From Actinernus sp. WN-2022 (taxonomy: Eukaryota; Cnidaria; Anthozoa; Actiniaria; Actinernidae), in the NCBI GenBank assembly GCA_030867875.1, contig JAOWCC010000936.1, positions 14,950,095 through 15,014,094 of the forward strand: 64,000 bases of DNA. Reading direction: 5' to 3'. This document shows, one piece after another, positions 1 to 64,000 of the stretch (positions are counted from its first letter, which is position 1; the number at the start of each line of letters is the position of its first letter). The position numbers were made by a program, and so were the translations under genes. The notes under the pieces are model-generated. The model was given only the letters and a program-made list of their open reading frames with translations. It was not told the DNA's origin and did no database searches.

Positions 1-59
1 AGTCTGACCCCTGCGCAGCAAGGAAGCGTAGAAACCTGCCTTAATGAGTTAGACCACAA

Positions 60-153
60 AAAAACGTTGTATACGAACGGTATCGCTTTAACAGCTGTGT
101 ACAACTGCAAAATGAAAGTGTGGACGAATACATAAACAAGCTAAGACACCTAG
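60..153 (+). pseudogene. gag fragment of the Ty3/gypsy element
   Basis: The frame starting near 60 gives a short gag-like peptide: a YERYRFNSC stretch, then ESVDEYINKLRHLAC. This matches the common gag pattern of an aromatic/basic stretch, then 'E-S-x-D-x-Y-x-x-x-L-R-x-L-A'. It stops being gag-like near 150. Just after that, a different frame begins with protease/RT linker sequence (LVSYESCEQLGLL). The abrupt change points to an internal deletion of the rest of gag and protease. Confidence 0.6.
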
Positions 154-154
154 C

Positions 155-1414
155 ATGCCACTGGTGTCCTATGAAAGCTGTGAGCAGCTGGGATTACTGA
201 AATTAGACATAGATGTAGTGCAAGAAATATATAAGGTAGACAGTGACAGAAATCACCCCATCACCAAAGAGGCAGTTCTCAAAAAATACAAAGATGTGTT
301 TGAGGGACTTGGGCACATAGGGGACTCTACTTTTATAGTGGATAGCAGCGTAAAACCAGTGCAGCATACACCTCGTCGCATTCCTGTTACTCTCCAGGGT
401 GAAGTAAAGTTGAAAATAGCCGAGTTAGAAAAGAAAGGCATTATTGAGAACGTATCTCAGCCAACAGAGTGGATCAGTAGTATGGTCATTATAGCTAAAC
501 CAGGGGGAAAAATAAGAATCTGTTTAGATCCTCGAGATCTCAATCGAGCAGTATTGCGCCCGAAGTATCAGATGCCCACATTGGAGGAAGTATTGCCTAA
601 ACTAGCTAAAGCTAAGCTGTTTAGCACATTAGATGCAAAGGATGGGTTTTATCAGATAGGGCTAGATGAAGAAAGTAGTCTTAAAACTACTTTCTGGACC
701 CCATTTGGACGATATCGTTACTTGCGTATGCCGTTTGGAATAAGTCTAGCACCAGAGGAATTTGAATGCAAGCTTCACGAGAAGCTAGATGATCTCCCAG
801 GTATAGAGGTTCTGCGCGATGATGTATTAGTTGTAGGGTACGGAGACACCCAAGAGGAGGCCGAGAGAAACCACGATGACAACCTGGTTAGGCTGTTAGA
901 CAGAGCAAGAGAGGTTAAGCTAAAACTCAACAAAGCCAAGATGAACCTGAAGAAAAGTGAAGTAAAGTTTATGGGGCACATCATCACAAAAGAGGGACTT
1001 AGACCAGACCCAGCAAAGATCTTAGCAGTAGAGGAGATGCCAAGGCCTACATGCAAGAAGGAGATGTCAAGCCTCCTCGGATTTGTAAATTATTTGTCTA
1101 AGTTTCTGCCGAGACTCTCTGATGTAGCTCAGCCACTGCGTGATCTGACATCCAAAGACGCACAGTTCATATGGTCACACCAGCACGAACGGGCCTTCAA
1201 GGAAATCAAGCAGCTAGCCATAAACCACCCAATATTAAGGTTCTATGATGTTGAAGGTGAGGTTACCCTGCAGTGCGATGCAAGTGAGCGTGGACTTGGT
1301 GCCACATTACTACAGCATGGGCAGCCAGTAGCATTCGCATCATGTACACTATCACCAACACAAAGAAATTATGCGCAAATAGAGAAAGAGTGCCTAGCCA
1401 TTGTGTTCGGTTGA
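155..1414 (+). pseudogene. pol: Ty3/gypsy pol: reverse transcriptase and first part of RNase H
   Basis: A 419-codon frame. Residues about 1-20 look like the end of the protease/linker region. RT runs about residues 60-260, with KIRICLDPRDLN, FSTLDAKDGFYQI and LRMPFGISLAPEEF. The polymerase box reads VLRDDVLVVG, so the two catalytic aspartates remain but the residue before them is Arg, where this family usually has Ala or Val. Thumb/connection motifs follow (FMGHIITKEGL, LLGFVNYLSKFLP). RNase H begins near residue 370 with LQCDASERGLGATL. A TGA at 1412-1414 ends the frame inside RNase H, after ECLAIVFG. The Met at 155 is only the first ATG after the deletion, not a natural start. Confidence 0.92.
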
Positions 1415-3088
1415 GAACGCTTTAACCAATATCTCGCCAGAAAGGATCGAGTTACAGTAGAAAGTGATCACAAGCCATTGCAGGCAATCTTCAAGAAGTC
1501 CATTCTTGCTGCGCCCAGCAGGTTACAGTGGATGCTGTTGAGGCTGCAAAGATACAACCTGGATGTGCAGTACAAACCAGGAAGCCAGATGTTTATAGCT
1601 GATCACTTGTCTAGAGCTTCAATGAGCAAGATAGAAGAGGAACAAGAAGAATTTGAAGTGTTCGCTATTGAACTTGAGGGTACAAGCCCCTTTGACCAGA
1701 TCAAAGTGAAACCAGAAAGACTTGCACAGCTACAGAAATGTACAGGTCAGGATCCAGTACTGCAGACACTCAAGGATACAGTACTTGCAGGATGGCCCCA
1801 GCACAGAGATCATGCTCCAGTGCACGTACGTGACTACTGGAACTACAGAGAAGAAATCTCTATTCATAATGGGGTACTCTTCAAGAGCAACAGAGTAATC
1901 ATCCCAAGGGTAATGAGAGCAGAGATTCTACTAAGAATTCATTCGAGTCATCTGGGTATCGAGTCCTGCTTGCGAAAGGCAAGGGATATTGTCTTCTGGC
2001 CGGGTATGAGCAGCGACGTCAAGGAGACAGTGACGAACTGTGCTCTGTGTGCAGAGTTCCAGGCACAGAACACAAAGCAGCCTATGCAGACACATATGAT
2101 CCCAGATAGACCATGGAACAGAGTTCGAGCTGATCTTTTCATACTCCATGGCAGAGAATACATCACACTAGTAGACTACTACTCTGACTTCATAGAGGTT
2201 GGTGAGCTGCCGGATACTACTTCAAGTTCAGTGATACAGTTCCTGAAAGAGCAGTTCAGCAGACATGGAATCCCAGACACTCTGGTCACCGATAATGGAC
2301 CACAGCTAACAAGCCATGAGTTTCACCAGTTCACTATAGATTGGGACTTTGAGCATGTATCCTCATCGCCGCATTATCCAAAATCTAACGGAAAGGCAGA
2401 ATCCTCAGTAAAGATAGCAAAGAGCCTGTTTAAGAAAGCCCTGAAAGATGACAGAGATCCATGGCTGGCCCTGTTAAATTACCGTAACACACCAACAGAA
2501 GGACTACAGTCAAGTCCTGCTCAGAGACTAATGTCACGAAGAACAATAGCGTTACTGCCAACAGCCACCAGCCTACTACAACCTAAAGTGGTAGAAGGAG
2601 TTGAAGAAAAAATTAAGCTCAAGAAACAGAAGGCAAAGTTCTACCATGACCGAACAGCCAAGATTCTACCTGAACTAGAGGTCGGTCAGGAGGTTAGAGT
2701 AGCACCACTCCAAAGAAACCAGCCATGGAAGATGGGCAGGTGTGTGGAGAAACTGTCAGACAGATCGCACCTCATAGAGATAGGCAAGGAGACGGTCAGG
2801 AGAAACAGACAGTTTATAAGGCCAATGAGGCCATCTGTCAAGCCAGATGATTCAGAAGCAGTTTGTTACACTCCTAGTCAGCCAGACGAAGAGACTCCCA
2901 GCTTGGAGAAAGAAACAATTCCACAGGGCAAGAGCAGTAATAGTCCAGCTATGCAGCCGACGAGAATAACAACAGTGCCTGTTAGCACTACGCAGACTAC
3001 GAGAATACCAACAGTGCCTGTTAGCACTCCCAGGTTGCAAAGGACCAGAACGCGAATTGTCAGACCACCCATCAGATACCAAGTCTGA
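1415..3088 (+). pseudogene. pol: Ty3/gypsy pol: end of RNase H and integrase
   Basis: The same frame resumes right after the TGA with ERFNQYLARK and VTVESDHKPLQAIF (end of RNase H). Integrase follows: an HHCC zinc module (H-x3-H in HSSHLGIE, then CALC), and a DDE core with Asp in RADLFILHG, Asp in VTDNGPQ, and Glu in SNGKAESSVK. A C-terminal part (VGQEVRVAPLQRNQPW, then a Q-F-I-R-P end) resembles the GPY/F-type module. The tail is rich in Thr, Pro and Arg with a duplicated 'TR-IPTVPVST' segment. It ends at TGA 3086-3088. An internal ATG at 1478 makes a 536-codon ORF, but this is a continuation of pol, not a separate gene. Confidence 0.92.
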
Positions 3089-3440
3089 GATGATGGTGAC
3101 GTTATTTTTGTTTATCTTACATCATTAGTTATGAACACTGCAGTAATAAGAGTCACTTGGAGATAGATGCATTATTTTGTTTACATGTTCACTTTAATCA
3201 GTAGCTCACATTATTCAACAGTGTTTTCTATTATAGATAGAAACATGCATGTAAGTGAGTTACATGTATCATTACAATTGCCAGACAGTGAAATACTCCT
3301 ATTTCTATAAATAAGTTAAAACTATTCATTTACAAACTGTACATTGTAGTTCGAGTTATATATACAATACATATGACTCATTTATGTGTATTAAAGTCCA
3401 ATTCAAAAATGTCATTCTACTAGTCTAAGTCTTGATGGTT
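3089..3440 (+). other. candidate 3' untranslated region / 3' LTR of the Ty3 element
   Basis: This is AT-rich sequence directly after the integrase stop, where a 3' LTR is expected. It contains a possible polyadenylation signal (ATTAAA near 3390). With no second LTR in the window the boundaries cannot be shown. Confidence 0.3.
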
Positions 3441-5550
3441 CCGATAAGATAACTAAATTAGTCTGACTATTTGCTAATTAAAGTAAATGTCCCCTAAATT
3501 AGAGGGTAAGACCTCAACTCTAAAACCCTTAACATGTTATTGGACTCCGTTTGGTGGCACGCCGGGCCACACTATAAAGAAGTTATTGCTTAGTGAATCA
3601 AAATTACAGAGTTAAGACTTAATAATATATGTAACAAAAACTGCATCTCGTGGAAAATGTAGGAATAAATATTGTACTGCTGACAGGACTTCAATGACTT
3701 TTGCGATGAAATTTGAGCTTTTGAATCTGACTAGATAGATTCTTAAAACATGCTCAAATTGCTGTCAAAAATAAATAAAAACTGATTAATAAATACCTGC
3801 ATCAGTACATATTTCTAATGGTTTTGTGTGAAAAATAATATCTATATTAAAGGGGTTGTGTCACGGTAGTCATGAGAGGCATTTGTAATGATCTCCTTAA
3901 CAATCTCCTGACAGGTTTGTACATAATGTAGCATGAAAGGATTAAGTTGGAGCAAGAATAAAAAAAAAATTCAAACATGGACAATTTTTGTGAAAATCTA
4001 AAAACCACTGAATGTGCTTGGAATGCACACAGTTATTTTCAGCAATTTTGAAATGAACTGAGGAACTTTGCGCATATGTGGAGTGGTTAAAATGAAAGCA
4101 AAAATGACTAACAAATTGTATGTAAAGAGAATGACTACCGGTATATACAGGTGCCTTTAAAATCTAGCTTAGGTTTAGGCAAAAAGTAACAGGGTTAATG
4201 ATGAATGTTCCATGCCATTCTAACTTTTAGTTTATTACATATAGCTATAAGTTTTACAAACTATACAGTTTTAACAACAAATGATTCTGATCTTCACTCA
4301 CTACTTGGCAGTAAACGTTTCCCTGATTAGCTTACATTGTTGGTGATGATTTCAAGAATGAACCCTTTAGCCCCAAAGGTAATCAAAACTAGGGAAGCAG
4401 GCAGATCATGACTGGAGTTGATCAAAATGTATCCAAATGTAAAGAGAAAAGAATTTGGATGTGACTTTTGGGGCTGAAAGGGTTAAAAACTTTGTCCTTC
4501 ATCTTTAATCCAAAGCCTGTAAAAACAATTACAGTATAACTACAATAAGAATTACGAGTTTAGATGAGTACTGTGGTGTATAAAGTCCCGTGCGGTTTGC
4601 CATCCGGAAACTGGAAAGCGACAAATATTTTTCTACATCCAACTTCCATTTCTACCAAAATGATTTCGGTTTTGTGGCTGAATGTATTGAATAGGGTATT
4701 GAGAAGCACTCCAACATCAAACAGTTTAGAATGATAAAATTTGAAAAGGGTTAAACAAGACCTGGGACCTTGTCGTTCCAAAACAAAAATGTCGATTAGA
4801 ATCGTAAACTACACTTGACCTCTTGGAAGCTTTCATAAATAGTTTCTTCAAATATATCTTGGAATATATTGAAGTACAACTGACTACAGCAGTACAGGGC
4901 TCCAACTACATTTATAGGATGTATTATGTATAGCAACTTTAGTGTGAGCAACAAGCCAACATGTACAAATAAAATTTAACGAAACAAACATAAACTTATT
5001 TTCTGCTTACCTACATGTACTGCACAAATTCATCATCTGATGAATACTTGGCGTTGAAATGCTGTTTAAATGACCTTCTAAGCGAATTTTAACTTCACCA
5101 ACGAACCGAACACGGAGAAACGTATGGATAGACTTGGTTCTAGGCCACTCTAGGTTGCAGCACAGGCAGCCCAAGCCCAAAATGATTATAGAATTGCCTC
5201 AAACCAAAAATAAACACATCAGTGATTAACAGGAACAACTTCTTAACACGCAGGTAATATTTAATGACTTTCTTTCCTGTTTTACTACAGTTTCAGATTT
5301 TTTCTAAAAAATTCCATACGTTCCTTGTAAAAATCATTAGCTTGGACTGCCTGTCGTTAAAGTGGAACTTCACATCTTCCATGTTTATATTCAAATTTGT
5401 CAATGAAAGTACACGTTTTTAAGGGGCTGGATGAAAATATTTTGCTTAATTCAACAATGGGAATTTTCTTTTTGGACACGCCAGCCAAATCGGTGTGTAA
5501 TATCAAGTCTTATTTTAGGTCTAAAACAACCAGGAGAAGATTGTTTTGTT
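3441..5550. other. AT-rich non-coding stretch, no gene recognised
   Basis: There are only short chance ORFs; the 73-codon minus ORF at 4560-4781 has no motif I recognise. A small MITE is listed separately at 4361-4486. I searched the minus strand for later kinase exons (HRDLAARN-, DFG- and APE-type motifs) and found none. Given the kinase exon at 9694-9862, this is probably intron of that gene. Confidence 0.5.
4361..4486. repeat. small MITE with ~18-bp terminal inverted repeats
   Basis: The left end AACCCTTTAGCCCCAAAGG is matched in inverse by the right end CTTTTGGGGCTGAAAGGGTT with few mismatches. The pair encloses about 90 bp of non-coding sequence, which fits a short non-autonomous DNA transposon. 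The superfamily is unknown. Confidence 0.6.
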
Positions 5551-5551
5551 A

Positions 5552-5640
5552 TAGGGGGGGGGGGGCTGGCTGGTGGAAAAAGGGGATGGGTCGCCATAGT
5601 AAGATAGAGGGGGAATTATTGGGGGGAGGGGTCATCAAAT
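5552..5640. repeat. G-rich low-complexity tract
   Basis: There is a run of about ten G near 5555, followed by several G3-G6 clusters (GGGG, GGGGGA, GGGGGGAGGGG). It could form G-quadruplexes on the plus strand. No coding signal. Confidence 0.6.
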
Positions 5641-5689
5641 ATTGGACATGACATTGTTCAGTTAATTCTTATAAGGATTCTGTTCCTAG

Positions 5690-6185
5690 AAAGATAATAT
5701 ATTTTTTCAGGAATTTCCTACATCATAGAATTCAATTCCTATAGGATGCTACTCAGATTCTTATTCCTATTATGTAGGATCCTATTCAATTAGGTGTTGT
5801 GCCTACATGTATGTAGGATCCTGATATAGGATCCTATTTACGATGCTGTTCCTTAATGTATAGGATCCTATGTAGGATCCTTTTCAGGATCCTATTCAAG
5901 ATGATGTTTCTATGTAGGATCCTATTCAGGATCCTATTCAATGTACTGTTTCTATGTAGGATCCTTCAGGATCCTCTATAGGATTGTATGTAGGATCCTT
6001 TTCAGGATCCTATTCAAGATGAGGTTCATATCTAGGATCCTACTCAGGATCCTATGTAGGATCCTATTCAGGATCATATTTATTCGAGATCCTATTCCTA
6101 CATAAGATCCTATTCAGGATCTTGTTCCTACATAGGATCCTATTCAGGATCCTGTCCCTGTGTAGGATCCTACAGGATCCTGTCC
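5690..6185. repeat. degenerate minisatellite built on the palindrome TAGGATCCTA
   Basis: GGATCC recurs more than twenty times, mostly as TAGGATCCTATTCA or CAGGATCCTATTC, at irregular 13-20 bp spacing with a looser ~60-bp higher-order pattern (for example the segments starting with AAGATGATGTTTCTATG). Units near 5690-5790 are more diverged than those in the middle. Because the core is self-complementary, orientation is ambiguous and the whole tract can fold back on itself. Confidence 0.85.
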
Positions 6186-6230
6186 AGGTTTTCCACCAGG
6201 GGTACGGTAGACCATTAATTTTCGTCTTTA

Positions 6231-6770
6231 TGTGCCTACAACCCTTCTTGCAAGTTTTATAGCTATGAACCTTCGAAATGTTTTGAATACTTCTGTGAAG
6301 AAAGTTTTGGCTTACAGAAAATACTCAATGTTCTAGGCTTGTTTGAAATCGTGTAAATTTGACCTTTCCTTACCCATGATCACGTAAGAAAAAGCCTGGG
6401 TCGATTCCTGTCTAGACGTCATCTCATTAATGCATTATTCTCCATGGCGCCTTTCTATCACAACAACATCGATTTATAGAGAATATACATAGTTTGTCAG
6501 TTGATAGTAAATAAATGTCATTTTAGTCAACATGTTTTCAATAATTCTTCAAATTATTGCAAAGTCGAATTAATTATATGACGTCTTACTGGAATCGACC
6601 CAGGCTTTTACTTACGCGGTCATGGGTCTGGAAAGGTCAAATTTACACGATTTTAAACAAGCGTAGAACAAAGTATTCACTGAAAACCAAACTTTCTCAG
6701 TTCACAGAAGTACTCAAAACTTTTCGGAGGTTCATAGCTATAAAAAATTGCAAGAGGAGATATAGGCACT
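6231..6770. mobile_element. 540-bp foldback element with ~190-bp arms
   Basis: The left arm 6231-6422 and right arm 6578-6770 are inverted copies. Both carry the segments AGCCTGGGTCGATTCC, CGTGTAAATTTGACCTTTCC and TATAGCTATGAACCT, with scattered mismatches. The arms end inward at GACGTCAT and ATGACGTC and enclose about 155 bp. There is no transposase; this is a non-autonomous inverted-repeat element. Two short ORFs in it are chance. Confidence 0.8.
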
Positions 6771-6992
6771 TTAAGTGTTGATCCAAAAACAAATGAATTC
6801 ACCAGACTTTCAGCTTCAACCACAATCCATTTCGGCCTGGGAATGTCGCGCTTTGTCGTTTTCCGGGACAACCTTTTTTGAAATAGGTGTATATAGTCAA
6901 GACTATAAGCGGAGCTCTAATTAGAACATGGTCACACCCACTCGACCAATCAGCGTTCCCCATTTCAGCTGTCTAAATCTCATAGTTAAGTA

Positions 6993-7085
6993 ATTAGTAT
7001 TCTCTACATAGAGAATAGTAAAAAGGCTATGAAATAATAGAAAACAATAGCCTTATTAGTATTCTCTATATAGAGAATACTAATT
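6993..7085. repeat. nested palindromes (three stem-loops)
   Basis: Positions 7056-7083 form a perfect 28-bp palindrome around TTAGTATTCTCTA. A slightly imperfect copy lies at 6993-7020, and between them AAAGGCTAT pairs with ATAGCCTT. This is a compact cruciform-prone cassette, possibly a tiny MITE. Confidence 0.7.
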
Positions 7086-8337
7086 AGTCTAGACCCTGTA
7101 TATTATTTCGAAATGTTCAGAGTTTCTTACAGTAGTTGCCAATAATTTCAGAAAAAAAATGTCTCGTGCATGTGACCAAATTATAAGACACTCGAGTTCT
7201 ATGTGATTTAGAGTGCCTCGCATTTTAGATAGAAAACCCAATCGCGCTAGAGGTAGTTTCGGCTCGCCTGTTTAGAGTGCATCGCGCAGAATCAATGGAC
7301 ATATCCAGTTCTGAATATAATTAAGTCCCCGTAAGTACCTGAACGATTGCCCAGTTAATGAGGGGCGGGAGATTCAAATACAAAGAAAATGACGAAAACG
7401 CTTCCACTAGCTTACGTTTGAAGCGCTCTCGCAGCTTCATTTTTGAGAGAAAAAATCATTTTCAATCGGCTTTTTAAAGCTAAAGGTCACATAAATCAGT
7501 AGAGCCATTGACCTCAGTTGTATCTTTCAAAAACCCATGTACCTTAGCCTTCTGAATCTAAGCGAGTTTTGACCGAATTTTGTATGGATGACTGCTCAGT
7601 CCAATATTCAGGTCTCGATTTCTACTGAAATATAAGACGCACAAGTCATTTTCAATCGGCTTCTTGTAGACCCTAAAATAAGCTTTCAAATGATTCTTCA
7701 AGCTTCCCAAACGGTTAGAAAAAACCCTGTACCTTGGATAAAAAACTGTAAAAAGTTAAACTAAAACGGCATTTCGTGCCACTTATGATAATGTTCGTAG
7801 AAGCGGATTTGTCTATTGTCAATTATCAAGTAGCGTGGTGTTGAGTCCCATGGGAGGTGATTAAGATCCTGAAAGCGAAGCGGGAACTTTAAAGCAAGCT
7901 AAATATATCAACTGCATTTTAGTTGCTTGGATACCAGTTTTATTAGCAAAAGAAAAGAGAAGCTCAACATTATTAACATTCTGATTCTAAAAGTCTATCA
8001 TGGCTGATAATAATATCGCAGCTCCGTTTCAAGATTGCACTTTTCCCGAGCCTGTTCATCCGCCTTTGCTTTAAAGATATATAAGTTCCTGCAGCTCTTT
8101 AAACGAACGAGGGAAATACACAAAACTGCGCAGTTATGACGTATATAAATCCATAGTTCAGCAGTTAGCACATGAGTAAACTTTTAAGCAAACGACTTTC
8201 GTACTTCTTGAGTAAAGAGATTTGGAATCCCAGTCTTTAAGGGAATTGTTTGTGTTATAAAACACCGATCTTTGTGAATTGGAGCGGAATTATCCCCAAT
8301 TTATCGAGCCTATACTATACTCAGTTCAGTTTCATTG
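7086..8337. other. non-coding stretch, no gene recognised
   Basis: The only structure I see is a short direct repeat (TCATTTTCAATCGGCTT) at about 7456 and 7646, suggesting one old ~190-bp duplication. Confidence 0.5.
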
Positions 8338-8965
8338 GGTGATTTTGTTTGACTTCTAGGACAGGAATAAGCTTGAATAACATCTCATTTTAAAGCTACG
8401 TATACATCTTCCAAGAATCTGTATTCAGACTTATTTGCGACGCGATTTGAAAACGACTGGGAGAAAATTGAGAACGGCTTGGAACACTGCTAGCCGTTTT
8501 GCCGACAGGCTTTTTTACCGCTTCGGCAACTAGCTCAGTTAAACTTTCTTTGTGGGTGATTTTGTTTGACTTCTAGGATACGGATAAGCTTGAATAACAT
8601 CTCACTATAAAGCTACATCTTCCAAAAATCTGTATTCAGACTTATTTGCGATGCGATTTGAACACGATTGGTAGAAAATTGAGAAAGAGTTGGAACACTG
8701 TTTGCCGTTTTGCGGAGTGGCTTTTTCCCCGTTTCGACGTGACTCATGCATGAACACAGCTTGCTCAGTTTCTTTGTGGGTGATTTTGTGGATCCGATTT
8801 TGTTTGACTTCTAGGGCACGGATAAGCTTGAATAACATCTCATTTTAAAGCTACAACTTCCTAGAATCTGTATTTAGACTTATATGCGATGCGATGTGAA
8901 CACACTGTGAAAAAATTGAGAGCATGAGGTTTAAGCCAGGGGCTTTGTCGTTTTGCATGAGGATA
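8338..8965. repeat. ~220-bp tandem repeat, nearly three diverged copies
   Basis: Copies begin at about 8338, 8554 and 8778 with GGGTGATTTTG, followed by TTTGACTTCTAGG, AAGCTTGAATAACATCTCA and GTATTYAGACTTAT. The third copy has a 13-17 bp partial duplication at its start (GATTTTGTGGATCC) and fades after about 8960. A 77-codon minus ORF in it is not supported as a gene. Confidence 0.85.
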
Positions 8966-9693
8966 AACTATTGTTTCGCTCTTTCATTCCATTGACGAGA
9001 ACTTCTATTGAATTGACTTGCACACTTGAGATCGGCTTGGGACTAGCAACACCCAAAGCTCGTTCCATTTGAGATCGGCTAGGGACAAGCAACTCCCAAA
9101 GCTCATTTATTTAAACCAATCGTAGGGCAATCCTTTAACTTATTAATATTATAATTAGCTGACCTTAATGTATTCCAAAATCTCGAAGTGTCCCTCTAAC
9201 AAAGCCCATTCTGGGCGATGGGCATGTAACGGTTATTGAAAGAGAATAGCGAAAAGAAAGATAAACAATTATAAGTTGCAAAACATGGGAATATGATAAG
9301 ACTACATGCAAGCGACACACTACGTAACCAACGCTTCCGAGTGATTTATGAAAATATATATTGTTTTTGCACACCATCAGATAACCTCGCCATGATTGTG
9401 TAGCAAGGGAGAACAGTACTGAAGTTATTCTCGGGTCTCAAATAAAGGAATTTCACGTGATTTATATTAGCCAATGATCTGCTTGTATTGTTTACTAAAC
9501 GCGAAGTTTGAATATTTAAATGTCATAACTTATGATTATGATTGTTCAGCCTAAATATACAAAACCAGCAAAACCAACAACAAAGTACGGTCAACTGCTC
9601 GTTACAGTGAATATCTTCAGTTTCATAGCAGGAAAGCCGGTATCAGTCAACCAGAACCCATCAATTGTTCCCCAATTTTGAAAAGGGGCTCAC
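8966..9693. other. presumed intron after the kinase exon, with a short duplication
   Basis: The sequence TTGAGATCGGCT-GGGAC-AGCAA is present twice (about 9027 and 9071). Nothing else is recognised. Position 9693 is the first base of the intron that follows the kinase exon on the minus strand (GTGAGC). Confidence 0.5.
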
Positions 9694-9862
9694 CTTTTAA
9701 CATCTTGACAGCGCATGGCGTTTCACGGTCTTCTTCTTTCAGATGTCCCTTTACTACAACGCCGAAATGTCCGGCGCCAAGCTGAGTTCCCAGGACGAGG
9801 TCACTACGTCTTATCTCCCTCCAACGGAATGTGACGGTTTTGAAGTTTTCATATAATTCGCA
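9694..9862 (-). CDS. receptor tyrosine kinase, exon with juxtamembrane end and kinase N-lobe start
   Basis: A 56-codon exon (phase 0 in, phase 1 out), acceptor TTCTTTCAG and donor GTGAGC. It reads WREIRRSDLVLG, then the glycine-rich ATP loop LGAGHFGVVVKG (Gly 29, 31 and 34 of the exon, with Val at 36), then CAVKMLK. Lys 53 is the ATP-anchoring lysine of kinase strand beta-3. The approach 'W-E-I-x-R-x-D-L' and 'CAVKML' favour a tyrosine kinase over a serine/threonine kinase. It joins the transmembrane exon in frame. The rest of the catalytic domain (HRD, DFG) is not between here and position 1, so it is probably outside the window after a long intron. The exon is only 169 bp and overlaps no long ORF. 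Confidence 0.88.
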
Positions 9863-10942
9863 CTGAAAGAATTAAACATGGGTGTGTGAGTCATATCTAT
9901 ACTGAACTTTGATGTTTCGTTAATATGTTTTTCCAAGATAAATTTCCATATATGAATAGGCAAAATATTTAGTATCATCAATTTGTTTATGTCTTTGTCT
10001 TTTATCTGGATCAGTGTCGATTTTATGATTATTGGCTCTCGTCTGTAGCCTTTGACGAAAACCAATAATCATAAACTAAGTATTGGCAGCATTAAGACTT
10101 AACTTATTTGCATTTTGACTTAGCAAAACCTTTAATCTTAGCTATTTTTTTGTGTAAACCAAAGGTTTCTTCAAGTGCAATACCAAGATTTGTGTCCTTT
10201 CTAAAGCTGAGAGGTGTTTCACGGGCTTTGGACGGGAATTTATCACATATTATGCGACATGCGACATGCTCATGCTGACTATAAAGACAACAGCTTGTAA
10301 ATGTAAGTAGCCGCTAAACTGAACATGATCAGTTTTATACCAATTTACTGTGGTTGTGTTGTTATTTATTGTTATTAACCTCTCGAAAGTATAGTAGAAA
10401 TGACCCCATTTCTCAGTTCTCTGATCTGACAGGGTCCTATTAAAATATTATATGCACATTAAAAAAAACCTACCCATACTAAATCCCAATCATTCATAGA
10501 ACAATCATTCATAGAACATAATGGAGAATATATTTGAAAAGTCACCACTTTACTCAAAAATAAAACTACATGCAGATCTAGATAGATGTCTATTTCACGT
10601 TTAAAACAACACATCCCTAAATATTCACAAGGGATAGCTATTATCTAGAGGAAAAGTTACCTAAAAGGACCGACGTTCGAGGTATTTAAGTGTCTTATTT
10701 CATACTTGACGAGGTTTTCGCAAAATTTTCATTGATGTAGCTCTTTTTAGGTAGATTTTGGGTGAGTACCAAGACGGAAAAAAGGTTCTAAATCATTATA
10801 GGGATATTTAGTAAGTTTGCCTGAAGCCAAGGTGAATGAATTCCTTGGAGAAAATAATAAAACAAATTCCTTAATGCAAGCGAAATTCAGTGAATAAGCT
10901 AGAAACAACAAAATATCGTTGAATTATATCGAATTGCTCGTT
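9863..10942. other. intron sequence between kinase and TM exons, no gene
   Basis: AT-rich with only chance ORFs. A segment at about 10690-10720 (TTATTTCATACTTGAC) is inverted-repeated at about 11080-11098, flanking the 10943-11028 palindrome, so a larger worn foldback element may lie here. Confidence 0.45.
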
Positions 10943-11028
10943 ATAAATGCAAGGGATATATGAGAAAAGTTCCCGGGATGTATCTGGATACATCCCGGGA
11001 ACTTTTCTCATACATCCCTTGCATTTAT
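10943..11028. repeat. near-perfect 86-bp palindrome
   Basis: The two ~42-bp arms meet at about 10985. Left arm pieces are ATAAATGCAAGGGATATATG and AGAAAAGTTCCCGGGATGTA, with the inverse on the right. I see one mismatch. It would extrude as a long hairpin; a 63-codon ORF across it is not a gene. Confidence 0.85.
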
Positions 11029-11642
11029 ATTGGGGGTATGTATGGAAAAGAAAGCCTCGTGAATAACAAAGAAAACCGTGTCAAGTATGAAATAAGCTAC
11101 AATACCACCTGTTTGGACAATGAAGATAGAAATAATATTATCAGTCCATGAATCCTACTGAAAAGCATTGATTTCTGACCATGTTGATAAGTATGGGTTG
11201 GTAAACCCTGCTAAAGGAATTGTTTTCTAAAATACTAAAAAAAAAACATCTCAATTAATATTATAATATGTGACAGATGTGAAGTTGATTTATTATAATT
11301 ACTGGGAGCAGTTGTAGTAGGCCTTTTGCAGGAAACAGTCATGTGCTGGTATAATACTTTGTTAACGAATGAATTGAACTTGTGATCTCCATGGGAAAGA
11401 GGCTGGATGGCAAGCTATCATTGAAAAGGCTGTTTTAGAAAGATCGATTGGAGGTAGAGAATAGCATTTACAAACAGGTTTTTCTAATAGCACTACCGAT
11501 CTCGTACAATTACCTTTTTTTAAATATATGAAATAAGATTTATTTGCCATCTAGTACAACCACGTGATTGCATTCCTACAAAAGATCCATCCATTCACGA
11601 ACTTCAATTCTTTATATATATAAATATATATATACAAACAAA
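11029..11642. other. intron sequence, no gene recognised
   Basis: AT-rich, ending in a TA-rich run (about 11612-11636) directly before the truncated Penelope-like fragment. This is plausibly that element's insertion target. Confidence 0.45.
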
Positions 11643-11852
11643 AAGACTTGTGAAGTTGCAGTGCATTTTAATAATAGCGCGCATGCGCTTAGTGATTTTC
11701 GATTTACCTGCATCGAGAGAATTAGAGATTCAGATAATGTGGATAGAAAGCTGCTGACAAGGGAAGCCTACTGGATGTCGCAACTTCGAACATTGCAACC
11801 GTTTGGCCTTAATAAAAGGCGAGAATATAAATCAAAAAATAGGATACAATAA
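11643..11852 (+). pseudogene. Penelope-like element: C-terminal end of GIY-YIG endonuclease (5'-truncated)
   Basis: The last ~70 codons of a plus-strand frame read CEVAVHFNNSAHALSDF, then LLTREAYWMSQLRTLQP and FGLNKR. This 'HF-N-x-x-x-H-x-x-x-D-F ... R-E-x-Y-W-x-x-x-L-x-T-L-x-P-x-G-L-N' ending is typical of the Penelope-like endonuclease terminus. The reverse transcriptase and the GIY-YIG catalytic start are absent, cut off at the TA-rich run. The ATG at 11568 belongs to flanking sequence. A hammerhead-like motif follows about 300 bp downstream on the same strand. Confidence 0.8.
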
Positions 11853-12150
11853 AATAGCACCTAGGTTTTCTGCCTCTTCATAGATTTCTCAGTGCGGTAT
11901 GCTGAATTAATATACGCAAAAGTTAGGTTTCACGCTTTCTTCTAGATGACAGTATGCGGTATAGTTCTCGATCCCATAGTTGTGCGTAGCTGCTGCATTG
12001 TTTATAACTGCAAATTCAATTACTTGTATATTTTCAACTTTTGTAATTTAAAATAAGATATGTACTTACAACTTAGTTAAGCCTTATTGTTTCTTTTTTT
12101 AATATAAATAGACTCAGCTTGTAAATTAGCTCACTTTTTAAACTTTTTAA

Positions 12151-12175
12151 CTGATGAAGGCCGAAGTGCCGAAAC
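12151..12175 (+). ncRNA. hammerhead-ribozyme-like motif of the first Penelope-like element
   Basis: CTGATGA at 12151-12157 and GAAAC at 12171-12175 flank a small GGC/GCC stem (stem II). This is the conserved CUGANGA...GAAA core of the hammerhead fold. Penelope-like retroelements are known to carry hammerhead motifs in their terminal repeats, and an endonuclease remnant lies just upstream on the same strand. The first stem II pair looks mismatched, and stems I and III were not established, so activity is uncertain. Confidence 0.5.
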
Positions 12176-12258
12176 GTTTTTAATATATTTATTATAAGGA
12201 CCTGTAAGGAGTTGTGTGTTGTCTTTCTTTCTATATTCTACATATATATATATATATA

Positions 12259-13857
12259 CAGCTGCGTGCAAAAATTCTGACCCCCCCATGAAAATTATAT
12301 ACTTATATAATTATATCGGTTGCATCATGGGTAATCCCAAAATGTGCTTTTCAGTCATTTTTCTAACAAAAAATATATCAGGTAGGATTGAAAAATGTAC
12401 GAGTAAAACATTTTTAGATTATATGGGTCCATCAGTTAAAGAAAACAGTGCTATTTTTAGTTTTAGTTGTACTAATTTATTCCATGCGTTTGCCACTGGG
12501 TCCGGTCGACCGAAACGCTGCTATGACTTCAAGGAACTCACTGTATTCTGAACTTTACTTTCTCTACGTCGCACTAGCTAGGTTTATCAGTATTTTCCTA
12601 AATGAGGCTGAAGTATTCACTAAATTGCATTCAAACCTTGGAGCATAAGTTTAAGTTCATTATCAATTTGAAACACGTTCTATTTTATCTTATGGCAGTT
12701 CCACCAGTCGTTTGCAATTCTGCCAAACAAACTGAACCAAATTCAACACTTTAAAGCCAAACGCAGCTAAAATATTGTTGCCGTTATGAAGTCTGCAAAA
12801 GAGCTAAAATTTCACTGGGAACACACCAGTTTTCTTTTGGTTTTTTTTTTTTTGCGACGTAATTATTTCGCATATGAAGTATTGATCAAACATATTTTAT
12901 TTTATTCAGAATTGAATGCGGGCGGTTTTCGTTTTGATGTTCGCGATGCATATTTAAATATATTCTGACATATCTTGCAGTTAACGACTTTAGAACTCTA
13001 CGCGAGATAAATTTTAAGTTATATAAAATGGTTAAGATTTAATCAAACTGTGTATTAGTTCATTTATTTTATTACTAAAAAATATCTTTGAATGATTGTC
13101 GGGAATACCAATAAATTTGCAACCTAGTGAGGCCAAAGTAAATAATAGGTTTACTTATGATTTAGTTTCAATGTGAGTTTAACTGACGACCAATTGTAAA
13201 ATTTATGTAACACGCAGGATAAATTATTTTTACACAAGACCAAAACAATTTAATTCTGGTTCATAATTTAAACAGATTAAAACAACTTCGGTTCTGATCT
13301 TTCTTTCCTTTCCAATAACTAAATGCGATTTTTACAACCGCATTGCGGACTTCATAAAAAATGTTTTTAGCTACGCTGTGTTTAATTAATTTGGTTGGAT
13401 GTTTGGCAGAATCGCACACATCGAACTACATAATATAGAACGTGTTTCGCATTGATAATACGCTTAAACCTAGGCTCCAAGGTTTGAAATGAATTTAGTG
13501 AATACTTCAGCCTCATTTAGGGCAATAGAGTAAACCTAGCTAGTGCGACGTGGAAAAATTAAAGTTCAGAATACAGTGAGTTCCTTGAAGTCATAGCAGC
13601 GTTTCGGTCCACAGGACCCAATGGCAAGCGCATGGAATAAATTAGTACAACTAAAACTGAAAATAGAACTTGTCTTCAACGGTTGGGCCCATATGATCTA
13701 AAAATGTTTAACTCGTGCATTTTTCAATCCTACCTGACATATTTTTTTGTTAGAAAAATGTCTGAAAAGCACATTTTTGGATTACCCATGATGCAACCGA
13801 TATAAGTATATAAGTATATAATTTTCATGGGGAGGTCAGAATTTTTGCACGCGGCTG
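12259..13857. mobile_element. 1.6-kb non-autonomous DNA transposon with ~540-bp terminal inverted repeats (Tc1/mariner-like ends)
   Basis: The left end CAGCTGCGTGCAAAAATTCT and the inverse right end CAGCCGCGTGCAAAAATTCT both abut TA runs, so a TA target duplication is plausible. Matching inverted arms run from 12259 to about 12800 and from about 13320 to 13857. They include TATCGGTTGCATCATGGGTA, CACTGTATTCTGAACTTTA and GCACTAGCTAGGTTTA with ~10% mismatches. The ~520-bp centre has no transposase that I can see. Short ORFs at 12216-12968 lie in the repeat arms and centre and are not genes. Confidence 0.82.
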
Positions 13858-13932
13858 TATATATATATATATATATATATAGCCAATGTGTAGACTACTC
13901 AATTTTTGAGTACATAGATTTAATACAAATCT

Positions 13933-13969
13933 GTTTCGTAGACCGACGTGAAGTCGATCCACTCTTCAG
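13933..13969 (-). ncRNA. hammerhead-ribozyme-like motif of the second Penelope-like element
   Basis: On the minus strand CTGAAGA (13969-13963) and GAAAC (13937-13933) enclose a 10-bp stem, GTGGATCGAC with GTCGGTCTAC, closed by a 5-nt loop. A stem III candidate follows (GATTT with AAATC). This fits the CUGANGA-stem II-GAAA core and sits downstream of the endonuclease ORF at 14201-15199 on the same strand, where Penelope-like terminal repeats carry such ribozymes. Stem I was not resolved. Confidence 0.6.
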
Positions 13970-13986
13970 TTAATCTCTATACACTG

Positions 13987-14200
13987 AAGCATTGCTAAGA
14001 GCTACAACAATAATATGATCACGTCAATAAACCGTTAAATAGTTGCGCGCGCTAAAGTGATCGTGTTTTATGTTACGCCAATCTCCACAAATCGGAGCAT
14101 TGTTAAGAGCTACGACAATATGATTGGTATGGCAAACCTTCGAAATAAGCCGTAAAATGAGTGCGCACATTAAAGTGATTGCGCGCATGGTATATTACGT
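13987..14200. repeat. two ~105-bp tandem copies in the Penelope-like 3' region
   Basis: GCATTG-TAAGAGCTAC-ACAAT begins both copies (about 13987 and 14098), and both hold a later GCGC-rich segment (TTGCGCGCGCTAAAGTGAT; GTGCGCACATTAAAGTGAT) ending near TTACG. They lie between the endonuclease stop and the hammerhead-like motif. Confidence 0.7.
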
Positions 14201-15199
14201 TTAATTATATTTGAGAATATATTTCCGTTGATGTCTGCATGTTGATACGAGTTCGTTACGTTTATTTAAGGTTGCCTTATGTGGCTCAGTTATTATCAGG
14301 TGTTTTTCTGTAGTACATAGGTTGCATCTCTTCGTGAGATTTGAATAGGACTTTGCCTTGGCGAGGATTCTCCACTTGATTTTGTAGTTTTCCTGCTTTC
14401 CCTTTAAGTGCCACAAATATTTACTGAGTTCAGTATCGTTCTTCCGTTTTTCGTGCTTGAACGACATCTGATGATTTCTCCATCTGGTCTTAAATTCTGT
14501 CGCTGTCAGTCCTGCGTATGTCTCTGTTGCGTCTTTTGTAGTAACTGTGGCTTGGTAGATAATTTCTTTCGTCAAGCATTCTCCCTCTAATGGGCACTCG
14601 TCTTTTTTTCTGCAGTTGCACGTGTTTGTAGTTTCGTCGTGTTGTGGCTGTACGTCTTTCTTCAGGGTGGCTTTGTTATGTCCGTCTATTATCTGCTTCA
14701 CGTTGGGCATACAACTGTAGCTTAGTTTGAGTGTGTTTCTATTAAATATCTTCTTTAGTTTGTGACCAGCCGGGAAACATCTGTCTATCAAGTTGATGAA
14801 CTCTCTTCCGATATTACTCTTAACGTTCTTGCTAAACGGCGGGTTGAACCAAATTATGTTTCTGTGACGATTACGTTTCGGTGTTGGTGTGTTTTGCGGC
14901 TTAGGTTTGTATTCGAGTTTGTGTGTATAACCGCTCTTGCGTAACGCTTCTTGGTACACGGGTGCCGCTTCGTTGAATACATCTTCGTCCGATGAAATTT
15001 CTGAGAGTCTTCTGTTAACTGATTCAGGGATATTACTGATTATGTTAGGCGGGTGGTTTGATTTGCTATGCACGTAAAGGGGGATGTTTGTTGGCTTGGC
15101 GTATGGTTTGTATTTTTCGGTATTCAAGTCAAGCGTCACGTCGAGGAAGTTGACGACTTTCTTATTTGCTTCGATGGTTACTCTCAGTCCATTATCCAT
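14201..15199 (-). pseudogene. Penelope-like element: end of reverse transcriptase plus GIY-YIG endonuclease (5'-truncated)
   Basis: A 332-codon uninterrupted frame. Residues 1-80 match the C-terminal part of Penelope-like RT (KKVVNFLDVTLDL, KPTNIPLYVHSKSNHPP, RRLSEIS). A linker leads to a cysteine cluster, CNCRKKDECPLEGEC (about 195-210). The GIY-YIG-type endonuclease follows, with TYAGLTATEFKTRWRNH and a terminal CNLCTTEKHLI that holds the expected Glu. The catalytic RT core is missing; the frame starts at a TA run next to a MITE (15218-15371). The Met at 15199 is therefore a junction artefact and not the natural start. The cysteine cluster separates this family from the fragment at 11643. 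Confidence 0.88.
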
Positions 15200-15217
15200 T
15201 GACTGTATATATATATA

Positions 15218-15371
15218 CAGTCAATGCCAAAAAGGTTGTCCAGCAGAACATAATATAATACTATAATATCCATTGTTTTGGGCTATTGTCTAGACCAAGA
15301 CAATAGGCCAAAACAATGGATATTAAAGTATTATATTATGTTCTGCTGGACAACCTTTTTGGCATTGACTG
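15218..15371. mobile_element. 154-bp fully palindromic MITE in a TA run
   Basis: The ends CAGTCAATGCCAAAAAGG are exact inverses, and the arms pair almost perfectly over ~74 bp to a centre near 15294 (ATTGTCT/AGACAAT). It is flanked by TA repeats on both sides. The CAG...CTG ends and TA target fit a Tc1/mariner-type non-autonomous element. Confidence 0.85.
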
Positions 15372-15391
15372 TATATATATATATATATATA

Positions 15392-16029
15392 TGAGGCACG
15401 TTTACACAAAAACAGTCTTAGACAAGAAGGCTCCATTTGTGTTAACATGCTTCATGTTGTGTGCTTCTTCACTTTAAGAGGCAATAACGCGCTTTCCAGT
15501 GTTTTATTTTAAGAGCAAATGACAGTATCTGACTTTTCTGGCCTTTCGATCCCATAATGCCTTTGTCTCAGATCTATCCCAAAATTTCTTTATTTGAGAG
15601 CTAGAGGTTGGGGTTAGGTTAGAAAAAACGCCATTTTCTGGTATTTCTACTCCAAATTCGGCGAAACGGGCACGCTAGGATTAAAGTACTGGAAGAGACC
15701 GTTGTTTTGACGTGTAGTACGTCGAAATCCATTGTAAGCTCGAGAAATGGCGCCACTTTGAGGAGTTTAGGCTATACAAGTAATTTTGAGAGATTAACGT
15801 TAGGTTACAAAAACCACATTTTCTGGTATTTCTACTCCAAATACGGCAAAACTGGCAAGCTAGGATTAAAGTACTGGAAGAGACCGTTGTTTTGACGTGT
15901 AGTACGTCGAAATCCATTAAAAGCTCGAGAAATGGCGCCACTTTGAAGAGTTTAGGGTACACAAAATGAGGCACGTTTACACAAAAACAGTCTTAGACAA
16001 GAAGGCTCCATTTGTGTTAACATGCTTCA
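15392..16029. mobile_element. 638-bp element bounded by identical 63-bp hairpins; relative of the 402-bp satellite
   Basis: The same 63-bp sequence stands at 15392-15454 and 15967-16029. Each copy is an imperfect stem-loop (TGAGGCACGTTTACACAAAA at one side, TTTGTGTTAACATGCTTCA at the other). (TA)n lies outside both ends. The body contains a ~190-bp segment twice (about 15628-15775 and 15806-15955), holding GGAAGAGACCGTTGTTTTGA and AGCTCGAGAAATGGCGCCAC. No credible ORF. Several body blocks align in order with the 402-bp satellite read on the minus strand: ATCCCATAAT, CGGCAAAA, GACCGTT-TTTTG, AATCCAT...TCGAG-AA--GCG-C, and GGT-CACA before the hairpin. So both belong to one repeat family. Confidence 0.82.
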
Positions 16030-16523
16030 TATATATATATATATATATTGTTAATGTATGTATTCAATATGTGGCAAAGCGCAAATAAATAAATTACCAT
16101 GAGCATCAGTAGTGAATCAATTATCTGGCTCCCCTAGGACAAGCCATGTATGACACAAACATATGCTAGAACTCCATGAACTACACATATTCACCTATTC
16201 CTAAGTGGCCCGAGTTAAGGCCAATCAGGGCCTCTAGTTATTTTTGTTGTCTACGCCAAAAGTTGCACATTCGTCGCTAATTTCATCGGAGAATGTTGAG
16301 CCATCCTGTACCGCTCGAGACGAGCCACAGCATTGGCTTTCCCAACAATACAAAACACCCTAACCTTTAGAACGTGCAATTCGAAAACAATAAAGCTACA
16401 GAATAATGGGTGCAATCAGAATACAGATCTCGAGCGGTACAGGATTACTGGGAATCACACTTGGAGTCAACTAATCGGGGAAAGAAATGGTCTAAGTCGT
16501 AGTTCTTGACCACCATTGTGAAA
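16030..16523. other. intron sequence with one long-loop inverted repeat
   Basis: ATCCTGTACCGCTCGAGA (16303-16320) is exactly inverted at 16428-16445 around ~107 bp, probably a small MITE. The rest shows nothing recognisable. Confidence 0.5.
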
Positions 16524-16686
16524 GATAACCAAGCCTTTGGTGACATCGAGGCTGGAGTTGAGACAGCTTAGTTGGAGATTTGTATCTACATGTAGTTAGC
16601 ATGATAATCAAAATTTATCCATATATTAATATTGTATCGGTGCAGGGTCAACTCCAGCCTCCATGCGAGGCTAAGGCTTGGTTACC
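16524..16686. repeat. 163-bp foldback element
   Basis: Arms of ~39 bp (16524-16562 and 16647-16686) pair through AACCAAGCCTT and GAGGCTGGAGTTGA with a few mismatches; an AT-rich ~85-bp centre. Confidence 0.7.
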
Positions 16687-17055
16687 TTCCATGGGTCTGA
16701 AATATACGTTTATATTATCTAAGTATAATAAAGTTGATATGCATTTTATCACAACAGGAATTTTAACCCAGTACATAAATTATGTAACAATCGAAATTTA
16801 TCTTATATTTTGCCCATATTGGTTTCACGTGCGCGATTTGACGAGTTTGTAACTCCTAGGCGTTACGTGATAAATATATTATTGTATTGCACTGCAACTA
16901 CGAATTGGCTTTTGATGACGATGAGAAATCGCACAACTAGGAAAGAAATCATCGGAGCAATGGCAAGATACATTTTAATCACAGCTTGAACCCCTTTTCC
17001 GAAATCGTAATTTGATTCAAAACAGCAAGAGGCATGTGAGAGTGAACCGACATAC

Positions 17056-17201
17056 CTCCTGAAGCTCGATATCACTCCCTGTTATTGTCCTTTTCCTCGT
17101 ACTCTTTCGTCGTCTCCAGTAGATAAAGCAGATCAACAATAGAAGAGCGAGAAGGATGAGAAATATCGGGGTTGCAATCATCATGAAGGTTTCCCAATAT
17201 A
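17056..17201 (-). CDS. receptor tyrosine kinase, transmembrane and juxtamembrane exon
   Basis: A 146-bp exon (phase 1 in, phase 0 out), acceptor TGGCTTCTAG and donor GTATGT. It encodes a short extracellular end (YWETF), then one hydrophobic helix of ~24 residues (MMIATPIFLILLALLLLICF). The basic stop-transfer stretch YWRRRKSTRKR follows, then TITGSDIELQE. The basic run sets the downstream side as cytoplasmic. It links the FN3 exon (phase 1) to the kinase exon (phase 0) in frame, which is strong support for a single-pass receptor kinase. Confidence 0.88.
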
Positions 17202-18375
17202 CTAGAAGCCATTCAAAATAGCAAAGTGTAAATGAAACGGTTTGAAACTATATAACGAGACGTTGGGAGTGGTTAGGTTTAGGGTTTATTACAAATACAT
17301 ACAAATAATACATTACTATATATACATGTAGTTATTATATGGACAAAACATAAATTTTGAAACATATAATATGGATTAATCGGCAAAACATCAGTCGCTA
17401 GAGTTAATAGTTAGCGCTTATAATAGCATTTGATTTCCCTTTTGTATTGTATTTCATTCAACGTGCATGGGAGAGTATTACAAGTCAGGTAAGGTATGGT
17501 TGTAGTATAATTTTGGAGAGCTAAAAATCTAATTCAAACTTGGTGAATTTCGATTATGGTCTCCCTCCAAATGATTTATACGCTGCTAAGCGTCTTTTGT
17601 ACCTCTGCTGCAAAACGTATGCGTAATATCTGGACAAACAGTAGCGACAAAAAGAAAATTTCGTATATTTCGAATGATATAAAGGACAATAGCTACAATT
17701 TAAACTAGCTTATCTTATCCACTGGATAATGATTTATCCGGTGCATAACGTTATCCACCCTTTGAATAACCGGGCCCTGGTATTCTTAGGTGCTAGCAAT
17801 CACTCGTGATTGTAAACTGCTGTCACTCATGATTGTAAACTGCACGGCAGCACATTGCACCACAATAGCAGTCCGTATCACAAACATAATCTTGTAAAGC
17901 GCATTTAAATATATCCATTTATATAATAATCAGTTCGAATCGCACGCTCTGATTGGTCAAGAGCCGTGTTTTATTAGAGGAGACACACATGGATGGCGTC
18001 ATGATCGCGCGCAAGTCGTTTTGATTTATTTCATAGTTTTAGTTTAATTGGATATTTTCATAGTTTTGAGTTTGCGATTATTATATGGAACAAATATATT
18101 CCATTCTGTCCTACATCTGTCCTCTTATAGATGCATAGATGACGTCAAATGTGAAGAGAACATCAGTTACGCCACTCGACTGCGTCTCTCTCGTTCTTTG
18201 TTCTCTTCTCGTTGTGACGTCATCTGTGCATCTATGAGAGGACAGACGCACGGAAGAATGGAAGCCATTTGTTAAATAAAATTTGCGCTATAGAAATGAA
18301 TACCTTTACTTTTACATATAATCACATAATTTATATAGACTTATTATACGATGTACCAAAAGCTTGCTTACTTAC
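17202..18375. other. intron between FN3 and TM exons
   Basis: AT-rich; near 17710-17770 there is a small palindrome-rich patch (TTATCCACTGGATAA, TTATCCGGTG, ATAACCGGGCC), probably a worn MITE. A clearer MITE is at 18117-18245. Confidence 0.5.
18117..18245. repeat. 129-bp foldback MITE (family also seen at 36910)
   Basis: Arms of ~46 bp: CTGTCCTCTTATAGATGCAT and GATGACGTCAAATGTGAAGA on the left, with the inverse on the right (TCTTCTCGTTGTGACGTCAT, ATCTATGAGAGGACAG). About 35 bp of loop. A half copy of the same sequence is at 36910-36960. Confidence 0.75.
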
Positions 18376-18669
18376 TTGAGGGGGTTGAAATTTCCAGTGT
18401 ATCACTTGGAATACCGACACCTATGTCATTAATAGATGACGCTTGCACTTTATAGTTAGTACCCGACTCAAGGTTTGATATCGTGTAGGTGTCGATGTGT
18501 TTAGATAAAGGAGTACTCTTAACCCAAGCATCTTCTCCAAACTTCTTGTGCTGTATGACGTACTGCTTGACACCGTAGGCAATGTGATAAAGCGGCGACT
18601 TCCACTCAAGTCGGATTTGGGTCTTTTGAACATTTGCGGCAGTAAGGTTTTGGGGTGGAGGTGGCTTCA
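18376..18669 (-). CDS. receptor tyrosine kinase, fibronectin type III exon
   Basis: A 294-bp exon (phase 1 both sides), acceptor TTTTTTCAACAG and donor GTAAGT. It encodes one complete FN3 domain: PPPPQNLTA at the start, the core Trp in IRLEWKSP, YVIQHKKFG in strand C, LESGTNYKVQASSIN (the L...G-x-x-Y-x-V-x-A-x-N signature), and GVGIPSDTLEIST at the end. FN3 domains fill the membrane-proximal stalk of many receptor kinases; here it is followed directly by the transmembrane exon. One exon for one domain with phase 1-1 borders is the classic shuffled-module form. Confidence 0.92.
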
Positions 18670-20611
18670 CTGTTGAAAAAAGAGAACTATTGTATTTCAT
18701 GGCATGGTCTTTCCACAACTAACATTAAGTAATGCTCCGGCTAAAAACGATAGCACTGAACGGCAAGGAATGTGAAATATATTAATATTGTATTCTTTTT
18801 TCTTGTAATTGTATTGGTTGATGCTCATATATTCAATAGAAAAGCATCGAAATAATACATTTTCATTCGTTTCAATTTATAGTTAATTTCAAAGAATATC
18901 GTATGTGGGGAAAGTTCTCAAATGTGTGATTGAAATATATTTTGCTTTCTCTCTTTCCGATTGGCTGGATGGTGGTTTCTTTCAGTTTTCACAGTAAAAA
19001 GATGCAATAGCATAAAAAAAACTTTATTTTCTGGGTGTACAAAATGTAGTTTGCACTGTAGACATGTCATACAGCATTTAAGGAATATTCAAGCAAACTC
19101 GTATGTGGGGATATGCCCATTGCCGCAGCCTATTGTCTTTTGCTATAGTTCTTAGCTGAATCATTACTTAATGCGTAATGAAGAATAATATCGAAATACA
19201 AGTCAGCTACCGCTTAACACTAGTTAAATTACGTTTATTCCTTATAATGTAAATCAGTATAATAGTAAATCAAGCAGAGATCACTGGTCTACACGTGATA
19301 AGGAAAATGACTAAGGAAACCTATAGAAGCTTTCTAAATAGTCCTCCCATAAATGAATATCACATAGAGTCATATCATGTGTGATATGAACGTCAACTTT
19401 TACAGTTTGAATAGTAATACTGTAGTTACATTTGATATTAATGTGTATCTATCCGTAGCGAGTACAGTTGTATTAAAGATGATCAAATAGTACATGTACA
19501 TACTAAGTATTCATAATATTACATTACTAATAATATGAATGATAATACAGTAGTTACATTTGATAGTAATGTGTATCTAACCGAAACACAGAACCTCTGG
19601 GATTGTTGTGAATGAACCAAGAATTCGCGGGCAATGAAATGGTTCGTATTACCTGGGTTTACATTCCTACATACAGTACTGCGTTTAGTTTCACCGACTG
19701 TTCTGATTAGACTGCTAGCTATCATAGCAAGAACTAAGAAACTTAGCGAAAATAAAAGTGTTGTCAAGCGATGTAAGACAAAAAAGCAGCCTGTGATATC
19801 AAGGACAAGTAGAAGGCGAAATCTACGACAAAGCCAAAGAGAAATCGCAGCAAATCAGCATGAACTCCGGCTGTAGATCTGGTCATAGCGCATCCAAAGG
19901 ACTGGGATTCCGTTTTGGTTTACCGATAAGCGAGGTGAAACAATATTTCTAATGAAAACTCGAAGAGCGATAAACGATAGCAGTCCTGTACAGTCTGCTA
20001 ACATGTGAATACTAAAAGCACATGCGATATGCATATGCGTTGTTATAGGACTTTTGGATGTACCGGATGTAGTTTCCCGCAAAAATCTACAGCGAGCTTG
20101 CCACTCATAAAGGGATTATCACGCCTAAGCTATCTATTTAATTCACTTGGAAATACGGTTTTCCCAATATCTCGCCAAGTTTTATTTTTTTTACAAGGAA
20201 ATAAAGTACAATTAATAAACTTCACAAGAAATGAAAAAAAATTGGGAGAAAACAGGCCGCGAAGGTCTACGGTAACCTTAAACGCTCGAATATCAATTCC
20301 GTATCCAAGCCCCCATGTAATGTACTTTTTACTACATGAAAACTAGTTGGTAAGCAATTTCATTCAGTAAGATCACCAAATTCAAGCCAGAATCAAACAA
20401 ATGTGTCCAAGTTTACGTTGTCGCTTTTGAAAAGTAATATTTTTCACATTTTAGGAACATTATGGGTTGAAAGAGAGCAAATTTGGCCTGTAAAGTGATC
20501 TCCCACATGTGTTGATAACAATAATATCCCCGCTGGAGGCAGCGTGATATCATATTTGCTATTTTGCTATCGGCCGGTATAGCACTGACTACCATGTAAT
20601 ACATCGGAGGA
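18670..20611. other. intron between SEA and FN3 exons, first part
   Basis: A ~43-bp sequence (GTAGTTACATTTGATA-TAATGTGTATCT) occurs at about 19408 and again 128 bp on at about 19536. Short ORFs at 19519-20346 show no motif. Confidence 0.45.
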
Positions 20612-20860
20612 TAATACATGGCCCGGTGGAGATACCGATTTTATCTTCAAGTGTTGATGAAATATTTCATCAACACGAGAAGATAAAATTCGTATCTACA
20701 AGCGGCCATGTAATGTTCTGTTTAATATATAATTATCGATGAAATACCAGTTTCAATTTCTTACTAAAAAGTGATATCTTGTGAAGATATTACTTTTTAG
20801 AAAGAAATATACACTGGTATTTCATCGATTATTATATATTAAATCGATTTATTACATGGC
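20612..20860. repeat. two adjacent long stem-loops sharing GCCATGTAAT ends
   Basis: 20612-20714 folds through GATTTTATCTTC and GTGTTGATGAAAT with their inverses. 20721-20843 folds through TATCGATGAAATACCAGT and TTACTAAAAAGTGATATCTT with their inverses. GGCCATGTAAT (20704) and ATTACATGGC (20851-20860) look like terminal inverted repeats of the second unit, so these are two neighbouring MITEs or one composite. GCCATGTAATA recurs near 21081. Confidence 0.75.
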
Positions 20861-21532
20861 AAGCTGGATTCGTGGCAAATGGAGAAATCTGATTGGTTCT
20901 TCAACGGTCCGGTAAATCGTCGTAAGACCGGTCGGTCCCTCAGCCAATCAGAAATGACCTCTCACAGGCTCTCATGGAGCTGCCCAATCAGACACAATGC
21001 TACTGTAGCTGTACCATTGCAGTGATACATATATTGTTGGCAAAAACAAAAACTGAAGCACAGCTTTGTTCAGCAAAAGCCATGTAATAAAACCTTTATT
21101 GACCAAGCTTGTACGGTCCGGATGGGAGAATATTGGTCTCTAATTTTTGTGTATGTATGGACCTCGACCTTCGGGCTCGGTATCCCCCATCCGGACTCAC
21201 ACTTGGTATATAACCTCTCTATATTACTTCAAGTGTCCGTAAATATGGCTTTATAGCTCTATAAACACTTCACGTTACTTAGACCAGTTGTAAATCTGAG
21301 TAACTGCGGTTTTCTTAAACAAAAGGGGCAAAAGAATATATTGAAATTGAACCAATAAAACTTTATACAAAGAGTAAGCATAAAGCTGTATTGTTTAACT
21401 GGACAATCAAATAAGCGGTATAATTCACAGAAGCGAATGATTGAATTTCAACCGAAGACCGCGACATTCTAAGAATAAAACAATAAAACAAAACTACAAT
21501 TACAGTGAAACTACCAACAATGCTTTCCTTAC
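20861..21532. other. intron sequence, no gene
   Basis: One inverted pair, GGTCCGGATGGGAGAATA and CCCCCATCCGGACT (about 21116-21206), suggests a small MITE. Otherwise nothing recognised. Confidence 0.45.
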
Positions 21533-21711
21533 CCTTTGGCTTCAGCGATGCAGGGTTGAACCTTAACGTTCCAACTATACCATTTTTCTCTAAAACCGTG
21601 ATGATTGCAGTATTCGACACGTTGATTTTAATATCTGGAGGAGGTTTTTCGTCCGGTTTCTTTACTTCTATTTTGAATATGACACGGAATGACACCTCAA
21701 TGCTTCCGTTT
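21533..21711 (-). CDS. receptor tyrosine kinase, third SEA-domain exon
   Basis: A 179-bp exon (phase 2 in, phase 1 out), acceptor TTTTTTTCAG and donor GTAAGG. It begins at NGSIEVSFRVIFKIEVKK. G-S-I/V-x-V followed by alternating hydrophobics is the SEA-domain strand pair that in many family members is the self-cleavage site (between Gly and Ser). After a Pro-rich turn (KPDEKPPPD) comes the last half of the domain: IKINVSNTAIITVLEKNG, ending LRFNPASLKPK. It joins exon 36542-36600 upstream (completing a Lys codon) and the FN3 exon downstream. Whether the protein is cleaved cannot be told from sequence alone. Confidence 0.85.
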
Positions 21712-22159
21712 CTGAAAAAAAGTCATGTTATATTACGCATGAACACTTCCGATGGCATTATTTCTTATGGATTAATTAGTCTGTTAACTGATTATTTATT
21801 AATTAGTCTGTGATTAACATATGACAGCATTGTCATGTTTAAGTGTCACTACGATCAAATTTTGACATATCAATGTTTTGCATATTCATAAAGTGTCGTT
21901 GCTATACAATAATAATAAATAATAATAATAATAATAATAAAGATGGTTTATTAAAACTTCAAAAACTCATGAATAATTAATGAGCATTTTGACCAATCAG
22001 ATGAAGCAAATCAGTCACGTGCATGCTCCTTTATACCTGATAAAATCTAATCATTCTAAAAGGCCCGCGGAGGGATTTGAATTCTGTCCCAGAGGGAAAC
22101 GGGGTTAATGATTGAGACAATGGAATTTCTATTGATGTTGCAGCTTTCTCACTGAATTG

Positions 22160-22234
22160 CTAATTAGGATGAACGTTTTATATAAAGAATATTAATGAAC
22201 ATGAAATTTTATATAAAGTTTCATCCTAATTAAG
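22160..22234. repeat. 75-bp stem-loop
   Basis: CTAATTAGGATGAA and TTTTATATAAA on the left are inverted on the right (TTTATATAAAGTTTCATCCT, AATTAAG) around ~20 nt. Confidence 0.7.
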
Positions 22235-22538
22235 AATTTACTCTTAAAGACCCAAAGATAGCAAAAAGTACACGGAACATAAGGTACCTAGATAACAAAT
22301 TTTGCACTAAATTTACTAATATCAGCAGACTACCGAGATACACAGATAATATTTTTAAAATGAAGTTATCCAACTACCATTACTTGTTTACCGAGCCACT
22401 GTTTAGTTCCAATTATTAAACCAAACTCAAAGCCGTAAAATGATAAAAACGTGCATTAAACTTACATATTTTGTGCCGGAGTCAAAAATTGAGATGTGCG
22501 TCTTTCTTTCATTGCATTCTTAAAGCGTTTTTGAAGCC

Positions 22539-22640
22539 GTTTAAAACACTCACAGCACCTGTTTTATCAAGTCTAAAAATTCTCGGGCTTCGCCCTCCAA
22601 TTTTTAAACTTGATAAAACACTGCTGTGAGTGTTTTAAAC
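22539..22640. repeat. 102-bp stem-loop MITE
   Basis: GTTTAAAACACTCACAGCA is exactly inverted at the far end. Inside, TGTTTTATCAAGT pairs with ACTTGATAAAACA, and AAAAATT pairs around TCGGGCTTCGCCCTCC. It would form one nearly continuous hairpin. Confidence 0.8.
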
Positions 22641-23164
22641 AGTACATAATCGAATTAAAAATGAATTGCAATGTGTCCACAAAATTTTCCGAATTCTAAA
22701 TATTACAATTGATTGTTGGTACTGGGTTACAATATATGTTTTTAATATCAAGCTAATTAGCAAGTTTCATTCTAAATATACTACGCGAATTTCTTGGTAA
22801 AATTTGTCATTTTGTGGAGCTTGTGATTGCTGGAATCGATTTTCGAGATGAACTCTCCACCCTTTCCATTCATTATGAAGGGGAGAATCGACCCCGTTTT
22901 TATATTATCATATTAAATTTTGGTCTGTTTTGTGCAATTAAAAATAAATTTGGAGAGCGAGAACATTATTATTTTCCTGTCGACATCAGACATAATTGTC
23001 AAAAATCGTGCGACATTTTTTATGCCGGGTGTTTACAATCAACTTAAGTTGGTTTTCATGTAAGCCGTGACACATAAAAAATTACGATGAAAGAATTTCA
23101 TAATAGTAAGGCCAATCAAGTAATTCTAAGATAATACTAAGTTAAATGCTAATTTTGCTAAGAT

Positions 23165-23665
23165 GTAAATATGACACAAGACTAATCAAGGAGATTTACT
23201 TTCCTTAAATTTGATTTAAAAGTAGCTAGAGACTTCGATTCGCGTATTTCTTGAAGTAGTGAGTTCCATAACTGAACACCATTATAACTAAGCTTTTTTT
23301 AAGGAATCAGTTCGGGGTCTAGGGAGGAACAATTTATTAGAGGTACCACGAAGGCTGTAAGAGGACACCCAGTCGAGAGGACAAAATAAGTATTTTAAAC
23401 ATTGCGGGGCTTTGTTGTTTAGGATTTTAAACATTAATAAAGCTTTGTGTTTAGCTCTTCTGTCTGCCAACGTTTCCTGTCCAAGGGTTAATACGTTTTC
23501 AGGAGAAGTTTCATATCCCTTTCCTAGAATTATGCGGGGAGCTTGATTTTGAAATCTCTTCAAGGTGTCCGACAACACTTTTCTAAAATTATCCCACACA
23601 ATACAGCAGTAATCGAGATGATATATAATTAATGATCTATATATGGTTTCGAGAGTATGATGATA
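23165..23665 (-). pseudogene. LINE fragment, C-terminal end of reverse transcriptase protein
   Basis: The minus frame at 23599-23288 reads WDNFRKVLSDTLKRFQNQAP, RIILGKGYETSPENVL, ETLADRRAKHKALLMFKILN and YSLRGTSNKLFLPRP. This is the thumb and C-terminal tail typical of jockey/CR1-type LINE ORF2. In-frame matter continues upstream to about 23665 and, after a frameshift in a T run near 23290, downstream (LWNSL-type motif, then ATFK). It is 5'-truncated, as LINEs usually are, and lacks the polymerase centre. Confidence 0.8.
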
Positions 23666-23675
23666 AACCTAGGCC

Positions 23676-24400
23676 TAATAATAATAATAATAATAATGAA
23701 CTTTATTTACCATCGGTAATTATATATAGCACACTGGGCGCTAGTTTGACCGAGCCTATAATTAATGATAATATAATAACTAAGAGAGCCACATAATTAG
23801 AGAAAAAAAGGGGGGAAAATATAAAATACAAATATCTATATATACATATACATATATGTGTTTAAAAATAATATAAAAATATATTTAAAAAACGATTAGA
23901 ATTTATGTTTTCGAATCAAGATTTTAAAACGTTTTATGTGAGCAGCCGATCTCATTTCATCTGTGAGACTGTTCCAAATTTTAGGTCCCATATATCTCAG
24001 TGATCTTAGCCCGTAGGTAGTGGTTCTTGGTTTAGGTAAAGTCAGAATGTCAATTCCTCTAAGATTATAGTTAGCTAGACGCAATTTAAATAAGTCCTTT
24101 ATATACTGTGGCGATTGATTGTGAAGTGATTTATAAACTAGTAATGCAATGTCTTGATTTCTGCGAGTATAGAGTGATGTCTTTCCAGTCTTCTTTAGTA
24201 AAGTGTCATAATCGCTAGATCTGTCTAGGAATACACTTCTCAAGGCTCTTTCATTTAGCTTTTCTATTTTATCCGAGTCACGTTTCTGACAAAAATGCCA
24301 CACCGTAGAACAAAGGCTTAAATGGGATAAAATACATGAGTTGTAAAGTTTCTTTTTTGCATCAAAAGGAACAAGACGTTTAAGCCTGTTCAAGACTGAA
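23676..24400 (-). pseudogene. LINE fragment, C-terminal end of reverse transcriptase protein with (ATT)n tail
   Basis: A 165-codon open frame (24393-23896): LVPFDAKKKLYNSCILSHLS, STVWHFCQKRD, LNERALRSVFLDRSSDY, RRNQDIALLVYKSLHNQSP, GLRSLRYMGPKIWNSL and a basic end. This is the C-terminal part of a jockey/CR1-group LINE ORF2, a different family from the fragment at 23165. Its 3' side ends in an ATT microsatellite at 23676-23697, the kind of short-repeat tail seen on CR1/L2-like LINEs. 5'-truncated. Confidence 0.85.
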
Positions 24401-25080
24401 ATTTGTCTACTGATTCATCGCCCAGAATGCCGCGACATATCCGGGACATTTCTAAGAACAACAGCGCTAAATTCCAAAGCTAAGCAATGATACGTGAAGC
24501 AAATAACAGAGAAAATGGGCCAAAACGCTTCAGTGATGTTACGATTTCACTTACTTACGCAGAAAATAATCTTAATAAGAGTTAGGTACCCATGGGCTTC
24601 TGTAGAAGAGATATCAATTAAGTATTTGCACCCAAGATTAAATTATTTGCGCGAATATAAGCATTATCGGTTTTGCCTTCAAATTTGGGATTTTTCGAAG
24701 CTGCTTGACTGGAAAATACGAAAGGTTGAATTTGAGGTCGATTTCCTCTTCGATTAATTACTTAATTTCTTAGGTACCCACGGCAAAAGTTAGTTCGATA
24801 TCTTAGTAACTCATTGCATCTTTTTCGTCTTATTGTGACTGATATTAGTATTATCGAAATCAAACTTTCTAGAACACATATTGGAAACTCAAATTCGCTT
24901 GTCAAATTTGGATTTTCAGAATTCCCGCGAGGCATCTCTTGACTTCTAAGCTCCTCCCATATAGACAATAGAGCGCACGCCGGCTAATGAAGCATTGAAA
25001 TTGACGAGTCACACGAGCCTTTGTGATTGTAATTTTAGTTGGCTAAGTGTCTTTTTGCGCTGGAAAAATGACTGCGCTTA
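24401..25080. other. intron sequence, no gene recognised
   Basis: TAGGTACCCA occurs at about 24592 and 24772 in the same orientation. Nothing else. Confidence 0.4.
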
Positions 25081-25540
25081 AAAACTAACAGAACATCGTA
25101 AAACTCGATATCGCATCATAAACAAATGTTCAACCAGATTTTGTAAACCTTCAGCTTTAAAATGAGACCTTTTTCGTGTTTCTGTGTGCACTAGAAGTCA
25201 ACAGCCAAAATAAAGAATCTAGCTGTGGTCTTCCGACTCAGAGAGCGCCACTGTAGCCGCTTTGATTTCCATCCGAAACATTTGAACACTGACTGACCTG
25301 AAAAACTAACAGAACAGTATAAAAGTCGATAGCGCATCATAAACAAATGTTCAAGCGGATTTTGTAAACCTTCAGCTTTAAAATGAGACCTTTTTCGTGT
25401 TTCTGCGTGCACTAGAAGTCAACAACCAAAATAAATAATCTAGGTGTTGTCTTCGGCACTGACTCAGAACCGGCGTTTGAAAAGTGAAAATGAAAACTAA
25501 CAGAACAGCGTAGAAAGCTCTGGCGCGTCATAAACTGATG
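25081..25540. repeat. ~220-bp tandem repeat, about 2.3 copies
   Basis: AAAACTAACAGAACA begins copies at about 25081, 25302 and 25493. The first two share TTTTGTAAACCTTCAGCTTT, AAAATGAGACCTTTTTCGTG and CACTAGAAGTCAACA. The third is cut short. Confidence 0.82.
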
Positions 25541-25689
25541 TCGGTTCAATTGAAGAGGACATCTATTGTTAATAATTAGCACCATCACGTTAATTCTGGC
25601 ATTGATTGACGGGTACCTTATCAGCCTTGGGACATTTGTATTCCCATAACGATTAATGAACAACCAATCAGGTATCGTTAAAGCGAACT

Positions 25690-26275
25690 GCTTATGCGTT
25701 AGATTATAATTATTCCGCTTTGGATTAATTCTTCAACAGTAAGTACATGTCGCGAAGAACAATAGGATTCTGCCCGATGTTTGCGACAAAGTTTCGCAAT
25801 ATGTTCATGAAAGTTCAATTCGTCGTCAATTGTAATACCCAACAGTTTTATAGACTTTTCTTGTTTAAGTTGTTTGTCATCAGCTCGAAATTGAAAATCG
25901 GCTGACTGTCCAGCAGGAGCTAATCCCAAACTTTGAAACTTGTTTGGATTCGCCTTAAGCGAGCTTTAATGTTAAATCAAGTGTCTTGAATTATACGGGG
26001 GCATTCACTGCTGAAGTGAAGTTGGTTGTCATCAGCATAGGTTTTGAGTTCGGCTTTAGTCACGTTGAAGTGTAAATCATTGACAAAAATGTTACAAAGA
26101 AGAGGACTCAAAACAGACCCCTGTGGGATTCCTCTCGTGACTGCCGCCCAATCAGATAATTTATCGAGAATTTTAACCCGTCGTCGTCCACCAGGAAGCT
26201 CTTTATTAAATGTATGCTCGTTGGGGATAGGACATACCCATCTAGTTTAGCAAGGAGTAGATCGTGTGGTAAAAT
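25690..26275 (-). pseudogene. LINE fragment, reverse transcriptase core (third family), frameshifted
   Basis: Read on the minus strand, the pieces are HDLLLAKLDG and SPTSIHLIKSFL, then (frame change) AAVTRGIPQGSVLSPLL, then NDLHFNV, LKTYADDNQLHFS (catalytic YADD at about 26033-26041) and KSIKLLGITIDDELNFHEHI. These are RT motifs 4 to 7 of a jockey/CR1-type LINE in the right order. Frameshifts near 26160 and after the YADD box break the frame. It touches the C-terminal end of a different LINE at 26275 without any gap and shares its reading frame there. Confidence 0.82.
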
Positions 26276-29200
26276 GCAGTTTTGGTAATAAATAACATCA
26301 GCAAACTTTAAGATTTCCAGTACCTTAAAAATAGGGGAAGTGTGTTGATCATATTTAGAAGATGTTACAATTCTTACAGCTGTCTTCTGAAGTAAAAAGA
26401 TAGGTTTAAGAGATGTTTGGTAGGTATTTCCCCATACAATCAGTCCATATGTGAGAAAAGGATAAACCAAAGAATAATACAACTGAATTAGTGTATATTT
26501 TGGGACAAAGTGCCGCAGTTTGGATAACAGACCAACACCTCTAGATATCGTTTTGCTAATTTGACGAATATGTTCCTTCCAATTTAAATTAGTGTCCATA
26601 ATAATACCAAGGTATTTGATACAATCTTTCTATTTCATTGCCTTCTTGTCTATTTTAAGGCTGATAGAATTAGAAATTTTCTTCTGAGATGGATGAAAAA
26701 TGACAAAATTGGTTTTGTCGATATTTAGAGATAATTTATTCGCACAGAGCCAAGTATGAACTCTTTTCAATTCAATATTTATTGTACATTCCAGTGATTC
26801 GAGTGATTTATTTGCAAAACATAGATTGGAATCATCAGCAAAGAGATGGAAATCGAATACCTTGGAGCAACTACTAAAATCATTAATGTAAAGAAGGAAT
26901 AGAAGAGGGCCAAGGACGGACCCATGTGGAACACCACATGAAATTGAGGAGCAAGCAGATGTTGTGTTTTCAATAGATACAAATAGTTTTCTATTTGAAA
27001 GATAAGAGACAAACCAGTCATGAGCAATTCCACGAATACCATAGTAATGCAGTTTAGCAAGAAGAATATCATGATTAACAGTATCGAATGCTTTACTTAG
27101 GTCAAGGAAAATTCCACAGGAGTATTGGCCCTCTTCAATTGCTTTTTGAATTTTATCTGTAATTAGAAGCAGTGCATGTATTGTTGAATGATTTGCACGA
27201 AACCCAAATTGTTTGGAATAAATAATAGAAAACTTAGTTATAAAGCTCATTAACCTATTATACATTAATTTTTCTAATAATTGATTGAAGATAGACAAAA
27301 GGGATATTGGTCTAAAATTTTATAAAGACATGCTGGACCCCGCTTTAAATACTGGAATAACTCTAGCTATCTTCAAAGAATCAGGAACTATACCAGAAGA
27401 AAAAGAATAGTTATAGAGCAATTCAAGGGGTTTAGACATGATAGACTTAAGTAATTTTAATATAGATACAGGAATACTAGAGGGTCCACAGGCTTTCCCA
27501 ATATTGAGCCCTGCAATTATATCTTCAATTTCCTGAGATGAAGTAGGAGTTAAAAGAAAGCTAGAAATCTGAGATGAGGAGAGGTAATTTAAAAAGTTCG
27601 TGTTTACTCTTGGAATCGAATGACTAAGATTTTTACCAATATTCGCAAAATATGTATTGAATTCATTTGTTATTTTCTTTATGTCAGTAATGACTTCATT
27701 GGATTTTAAAATCTTATTGGGGGTCATATAAGCTTTGGGTTTGAGCATAATTAATTGTTTAATAACTTTCCAGGTTTCTTTTATATTGGCTTTATTAGCA
27801 GTAAAATATTCAAAATAGAACCTTCTCTTAGAGATATTGATTAGATGATTTAATATATTTCTATAGCATTTGTACTTTAGATGAATATATTCACTTTTAG
27901 TCACTAAGTACTTTCTAAATAGCTTATTTTTAATTTTAATTGATATTCTAAGAGCCAAGGTAATCCAAGGTTTTGAAATAAAATTGATTTGATTTCTAAA
28001 GAGCTTTTTAAGGGTAAATGAGAGTTAATTATTTCATTTAATTTAGAAAGAAAGATGTTAAAAATGTTATTAACATCACCTTTACCATAACATAAATCTA
28101 ACCAATCAATTTGCTGAAATTCATTCAGCAAGGCTTCTTCGTCTAAGCTAGAATAGTCTCTCTTTTTTGGAAGAGAATGAATTGAATTAATAATAAGAAA
28201 ATTAGGTAAATGGTCAGATAAATCACATAGAATATTACCACTAATAGTTAAGTGATCTAAGGAATTGAAAAAGATATTATCAATGAGAGTAGCAGAGTGA
28301 TTGGTTATTCGAGTGGGCTGTAATATATGAGGTTGGAAAGAATAAGAGGACAAAGTGTTAATAAAGTCATCAGTCAGAATGTGAGAGTCACAGTTAAGTA
28401 AGTTTATGTTAAAATCACCCATGAGAACACAATATTTAGCTTCTTCGTGTATTTTATCAATGTTTTGAAAAGGTTATCATGGAAAGATAAAAGATAAAAC
28501 TATTTGGATGTCTATAAATTACTCCACAAATTATATTCCTATTATCAAAATTTTGGATTTCAATCCAGAGAGACTCTTGTTCATCAGAAACAGTATTAAG
28601 GTCGTCCCTAATATTGAAACTTAGGTCATTCTCAATAAATAAACCAACACCACCAACATGAAATTTACTAGGTTGAGAAATAAATTTGAAGCCAGGTAGG
28701 GATAAATTAACAAGAGGATCTATATGAATAGATAACCATGTTTCAGATAGACCAACTATTTTAAATGGGTAGTGCATATCATTCAATAAATTAACTAAAT
28801 TATCAAGATTAGCTGGAAGACTCCTAATATTACAGTGGATTAAAGAAAGGGACTTGTCAGACATGTTATACAGATCAGAAGAGGTGTGAAATTCATGGGG
28901 AGTATAATATTTAAAGTTAATGCGCAGGGGAATGTTTACATCTGGGTCAAAATTATATAGATTTGGTAACTTAGAAATTGATGAAATAATCTCAAATTGT
29001 GGTAAGTCTGACAATCTAGTCTCATCAATGATCTGTGAGCATTGACACTTGGTATTTGAATTAAATGATAATTTTAAGAGTTCATAGTTATCAATATCGC
29101 AAAAGGGAAAGACTGTATGTCTACACAGCAGGCATAGCCAGAGATCGTTTGTATCTGACAGAGATTTGAAAGTTTTAACTGATAAACCAGAGCACCTATA

Positions 29201-29300
29201 ATGACACCATTTTAGGTACAAATCACACGCAATCGCTCTACAATTTTTCCGTACAGTTTTCGTGCAGATTGGACACTTAGAACTAGATATTTCAAGTGTT
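26276..29300 (-). pseudogene. CR1/L2-like LINE ORF2: PHD-type finger, endonuclease and RT (frameshifted, 3' end missing)
   Basis: From 29300 downward: a Cys/His finger (CPICTKTVRKNCRAIAC, then WCHYRCSGLS, then WLCLLC). The AP-endonuclease follows with LIHCNIRSLPANLDNLV, VGLSETWLS, GGVGLFI, then (frame change near 28440) MGDFNINLL and DLSDHLPNFLI. RT pieces are at 27958-27320 and 27298-26630, with CGIFLDLSKAFDTVNH, SCGVPHGSVLGPLLFLLYI and FADDSNLCF. The thumb is at 26599-26276. At least four frame breaks or stops divide it. The end of ORF2 and the 3' UTR are missing because the sequence switches to another LINE at about 26275. I place it in the jockey/CR1/L2 group from these motifs; the exact clade needs a tree. 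Confidence 0.87.
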
Positions 29301-29546
29301 AAAGAAATATGACAGTTACCAAAAATTGCACACTGCTAATCAGAATAAGGCAAATATAGTAACGATGAGAGATAATGATAATTCATGCTTATCTTATAAA
29401 CCATCACGAGTAGAATTTCGTTTGCAGATGTCTTCAAGGTCTTTGGGCGATTTGATCGGTAATGCGGGACTGTTAGTATCATGCCTCATAAAGATACCTT
29501 TTTAGATACCTTTTCAATTTGCTCCAGCCAAGATAAGTCTTAGCTT
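29301..29546. other. short spacer between two LINEs
   Basis: May include the 5' UTR of the LINE at 26276-29300. No coding signal recognised. Confidence 0.4.
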
Positions 29547-29876
29547 CATAAATTCAATTCAATTTTTTTTTTATTTTACACTTATCGATAGAGCAAGTTA
29601 CAATGCGAGAATAGAAGATAATAAATCAGGAAAAATAAGAAAATAATATGAAAAAATAGTTACATATATAAGTGTGCAGAGGCCAAAGTAGCAGAGCTTT
29701 CGAGTTGGCCTCTGCCATAAAAGGACAATGCTTTTACAAATTATGTGAAATTAAGTTTAAAATCAAATAAAAAATCAAATCAAGGCAAGTACATACTACT
29801 AAGGTATTTTAAGCTATAAGCTTAGAACATTACAATTTAAAAAATATATATATATTATATAATATATAAAGGAATT

Positions 29877-32800
29877 CTATGCTTGCTTCAACAACAAATG
29901 TTTTTTGTATTCTTTCTTGAAGCTCCAGATTCCTAATTGTTTTATATTAAGTGGTATTTCTTCCCATACTAGAGTAACAAAATATCGAAATGAGAATAAT
30001 CCATAATTAGTTCTTATTTGTGGTTTATATAAATTATCACCTGAGGAGTATCTAGTATTATAACTGTGTATTTGAGAAGCTGGGACAAGAGAATTTTGTA
30101 AAATCAATGGAATATTCTGTTTATCATAGAGGATTTTATGAGCTAGAACTGCAGTTTTTGACTTAAGTATGTTGTTAAGTTTCAATATCCCCAGTAAATT
30201 ATAATAAGGTGTAGAGCTTTCCCGTTTGGAACATAAAAAATACTTCTAATACATTTATTCTGTTTAGTTGACAGTTTGGTCAGTCGAGAGGTATAAGTAT
30301 TACCCCAGCTAACTAGACCATAATTTATATAAGGGTAAATCAGGGTATAGTACAATTGTTTTAACATGTGTAAATCAAGGTAATGACGTAGTTTATTGAT
30401 TATGCCAATGTTTTTTGCTATTTTGCTACTGACATGTTTTATTTGGGGTTCCCAGTTTAGTTTCTCATCAATAAAGATTCCAAGATATTTTATATAAGAT
30501 TTGCGCTCCAAGTCTTTAATGCTGATATTAACTTTTTTAGCAGGAGAAGTTATAATCATATAATTTGTTTTCTTAAAATTTATCGACAATTTATTTATAG
30601 TACAATATTTAAAGACATTTTTCATTTCTTCATTCATAATGGTTTCAAGTTGTTTAGGGTCTTTATCAGAATAAAATATATTTGTATCATCAGCAAATAT
30701 TCGAAATGACAGTTTGCTTGAGGAGTTTGGTAGATCGTTTATATAAAGTAGGAACAATAGGGGGCCAAGTGTAGACCCTTGAGGGACACCACACTTAGTA
30801 ATCATAGTGCCTGATGCTATGTCGTCTATTTTAACATACTGGGTACGATTTTTAAGATAGCTAGCAAACCAATTGAATGGAGTACCTCTGATACCATAAT
30901 GATATATTTTTTTAAGTAAAATCTCATGGTTAACAGTATCAAAAGCTTTGGCAAAATCAAGGAATATTCCACAAGTAATCTGTTTCTTATCAATTGCCAT
31001 CTTAAGGGTATCAGTAATCTCAAGTATAGCCTGTTCAGTAGAGTGTTTTTTTCTAAATCCAAATTGATACTGAAATAAGATATTGTGTTTGTCCAAAAAT
31101 TTAACAAGCTGGTTATAAATTATTCTTTCTAATACCTTACTGAAAGGTGAGAGAATTGCAATAGGCCTATAGTTAGCTGGATCAGTGAGGACACCACTCT
31201 TATAGACTGGAGTTATTCGTGAAATTTTAAAGATATCTGGTACAATCCCTGTTGCTATAGATTGGTTATAGATATAGGTGAAGGGCACTGCAAGTTGATT
31301 ACTGGCAAATTTAATCAGTTTGTTTGGGATATCTAGTGAGGCCTTGCTAGCATTTAAGTTTGAGAACATTTGACTAACTTCTTCCTTAGTAATTTGAGAC
31401 ATAACAAAGCTAGATATTGGTGAATTCCGCATATATTGTACTGGACTTTCATGATCAGCAGTTTCAATTAACCTAGCAAGATCAGAGCCAACTGAGATAA
31501 AATGCTGGTTAAATTGTTCTGCAATTTCACGTTTGTTTATGTAGGTTTTATTATTTCTTATAATCCTAGTTGGTATTGTCTGTCCTTTCGTTTTCCGCTT
31601 AATCAGAGTACCAATAAGTTTCCAAGTTGCTTTTAGATTATCTTTATACATTTGGAAATGTGCCACATAATATTTTCTCCTACTTTCATTTTTTAACCAG
31701 TTAAGCTTATTAGAATAGGTCTTGTATTTTGCTACCTTTTCAGGATTACCACTTAAAAAGTATGTACGATATAGACTCTGTTTCGTTTTAATTGACTTAA
31801 GTATGCCATTTGTTATCCAGGGCTTTGATAATTGTTTAACTTTACTTCTTGGTACAGGTTTAACTGGTGCATGTTTATTGACTATGTTCTTAATAGTATT
31901 TATTGTTAGGTTAGCAGCTTGGTTTAAGTTAATATTATCACACTGGATGAGAAGCTCATCCCAATTAACAGAGTCGATATCCTTCAAGTATTCCTCTTTT
32001 GAGAAATTTCTATAATCTCTAAAATAATGTTTTTGCTTCCTTATAGGAACATGAATATCTGTAATGCAGAATATTGGTAGATGGTCAGAGATATCCATAG
32101 TGATAATTCCTGTAGTTATGTTTTGTATTGAGCTATTTGTGTAGATGTGATCAATTAAGGTTGAAGTATGATTAGTTATTCTTGTTGGTTTTGTAATTAT
32201 GGGTAGGAAGTTATTAACATACAGCATATCTAAATATTCTTCAGTTAAGGCATGTGTATTATATTTCAAAAAATCTATATTTATATCTCCAAGGATGAAA
32301 ACCTGGTATTTACTATCATTTAAGACTCTCAATTGGTCATTTAACAAGGATGAAAATTCGGCTAGATTAGCATGTGGGTGCCTGTATATACAACCTATAA
32401 TTATCTTATTCTTCTGTTTATTACCCGGGTCAACTTCAACCCAACACGATTCAATTGATTGCATAATAAGCTTAATATCTGGTCTTAAGATAAAGTTTAA
32501 ATTATCAGAAATATATATACCCACACCACCAGCAGCTGTATCAGAGTCAACATGAACAAACTTATAACCTGGTATATCAATATTGGATACAGATTTAGGG
32601 TTGAGTTTAGTTTCAGTGATAGCCATAATATCAGGTTTATTATTTAGAGTAAATAATAAATCGTTCAATAGGGTAAGATTCTTAGGAAGGCTTCTTATGT
32701 TACAGTGAATCATTGATAAGGCTGTATGGGTCATTCTGTCCAGAAGAGCACTATATTTAGGGACTGTGTAATAATTAGATGTAGGTACATTTAGCATATA

Positions 32801-32983
32801 ATCAGAGTCCATTTCATCTTGTTTATCAGGATTTTCAATTAGGTTATACAAGTCAATATCTATATCTAATTCGAAAGACCATATATCATTGACAGCATAG
32901 AATTCCTTATCAGTGAGGTCAGAAAATGGTAGACATTTTAAAGCATCAGTAGAGCAGGGTTCACATGAGTTTGAGACAGCCAT
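29877..32983 (-). CDS. LINE ORF2: endonuclease and reverse transcriptase (frameshift near C-terminus)
   Basis: A 933-codon frame (32983-30182), then the tail in another frame (30185-29877). The AP-endonuclease spans about residues 85-310: SMIHCNIRSLPKNL, AITETKLNPK, GGVGIYISDN, LGDINIDFL, DISDHLPIF. RT spans about 560-850: NYRPIAILSPFSKVLERI (~604), CGIFLDFAKAFDTVNHEIL, CGVPQGSTLGPLLFLLYI, and the catalytic FADDTNIFY (~762). After YTLIYPYINYGLVSWGN the frame shifts at about 30185 and the last ~100 codons continue (HSYNTRYSSG, RTNYGLFSF, KKEYKKHLL). The N-terminal 80 residues have no clear motif. The endonuclease nicks the target and the RT primes on it. The Met at 32983 follows the ORF1 stop closely. 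Confidence 0.93.
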
Positions 32984-33039
32984 CGTGAGACAAGATCATA
33001 AGTGTTACATAAAGTACATGTGTGTTATTTACTTATCTT

Positions 33040-33878
33040 TTACTCGCTGAATCTTGTATCCAGAAAACTGTCAAATTCTTCATGAGAGATATACCCGTAA
33101 ATTTGTGAGGAGTCATTTTCCCTAAGGAAAATTTTCCCATTTTTGGTCCATACAAATTTGAACTTGTTCTCCTTTCTAAAAGTTCTAATTCTGCCGAGAA
33201 GCCGCTTTCTGTACAGAGTCAAAGACTCGTTGATGTAGACTTTTTGCCATCCTTGGCAGATACACCCTTGCCTATCTCAGCGTCAATGGACGGAAGATTC
33301 TTTGCAGATTTGCCGACCAAATTAGACCTCTTCTGGTAAAGCTCGTCGCGTTTGTCACGACGGACAAACTTAATAATCATACGATTCTTGACCTTCTCTG
33401 TATCTCTCAATCTATGAGCGGTTGAAATGTCATCATGGCCGATTTCTACTCCAACGATGCTCCCTAGCTCGATAGCTAGCTTTTTTGGCTCATCAATCGG
33501 TAGGTATGGTATGCCCGATACTTCTAAGCATTCTCGCCGGTCGTACTGTTGTTGCTCATCTATCAAAATTGCGTTTTCGTTAGTGTTAGTCCGTAAGGTT
33601 TCTATCACTTCATTCTGCTGGCTGATTTTTTCTTCAAGAGCTGCAACCTGGTTTTTGGTTCCTTGAATGGATTGCAGTATTGAGTCGTATTTGGCTGCTA
33701 GAAACTTCTGCGACTTTTCGATCTCAATGCATTGGTTCGTTACATACTTCAAGTTCTCGTTCACGGAGCGTTCAAGCGCCTGAAGATCTTGTTTAAATTC
33801 CTTCCTTAAGTTGGGTGCGAGTTTCTCATTCCACAAATTTTCGAAGGCCTCAAGCGTTAAAACTTCTTTGGCAGTCAT
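33040..33878 (-). CDS. LINE ORF1: coiled-coil / RRM nucleic-acid-binding protein (frameshift)
   Basis: The 219-codon main frame starts at MTAKEVLTLEAF. Residues about 25-105 are rich in Glu, Lys, Leu and Gln with heptad spacing (likely coiled coil). An RRM-like part follows (YDRRECLEVSGIPYLP, then STAHRLRDTE, MIIKFVRRDKRDELYQKR), then a basic segment. The C-terminal domain continues in another frame at 33222-33040 (LYRKRLLGRIRTFRKEN, FVWTKNGKIFLREN). The break coincides with a run of five A (minus strand) at about 33240. Similar ORF1 proteins act as RNA-binding chaperones in L1-like and some CR1-group LINEs. Confidence 0.85.
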
Positions 33879-33900
33879 TTTGTAATAGTACTCTGTTAAC

Positions 33901-34730
33901 TTGCCTTGAAAATAGTCAATTAAATTTCACAGCAATGGCCGCCGTCCGACTGCCACTACGATTAACTTACAACACCAACGACTGATCACTACGACATAGC
34001 AAAGTCATTGATCATGGACACGATGTGCGCCATCGCTGATTATTATTATTTTAAAATCATTTCAGCAAACAAAGAAAAGTGTGACTTGCTTAAAAGCTGT
34101 ATATCAGAGCTGAGTGGTATATACCCAGAACTTCACTACATGATAGTGATAGTTCATGGATCTGACAGCTAGCAGGCCAGCTTCAACACTTTCTCTCGGT
34201 CAGGAGTACTTCAGTTTAAAAATTCAGGAACGAAAATTGATCTTGCTGAACAAGCAGAGCAGATCTAGATAGTTATAAGGATTTATAACTAAACATAAAT
34301 GAGCCCAATAATACAAAAACCGAGTGGAAATCTGAACACTAGCACTAATATTTAAAATTCAGGGGCCAACACGACGTTTAAACAATGACCAGACTTGTAG
34401 AATACACGTGTACACGTTTTATCGAATTGACCTAAGGTTGACAATTCAGCTGACGTAGGATATTCTGTGCTTCACTTGTCACGCACAAAGGATTCGTTAT
34501 GAGGTTCCGTGGTTAATTACTCGGGCTGCCTGTGGGCAGGCCCGAGTCTTAAATCGCAAGTGTTTATTATTTTTATTTTCCAAGTCGAGGTATTTCGCCC
34601 CCAACCAATCAGCTCACACTGTTCAAATCGTTCAAGTGCACATACTTGAACACCGCGCCGCCCTGGCGCCGCATAATGTCCAAAAGGTCAACCGAAAGCC
34701 ACAGACAGCGGATAGAGTTTTTACTCTATC
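33901..34730. other. intron sequence with a small hairpin
   Basis: ACTCGGGC...GCCCGAGT at about 34517-34545 forms a compact hairpin. A related CCCGAGTTAAGGCC sequence is at about 35785 and near 16208, so these may be ends of a repeat family. No gene. Confidence 0.4.
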
Positions 34731-34755
34731 CTGAGGATTATAGCAAAGCTGAAAC
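34731..34755 (+). ncRNA. possible hammerhead-like motif
   Basis: CTGAGGA (34731-34737) and GAAAC (34751-34755) flank an AGC-AAA-GCT stem. It is preceded by a GATAGAG...CTCTATC hairpin. It matches the CUGANGA...GAAA core loosely. It lies 30 bp from a second, better motif on the other strand, and both are typical of Penelope-like terminal repeats. No Penelope coding sequence is found next to it. Confidence 0.35.
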
Positions 34756-34784
34756 AACGTGCATATAGTTTTAAACGTACTATA

Positions 34785-34813
34785 TTTCGGCTAGCCAAAC
34801 TAGCCTTCTTCAG
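34785..34813 (-). ncRNA. hammerhead-like motif of a Penelope-type remnant
   Basis: On the minus strand CTGAAGA (34813-34807) and GAAA (34788-34785) enclose GGCTAG-TTTG-GCTAGCC, a clean stem II of at least six pairs. This arrangement is known from Penelope-like terminal repeats. Stems I and III were not resolved. Confidence 0.45.
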
Positions 34814-36541
34814 ATGCCTAGATGTTGTAAGTGGAGAGTTATAAAATAGGGGCTTTACCTCGGTGTAACAACCTCACAGACTGCGTCACAGACCTCCCTT
34901 TGTTAACTATGACTAATTTGGGACTTAGAATATTTCCCGAGCACCCGAAGCGGCACTTATAAATTTTACAAGGAATTGGGGAGCCTTGACTTGAAAAAAA
35001 ATCACTGCGCTCAGCGTAGGAATCGAATCCAGGAAGCTAAGATTTATAAAACGACTGACACAATCCTACCCAAACAGTAACCCCTAGACCACGAGTGACG
35101 AGATTATTGGCGCATGCTTAACTTTCGTTAGAGCTGTTAAACGAGAATCCTCTCACGAGCGAGGTATTGGTTTGAGAAAGGCTTCGAACAGTTTTCTTTA
35201 TAGCTGAAATTTTGTGAATGAAGGTAAAGCTTTTAATTAGAGATAACCAACATGCCGTACATTTCAGTTATGAACACAGCAGATAAAGTTACACAAAGGC
35301 ACACGAATTGACCACGAATACAATTAACATGACTGTAGAAAGAACAGTAGTGAAATATAGTGGCAGCTCTATCGGCAGGATGGACAGGATACAACTTATA
35401 ATATGGGATAAATATAAACATTGAGACAATCATATTTTATTACTCGGAACCTGCAGTACTACAGAAATGCAGACTGTAAATTGTAGATGTGTGTTACATG
35501 AATAACTAGTGTTTACAGTAAAATGCAAACTTCTTTAATTTACATACGAGAAAAACATATCTAATGTACATATGATGAAAAATAAAAATATTAAATTACA
35601 TATACACTAGGGGAGCAAAGAGCGGAAAGTCACCGCGACTGATAACTCCCCTACCCCACTCCTAATAAATAATAGGAGTGGAGTACCACCCTTTCCCTGC
35701 GACCACGCCTTAGAATGGAATGTCTGGAATGTAAATAATGTAGAAAATAAAATTTAAAAAATGGTGACGATTATGTGTATACAGCCCGAGTTAAGGCCGT
35801 ATCCAGCCTCTTGTTAATTATATTCTATTCTCGGACAATAGAATACATTTAATTTACCACGGAGCCTCATAATGAAATCTTTGTACGAGACAAGTGAAAC
35901 ATATATCGAAAGTGAACTATCTCAAATTATGTTCACAATAATTAAGTCATGTTTCTTGACTACTCAAAGCACCATTGCACTTCATTCAACAGTTCCCAAG
36001 TTTATAATTCTAAAGACCTGAAGGAACTTTTAAAAGTAATATTAAACTACAGAATTGAAAGAACGTGTGAGAATGTATATGGTAGCTAGTATTATGTATA
36101 CTTCTACGGGAAGCACATAAATGAGGACTTGCTAAAGGAAAAGTATGGTACCGATAGGTACAATATTTTTTTAACATATGACCATTCTAAAATGGCAAAA
36201 CAACAAACACGGAAATCGAGCAAGGCCGGACTGCTTTTCCCAGCCCGTTCACGTCAAACGCGTACGGCCACTATCACGTGACTTTCGTAACGATTCGTGA
36301 ACGTAGTAAAACACGAATGAACCAGTGCGCCAATCGTAGGAGTAAGTAAAATATCAATGAAACAATCACGAACTGAAGTAATTCACGATTGGTTTTACTT
36401 CAACCAATCACGAGGCAAAGCAGATGCAATCATATATAACTAACCAATCAAATTCGAAAGCAATTACGTTTCGACACTCGATTGAAAACCGTTCTATGCA
36501 GGATCCCATTAACTCGTGAGATTCAGTAGAAGTTTACTTAC
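34814..36541. other. end of the SEA intron, no gene recognised
   Basis: Contains a short hairpin CCACTCCTA/TAGGAGTGG near 35655-35680 and AT-rich sequence. ORFs are short and without motifs. Confidence 0.4.
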
Positions 36542-36600
36542 TTGAACGCTTCAACGACAACTCTATCAAATCCCTTGATGCCTTCGTAAATCTTGCTGAA
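36542..36600 (-). CDS. receptor tyrosine kinase, second SEA-domain exon (59 bp)
   Basis: A micro-exon, phase 0 in and phase 2 out, acceptor TATGTTGCAG and donor GTAAGT. It encodes FSKIYEGIKGFDRVVVEAFK up to the split last codon. In SEA domains this is the 'Y-x-x-x-x-G-F-x-x-V-x-V-x-x-F' helix-strand segment before the G-S cleavage turn. It fits exactly between the exon at 37837-37949 (EFEVE end) and the one at 21533-21711 (NGSIEV start). It is too short to be seen by ORF length. Confidence 0.85.
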
Positions 36601-37387
36601 CTGCAACATAATAGATGTTTTCATAATTCTCCAACTCGCGTACAGGGTATACCAGCGCTACCACAAAAAATCATAGTAACGACACATTTTATATATTCTT
36701 GTGTCACTGTTCTTTGCAATGATATTTAAAAACATATACCATACAAAGATTTTCAATTTATTACTTTACCTAACTTACATTAAAAAATAAAAATATAACA
36801 TACATAAACTTTCAATATATTACAATATTTAACTTCTATTAAAATATATAACATGCATAGATTTTCAATACATTACTTTATATCACATATAGAAAACAGT
36901 TTGCAGTACGTCTATCCTATTATGGATGCACAGATGACGTTACAATGCGAAGAGAACAAAGACCCACGGAAAATGAAATATATTTCTTTTATACAATAAT
37001 TAAACTTTCCCAACAAAATATAGAGTGCACGTGGCTAACCAAGGTCACTGCGCTCGAATAGATCTTAGCATAATAACCCAGCCGCCGTCTATTGGCAAAC
37101 TCGCCATCTTATTGGCTAGCCAGGCGCCGTCTATTGATCGATGGTCGACCGTGCAGCCAAAAATCACTTAGAAAATGTTTTTTTGTATTTTGTTTTCACA
37201 GTTTTCACGGTCGCTAAGTTGATAGAACGGTGGCTTGGTTATGCTAATACAATTCTGACTTCTCACTCTTGGTTTATATCGACTTTGATAGTTGACTCGG
37301 GGCTACGCCGATAGAAACCTTGAGCTCGCAGTCTAATTGTTTTAAAAATAGCTATCGACCAATCAAAGCGCGCGATTCGCAGGGCGG
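36601..37387. other. intron between first and second SEA exons, with a MITE half copy
   Basis: 36910-36960 (CTATTATGGATGCACAGATG, CGAAGAGAACAAAG) matches one arm of the foldback MITE at 18117-18245. Several AT-rich ~55-bp near repeats ending in TTTCAATA-ATTAC lie at about 36740-36890. Confidence 0.5.
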
Positions 37388-37632
37388 ATGCTGGTTGGCG
37401 CAGTGGTAAAACACTCGCCTCTTACCGCTGCGGTCCCGGGTTCGATTCCCGGCTCGGGCACCGTATGTGAGTTAGGTTTGTTCTTGATTCCTTATCTGCA
37501 TTCGAGTCGAGTGTAGTGTGTCCAAAACAGTTAATGTAGTGGGGAGTGTGTGAGGGGTAAAAGCAGGCCCCCACCAGCTTTAAGCTGTAATACTCAGCCT
37601 GCTATAACAAATAAAATATTTATTTATTTATT
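37388..37632 (+). mobile_element. tRNA-derived SINE
   Basis: The head holds an RNA polymerase III A box (TGGCGCAGTGG, 37396-37406) and a perfect B box (GGTTCGATTCC, 37439-37449), with CCCGG pairing around the T loop. An unrelated ~150-bp body follows, and the tail is (ATTT)n at about 37615-37632. The cloverleaf is degenerate in the anticodon arm, so this is a SINE and not a working tRNA gene. It lies opposite to the host gene, in the intron between SEA exons 1 and 2. Confidence 0.82.
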
Positions 37633-37836
37633 CGCATTGTTTATTGAATACTTGTTTATTGTTTATTGAATACTGAGCGACAATGCTTTTATCATAAAAA
37701 ACATAAAACGCGATGAGCTCAACATTTTCAGCCAATGACATTACGCGTTCTTAGGGTGTTCCCATAAAAAGAGGATACAATTGATACCAATGGTTTTACA
37801 TTTTTGTCCTACTTTGCAACAGGATGATTCTCCTAC

Positions 37837-37949
37837 CTCAACTTCAAACTCCTTGGCCAATGCTTTGAATTCCACAGAAGACGTATCTTCCAGTTCCTTC
37901 GTGAACGTTTCTCCTTCCATTTTAATATCCATGTCAATTATGATCGGCA
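37837..37949 (-). CDS. receptor tyrosine kinase, first SEA-domain exon
   Basis: A 113-bp exon (phase 1 in, phase 0 out), acceptor TTTTTTAG and donor GTAGGA. It encodes PIIIDMDIKMEGETFTKELE and DTSSVEFKALAKEFEVE. The pattern 'F-x-x-E-L-x-D-x-x-S-x-E-F-K-x-L-A-x-x-F' is the standard start of a SEA domain (first strand and helix). It joins the fourth Ig exon upstream and the 59-bp exon downstream in frame. ORF extension past 37837 (SCCKVGQKCKT) is intron read-through. Confidence 0.86.
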
Positions 37950-40206
37950 CTAAAAAATAAAACATTTGATCGACATTACGCAAAAAATAATTAATACGAA
38001 AATTGCACGCATTGTTACTTACAAAAAAGCAGCAAATCCAATCCCTATTTTGTTATTACAGCGCGACGCCCAAATGCGTGACACTTTTAACGCATTCGCA
38101 TACTTTCGTGACCGTGTCAGTGCCAAATTATCCAATCACAAACAAGCGGCTCATCATTTATGGTTTCATTTGTTTATTTGATGAGCCGCTTTTGCGTGGT
38201 CATACATTTGCACCTCGCGCTGTAATAGTAGCCTGTAAATTACTCTCCCCCTTCAGTTTGTCATTTTCTAACGACATAGTAAGGTATAAACACCATCACC
38301 ACTTTTTGTAATTACAAAAAGCTAATTCGACTTTTTATAATTACAAAAAGCTAATTCGACCGCAAGTAATTATTTTACAAGTGCTGAATTTGCACACTAA
38401 ACCGCATTGTTTTGCGACAATATGCCTAATAACCTAAGCAAAATATAACAGTTTCGTAAAAAAAGCACTTTAAAAGCTGTAACAAGGATTGGTATAATTG
38501 GCTGCTTTGTCTTCTATCCTGCTCTAAAGCTAGAGTCCACTCGAAACGATACTTCTTAAACAGCCAAAAGTATTTTCCAATGAGTACCAACGACTAAAAA
38601 TAGCGAGTTTTATTATATAGCTAGGTAATCCGTGGGCTATGATTGATAAATTTACGTACTCCTGTACGGACCTTCCGCCCACTTCCTGTCTCAAAGTAAA
38701 GGAAGAAGCTAGTATATAATAAACATCTTATTAACCTTGAGGGCTCGCCTGTACCGTAAGTTACGGATCCTCATTTTACCACAGATTTCCGCTGAGATTT
38801 TTGTTTCTGTGTCAAGCATCATATTTGACGTTTTGAATGCCAGAAAACGCCGGATTAGAACTTATCTAGATTCCTTTGTTGAGGTGATGGCATATTCTGA
38901 ATATATAAAACGATGCTTTTGCATGATTCCGTTTCACTGGACACTAGCCTCTCCATGCTTGTTTAGAACTGTGTAAAGCAGCCGAGAACCAGCTGCAGAG
39001 GGCTGTTTAGGCCGGTATCTTACGTTGCAAATACTGAATCCGAAAAGGTGCTTTTGACTTAATTTCACTAGACACTAGCTCCTCCATCCTTGTCTTGTTT
39101 CTTCGTAAAGAAGCGAGTCTAGAGCTTCTCGCTCGTGTATTTCTTCTCACTGACATGAAAAGAGATTTCATTGCCTGACTCGAACCGAAACGGCTCTTAC
39201 TTTTTTTAATATTTCCAATGGTTAATGTACTTTTTCTCACCGGCATTTGCCAGACCTTCCGGCTCTGACTCTGTATTTGATAGCACTTTTGATAGTACAT
39301 TTTTCTGAATTGGTCTAGAACATATGGTTCATTATAACTGTTCTTCTCAAGAATCAGAAGTACATAACTTAAACTTTAAATTAAATGACGCATTTTATTG
39401 TAGACTGTATGCTAGCAAGTCGATTCTATTCCTCATTTTTTCAGAATGGCTAAACATGGTTCCAGATGGCTAGCGATGGCTAGACATGGTACACGTAATT
39501 GGCTTGGTCTGTAAGTAGGGAAAGCCGACTCATTTGTAAGTTTTGTACCGACTGTGCTGTCAAAAGGATCATATTTTTTCACTGCTCTGCCTCCTAATAG
39601 ACCAGTTCGTGGTTAATTCCGACATTTTGAAAGGGGTGCAAACATAACGCGAAATACAGTGTTTGTGTGGGAATCCGACGCCAAATAAAATCCGTAAAAT
39701 CGAATTTCTGAAATATTCTTTAGATACAAACTTAAGATACCAGGTAAAAGATTAACTGATCGAAATTTGAGGGATGTAGCTGTGCTGGGAAGCGTGCAAT
39801 CATGTTTTCACATTTCGATCAGTCGCGCACGTTGTTTGGAGTCTTATTCCGGGTATGAACACACCGATCGAAAAAAGAATCAAGGGACATTTCGGACAAG
39901 GAATATGTGCAAGATTTCGAGGTATTTTAATTTGGCCGTTCCAGAAAAACGCGCAACAAGCCAAACTACTGATAACAATCTCATAAAACAAAACTGAGGG
40001 TGTTTTGATTCGAAAAATTGCTTTGAAACCTCAGCTTAGGCCCATCACATAAATGGCGTGCAATTTAAATAGGTATTGTCCTGGAGACTTTAGCCTCGTG
40101 TTCATGTTGCCACACAAAAATGTTTTCACATGAATATGAGACTAAAGATTCCTAAACAATCATATTTATCGTCAATCCATCAGCATCATCAGTTTGCAAT
40201 ACTTAC
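37950..40206. other. intron between Ig4 and SEA exons
   Basis: A 29-bp unit (TTTTTRTAATTACAAAAAGC + TAATTCGAC) is duplicated at 38303-38361. Two diverged copies of a CACT-GACACTAGC-CTCCAT segment lie near 38935 and 39065. No gene. Confidence 0.5.
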
Positions 40207-40488
40207 CATTTACAACTAAAGTAAAGCTGGCCTCAACACTTTTTTGTCTGTTCTGTGCAATACATCTGTATGTTCCTGAACCCTCCGTTTGCACATTGTT
40301 AATGATCAGTTCTCCTGTAACGACTGTCTTGTCAGTTGAAACTTTGGTAACAGTTGGCGCGATTTGTTCTCCATTCCTTACCCACTTAATAGTTGGTGTT
40401 ATTAAGCTCGATGCGACACATTTCAGTGTGATATTTCCTTCAGCAGTAACTGTGAACTGTTCTCCGCCATTTATTATTGCTAGGTCCG
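40207..40488 (-). CDS. receptor tyrosine kinase, fourth Ig-domain exon (as numbered here)
   Basis: A 282-bp exon (phase 1 both sides), acceptor TTTGTTATAG and donor GTAAGT. One complete Ig (I-set like) domain: EGNITLKCVASS (first Cys), IKWVRNGEQIA (core Trp), GELIINNV, then GSGTYRCIAQN (Y-x-C, second Cys), ending SFTLVVN. It is the last Ig before the SEA domain. N-glycosylation sequon NIT precedes the first Cys. Confidence 0.92.
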
Positions 40489-41550
40489 CTATAACAAATT
40501 CGTATTGTATAAAGTTAATATCCTAAATATATAGACATTCGTTCACATAAGCAACACCGATAATTCTTAAGCACATCTCTATCATCAGAACAAACTGTGG
40601 CGTACGGAGGAGGGGCGAGGGGGAGCAGTCCCCCCCCCCTCTGCCCAGAACCCAGAAGAGAGATTGACAGAAGTCATCAATGAAAATGTCCCAGAATTCA
40701 TAATTTTGCCTCCCCCTCTCCCAAAAATGAAGATGTCCCAGAACCCATTAATCCCCCCCCCCCTCAATTTTGTAAGACTTCCCAAGGCCGCTGAGAACCA
40801 AGACACTATTCGCACTCTTATACACATTTACAGTCCAAACAGGTCAAGCATTCCTTCCTAGACCCAGAACTGAATGAAGTTCGTTATTCGAAATTTGATT
40901 TCATTCTTTGTTCCAAATTTCCATTGTTGAAATGAAACTTGCAAAATTCAAAAATGAGCCTTAAAATTCAAATTAGTCTCCTTCGCAGCCATTCTTGGGA
41001 GCTATAGCATCTACGTCACAACACTAAGAACGGCTGCGAAGGTGACTACAATTCAAATACGCTATGGAATAAGATGCACAAGCCTTTTGCACATAAATAA
41101 AATCAAAATTCGATTGGGGCTCAATTTGAATATTGCAAGTCTCGTTTTAACAATGGTAGTTTGAAACGAAGAATGAAATCAAATTTCATTTCTTGCTCTA
41201 CAGAGGAACGTTTGACCTGATTGACTGTAAACGTCACACAATAAATGAACGAAATAATTACTGGGCGAGTGAGTGAGAAGATGTTGAATGGTTTTGTTAA
41301 TGTATTCCATTTTTTCAGTTGCATCTGTTTACCCTAGCTAAAAACGAAAGTTTGCTCTTGATGCGTATCCCAAGGTCAGTTAATACTGGAAATATGTGCT
41401 GGAACCTATTTTTTTTGTTTTCAAATAGTTTCTTCATTAGCTTTGATCTGAGACATTTTATCCACACAAATACGCATCTGAAAAAAAAAACAATACGAAA
41501 TCAATATTCCTTAAACGAATTGTTTAAATGTGCAAGGTGTTTCGACTTAC
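40489..41550. other. intron between third and fourth Ig exons
   Basis: Contains a C-rich/G-rich patch (about 40605-40765, runs of 10-12 C) and a nested foldback MITE (40889-41188). Confidence 0.5.
40889..41188. mobile_element. 300-bp nested palindromic MITE
   Basis: The outer arms 40889-40960 and 41116-41188 are inverted (AAATTTGATTTCATTCTT, CCATTGTT, ACTTGCAA-ATTCAAA). Inside, AGTCTCCTTCGCAGCCATTC (40975-) pairs with its near inverse at 41026-41047. So one hairpin element sits inside another. Confidence 0.75.
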
Positions 41551-41817
41551 TTTCGACATCCACGAGGGCTCGCTCCACATTAACTGCCCCTGCTCTGTTA
41601 ACTGCTCGGCATTTGTAGTAACCAGCATTATAAACTCTAACATCAGGGATTTTGAGCATTAAAGCAGTTGATTGGTTATTTCCAGTCTGAATAACCGTTT
41701 CATCCTTGTACCACGTGATATTCGGGAATGGATCAGCATACACGTCACACTTGAGTTGAATGGCTTGACCAAGTTGTAGAATAGAACCTCTTAAGGGATT
41801 GATTACTCGTGGAGGCA
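41551..41817 (-). CDS. receptor tyrosine kinase, third Ig-domain exon
   Basis: A 267-bp exon (phase 1 both sides), acceptor TATGTTAAAG (short pyrimidine tract) and donor GTAAGT. A complete Ig domain: PPRVINPLRGSILQLGQ, IQLKCDVYADPFP (first Cys), NITWYKDETVI (Trp), LMLKIPDVRVYNAGYYKCRA (second Cys in Y-x-C) and VNRAGAVNVERALVDVE. The form is that of I-set domains in receptor kinases and adhesion proteins. Confidence 0.92.
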
Positions 41818-41963
41818 CTTTAACATAAGGAGACGAGAAACGTTTTACTATTTACTAAAAATATAAGAAATACCATAACAAAACACAACAAAACGAAAAC
41901 AGATACAAACGTATTATTCCCACTTTCCTGGTCTAAACAAGTCTCTAACGTTCACGCTCTTAC

Positions 41964-42224
41964 CATCAACTATCAGCGTTGCGGTTTTCGTTGTCTCTCC
42001 AGCTTTACTTATCGCAGTACAAACATATTGCCCTTCATACTCGGCGGTGTTTTTGACATTCGTAACGGTGATTATCTCGTTGTACGACTCAGGCTTAGTT
42101 TGTCCTCCAGGGAACGTCCATTTAATAACCGGGTCAGGAATACCGGTTGCATTACAGAACAACTTTACATCACTACCTTCATTGGCGATCTGGCTTATGG
42201 GAGCAACGTCTATTCGAGGTTTAA
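41964..42224 (-). CDS. receptor tyrosine kinase, second Ig-domain exon
   Basis: A 261-bp exon (phase 1 both sides), acceptor TTTTCATTTCAG and donor GTAAGA. A complete I-set-like Ig domain: KPRIDVAPISQIANEG, VKLFCNATGIPDP (first Cys, sequon NAT), VIKWTFPGG (Trp), EIITVTNV, YEGQYVCTAISKAGE (second Cys), ending TATLIVD. Sequence past 41964 is intron. Confidence 0.92.
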
Positions 42225-42669
42225 CTGAAATGAAAAGGAAACATTAAAACTTCAGTTTCAATAGCAAACCTAAAAAAGAAAACACCGTTCATTGAAACAT
42301 AAAAAGTCACTTAGCACTTGAAAGGCGAGAATCGACATAATTCATTAGATAAAATCTGTGAAAACAATTTGACGTGAGTGTGTAACCCATGGTCGGTAAA
42401 CAGCTAAATATTATGATTTATTTCGTTCAATAATGTTATCTAAAACTTATGTATATATTTTTAATATATGGAAGATTTAACAATTCGCCTTATTATGAGT
42501 AAAATTAAAACTTAAATTTCAATTTACTTCGGGAAAAAAATGCATCTAGTTTGGGAGATTAGGCTTAATTAATCACTCCGTTGGCATGACCAAGTATGTA
42601 TTCACTCAAACAAAACATTCTATTATATATATTGTATGTTTCACGTGATATAACAATTTGGAGGCTTAC

Positions 42670-42981
42670 AAATAACTTCCACTGTATTTCTGACGGTAAC
42701 ATTTCGAACCCCATTTTGAGCTTCGCACGTATAATTGCCAGCTTCCTCGAATGTAACTCCTTGTCCACTTCTCATCAGGAAAAACGCCTTGCTAATGTTC
42801 ATTGAAGATATTTCTGCTTTAACTATGAGTGTGTTGTTCTGGTTAGCTTGTGGTACTCCATTCTTCTTCCAGCTCAGTTGAGGTCTTGGTAAACCATGAC
42901 CGTAGCAGACTAAAGACACGTTAACTCGACCTACATCTAGACTATACGGTGTTGGTGATGAAATCCTGATCTCTGGAATGA
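42670..42981 (-). CDS. receptor tyrosine kinase, first visible Ig-domain exon
   Basis: A 312-bp exon (phase 1 both sides), acceptor TTTTTTATGCAG and donor GTAAGC. Ig domain: IPEIRISSPTPYSLDVG, VNVSLVCYGHGLPRP (first Cys), LSWKKNGVPQ (Trp), a long C'-E region with Met-rich SMNISKAFFLMRSG, then EEAGNYTCEAQNG (second Cys) and VTVRNTVEVI. Five N-glycosylation sequons (NVS, NNT, NIS, NYT, NVT). No signal peptide is here, so at least one upstream exon must exist. None is recognisable between 42982 and 45008. Confidence 0.92.
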
Positions 42982-43930
42982 CTGCATAAAAAAATCAAAC
43001 ACATTCATGAATACATTATACATATATAATTATGCTTGTACATAACTACGCCTTTATCTATAGATAAGGTCTTCAAACAACGTATTAAGGAAATATTAAA
43101 AAAAATAGAGTTTAGAATTTAATGGATATGGTTTTCGAGAATTTTCCTTCAGTCGAAAATTATTTTTCTGCATTAACACTTAATAGGTTGTTCTGTAAAT
43201 ATGGCGCAAAATGGCCTAATCGAAAGTCAATAATCGATCCCGATGATCAACCCAATGCATGTCTACACAAAGATGTATTCGTAAGTAACACGTTCTACTA
43301 TTTTATTTCTCTGTGTTGCGCGTCTATGAAGAGAGAATCTGAACCCTAACTCACAACCTCCGCTATGTAAAGACGGCTCAAGTCAGCAGTTTGCCATGCT
43401 GATCCCGACACTGAAAAGCTGAACGGCTTCTAATTGGGAACCATTGTGTTTTCTTTTTACTGGAGGTACTTTTCCTTGCTATGCGTGACGTGCAATATGG
43501 GGAAATTTGCACTGAATCGAGACGCCACACAAGCTAGATTTATCGAATTTGAAAACTAACCGAGCAACACAGAGAAATAAATTAGCAGAACTAATTTATT
43601 TTGAATGCATCTTTGTATAGTCGTTGGGTTAATTTTAGATTCATTTCCCCTTTAAAGAGAACCTCGGCTGAAAAACAATGATTGATCTCAAGTGTTTGTT
43701 ATGCATGCCTAAGTCTACTGTTGTGTTTATCTCCAGTAAATTGTTTACTAGATGTCATTTATGCATCGATATTCCTGTCGATAAAACTCATTTGAATTTC
43801 CTGCGCGCCGTCGTCTTGGATCTCATGACGTCACAGTGTTGCCCCTATTGTTGCACAACAAAAGAGATTTTTATTTCTGACAGATAGAAAGCAATATGTA
43901 AAAATTGACAACATTGAATCAACTAAGAAC
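42982..43930. other. non-coding, upstream intron of the receptor gene
   Basis: I looked for a signal-peptide or further Ig exon on the minus strand and found none. ORFs at 43122 and 43678 have no motif. Confidence 0.45.
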
Positions 43931-44765
43931 ACAGTATTATGTGGTGTACACAAGGGTTAACCCTTGGTCCCCTTCTCTTCCTTCTCTATATTAATGACTT
44001 CACTAATGTATCAAACACACTATATTTCAGAATATTTGCCGATGATGCTAACATATTTTATTCTAGTAAAAACTTGAAAACGTCATGAATGAAGAACTAC
44101 CCCATATATACACCTACTATAATAATATTAAATTGTCAATTAATTAAAACAATGATATGCTTGTTAAATCACCAAGGATTTTTTTTATTAATTTTAACAT
44201 CAATAATATAAGTCGTAAAAATTACATCAAATACTTAGGCATGTCAACTGGGAGCCCCACTATGTGACTAGCAAAATATCTAAAATCATAATCTACGAAT
44301 GCTTGAACAACTTTACAACACTCTAATTTATCCATATCTTAGGAATATCACCCTGGGGTAATAAAAAAAAAAGTTAAACAAAATCTTAATAAAACAAAAT
44401 GTATTATGAGCATTTTCTTTGCTCAGTATAGAGAAAACAACATCACCTTATTGTAAACTACTGGACATACTACAACTTGAAAACATCTACTCTTTAAATA
44501 AATCTTGTTTCATTCATAAACTAAGTAACAAATTGAATATCCCTTCTGCCTTTCAAGGCTTCTTGTCACCGGTATCTGAGGTCCACTCATAAAACATCAG
44601 ATATTCGTCAAAACAAAATTTCCATCGAACTAGAGTTCGAACTAATTATGGTATCCACACCTTTAAATATTCAGCTACAAAAATATGGGAAAACATTCCC
44701 AGCCACCTAAAAGCCATCTCCCTTACTCAGTTCAAGAATCAATACAAAAATATTTATTAAATCAA
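43930..44765 (+). pseudogene. decayed LINE fragment, reverse transcriptase core to C-terminus
   Basis: On the plus strand, in shifting frames: CGVHKGLTLGPLLFLLYINDF, FRIFADDANIFYSSKN (catalytic FADD at about 44035-44046), NYIKYLGM, and at the end TRVRTNYGIHTFKYSATKIW followed by QFKNQYKNIY and a stop near 44758. The motifs match those of the nearly complete LINE at 29547-33900 (same CR1/L2-like group), but orientation is opposite and many frameshifts and small deletions are present. No long ORF survives. Confidence 0.8.
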
Positions 44766-45007
44766 CGAAACTGACATATTATAAGCACTATATTTGTGTC
44801 TACCTGACCATTATTATTTTGTTGCCGTTGTTGTTATGATAAATATACATATATGTAGTACATAAATAGATATAGATGAGTGTGTGTATATATGTTTATA
44901 TATTGTACAAACATCTGTATTTTGTTCTCTCTTTTCCTTCTCTTTTTCTCTATCTTTTGTTCTTATTTCATAATATTTACATTAATTATTACATCATACA
45001 CAAGTAT

Positions 45008-48000
45008 ATGAGGCATGTTAACACAAAAAGAGTGTACCTTGCTAAGGCGCCTTTTGTGTTGACATGCGTCAATATGTGCACCGTTTCAGTTTCAACTGGC
45101 CGCTGTTGCTCGAAATCTTGATGGATTGTAATGCGGTTTGCAGCAAAAGAACCGTCTTTGTCTATAGAACAACTGTTGACTGCGTTTTTGCCGCACCTGG
45201 TCATTGGAAACACCCCAAAATGTCACTTTTAGTTGATCAACTGGAAAAAGGTGATAAGGTAGAAAATCTCGAAAAATTCCAAATCTCAAACAAGGAAATT
45301 ATGGGATAGAATGGCTATACATGGAAGCAAGTGTCATTTTACAACCATTGAAACCTAGACTATCAGTTATCAGCGCTTTAAACTGAGGAAATCGAGAATT
45401 CCACACAAGATGAGGCATGTTAACACAAAAAGAGTGTACCTTGCTAAGGCGCCTTTTGTGTTGACATGCGTCAATATGTGCACCGTTTCAGTTTCAACTG
45501 GCCGCTGTTGCTCGAAATCTTGATGGATTGTAATGCGGTTTGCAGCAAAAGAACCGTCTTTGTCTATAGAACAACTGTTGACTGCGTTTTTGCCGCACCT
45601 GGTCATTGGAAACACCCCAAAATGTCACTTTTAGTTGATCAACTGGAAAAAGGTGATAAGGTAGAAAATCTCGAAAAATTCCAAATCTCAAACAAGGAAA
45701 TTATGGGATAGAATGGCTATACATGGAAGCAAGTGTCATTTTACAACCATTGAAACCTAGACTATCAGTTATCAGCGCTTTAAACTGAGGAAATCGAGAA
45801 TTCCACACAAGATGAGGCATGTTAACACAAAAAGAGTGTACCTTGCTAAGGCGCCTTTTGTGTTGACATGCGTCAATATGTGCACCGTTTCAGTTTCAAC
45901 TGGCCGCTGTTGCTCGAAATCTTGATGGATTGTAATGCGGTTTGCAGCAAAAGAACCGTCTTTGTCTATAGAACAACTGTTGACTGCGTTTTTGCCGCAC
46001 CTGGTCAATGGAAACACCCCAAAATGTCACTTTTAGTTGATCAACTGGAAAAAGGTGATAAGGTAGAAAATCTCGAAAAATTCCAAATCTCAAACAAGGA
46101 AATTATGGGATAGAATGGCTATACATGGAAGCAAGTGTCATTTTACAACCATTGAAACCTAGACTATCAGTTATCAGCGCTTTAAACTGAGGAAATCGAG
46201 AATTCCACACAAGATGAGGCATGTTAACACAAAAAGAGTGTACCTTGCTAAGGCGCCTTTTGTGTTGACATGCGTCAATATGTGCACCGTTTCAGTTTCA
46301 ACTGGCCGCTGTTGCTCGAAATCTTGATGGATTGTAATGCGGTTTGCAGCAAAAGAACCGTCTTTGTCTATAGAACAACTGTTGACTGCGTTTTTGCCGC
46401 ATCTGGTCATTGGAAACACCCCAAAATATCACTTTTAGTTGATCAACTGGAAAAAGGTGATAAGGTAGAAAATCTCGAAAAATTCCAAATCTCAAACAAG
46501 GAAATTATGGGATAGAATGGCTATACATGGAAGCAAGTGTCATTTTACAACCATTGAAACCTAGACTATCAGTTATCAGCGCTTTAAACTGAGGAAATCG
46601 AGAATTCCACACAAGATGAGGCATGTTAACACAAAAAGAGTGTACCTTGCTAAGGCGCCTTTTGTGTTGACATGCGTCAATATGTGCACCGTTTCAGTTT
46701 CAACTGGCCGCTGTTGCTCGAAATCTTGATGGATTGTAATGCGGTTTGCAGCAAAAGAACCGTCTTTGTCTATAGAACAACTGTTGACTGCGTTTTTGCC
46801 GCACCTGGTCATTGGAAACACCCCAAAATGTCACTTTTAGTTGATCAACTGGAAAAAGGTGATAAGGTAGAAAATCTCGAAAAATTCCAAATCTCAAACA
46901 AGGAAATTATGGGATAGAATGGCTATACATGGAAGCAAGTGTCATTTTACAACCATTGAAACCTAGACTATCAGTTATCAGCGCTTTAAACTGAGGAAAT
47001 CGAGAATTCCACACAAGATGAGGCATGTTAACACAAAAAGAGTGTACCTTGCTAAGGCGCCTTTTGTGTTGACATGCGTCAATATGTGCACCGTTTCAGT
47101 TTCAACTGGCCGCTGTTGCTCGAAATCTTGATGGATTGTAATGCGGTTTGCAGCAAAAGAACCGTCTTTGTCTATAGAACAACTGTTGACTGCGTTTTTG
47201 CCGCACCTGGTCAATGGAAACACCCCAAAATGTCACTTTTAGTTGATCAACTGGAAAAAGGTGATAAGGTAGAAAATCTCGAAAAATTCCAAATCTCAAA
47301 CAAGGAAATTATGGGATAGAATGGCTATACATGGAAGCAAGTGTCATTTTACAACCATTGAAACCTAGACTATCAGTTATCAGCGCTTTAAACTGAGGAA
47401 ATCGAGAATTCCACACAAGATGAGGCATGTTAACACAAAAAGAGTGTACCTTGCTAAGGCGCCTTTTGTGTTGACATGCGTCAATATGTGCACCGTTTCA
47501 GTTTCAACTGGCCGCTGTTGCTCGAAATCTTGATGGATTGTAATGCGGTTTGCAGCAAAAGAACCGTCTTTGTCTATAGAACAACTGTTGACTGCGTTTT
47601 TGCCGCACCTGGTCATTGGAAACACCCCAAAATGTCACTTTTAGTTGATCAACTGGAAAAAGGTGATAAGGTAGAAAATCTCGAAAAATTCCAAATCTCA
47701 AACAAGGAAATTATGGGATAGAATGGCTATACATGGAAGCAAGTGTCATTTTACAACCATTGAAACCTAGACTATCAGTTATCAGCGCTTTAAACTGAGG
47801 AAATCGAGAATTCCACACAAGATGAGGCATGTTAACACAAAAAGAGTGTACCTTGCTAAGGCGCCTTTTGTGTTGACATGCGTCAATATGTGCACCGTTT
47901 CAGTTTCAACTGGCCGCTGTTGCTCGAAATCTTGATGGATTGTAATGCGGTTTGCAGCAAAAGAACCGTCTTTGTCTATAGAACAACTGTTGACTGCGTT

Positions 48001-51000
48001 TTTGCCGCACCTGGTCATTGGAAACACCCCAAAATGTCACTTTTAGTTGATCAACTGGAAAAAGGTGATAAGGTAGAAAATCTCGAAAAATTCCAAATCT
48101 CAAACAAGGAAATTATGGGATAGAATGGCTATACATGGAAGCAAGTGTCATTTTACAACCATTGAAACCTAGACTATCAGTTATCAGCGCTTTAAACTGA
48201 GGAAATCGAGAATTCCACACAAGATGAGGCATGTTAACACAAAAAGAGTGTACCTTGCTAAGGCGCCTTTTGTGTTGACATGCGTCAATATGTGCACCGT
48301 TTCAGTTTCAACTGGCCGCTGTTGCTCGAAATCTTGATGGATTGTAATGCGGTTTGCAGCAAAAGAACCGTCTTTGTCTATAGAACAACTGTTGACTGCG
48401 TTTTTGCCGCACCTGGTCATTGGAAACACCCCAAAATGTCACTTTTAGTTGATCAACTGGAAAAAGGTGATAAGGTAGAAAATCTCGAAAAATTCCAAAT
48501 CTCAAACAAGGAAATTATGGGATAGAATGGCTATACATGGAAGCAAGTGTCATTTTACAACCATTGAAACCTAGACTATCAGTTATCAGCGCTTTAAACT
48601 GAGGAAATCGAGAATTCCACACAAGATGAGGCATGTTAACACAAAAAGAGTGTACCTTGCTAAGGCGCCTTTTGTGTTGACATGCGTCAATATGTGCACC
48701 GTTTCAGTTTCAACTGGCCGCTGTTGCTCGAAATCTTGATGGATTGTAATGCGGTTTGCAGCAAAAGAACCGTCTTTGTCTATAGAACAACTGTTGACTG
48801 CTTTTTGCCGCACCTGGTCATTGGAAACACCCCAAAATGTCACTTTTAGTTGATCAACTGGAAAAAGGTGATAAGGTAGAAAATCTCGAAAAATTCCAAA
48901 TCTCAAACAAGGAAATTATGGGATAGAATGGCTATACATGGAAGCAAGTGTCATTTTACAACCATTGAAACCTAGACTATCAGTTATCAGCGCTTTAAAC
49001 TGAGGAAATCGAGAATTCCACACAAGATGAGGCATGTTAACACAAAAAGAGTGTACCTTGCTAAGGCGCCTTTTGTGTTGACATGCGTCAATATGTGCAC
49101 CGTTTCAGTTTCAACTGGCCGCTGTTGCTCGAAATCTTGATGGATTGTAATGCGGTTTGCAGCAAAAGAACCGTCTTTGTCTATAGAACAACTGTTGACT
49201 GCGTTTTTGCCGCACCTGGTCATTGGAAACACCCCAAAATGTCACTTTTAGTTGATCAACTGGAAAAAGGTGATAAGGTAGAAAATCTCGAAAAATTCCA
49301 AATCTCAAACAAGGAAATTATGGGATAGAATGGCTATACATGGAAGCAAGTGTCATTTTACAACCATTGAAACCTAGACTATCAGTTATCAGCGCTTTAA
49401 ACTGAGGAAATCGAGAATTCCACACAAGATGAGGCATGTTAACACAAAAAGAGTGTACCTTGCTAAGGCGCCTTTTGTGTTGACATGCGTCAATATGTGC
49501 ACCGTTTCAGTTTCAACTGGCCGCTGTTGCTCGAAATCTTGATGGATTGTAATGCGGTTTGCAGCAAAAGAACCGTCTTTGTCTATAGAACAACTGTTGA
49601 CTGCGTTTTTGCCGCACCTGGTCATTGGAAACACCCCAAAATGTCACTTTTAGTTGATCAACTGGAAAAAGGTGATAAGGTAGAAAATCTCGAAAAATTC
49701 CAAATCTCAAACAAGGAAATTATGGGATAGAATGGCTATACATGGAAGCAAGTGTCATTTTACAACCATTGAAACCTAGACTATCAGTTATCAGCGCTTT
49801 AAACTGAGGAAATCGAGAATTCCACACAAGATGAGGCATGTTAACACAAAAAGAGTGTACCTTGCTAAGGCGCCTTTTGTGTTGACATGCGTCAATATGT
49901 GCACCGTTTCAGTTTCAACTGGCCGCTGTTGCTCGAAATCTTGATGGATTGTAATGCGGTTTGCAGCAAAAGAACCGTCTTTGTCTATAGAACAACTGTT
50001 GACTGCGTTTTTGCCGCACCTGGTCAATGGAAACACCCCAAAATGTCACTTTTAGTTGATCAACTGGAAAAAGGTGATAAGGTAGAAAATCTCGAAAAAT
50101 TCCAAATCTCAAACAAGGAAATTATGGGATAGAATGGCTATACATGGAAGCAAGTGTCATTTTACAACCATTGAAACCTAGACTATCAGTTATCAGCGCT
50201 TTAAACTGAGGAAATCGAGAATTCCACACAAGATGAGGCATGTTAACACAAAAAGAGTGTACCTTGCTAAGGCGCCTTTTGTGTTGACATGCGTCAATAT
50301 GTGCACCGTTTCAGTTTCAACTGGCCGCTGTTGCTCGAAATCTTGATGGATTGTAATGCGGTTTGCAGCAAAAGAACCGTCTTTGTCTATAGAACAACTG
50401 TTGACTGCGTTTTTGCCGCACCTGGTCATTGGAAACACCCCAAAATGTCACTTTTAGTTGATCAACTGGAAAAAGGTGATAAGGTAGAAAATCTCGAAAA
50501 ATTCCAAATCTCAAACAAGGAAATTATGGGATAGAATGGCTATACATGGAAGCAAGTGTCATTTTACAACCATTGAAACCTAGACTATCAGTTATCAGCG
50601 CTTTAAACTGAGGAAATCGAGAATTCCACACAAGATGAGGCATGTTAACACAAAAAGAGTGTACCTTGCTAAGGCGCCTTTTGTGTTGACATGCGTCAAT
50701 ATGTGCACCGTTTCAGTTTCAACTGGCCGCTGTTGCTCGAAATCTTGATGGATTGTAATGCGGTTTGCAGCAAAAGAACCGTCTTTGTCTATAGAACAAC
50801 TGTTGACTGCGTTTTTGCCGCACCTGGTCATTGGAAACACCCCAAAATGTCACTTTTAGTTGATCAACTGGAAAAAGGTGATAAGGTAGAAAATCTCGAA
50901 AAATTCCAAATCTCAAACAAGGAAATTATGGGATAGAATGGCTATACATGGAAGCAAGTGTCATTTTACAACCATTGAAACCTAGACTATCAGTTATCAG

Positions 51001-54000
51001 CGCTTTAAACTGAGGAAATCGAGAATTCCACACAAGATGAGGCATGTTAACACAAAAAGAGTGTACCTTGCTAAGGCGCCTTTTGTGTTGACATGCGTCA
51101 ATATGTGCACCGTTTCAGTTTCAACTGGCCGCTGTTGCTCGAAATCTTGATGGATTGTAATGCGGTTTGCAGCAAAAGAACCGTCTTTGTCTATAGAACA
51201 ACTGTTGACTGCGTTTTTGCCGCACCTGGTCATTGGAAACACCCCAAAATGTCACTTTTAGTTGATCAACTGGAAAAAGGTGATAAGGTAGAAAATCTCG
51301 AAAAATTCCAAATCTCAAACAAGGAAATTATGGGATAGAATGGCTATACATGGAAGCAAGTGTCATTTTACAACCATTGAAACCTAGACTATCAGTTATC
51401 AGCGCTTTAAACTGAGGAAATCGAGAATTCCACACAAGATGAGGCATGTTAACACAAAAAGAGTGTACCTTGCTAAGGCGCCTTTTGTGTTGACATGCGT
51501 CAATATGTGCACCGTTTCAGTTTCAACTGGCCGCTGTTGCTCGAAATCTTGATGGATTGTAATGCGGTTTGCAGCAAAAGAACCGTCTTTGTCTATAGAA
51601 CAACTGTTGACTGCGTTTTTGCCGCACCTGGTCAATGGAAACACCCCAAAATGTCACTTTTAGTTGATCAACTGGAAAAAGGTGATAAGGTAGAAAATCT
51701 CGAAAAATTCCAAATCTCAAACAAGGAAATTATGGGATAGAATGGCTATACATGGAAGCAAGTGTCATTTTACAACCATTGAAACCTAGACTATCAGTTA
51801 TCAGCGCTTTAAACTGAGGAAATCGAGAATTCCACACAAGATGAGGCATGTTAACACAAAAAGAGTGTACCTTGCTAAGGCGCCTTTTGTGTTGACATGC
51901 GTCAATATGTGCACCGTTTCAGTTTCAACTGGCCGCTGTTGCTCGAAATCTTGATGGATTGTAATGCGGTTTGCAGCAAAAGAACCGTCTTTGTCTATAG
52001 AACAACTGTTGACTGCGTTTTTGCCGCATCTGGTCATTGGAAACACCCCAAAATATCACTTTTAGTTGATCAACTGGAAAAAGGTGATAAGGTAGAAAAT
52101 CTCGAAAAATTCCAAATCTCAAACAAGGAAATTATGGGATAGAATGGCTATACATGGAAGCAAGTGTCATTTTACAACCATTGAAACCTAGACTATCAGT
52201 TATCAGCGCTTTAAACTGAGGAAATCGAGAATTCCACACAAGATGAGGCATGTTAACACAAAAAGAGTGTACCTTGCTAAGGCGCCTTTTGTGTTGACAT
52301 GCGTCAATATGTGCACCGTTTCAGTTTCAACTGGCCGCTGTTGCTCGAAATCTTGATGGATTGTAATGCGGTTTGCAGCAAAAGAACCGTCTTTGTCTAT
52401 AGAACAACTGTTGACTGCGTTTTTGCCGCACCTGGTCATTGGAAACACCCCAAAATGTCACTTTTAGTTGATCAACTGGAAAAAGGTGATAAGGTAGAAA
52501 ATCTCGAAAAATTCCAAATCTCAAACAAGGAAATTATGGGATAGAATGGCTATACATGGAAGCAAGTGTCATTTTACAACCATTGAAACCTAGACTATCA
52601 GTTATCAGCGCTTTAAACTGAGGAAATCGAGAATTCCACACAAGATGAGGCATGTTAACACAAAAAGAGTGTACCTTGCTAAGGCGCCTTTTGTGTTGAC
52701 ATGCGTCAATATGTGCACCGTTTCAGTTTCAACTGGCCGCTGTTGCTCGAAATCTTGATGGATTGTAATGCGGTTTGCAGCAAAAGAACCGTCTTTGTCT
52801 ATAGAACAACTGTTGACTGCGTTTTTGCCGCACCTGGTCAATGGAAACACCCCAAAATGTCACTTTTAGTTGATCAACTGGAAAAAGGTGATAAGGTAGA
52901 AAATCTCGAAAAATTCCAAATCTCAAACAAGGAAATTATGGGATAGAATGGCTATACATGGAAGCAAGTGTCATTTTACAACCATTGAAACCTAGACTAT
53001 CAGTTATCAGCGCTTTAAACTGAGGAAATCGAGAATTCCACACAAGATGAGGCATGTTAACACAAAAAGAGTGTACCTTGCTAAGGCGCCTTTTGTGTTG
53101 ACATGCGTCAATATGTGCACCGTTTCAGTTTCAACTGGCCGCTGTTGCTCGAAATCTTGATGGATTGTAATGCGGTTTGCAGCAAAAGAACCGTCTTTGT
53201 CTATAGAACAACTGTTGACTGCGTTTTTGCCGCACCTGGTCATTGGAAACACCCCAAAATGTCACTTTTAGTTGATCAACTGGAAAAAGGTGATAAGGTA
53301 GAAAATCTCGAAAAATTCCAAATCTCAAACAAGGAAATTATGGGATAGAATGGCTATACATGGAAGCAAGTGTCATTTTACAACCATTGAAACCTAGACT
53401 ATCAGTTATCAGCGCTTTAAACTGAGGAAATCGAGAATTCCACACAAGATGAGGCATGTTAACACAAAAAGAGTGTACCTTGCTAAGGCGCCTTTTGTGT
53501 TGACATGCGTCAATATGTGCACCGTTTCAGTTTCAACTGGCCGCTGTTGCTCGAAATCTTGATGGATTGTAATGCGGTTTGCAGCAAAAGAACCGTCTTT
53601 GTCTATAGAACAACTGTTGACTGCGTTTTTGCCGCACCTGGTCATTGGAAACACCCCAAAATGTCACTTTTAGTTGATCAACTGGAAAAAGGTGATAAGG
53701 TAGAAAATCTCGAAAAATTCCAAATCTCAAACAAGGAAATTATGGGATAGAATGGCTATACATGGAAGCAAGTGTCATTTTACAACCATTGAAACCTAGA
53801 CTATCAGTTATCAGCGCTTTAAACTGAGGAAATCGAGAATTCCACACAAGATGAGGCATGTTAACACAAAAAGAGTGTACCTTGCTAAGGCGCCTTTTGT
53901 GTTGACATGCGTCAATATGTGCACCGTTTCAGTTTCAACTGGCCGCTGTTGCTCGAAATCTTGATGGATTGTAATGCGGTTTGCAGCAAAAGAACCGTCT

Positions 54001-57000
54001 TTGTCTATAGAACAACTGTTGACTGCGTTTTTGCCGCACCTGGTCATTGGAAACACCCCAAAATGTCACTTTTAGTTGATCAACTGGAAAAAGGTGATAA
54101 GGTAGAAAATCTCGAAAAATTCCAAATCTCAAACAAGGAAATTATGGGATAGAATGGCTATACATGGAAGCAAGTGTCATTTTACAACCATTGAAACCTA
54201 GACTATCAGTTATCAGCGCTTTAAACTGAGGAAATCGAGAATTCCACACAAGATGAGGCATGTTAACACAAAAAGAGTGTACCTTGCTAAGGCGCCTTTT
54301 GTGTTGACATGCGTCAATATGTGCACCGTTTCAGTTTCAACTGGCCGCTGTTGCTCGAAATCTTGATGGATTGTAATGCGGTTTGCAGCAAAAGAACCGT
54401 CTTTGTCTATAGAACAACTGTTGACTGCGTTTTTGCCGCACCTGGTCATTGGAAACACCCCAAAATGTCACTTTTAGTTGATCAACTGGAAAAAGGTGAT
54501 AAGGTAGAAAATCTCGAAAAATTCCAAATCTCAAACAAGGAAATTATGGGATAGAATGGCTATACATGGAAGCAAGTGTCATTTTACAACCATTGAAACC
54601 TAGACTATCAGTTATCAGCGCTTTAAACTGAGGAAATCGAGAATTCCACACAAGATGAGGCATGTTAACACAAAAAGAGTGTACCTTGCTAAGGCGCCTT
54701 TTGTGTTGACATGCGTCAATATGTGCACCGTTTCAGTTTCAACTGGCCGCTGTTGCTCGAAATCTTGATGGATTGTAATGCGGTTTGCAGCAAAAGAACC
54801 GTCTTTGTCTATAGAACAACTGTTGACTGCGTTTTTGCCGCACCTGGTCATTGGAAACACCCCAAAATGTCACTTTTAGTTGATCAACTGGAAAAAGGTG
54901 ATAAGGTAGAAAATCTCGAAAAATTCCAAATCTCAAACAAGGAAATTATGGGATAGAATGGCTATACATGGAAGCAAGTGTCATTTTACAACCATTGAAA
55001 CCTAGACTATCAGTTATCAGCGCTTTAAACTGAGGAAATCGAGAATTCCACACAAGATGAGGCATGTTAACACAAAAAGAGTGTACCTTGCTAAGGCGCC
55101 TTTTGTGTTGACATGCGTCAATATGTGCACCGTTTCAGTTTCAACTGGCCGCTGTTGCTCGAAATCTTGATGGATTGTAATGCGGTTTGCAGCAAAAGAA
55201 CCGTCTTTGTCTATAGAACAACTGTTGACTGCGTTTTTGCCGCACCTGGTCATTGGAAACACCCCAAAATGTCACTTTTAGTTGATCAACTGGAAAAAGG
55301 TGATAAGGTAGAAAATCTCGAAAAATTCCAAATCTCAAACAAGGAAATTATGGGATAGAATGGCTATACATGGAAGCAAGTGTCATTTTACAACCATTGA
55401 AACCTAGACTATCAGTTATCAGCGCTTTAAACTGAGGAAATCGAGAATTCCACACAAGATGAGGCATGTTAACACAAAAAGAGTGTACCTTGCTAAGGCG
55501 CCTTTTGTGTTGACATGCGTCAATATGTGCACCGTTTCAGTTTCAACTGGCCGCTGTTGCTCGAAATCTTGATGGATTGTAATGCGGTTTGCAGCAAAAG
55601 AACCGTCTTTGTCTATAGAACAACTGTTGACTGCGTTTTTGCCGCACCTGGTCATTGGAAACACCCCAAAATGTCACTTTTAGTTGATCAACTGGAAAAA
55701 GGTGATAAGGTAGAAAATCTCGAAAAATTCCAAATCTCAAACAAGGAAATTATGGGATAGAATGGCTATACATGGAAGCAAGTGTCATTTTACAACCATT
55801 GAAACCTAGACTATCAGTTATCAGCGCTTTAAACTGAGGAAATCGAGAATTCCACACAAGATGAGGCATGTTAACACAAAAAGAGTGTACCTTGCTAAGG
55901 CGCCTTTTGTGTTGACATGCGTCAATATGTGCACCGTTTCAGTTTCAACTGGCCGCTGTTGCTCGAAATCTTGATGGATTGTAATGCGGTTTGCAGCAAA
56001 AGAACCGTCTTTGTCTATAGAACAACTGTTGACTGCGTTTTTGCCGCACCTGGTCATTGGAAACACCCCAAAATGTCACTTTTAGTTGATCAACTGGAAA
56101 AAGGTGATAAGGTAGAAAATCTCGAAAAATTCCAAATCTCAAACAAGGAAATTATGGGATAGAATGGCTATACATGGAAGCAAGTGTCATTTTACAACCA
56201 TTGAAACCTAGACTATCAGTTATCAGCGCTTTAAACTGAGGAAATCGAGAATTCCACACAAGATGAGGCATGTTAACACAAAAAGAGTGTACCTTGCTAA
56301 GGCGCCTTTTGTGTTGACATGCGTCAATATGTGCACCGTTTCAGTTTCAACTGGCCGCTGTTGCTCGAAATCTTGATGGATTGTAATGCGGTTTGCAGCA
56401 AAAGAACCGTCTTTGTCTATAGAACAACTGTTGACTGCGTTTTTGCCGCACCTGGTCATTGGAAACACCCCAAAATGTCACTTTTAGTTGATCAACTGGA
56501 AAAAGGTGATAAGGTAGAAAATCTCGAAAAATTCCAAATCTCAAACAAGGAAATTATGGGATAGAATGGCTATACATGGAAGCAAGTGTCATTTTACAAC
56601 CATTGAAACCTAGACTATCAGTTATCAGCGCTTTAAACTGAGGAAATCGAGAATTCCACACAAGATGAGGCATGTTAACACAAAAAGAGTGTACCTTGCT
56701 AAGGCGCCTTTTGTGTTGACATGCGTCAATATGTGCACCGTTTCAGTTTCAACTGGCCGCTGTTGCTCGAAATCTTGATGGATTGTAATGCGGTTTGCAG
56801 CAAAAGAACCGTCTTTGTCTATAGAACAACTGTTGACTGCGTTTTTGCCGCACCTGGTCATTGGAAACACCCCAAAATGTCACTTTTAGTTGATCAACTG
56901 GAAAAAGGTGATAAGGTAGAAAATCTCGAAAAATTCCAAATCTCAAACAAGGAAATTATGGGATAGAATGGCTATACATGGAAGCAAGTGTCATTTTACA

Positions 57001-60000
57001 ACCATTGAAACCTAGACTATCAGTTATCAGCGCTTTAAACTGAGGAAATCGAGAATTCCACACAAGATGAGGCATGTTAACACAAAAAGAGTGTACCTTG
57101 CTAAGGCGCCTTTTGTGTTGACATGCGTCAATATGTGCACCGTTTCAGTTTCAACTGGCCGCTGTTGCTCGAAATCTTGATGGATTGTAATGCGGTTTGC
57201 AGCAAAAGAACCGTCTTTGTCTATAGAACAACTGTTGACTGCGTTTTTGCCGCACCTGGTCATTGGAAACACCCCAAAATGTCACTTTTAGTTGATCAAC
57301 TGGAAAAAGGTGATAAGGTAGAAAATCTCGAAAAATTCCAAATCTCAAACAAGGAAATTATGGGATAGAATGGCTATACATGGAAGCAAGTGTCATTTTA
57401 CAACCATTGAAACCTAGACTATCAGTTATCAGCGCTTTAAACTGAGGAAATCGAGAATTCCACACAAGATGAGGCATGTTAACACAAAAAGAGTGTACCT
57501 TGCTAAGGCGCCTTTTGTGTTGACATGCGTCAATATGTGCACCGTTTCAGTTTCAACTGGCCGCTGTTGCTCGAAATCTTGATGGATTGTAATGCGGTTT
57601 GCAGCAAAAGAACCGTCTTTGTCTATAGAACAACTGTTGACTGCGTTTTTGCCGCACCTGGTCATTGGAAACACCCCAAAATGTCACTTTTAGTTGATCA
57701 ACTGGAAAAAGGTGATAAGGTAGAAAATCTCGAAAAATTCCAAATCTCAAACAAGGAAATTATGGGATAGAATGGCTATACATGGAAGCAAGTGTCATTT
57801 TACAACCATTGAAACCTAGACTATCAGTTATCAGCGCTTTAAACTGAGGAAATCGAGAATTCCACACAAGATGAGGCATGTTAACACAAAAAGAGTGTAC
57901 CTTGCTAAGGCGCCTTTTGTGTTGACATGCGTCAATATGTGCACCGTTTCAGTTTCAACTGGCCGCTGTTGCTCGAAATCTTGATGGATTGTAATGCGGT
58001 TTGCAGCAAAAGAACCGTCTTTGTCTATAGAACAACTGTTGACTGCGTTTTTGCCGCATCTGGTCATTGGAAACACCCCAAAATATCACTTTTAGTTGAT
58101 CAACTGGAAAAAGGTGATAAGGTAGAAAATCTCGAAAAATTCCAAATCTCAAACAAGGAAATTATGGGATAGAATGGCTATACATGGAAGCAAGTGTCAT
58201 TTTACAACCATTGAAACCTAGACTATCAGTTATCAGCGCTTTAAACTGAGGAAATCGAGAATTCCACACAAGATGAGGCATGTTAACACAAAAAGAGTGT
58301 ACCTTGCTAAGGCGCCTTTTGTGTTGACATGCGTCAATATGTGCACCGTTTCAGTTTCAACTGGCCGCTGTTGCTCGAAATCTTGATGGATTGTAATGCG
58401 GTTTGCAGCAAAAGAACCGTCTTTGTCTATAGAACAACTGTTGACTGCGTTTTTGCCGCACCTGGTCATTGGAAACACCCCAAAATGTCACTTTTAGTTG
58501 ATCAACTGGAAAAAGGTGATAAGGTAGAAAATCTCGAAAAATTCCAAATCTCAAACAAGGAAATTATGGGATAGAATGGCTATACATGGAAGCAAGTGTC
58601 ATTTTACAACCATTGAAACCTAGACTATCAGTTATCAGCGCTTTAAACTGAGGAAATCGAGAATTCCACACAAGATGAGGCATGTTAACACAAAAAGAGT
58701 GTACCTTGCTAAGGCGCCTTTTGTGTTGACATGCGTCAATATGTGCACCGTTTCAGTTTCAACTGGCCGCTGTTGCTCGAAATCTTGATGGATTGTAATG
58801 CGGTTTGCAGCAAAAGAACCGTCTTTGTCTATAGAACAACTGTTGACTGCGTTTTTGCCGCACCTGGTCATTGGAAACACCCCAAAATGTCACTTTTAGT
58901 TGATCAACTGGAAAAAGGTGATAAGGTAGAAAATCTCGAAAAATTCCAAATCTCAAACAAGGAAATTATGGGATAGAATGGCTATACATGGAAGCAAGTG
59001 TCATTTTACAACCATTGAAACCTAGACTATCAGTTATCAGCGCTTTAAACTGAGGAAATCGAGAATTCCACACAAGATGAGGCATGTTAACACAAAAAGA
59101 GTGTACCTTGCTAAGGCGCCTTTTGTGTTGACATGCGTCAATATGTGCACCGTTTCAGTTTCAACTGGCCGCTGTTGCTCGAAATCTTGATGGATTGTAA
59201 TGCGGTTTGCAGCAAAAGAACCGTCTTTGTCTATAGAACAACTGTTGACTGCGTTTTTGCCGCACCTGGTCATTGGAAACACCCCAAAATGTCACTTTTA
59301 GTTGATCAACTGGAAAAAGGTGATAAGGTAGAAAATCTCGAAAAATTCCAAATCTCAAACAAGGAAATTATGGGATAGAATGGCTATACATGGAAGCAAG
59401 TGTCATTTTACAACCATTGAAACCTAGACTATCAGTTATCAGCGCTTTAAACTGAGGAAATCGAGAATTCCACACAAGATGAGGCATGTTAACACAAAAA
59501 GAGTGTACCTTGCTAAGGCGCCTTTTGTGTTGACATGCGTCAATATGTGCACCGTTTCAGTTTCAACTGGCCGCTGTTGCTCGAAATCTTGATGGATTGT
59601 AATGCGGTTTGCAGCAAAAGAACCGTCTTTGTCTATAGAACAACTGTTGACTGCGTTTTTGCCGCACCTGGTCATTGGAAACACCCCAAAATGTCACTTT
59701 TAGTTGATCAACTGGAAAAAGGTGATAAGGTAGAAAATCTCGAAAAATTCCAAATCTCAAACAAGGAAATTATGGGATAGAATGGCTATACATGGAAGCA
59801 AGTGTCATTTTACAACCATTGAAACCTAGACTATCAGTTATCAGCGCTTTAAACTGAGGAAATCGAGAATTCCACACAAGATGAGGCATGTTAACACAAA
59901 AAGAGTGTACCTTGCTAAGGCGCCTTTTGTGTTGACATGCGTCAATATGTGCACCGTTTCAGTTTCAACTGGCCGCTGTTGCTCGAAATCTTGATGGATT

Positions 60001-63000
60001 GTAATGCGGTTTGCAGCAAAAGAACCGTCTTTGTCTATAGAACAACTGTTGACTGCGTTTTTGCCGCACCTGGTCATTGGAAACACCCCAAAATGTCACT
60101 TTTAGTTGATCAACTGGAAAAAGGTGATAAGGTAGAAAATCTCGAAAAATTCCAAATCTCAAACAAGGAAATTATGGGATAGAATGGCTATACATGGAAG
60201 CAAGTGTCATTTTACAACCATTGAAACCTAGACTATCAGTTATCAGCGCTTTAAACTGAGGAAATCGAGAATTCCACACAAGATGAGGCATGTTAACACA
60301 AAAAGAGTGTACCTTGCTAAGGCGCCTTTTGTGTTGACATGCGTCAATATGTGCACCGTTTCAGTTTCAACTGGCCGCTGTTGCTCGAAATCTTGATGGA
60401 TTGTAATGCGGTTTGCAGCAAAAGAACCGTCTTTGTCTATAGAACAACTGTTGACTGCGTTTTTGCCGCACCTGGTCAATGGAAACACCCCAAAATGTCA
60501 CTTTTAGTTGATCAACTGGAAAAAGGTGATAAGGTAGAAAATCTCGAAAAATTCCAAATCTCAAACAAGGAAATTATGGGATAGAATGGCTATACATGGA
60601 AGCAAGTGTCATTTTACAACCATTGAAACCTAGACTATCAGTTATCAGCGCTTTAAACTGAGGAAATCGAGAATTCCACACAAGATGAGGCATGTTAACA
60701 CAAAAAGAGTGTACCTTGCTAAGGCGCCTTTTGTGTTGACATGCGTCAATATGTGCACCGTTTCAGTTTCAACTGGCCGCTGTTGCTCGAAATCTTGATG
60801 GATTGTAATGCGGTTTGCAGCAAAAGAACCGTCTTTGTCTATAGAACAACTGTTGACTGCGTTTTTGCCGCACCTGGTCATTGGAAACACCCCAAAATGT
60901 CACTTTTAGTTGATCAACTGGAAAAAGGTGATAAGGTAGAAAATCTCGAAAAATTCCAAATCTCAAACAAGGAAATTATGGGATAGAATGGCTATACATG
61001 GAAGCAAGTGTCATTTTACAACCATTGAAACCTAGACTATCAGTTATCAGCGCTTTAAACTGAGGAAATCGAGAATTCCACACAAGATGAGGCATGTTAA
61101 CACAAAAAGAGTGTACCTTGCTAAGGCGCCTTTTGTGTTGACATGCGTCAATATGTGCACCGTTTCAGTTTCAACTGGCCGCTGTTGCTCGAAATCTTGA
61201 TGGATTGTAATGCGGTTTGCAGCAAAAGAACCGTCTTTGTCTATAGAACAACTGTTGACTGCGTTTTTGCCGCACCTGGTCATTGGAAACACCCCAAAAT
61301 GTCACTTTTAGTTGATCAACTGGAAAAAGGTGATAAGGTAGAAAATCTCGAAAAATTCCAAATCTCAAACAAGGAAATTATGGGATAGAATGGCTATACA
61401 TGGAAGCAAGTGTCATTTTACAACCATTGAAACCTAGACTATCAGTTATCAGCGCTTTAAACTGAGGAAATCGAGAATTCCACACAAGATGAGGCATGTT
61501 AACACAAAAAGAGTGTACCTTGCTAAGGCGCCTTTTGTGTTGACATGCGTCAATATGTGCACCGTTTCAGTTTCAACTGGCCGCTGTTGCTCGAAATCTT
61601 GATGGATTGTAATGCGGTTTGCAGCAAAAGAACCGTCTTTGTCTATAGAACAACTGTTGACTGCGTTTTTGCCGCACCTGGTCATTGGAAACACCCCAAA
61701 ATGTCACTTTTAGTTGATCAACTGGAAAAAGGTGATAAGGTAGAAAATCTCGAAAAATTCCAAATCTCAAACAAGGAAATTATGGGATAGAATGGCTATA
61801 CATGGAAGCAAGTGTCATTTTACAACCATTGAAACCTAGACTATCAGTTATCAGCGCTTTAAACTGAGGAAATCGAGAATTCCACACAAGATGAGGCATG
61901 TTAACACAAAAAGAGTGTACCTTGCTAAGGCGCCTTTTGTGTTGACATGCGTCAATATGTGCACCGTTTCAGTTTCAACTGGCCGCTGTTGCTCGAAATC
62001 TTGATGGATTGTAATGCGGTTTGCAGCAAAAGAACCGTCTTTGTCTATAGAACAACTGTTGACTGCGTTTTTGCCGCACCTGGTCATTGGAAACACCCCA
62101 AAATGTCACTTTTAGTTGATCAACTGGAAAAAGGTGATAAGGTAGAAAATCTCGAAAAATTCCAAATCTCAAACAAGGAAATTATGGGATAGAATGGCTA
62201 TACATGGAAGCAAGTGTCATTTTACAACCATTGAAACCTAGACTATCAGTTATCAGCGCTTTAAACTGAGGAAATCGAGAATTCCACACAAGATGAGGCA
62301 TGTTAACACAAAAAGAGTGTACCTTGCTAAGGCGCCTTTTGTGTTGACATGCGTCAATATGTGCACCGTTTCAGTTTCAACTGGCCGCTGTTGCTCGAAA
62401 TCTTGATGGATTGTAATGCGGTTTGCAGCAAAAGAACCGTCTTTGTCTATAGAACAACTGTTGACTGCTTTNNNNNNNNNNNNNNNNNNNNNNNNNNNNN
62501 NNNNNNNNNNNNNNNNNNNNNNNNNNNNNNNNNNNNNNNNNNNNNNNNNNNNNNNNNNNNNNNNNNNNNNNATCAGTTATCAGCGCTTTAAACTGAGGAA
62601 ATCGAGAATTCCACACAAGATGAGGCATGTTAACACAAAAAGAGTGTACCTTGCTAAGGCGCCTTTTGTGTTGACATGCGTCAATATGTGCACCGTTTCA
62701 GTTTCAACTGGCCGCTGTTGCTCGAAATCTTGATGGATTGTAATGCGGTTTGCAGCAAAAGAACCGTCTTTGTCTATAGAACAACTGTTGACTGCGTTTT
62801 TGCCGCACCTGGTCATTGGAAACACCCCAAAATGTCACTTTTAGTTGATCAACTGGAAAAAGGTGATAAGGTAGAAAATCTCGAAAAATTCCAAATCTCA
62901 AACAAGGAAATTATGGGATAGAATGGCTATACATGGAAGCAAGTGTCATTTTACAACCATTGAAACCTAGACTATCAGTTATCAGCGCTTTAAACTGAGG

Positions 63001-64000
63001 AAATCGAGAATTCCACACAAGATGAGGCATGTTAACACAAAAAGAGTGTACCTTGCTAAGGCGCCTTTTGTGTTGACATGCGTCAATATGTGCACCGTTT
63101 CAGTTTCAACTGGCCGCTGTTGCTCGAAATCTTGATGGATTGTAATGCGGTTTGCAGCAAAAGAACCGTCTTTGTCTATAGAACAACTGTTGACTGCGTT
63201 TTTGCCGCACCTGGTCATTGGAAACACCCCAAAATGTCACTTTTAGTTGATCAACTGGAAAAAGGTGATAAGGTAGAAAATCTCGAAAAATTCCAAATCT
63301 CAAACAAGGAAATTATGGGATAGAATGGCTATACATGGAAGCAAGTGTCATTTTACAACCATTGAAACCTAGACTATCAGTTATCAGCGCTTTAAACTGA
63401 GGAAATCGAGAATTCCACACAAGATGAGGCATGTTAACACAAAAAGAGTGTACCTTGCTAAGGCGCCTTTTGTGTTGACATGCGTCAATATGTGCACCGT
63501 TTCAGTTTCAACTGGCCGCTGTTGCTCGAAATCTTGATGGATTGTAATGCGGTTTGCAGCAAAAGAACCGTCTTTGTCTATAGAACAACTGTTGACTGCG
63601 TTTTTGCCGCACCTGGTCATTGGAAACACCCCAAAATGTCACTTTTAGTTGATCAACTGGAAAAAGGTGATAAGGTAGAAAATCTCGAAAAATTCCAAAT
63701 CTCAAACAAGGAAATTATGGGATAGAATGGCTATACATGGAAGCAAGTGTCATTTTACAACCATTGAAACCTAGACTATCAGTTATCAGCGCTTTAAACT
63801 GAGGAAATCGAGAATTCCACACAAGATGAGGCATGTTAACACAAAAAGAGTGTACCTTGCTAAGGCGCCTTTTGTGTTGACATGCGTCAATATGTGCACC
63901 GTTTCAGTTTCAACTGGCCGCTGTTGCTCGAAATCTTGATGGATTGTAATGCGGTTTGCAGCAAAAGAACCGTCTTTGTCTATAGAACAACTGTTGACTG
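45008..64000. repeat. 402-bp satellite array, about 47 copies, continuing past the window end
   Basis: Monomers repeat every 402 bp (one of 401 bp at about 48682) with near identity. The array starts exactly at the hairpin of the first monomer (TGAGGCATGTTAACACAAAA ... TTTTGTGTTGACATGCGTCA, 20-bp arms with two mismatches, inner CCTTGCTAAGG hairpin). Common monomers are broken by three variants: B (GTCAATGG for GTCATTGG; monomers near 45868, 47074, 49887, 51495, 52701, 60339), C (GCATCTGG plus AAAATATCAC; near 46270, 51897, 57927) and D (one G lost in GACTGCGTTTTT; near 48682 and 62349). Since 402 is divisible by 3, small ORFs of 81, 65 and 81 codons recur in every copy. I see no sign they are genes. 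Confidence 0.97.
62472..62571. other. assembly gap of exactly 100 N inside the satellite
   Basis: Phase shows the true missing length is not 100. The matching variant-D monomer (48682) has 174 bases between the same flanking words, so the real gap is 174 + n x 402 bp. The 100 N is a placeholder, and the array's true length is unknown. Confidence 0.95.

Follow-up and report, generated by a model that had tools for sequence, protein, structure and literature searches.

A hairpin-bounded repeat family of Actinernus that occurs beside TA as dispersed single units and as long satellite arrays

In a limited literature search nothing closer to the repeats analysed here than KolobokP was found, nor any report of whole arrays with target duplications. 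According to the parts of the description that were compared, KolobokP comprises coding elements and their derivatives with terminal repeats of about 450 or 660 bp and RR...YY ends, and it occurs as single units and as multimers, (LTDR-INT)n-LTDR, in which the terminal repeats are shared and target duplications flank the whole (PMC9587614). The direct terminal repeats have inverted ends of their own and can be excised; the target duplications measure 3-5 bp, with TTAA specificity in the Kolobok superfamily, and it has been proposed that multimers grow via unequal crossover and insert through circles (PMC9587614). Terminal direct repeats are also shared in the arrays of the small elements biv-TRIM and Cassandra, which are described as LTR retrotransposons; such arrays reach TDR58_I57 in a clam (PMC6934838, PMC7215508).

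Insertion into TA microsatellites is described for the short non-autonomous elements SaTar, MuTAnT and Ac-mMITE, which have terminal inverted repeats (TIRs) and are plant Mutator-like elements with 9-10 bp duplications (PMC5907723, PMC4486113, PMC8449440). Copies of SaTar and Ac-mMITE are described as linked across microsatellites and not nested (PMC5907723, PMC8449440). Satellite arrays or tandem repeats are further reported to derive from MITE or foldback parts of a non-autonomous DNA transposon in Tetris/TIR-220 (PMC4079207), Xstir and miDNA4 (the last two as summarised in PMC12628747).

The window, which is the whole stretch of 64,000 nucleotides that was analysed, contains a dispersed element, here called E, and the left part of a 402-bp satellite array (table 1). 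They belong to one repeat family, and it is probable that this family is a non-autonomous, TA-targeting, MITE-like element, which inserts as a small unit and is then amplified in place into a satellite.

Table 1. Positions of the element, the satellite array and their target sites (window coordinates unless a contig is named).
Feature	Position	Strand	Remark
Element E: hairpin, body (two internal copies, ~186 bp each), hairpin	15392..16029	+	(TA)n immediately outside each end
E left terminal hairpin, 63 bp, TG...CA	15392..15454	+	right hairpin identical
E right terminal hairpin, 63 bp, same orientation as left hairpin (direct repeat)	15967..16029	+	left hairpin identical
E internal repeat R, copy 1	15613..15798	+	92% to copy 2 over 167 columns
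E internal repeat R, copy 2	15799..15964	+	match to copy 1
TA run at left end of E	15372..15391	.	common to adjoining foldback element
TA run at right end of E	16030..16048	.	
402-bp satellite array, window part	45009..64000	+	whole array C1706:14995103-15085919
First array hairpin; array starts at its outer edge	45009..45071	+	
Left copy of TA target-site duplication, 90.8-kb array	45007..45008	.	single TA in uninterrupted C1195
Right copy of the same TA duplication	C1706:15085920-15085921		
Run of N (assembly gap) within array	62472..62571	.	

One repeat family in two arrangements

The sequence-only reading had proposed that E and the satellite monomer are one family with a common bounding hairpin and, in opposite orientation, common body blocks, and that E has a hairpin at each end and sits between TA runs. 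All of these features are present, and the outcome that would have spoken against a common family, masked bodies aligning no better than shuffled sequence, was not observed. With the hairpins masked, local alignment of the body of E with the reverse-complement monomer gave a score of 38, compared with a mean of 13.4 (sd 2.0, maximum 20) in 300 dinucleotide shuffles; the parallel orientation gave 17, a score equalled or exceeded by 13 of the 300 shuffles. When the hairpins were included, E was matched by the monomer on the minus strand in nhmmer (E-value 2.6e-18).

E carries an internal tandem duplication, the second copy of repeat R following directly on the first, and without one 186-bp copy it matches one 402-bp monomer plus one hairpin from end to end in antiparallel orientation. 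With the second copy retained, 454 bp of E are aligned end to end with 468 bp of reverse-complement monomer and hairpin, and 317 of 425 aligned positions are identical (497 columns). A global alignment of the bodies only, from which the hairpins and 12 more bp had been trimmed, scored 92 (300 shuffles: mean -7.5, sd 11.9, maximum 30), and the untrimmed bodies scored 107 against a maximum of 31 among 390 random segments of the window. Retaining the first copy of R instead gave z values of 5.9-6.7; over the antiparallel global alignments as a whole the bodies alone exceed shuffles by 5.9-9.4 SD, whereas the parallel alignment exceeds them by much less (z 2.6-4.4). The hairpins of E and of the monomer are identical at 53/61 positions in parallel and at 50/64 in antiparallel orientation, and the orientation of the hairpin itself is not assignable because it is nearly symmetric. 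Folding of the terminal hairpin of E is supported by a z of about -4.2.

E is part of an unnested cluster across a TA run, in which a foldback element (15218-15371) is followed by (TA)n and then by E, and neighbours in a similar arrangement are found at the loci L052, L055, L092 and L135. Two TA-flanked elements neighbouring E start with CAG, unlike E itself, which starts with TGAGGC.

The units are non-coding. No Pfam domains were found in the window's frames 12198-12551 and 14201-15220. The idea that the unit contains a known RNA, such as a self-cleaving ribozyme, was rejected, as the whole window has no Rfam match at the gathering threshold; the region 44900-46700 gave one chance match only (E-value 4.5). 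Viral or prokaryotic relatives were rejected as well: there are 2 single-arm matches in viral and 13 in prokaryotic contigs, and a hairpin pattern occurs 0 times in viral contigs. Compared with those 15 loci, E gave nothing at an E-value of 0.1 and the monomer gave one weak match (E-value 0.073), around the arm in L014.

Copy-number series, array ends and uninterrupted sites

The genome-wide search for hairpin-bounded copies and their flanks, suggested by the sequence-only reading, returned single units and arrays alike. In the 1.39-Gb genome of the window's animal the TATA-preceded terminal arm occurs at 459 places (reversed-pattern control 0) and the left-arm pattern at 131 places. Copies have the form (hairpin-body)n-hairpin and are found as single units of 465 or about 639 bp, as multimers with n=4, 5 and 26, and as large arrays of 48, 91, 120 and about 371 kb (up to about 371,000 bases); one and the same unit is present in one genome at n=1, 4, 5, 26, about 120, about 226 and about 920. 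This series is based on 100 listed places of the 459. Among these 100 there are 22 convergent pairs, which include no solo hairpin, and 56 termini have no convergent partner of the exact pattern. All 15 listed pairs of the 402 type consist of one left and one right arm, i.e. direct hairpins, and seven of the 15 spans measure exactly 402n+63 (n=1 four times, then 4, 5 and 26). Since the search patterns demand intact ends, the ends of several copies are not independent evidence.

In each of the two subfamilies there are both single dispersed units and long arrays, which supports one repeat family with a mobile hairpin-bounded unit and a satellite as its two states. A dispersed single unit of the 402 type in (TA)n is identical to the satellite consensus at 437 of 466 positions, and the sister subfamily of E has its own 120-kb array elsewhere in the genome. 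In seven of nine two-hairpin copies the hairpins of the same copy are identical; these nine pairs exclude two multimers, C464 and C888. Two copies with the same flanks were counted once in each case (C1195:200086 has those of the window's E, and C464:71643 those of C464:341856). In the C464 copy adjacent hairpins differ by 5 and 1 columns; in the C888 multimer neighbouring hairpins differ by 0, 0 and 0, and a fifth, slightly longer hairpin stands at the end. One end of the multimer at C888:34268014 is cut short within R, and at the other end its hairpin is followed by CATATATATG, no TA directly adjoining. The sequence-only reading had suggested that copies might pass through circles formed between the two identical hairpins. 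Within one copy the two hairpins do seem to have been copied from one another; circles would account for this, but so would gene conversion or the excision of a copy from a homogenised array.

The window's array is a 90.8-kb example of the same form, with n of about 226. The array does not stop at 64000 but continues beyond the window. It was followed to both ends on C1706 by sampling, not read through, and includes one 100-N gap. The units are near-identical and head to tail with one hairpin per 402-bp unit, and the 45 full monomers represent only 3 distinct sequences; such long head-to-tail runs of near-identical units are satellite DNA. Every internal hairpin is preceded by ACACAAG, a motif that the target site also happens to contain, and the 400 bp preceding the array showed no decayed monomer.

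At all eight ends of the four large arrays, which were sampled and not read through, the outer hairpin edge adjoins TA. The joined flanks of the 90.8-kb array are uninterrupted on contig C1195, with 100% identity over 345 of 346 bases; C1195 has a single TA where C1706 has two, the match is letter for letter over 80 bp, and the same contig also carries E (99.8% over 3,640 bp). In addition to the 40 places that were counted, this search listed 15 short pieces. The target site holds only two TA steps, and the TA duplication itself is resolved at this one array. The 371-kb array has 38 listed paralogous sites, and every one of them is uninterrupted (40 of 217 candidates were scored). For the C540 array, inside which a second N run lies, no uninterrupted site of the joined flanks was found among the 40 of 2835 candidates scored, and on its left it is flanked by a high-copy repeat ending at the TA. 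One array junction is cleanly without a hairpin, two bases remaining.

Identity between random pairs of units is 0.994-0.999 within arrays versus 0.980-0.991 between arrays, and the matches listed (17 of 66 candidates scored) include no full-length 100% monomer match outside C1706. Both results are as expected for growth in place.

Origin of the arrays

In the preferred reading, both ends of the element are formed by one 63-bp imperfect hairpin in direct orientation, and the outer arms of the left and right hairpins serve as terminal inverted repeats (TGANGCAYGT--ACACAA). Short copies of the form hairpin-body-hairpin are most likely placed at TA, often in TA microsatellites, by a putative transposase that is provided in trans. 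The insertion could then expand in place to (hairpin-body)n-hairpin via recombination between the direct repeats, whether by unequal exchange or by break-induced or rolling-circle copying, and the outermost hairpins and the TA duplication would remain in position during growth. The window's 402-bp satellite would represent one grown insertion of about 226 units, and E a single-unit insertion of a sister subfamily. Of these steps the insertion is shown by the data; the transposase, the expansion in place and its recombination route are inferred. The earlier proposal that mobile unit and satellite are two states of one family agrees with these data, and of the two directions that it left side by side the change from mobile unit to satellite is the better one, since for two large arrays the site of insertion is found without an array elsewhere in the genome.

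A different role of the hairpin is conceivable, though unlikely. The hairpin itself could be the unit of the transposase, a bidirectional end, and every hairpin-to-hairpin segment, from one unit to 91-371 kb, would be a transposon, with arrays both arising from insertions and seeding them. The junction without a hairpin, where two bases are left, looks as if a hairpin had been excised alone. If the hairpin is the transposase unit, whole satellites of 91-371 kb count as legitimate transposons.

It is also rather improbable that long multimers, linear or circular, were made elsewhere and integrated in one step at TA via their outermost hairpins. Such a process would agree with both terminal arms being held by every hairpin-to-hairpin array segment, with the hairpin edges and TA at all eight array ends, and with the identical hairpin pairs (7/9), which could reflect cutting from a homogenised array or copying of a circle with one hairpin. 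However, the matches listed contain no donor array of the sequence type seen on C1706, identity with the other arrays compared being 98-99%, and cut-and-paste insertion of 91 or 371 kb would in our judgement be extraordinary.

A TRIM-like LTR retrotransposon, whose arrays would share 63-bp TG...CA terminal direct repeats, is highly improbable. In its favour are the start in TG, the finish in CA and the identity of seven of nine pairs, as in LTRs at insertion. Against it, inspection by eye of both ends of E shows no adjoining TGG-type primer-binding site, whichever orientation is read; the target duplication is a 2-bp TA, the repeat is a 63-bp palindrome and TA runs are the targets. The biv-TRIM arrays, described as TDRx_I(x-1), are likewise without a canonical primer site (PMC6934838). 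Scarcely credible is run-on replication of a rolling-circle element (Helentron or Replitron-like) with the hairpin as origin or terminator. One hairpin per unit and near-identical head-to-tail units would suit it, and run-on arrays are described for Helitrons (PMC12628747), but both ends here are 63-bp palindromes with inverted outer arms. In the descriptions compared, Helitrons are said to be without inverted ends or target duplications, and Replitrons, which are reported from green algae and some land plants, to carry direct repeats of 5-11 bp but no inverted ends. As Replitrons can leave 2-8 bp duplications (PMC10741241), the TA duplication is no argument against them.

The chance joining of fragile, cruciform-forming hairpins and TA runs through breakage and repair, without transposition, has a negligible probability: both are palindromic and the target happens to hold ACACAAG, but each of the four large arrays followed has a hairpin edge at either end, and TA is duplicated at a site that offers no more than two TA steps, for which an uninterrupted contig is identical over 345 bases. 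Equally negligible is an assembly artefact (an array misplaced, or units homogenised by polishing), which the N runs inside the window's and C540 arrays and the 3 sequences among 45 monomers might suggest, but the outer junctions were read without N, hairpin edges and TA stand at both ends, and the anatomy is the same at four loci.

The origin of satellite DNA is an old open question, mostly argued from relics. Here one genome presents a unit from n=1 to about 920 with transposon-like ends, and one contig lacks a 91-kb array although its sequence around the site is otherwise identical. With these graded copy numbers and an array-free contig, it becomes possible to date the start of a satellite at a known base, to sample it in different individuals and to put it to the test. 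The origin of satellite DNA from a mobile element is open to study in this animal genome because the four large arrays with known ends have the start and the finish of a single transposon insertion.

Comparison with known systems

In its logic the element family comes near to the multimers of KolobokP and the arrays of TRIMs, but it belongs to neither group. As described for KolobokP, multimers with common terminal repeats are flanked by target duplications, although here the duplication is resolved at one array only. Unlike KolobokP as described, the duplication is a 2-bp TA and not 3-5 bp or TTAA, the ends are TG...CA and not 5'-RR ... YY-3', the repeats are 63-bp hairpins and not about 450 or 660 bp long, and the units are non-coding and form arrays of up to about 920 units.

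With TRIM and LTR retrotransposons the family shares TG...CA terminal direct repeats. By the descriptions compared, the arrays of biv-TRIM and Cassandra are not hairpin-bounded TA insertions, and the inner flanks of E, inspected by eye, lack a TGG-type primer-binding site, the canonical form of which is also lacking in biv-TRIM. LTR retrotransposons produce a target duplication of 4-6 bp, whereas here it is the 2-bp TA that is typical of Tc1/mariner-type TA-targeting TIR elements; the latter have CAGT-like termini, unlike the TGAGGC found here. Helitrons and Helentrons, which have no target duplication, no inverted ends and one 3' hairpin, differ from the TA duplication, inverted arms and hairpin at both ends seen here.

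Insertion into TA microsatellites and unnested clusters across TA runs, in the window and at the four loci named above, are like those described for SaTar-type MITEs; the duplication is a 2-bp TA at the single resolved site and not 9-10 bp, and growth into satellites with shared ends, as proposed here, is not described for SaTar, MuTAnT or Ac-mMITE in the material compared. In Tetris/TIR-220, Xstir and miDNA4, as far as described, an internal or terminal part has been amplified; here the unit is amplified in full, and the large arrays that were followed still have transposon-like ends on both sides.

One repeat family in two arrangements

The window is animal DNA, as judged from its immunoglobulin-like and fibronectin-like exons, a LINE reverse transcriptase and an LTR-type integrase; the genome searched is a 1.39-Gb assembly made up of 1772 contigs (designated C), which contains it as C1706:14950095-15014094. 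The sequence-only reading had proposed that the 402-bp satellite and the dispersed hairpin-bounded element E are one family read in opposite orientations, and this is borne out: once the hairpins are masked, the antiparallel alignment of the bodies still scores far above shuffled sequences. The main difference between them is an extra copy of the 186-bp internal repeat in E; when one copy is omitted, 454 bp of E align end to end with 468 bp of the satellite, and the score remains high when hairpins and surroundings are trimmed (z 8.4 or 5.9, depending on the copy kept). The hairpins match about equally in either orientation and are therefore uninformative in this respect; their identity (50/67 columns) is somewhat higher than that of the body (218/364; Fisher p 0.028).

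The anatomy proposed in the same reading also holds, with a hairpin at each end of E between TA runs and one hairpin in every 402-bp unit of the array. The terminal repeats of E each fold as an imperfect hairpin (z about -4.2). The 45 full-length monomers in the window comprise only three sequences, and none of the 12 substitutions in total falls in the hairpin. A variant block, A-B-consensus-A, occurs at 45812-47419 and again 14 units on at 51439-53046, hinting at block duplication inside the C1706 array.

Features of the window and of other contigs (positions without a contig are those of the window; L, fetched stretch)
Feature	Position	Size	Description
E	15392-16029		identical 63-bp direct repeats, one per end; TA runs outside both
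Foldback element	15218-15371		starts CAGTCAATGCC; joined to E through TA run
1.6-kb element	12259-13857	1.6 kb	inverted arms of ~430 bp, 389/431 identical, start CAGC; between two TA runs
Immunoglobulin and fibronectin exons	18368-42994		minus strand
Array	C1706:14995103-15085919	90.8 kb	both ends reached
Array	C540:35205013-35253159	48.1 kb	both ends reached
Array	C685:110404116-110774792	370.7 kb	both ends reached
Array	C1312:163496301-163615966	119.7 kb	both ends reached
Multimer	L094 = C888:34265000-34272500		hairpin spacings 379, 749, 749; one end truncated inside inner repeat
Hairpin-less unit	L128 = C685:110749500-110750500		clean loss, AT remaining

Among the neighbours of E, the foldback element matches its inverted opposite end at 72/75 terminal positions, and similar CAGTC-type elements lie beside other copies (L052, L055, L092, L135); as for the 1.6-kb element, a CAGCCGCG end likewise comes after the L095 copy. 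A reading frame at 14201-15220, which by eye resembles the terminal part of a Penelope-type element, including a GIY-YIG-like tail, has no Pfam match. One of the minus-strand exons matches the DSCAM C-terminal model under the curated cut-off, and on this basis a large adhesion-type gene may lie there.

Copies and target sites in the genome

The genome-wide search for hairpin-bounded copies, suggested by the earlier reading, returned single units scattered over the genome, a small number of multimers and long arrays. With E as query (best 19 of 722 first-look candidates scored), the long array was that of ~576-bp units on C1312, where the stretches read have hairpin spacings of 391, 576, 946, 1131 and 1316, that is 206+185n; the copy number of the inner repeat therefore varies too. 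In the multimer on C888, the untruncated end consists of a hairpin followed by CATATATATG. The arm pattern TATA-TGANGCAYGTNNACACAA occurs at 459 places (reversed control, 0), and the 100 listed give 22 convergent pairs and 56 unpaired places. Fifteen of these pairs are of the 402 type, each combining a left arm with a right arm; seven span exactly 402n+63 (n=1 four times, 4, 5 and 26), and the causes seen for the other eight include small indels, gaps and lost hairpins. Short probes inside four longer spans (three on C635, one on C398) found satellite in 6/6 cases. On C235 a single 402-type unit, 437/466 identical to the satellite consensus, stands in (TA)n.

The hairpin-ended unit stands at TA, and arrays occupy such sites. 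Stretches and probes sampled the interiors of the four large arrays, and each of their eight ends coincides with the outer edge of a hairpin and adjoins TA (chance of about 1.5e-21 if ends were random in a 402-bp unit). Three of these arrays were discovered via the monomer, one via E and none via their ends; dispersed copies offer less independent evidence on ends, because searches favour complete copies.

The TA is duplicated at the one site resolved. When both flanks of the C1706 array are put together with one TA between them, the resulting sequence has a 100% match at C1195:231890-232234 (345/346 bases), a 99% match on C290 and matches of 81-96% in 38 other places, and the junction is crossed in all 40 places scored (best 40 of 193 candidates); the 80 bases at the C1195 junction agree letter for letter. 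Considering that C1195 also carries E and its flanks (99.8% over 3,640 bp) ahead of the site, at ~32 kb compared with ~29.6 kb on C1706, it is probably the other haplotype of this region, a recent duplication being possible instead. The TA run hosting the 371-kb C685 array is uninterrupted in all 38 paralogous places listed (40 of 217 candidates scored, the other two being halves of the array's own site). For the C540 array the same comparison showed no uninterrupted site among the 40 of 2835 candidates scored, its left flank being a high-copy repeat ending at the TA. At 44990-45010 the uninterrupted target reads ACACAAGTATATG, akin to the ACACAAG preceding each internal hairpin, which reflects either chance or target similarity.

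Proposed growth of arrays and origin of the second hairpin

Arrays would grow in place from an inserted unit. Four observations argue for this: identity is higher within arrays than between them, the C1706 monomer has no full-length 100% match outside C1706 among the matches listed, array sizes form a series, and growth between direct repeats preserves both outer ends, as seen.

In two-hairpin copies the paired hairpins are identical in 7/9 cases, with a single-base difference in each of the remaining two. On C789 both hairpins contain a base absent from all other copies compared, and on C235 both share each of several differences from the satellite consensus. The second hairpin thus seems to be copied from the first; the routes considered are exchange, conversion, a circle, and excision out of a homogenised array. 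In E the hairpins are identical, yet the internal copies differ in 13/167 columns; E might derive from a homogenised array, an idea that predates the search revealing the C1312 array, whose E-type units fit it. One of 172 junctions examined in 402-type arrays lacks the hairpin and has two extra bases, a count that gives no rate, as the stretch was chosen since a probe already matched there; this single case resembles an excision footprint and is only suggestive.

Relation to known elements

By their published descriptions, KolobokP multimers (PMC9587614) are nearest in logic to the hairpin-unit arrays, but differ in target duplication, end bases and repeat length. TRIM arrays (PMC6934838, PMC7215508) are alike in layout and not in target duplication, and no TRIM-type primer site was seen in E. 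In its targeting of TA runs and its unnested clusters the family resembles SaTar and related plant MITEs (PMC5907723, PMC4486113, PMC8449440). Helitrons (PMC12628747, PMC10741241) and Replitrons (PMC10741241) do not fit as described there, although a 2-bp duplication by itself would not exclude a Replitron. The family is best read as a minimal MITE-like element, single insertions of which appear to grow into satellites of up to ~920 units, and, going by the accounts given in these sources, such an element is new relative to KolobokP, TRIM, SaTar, Helitron and Replitron.
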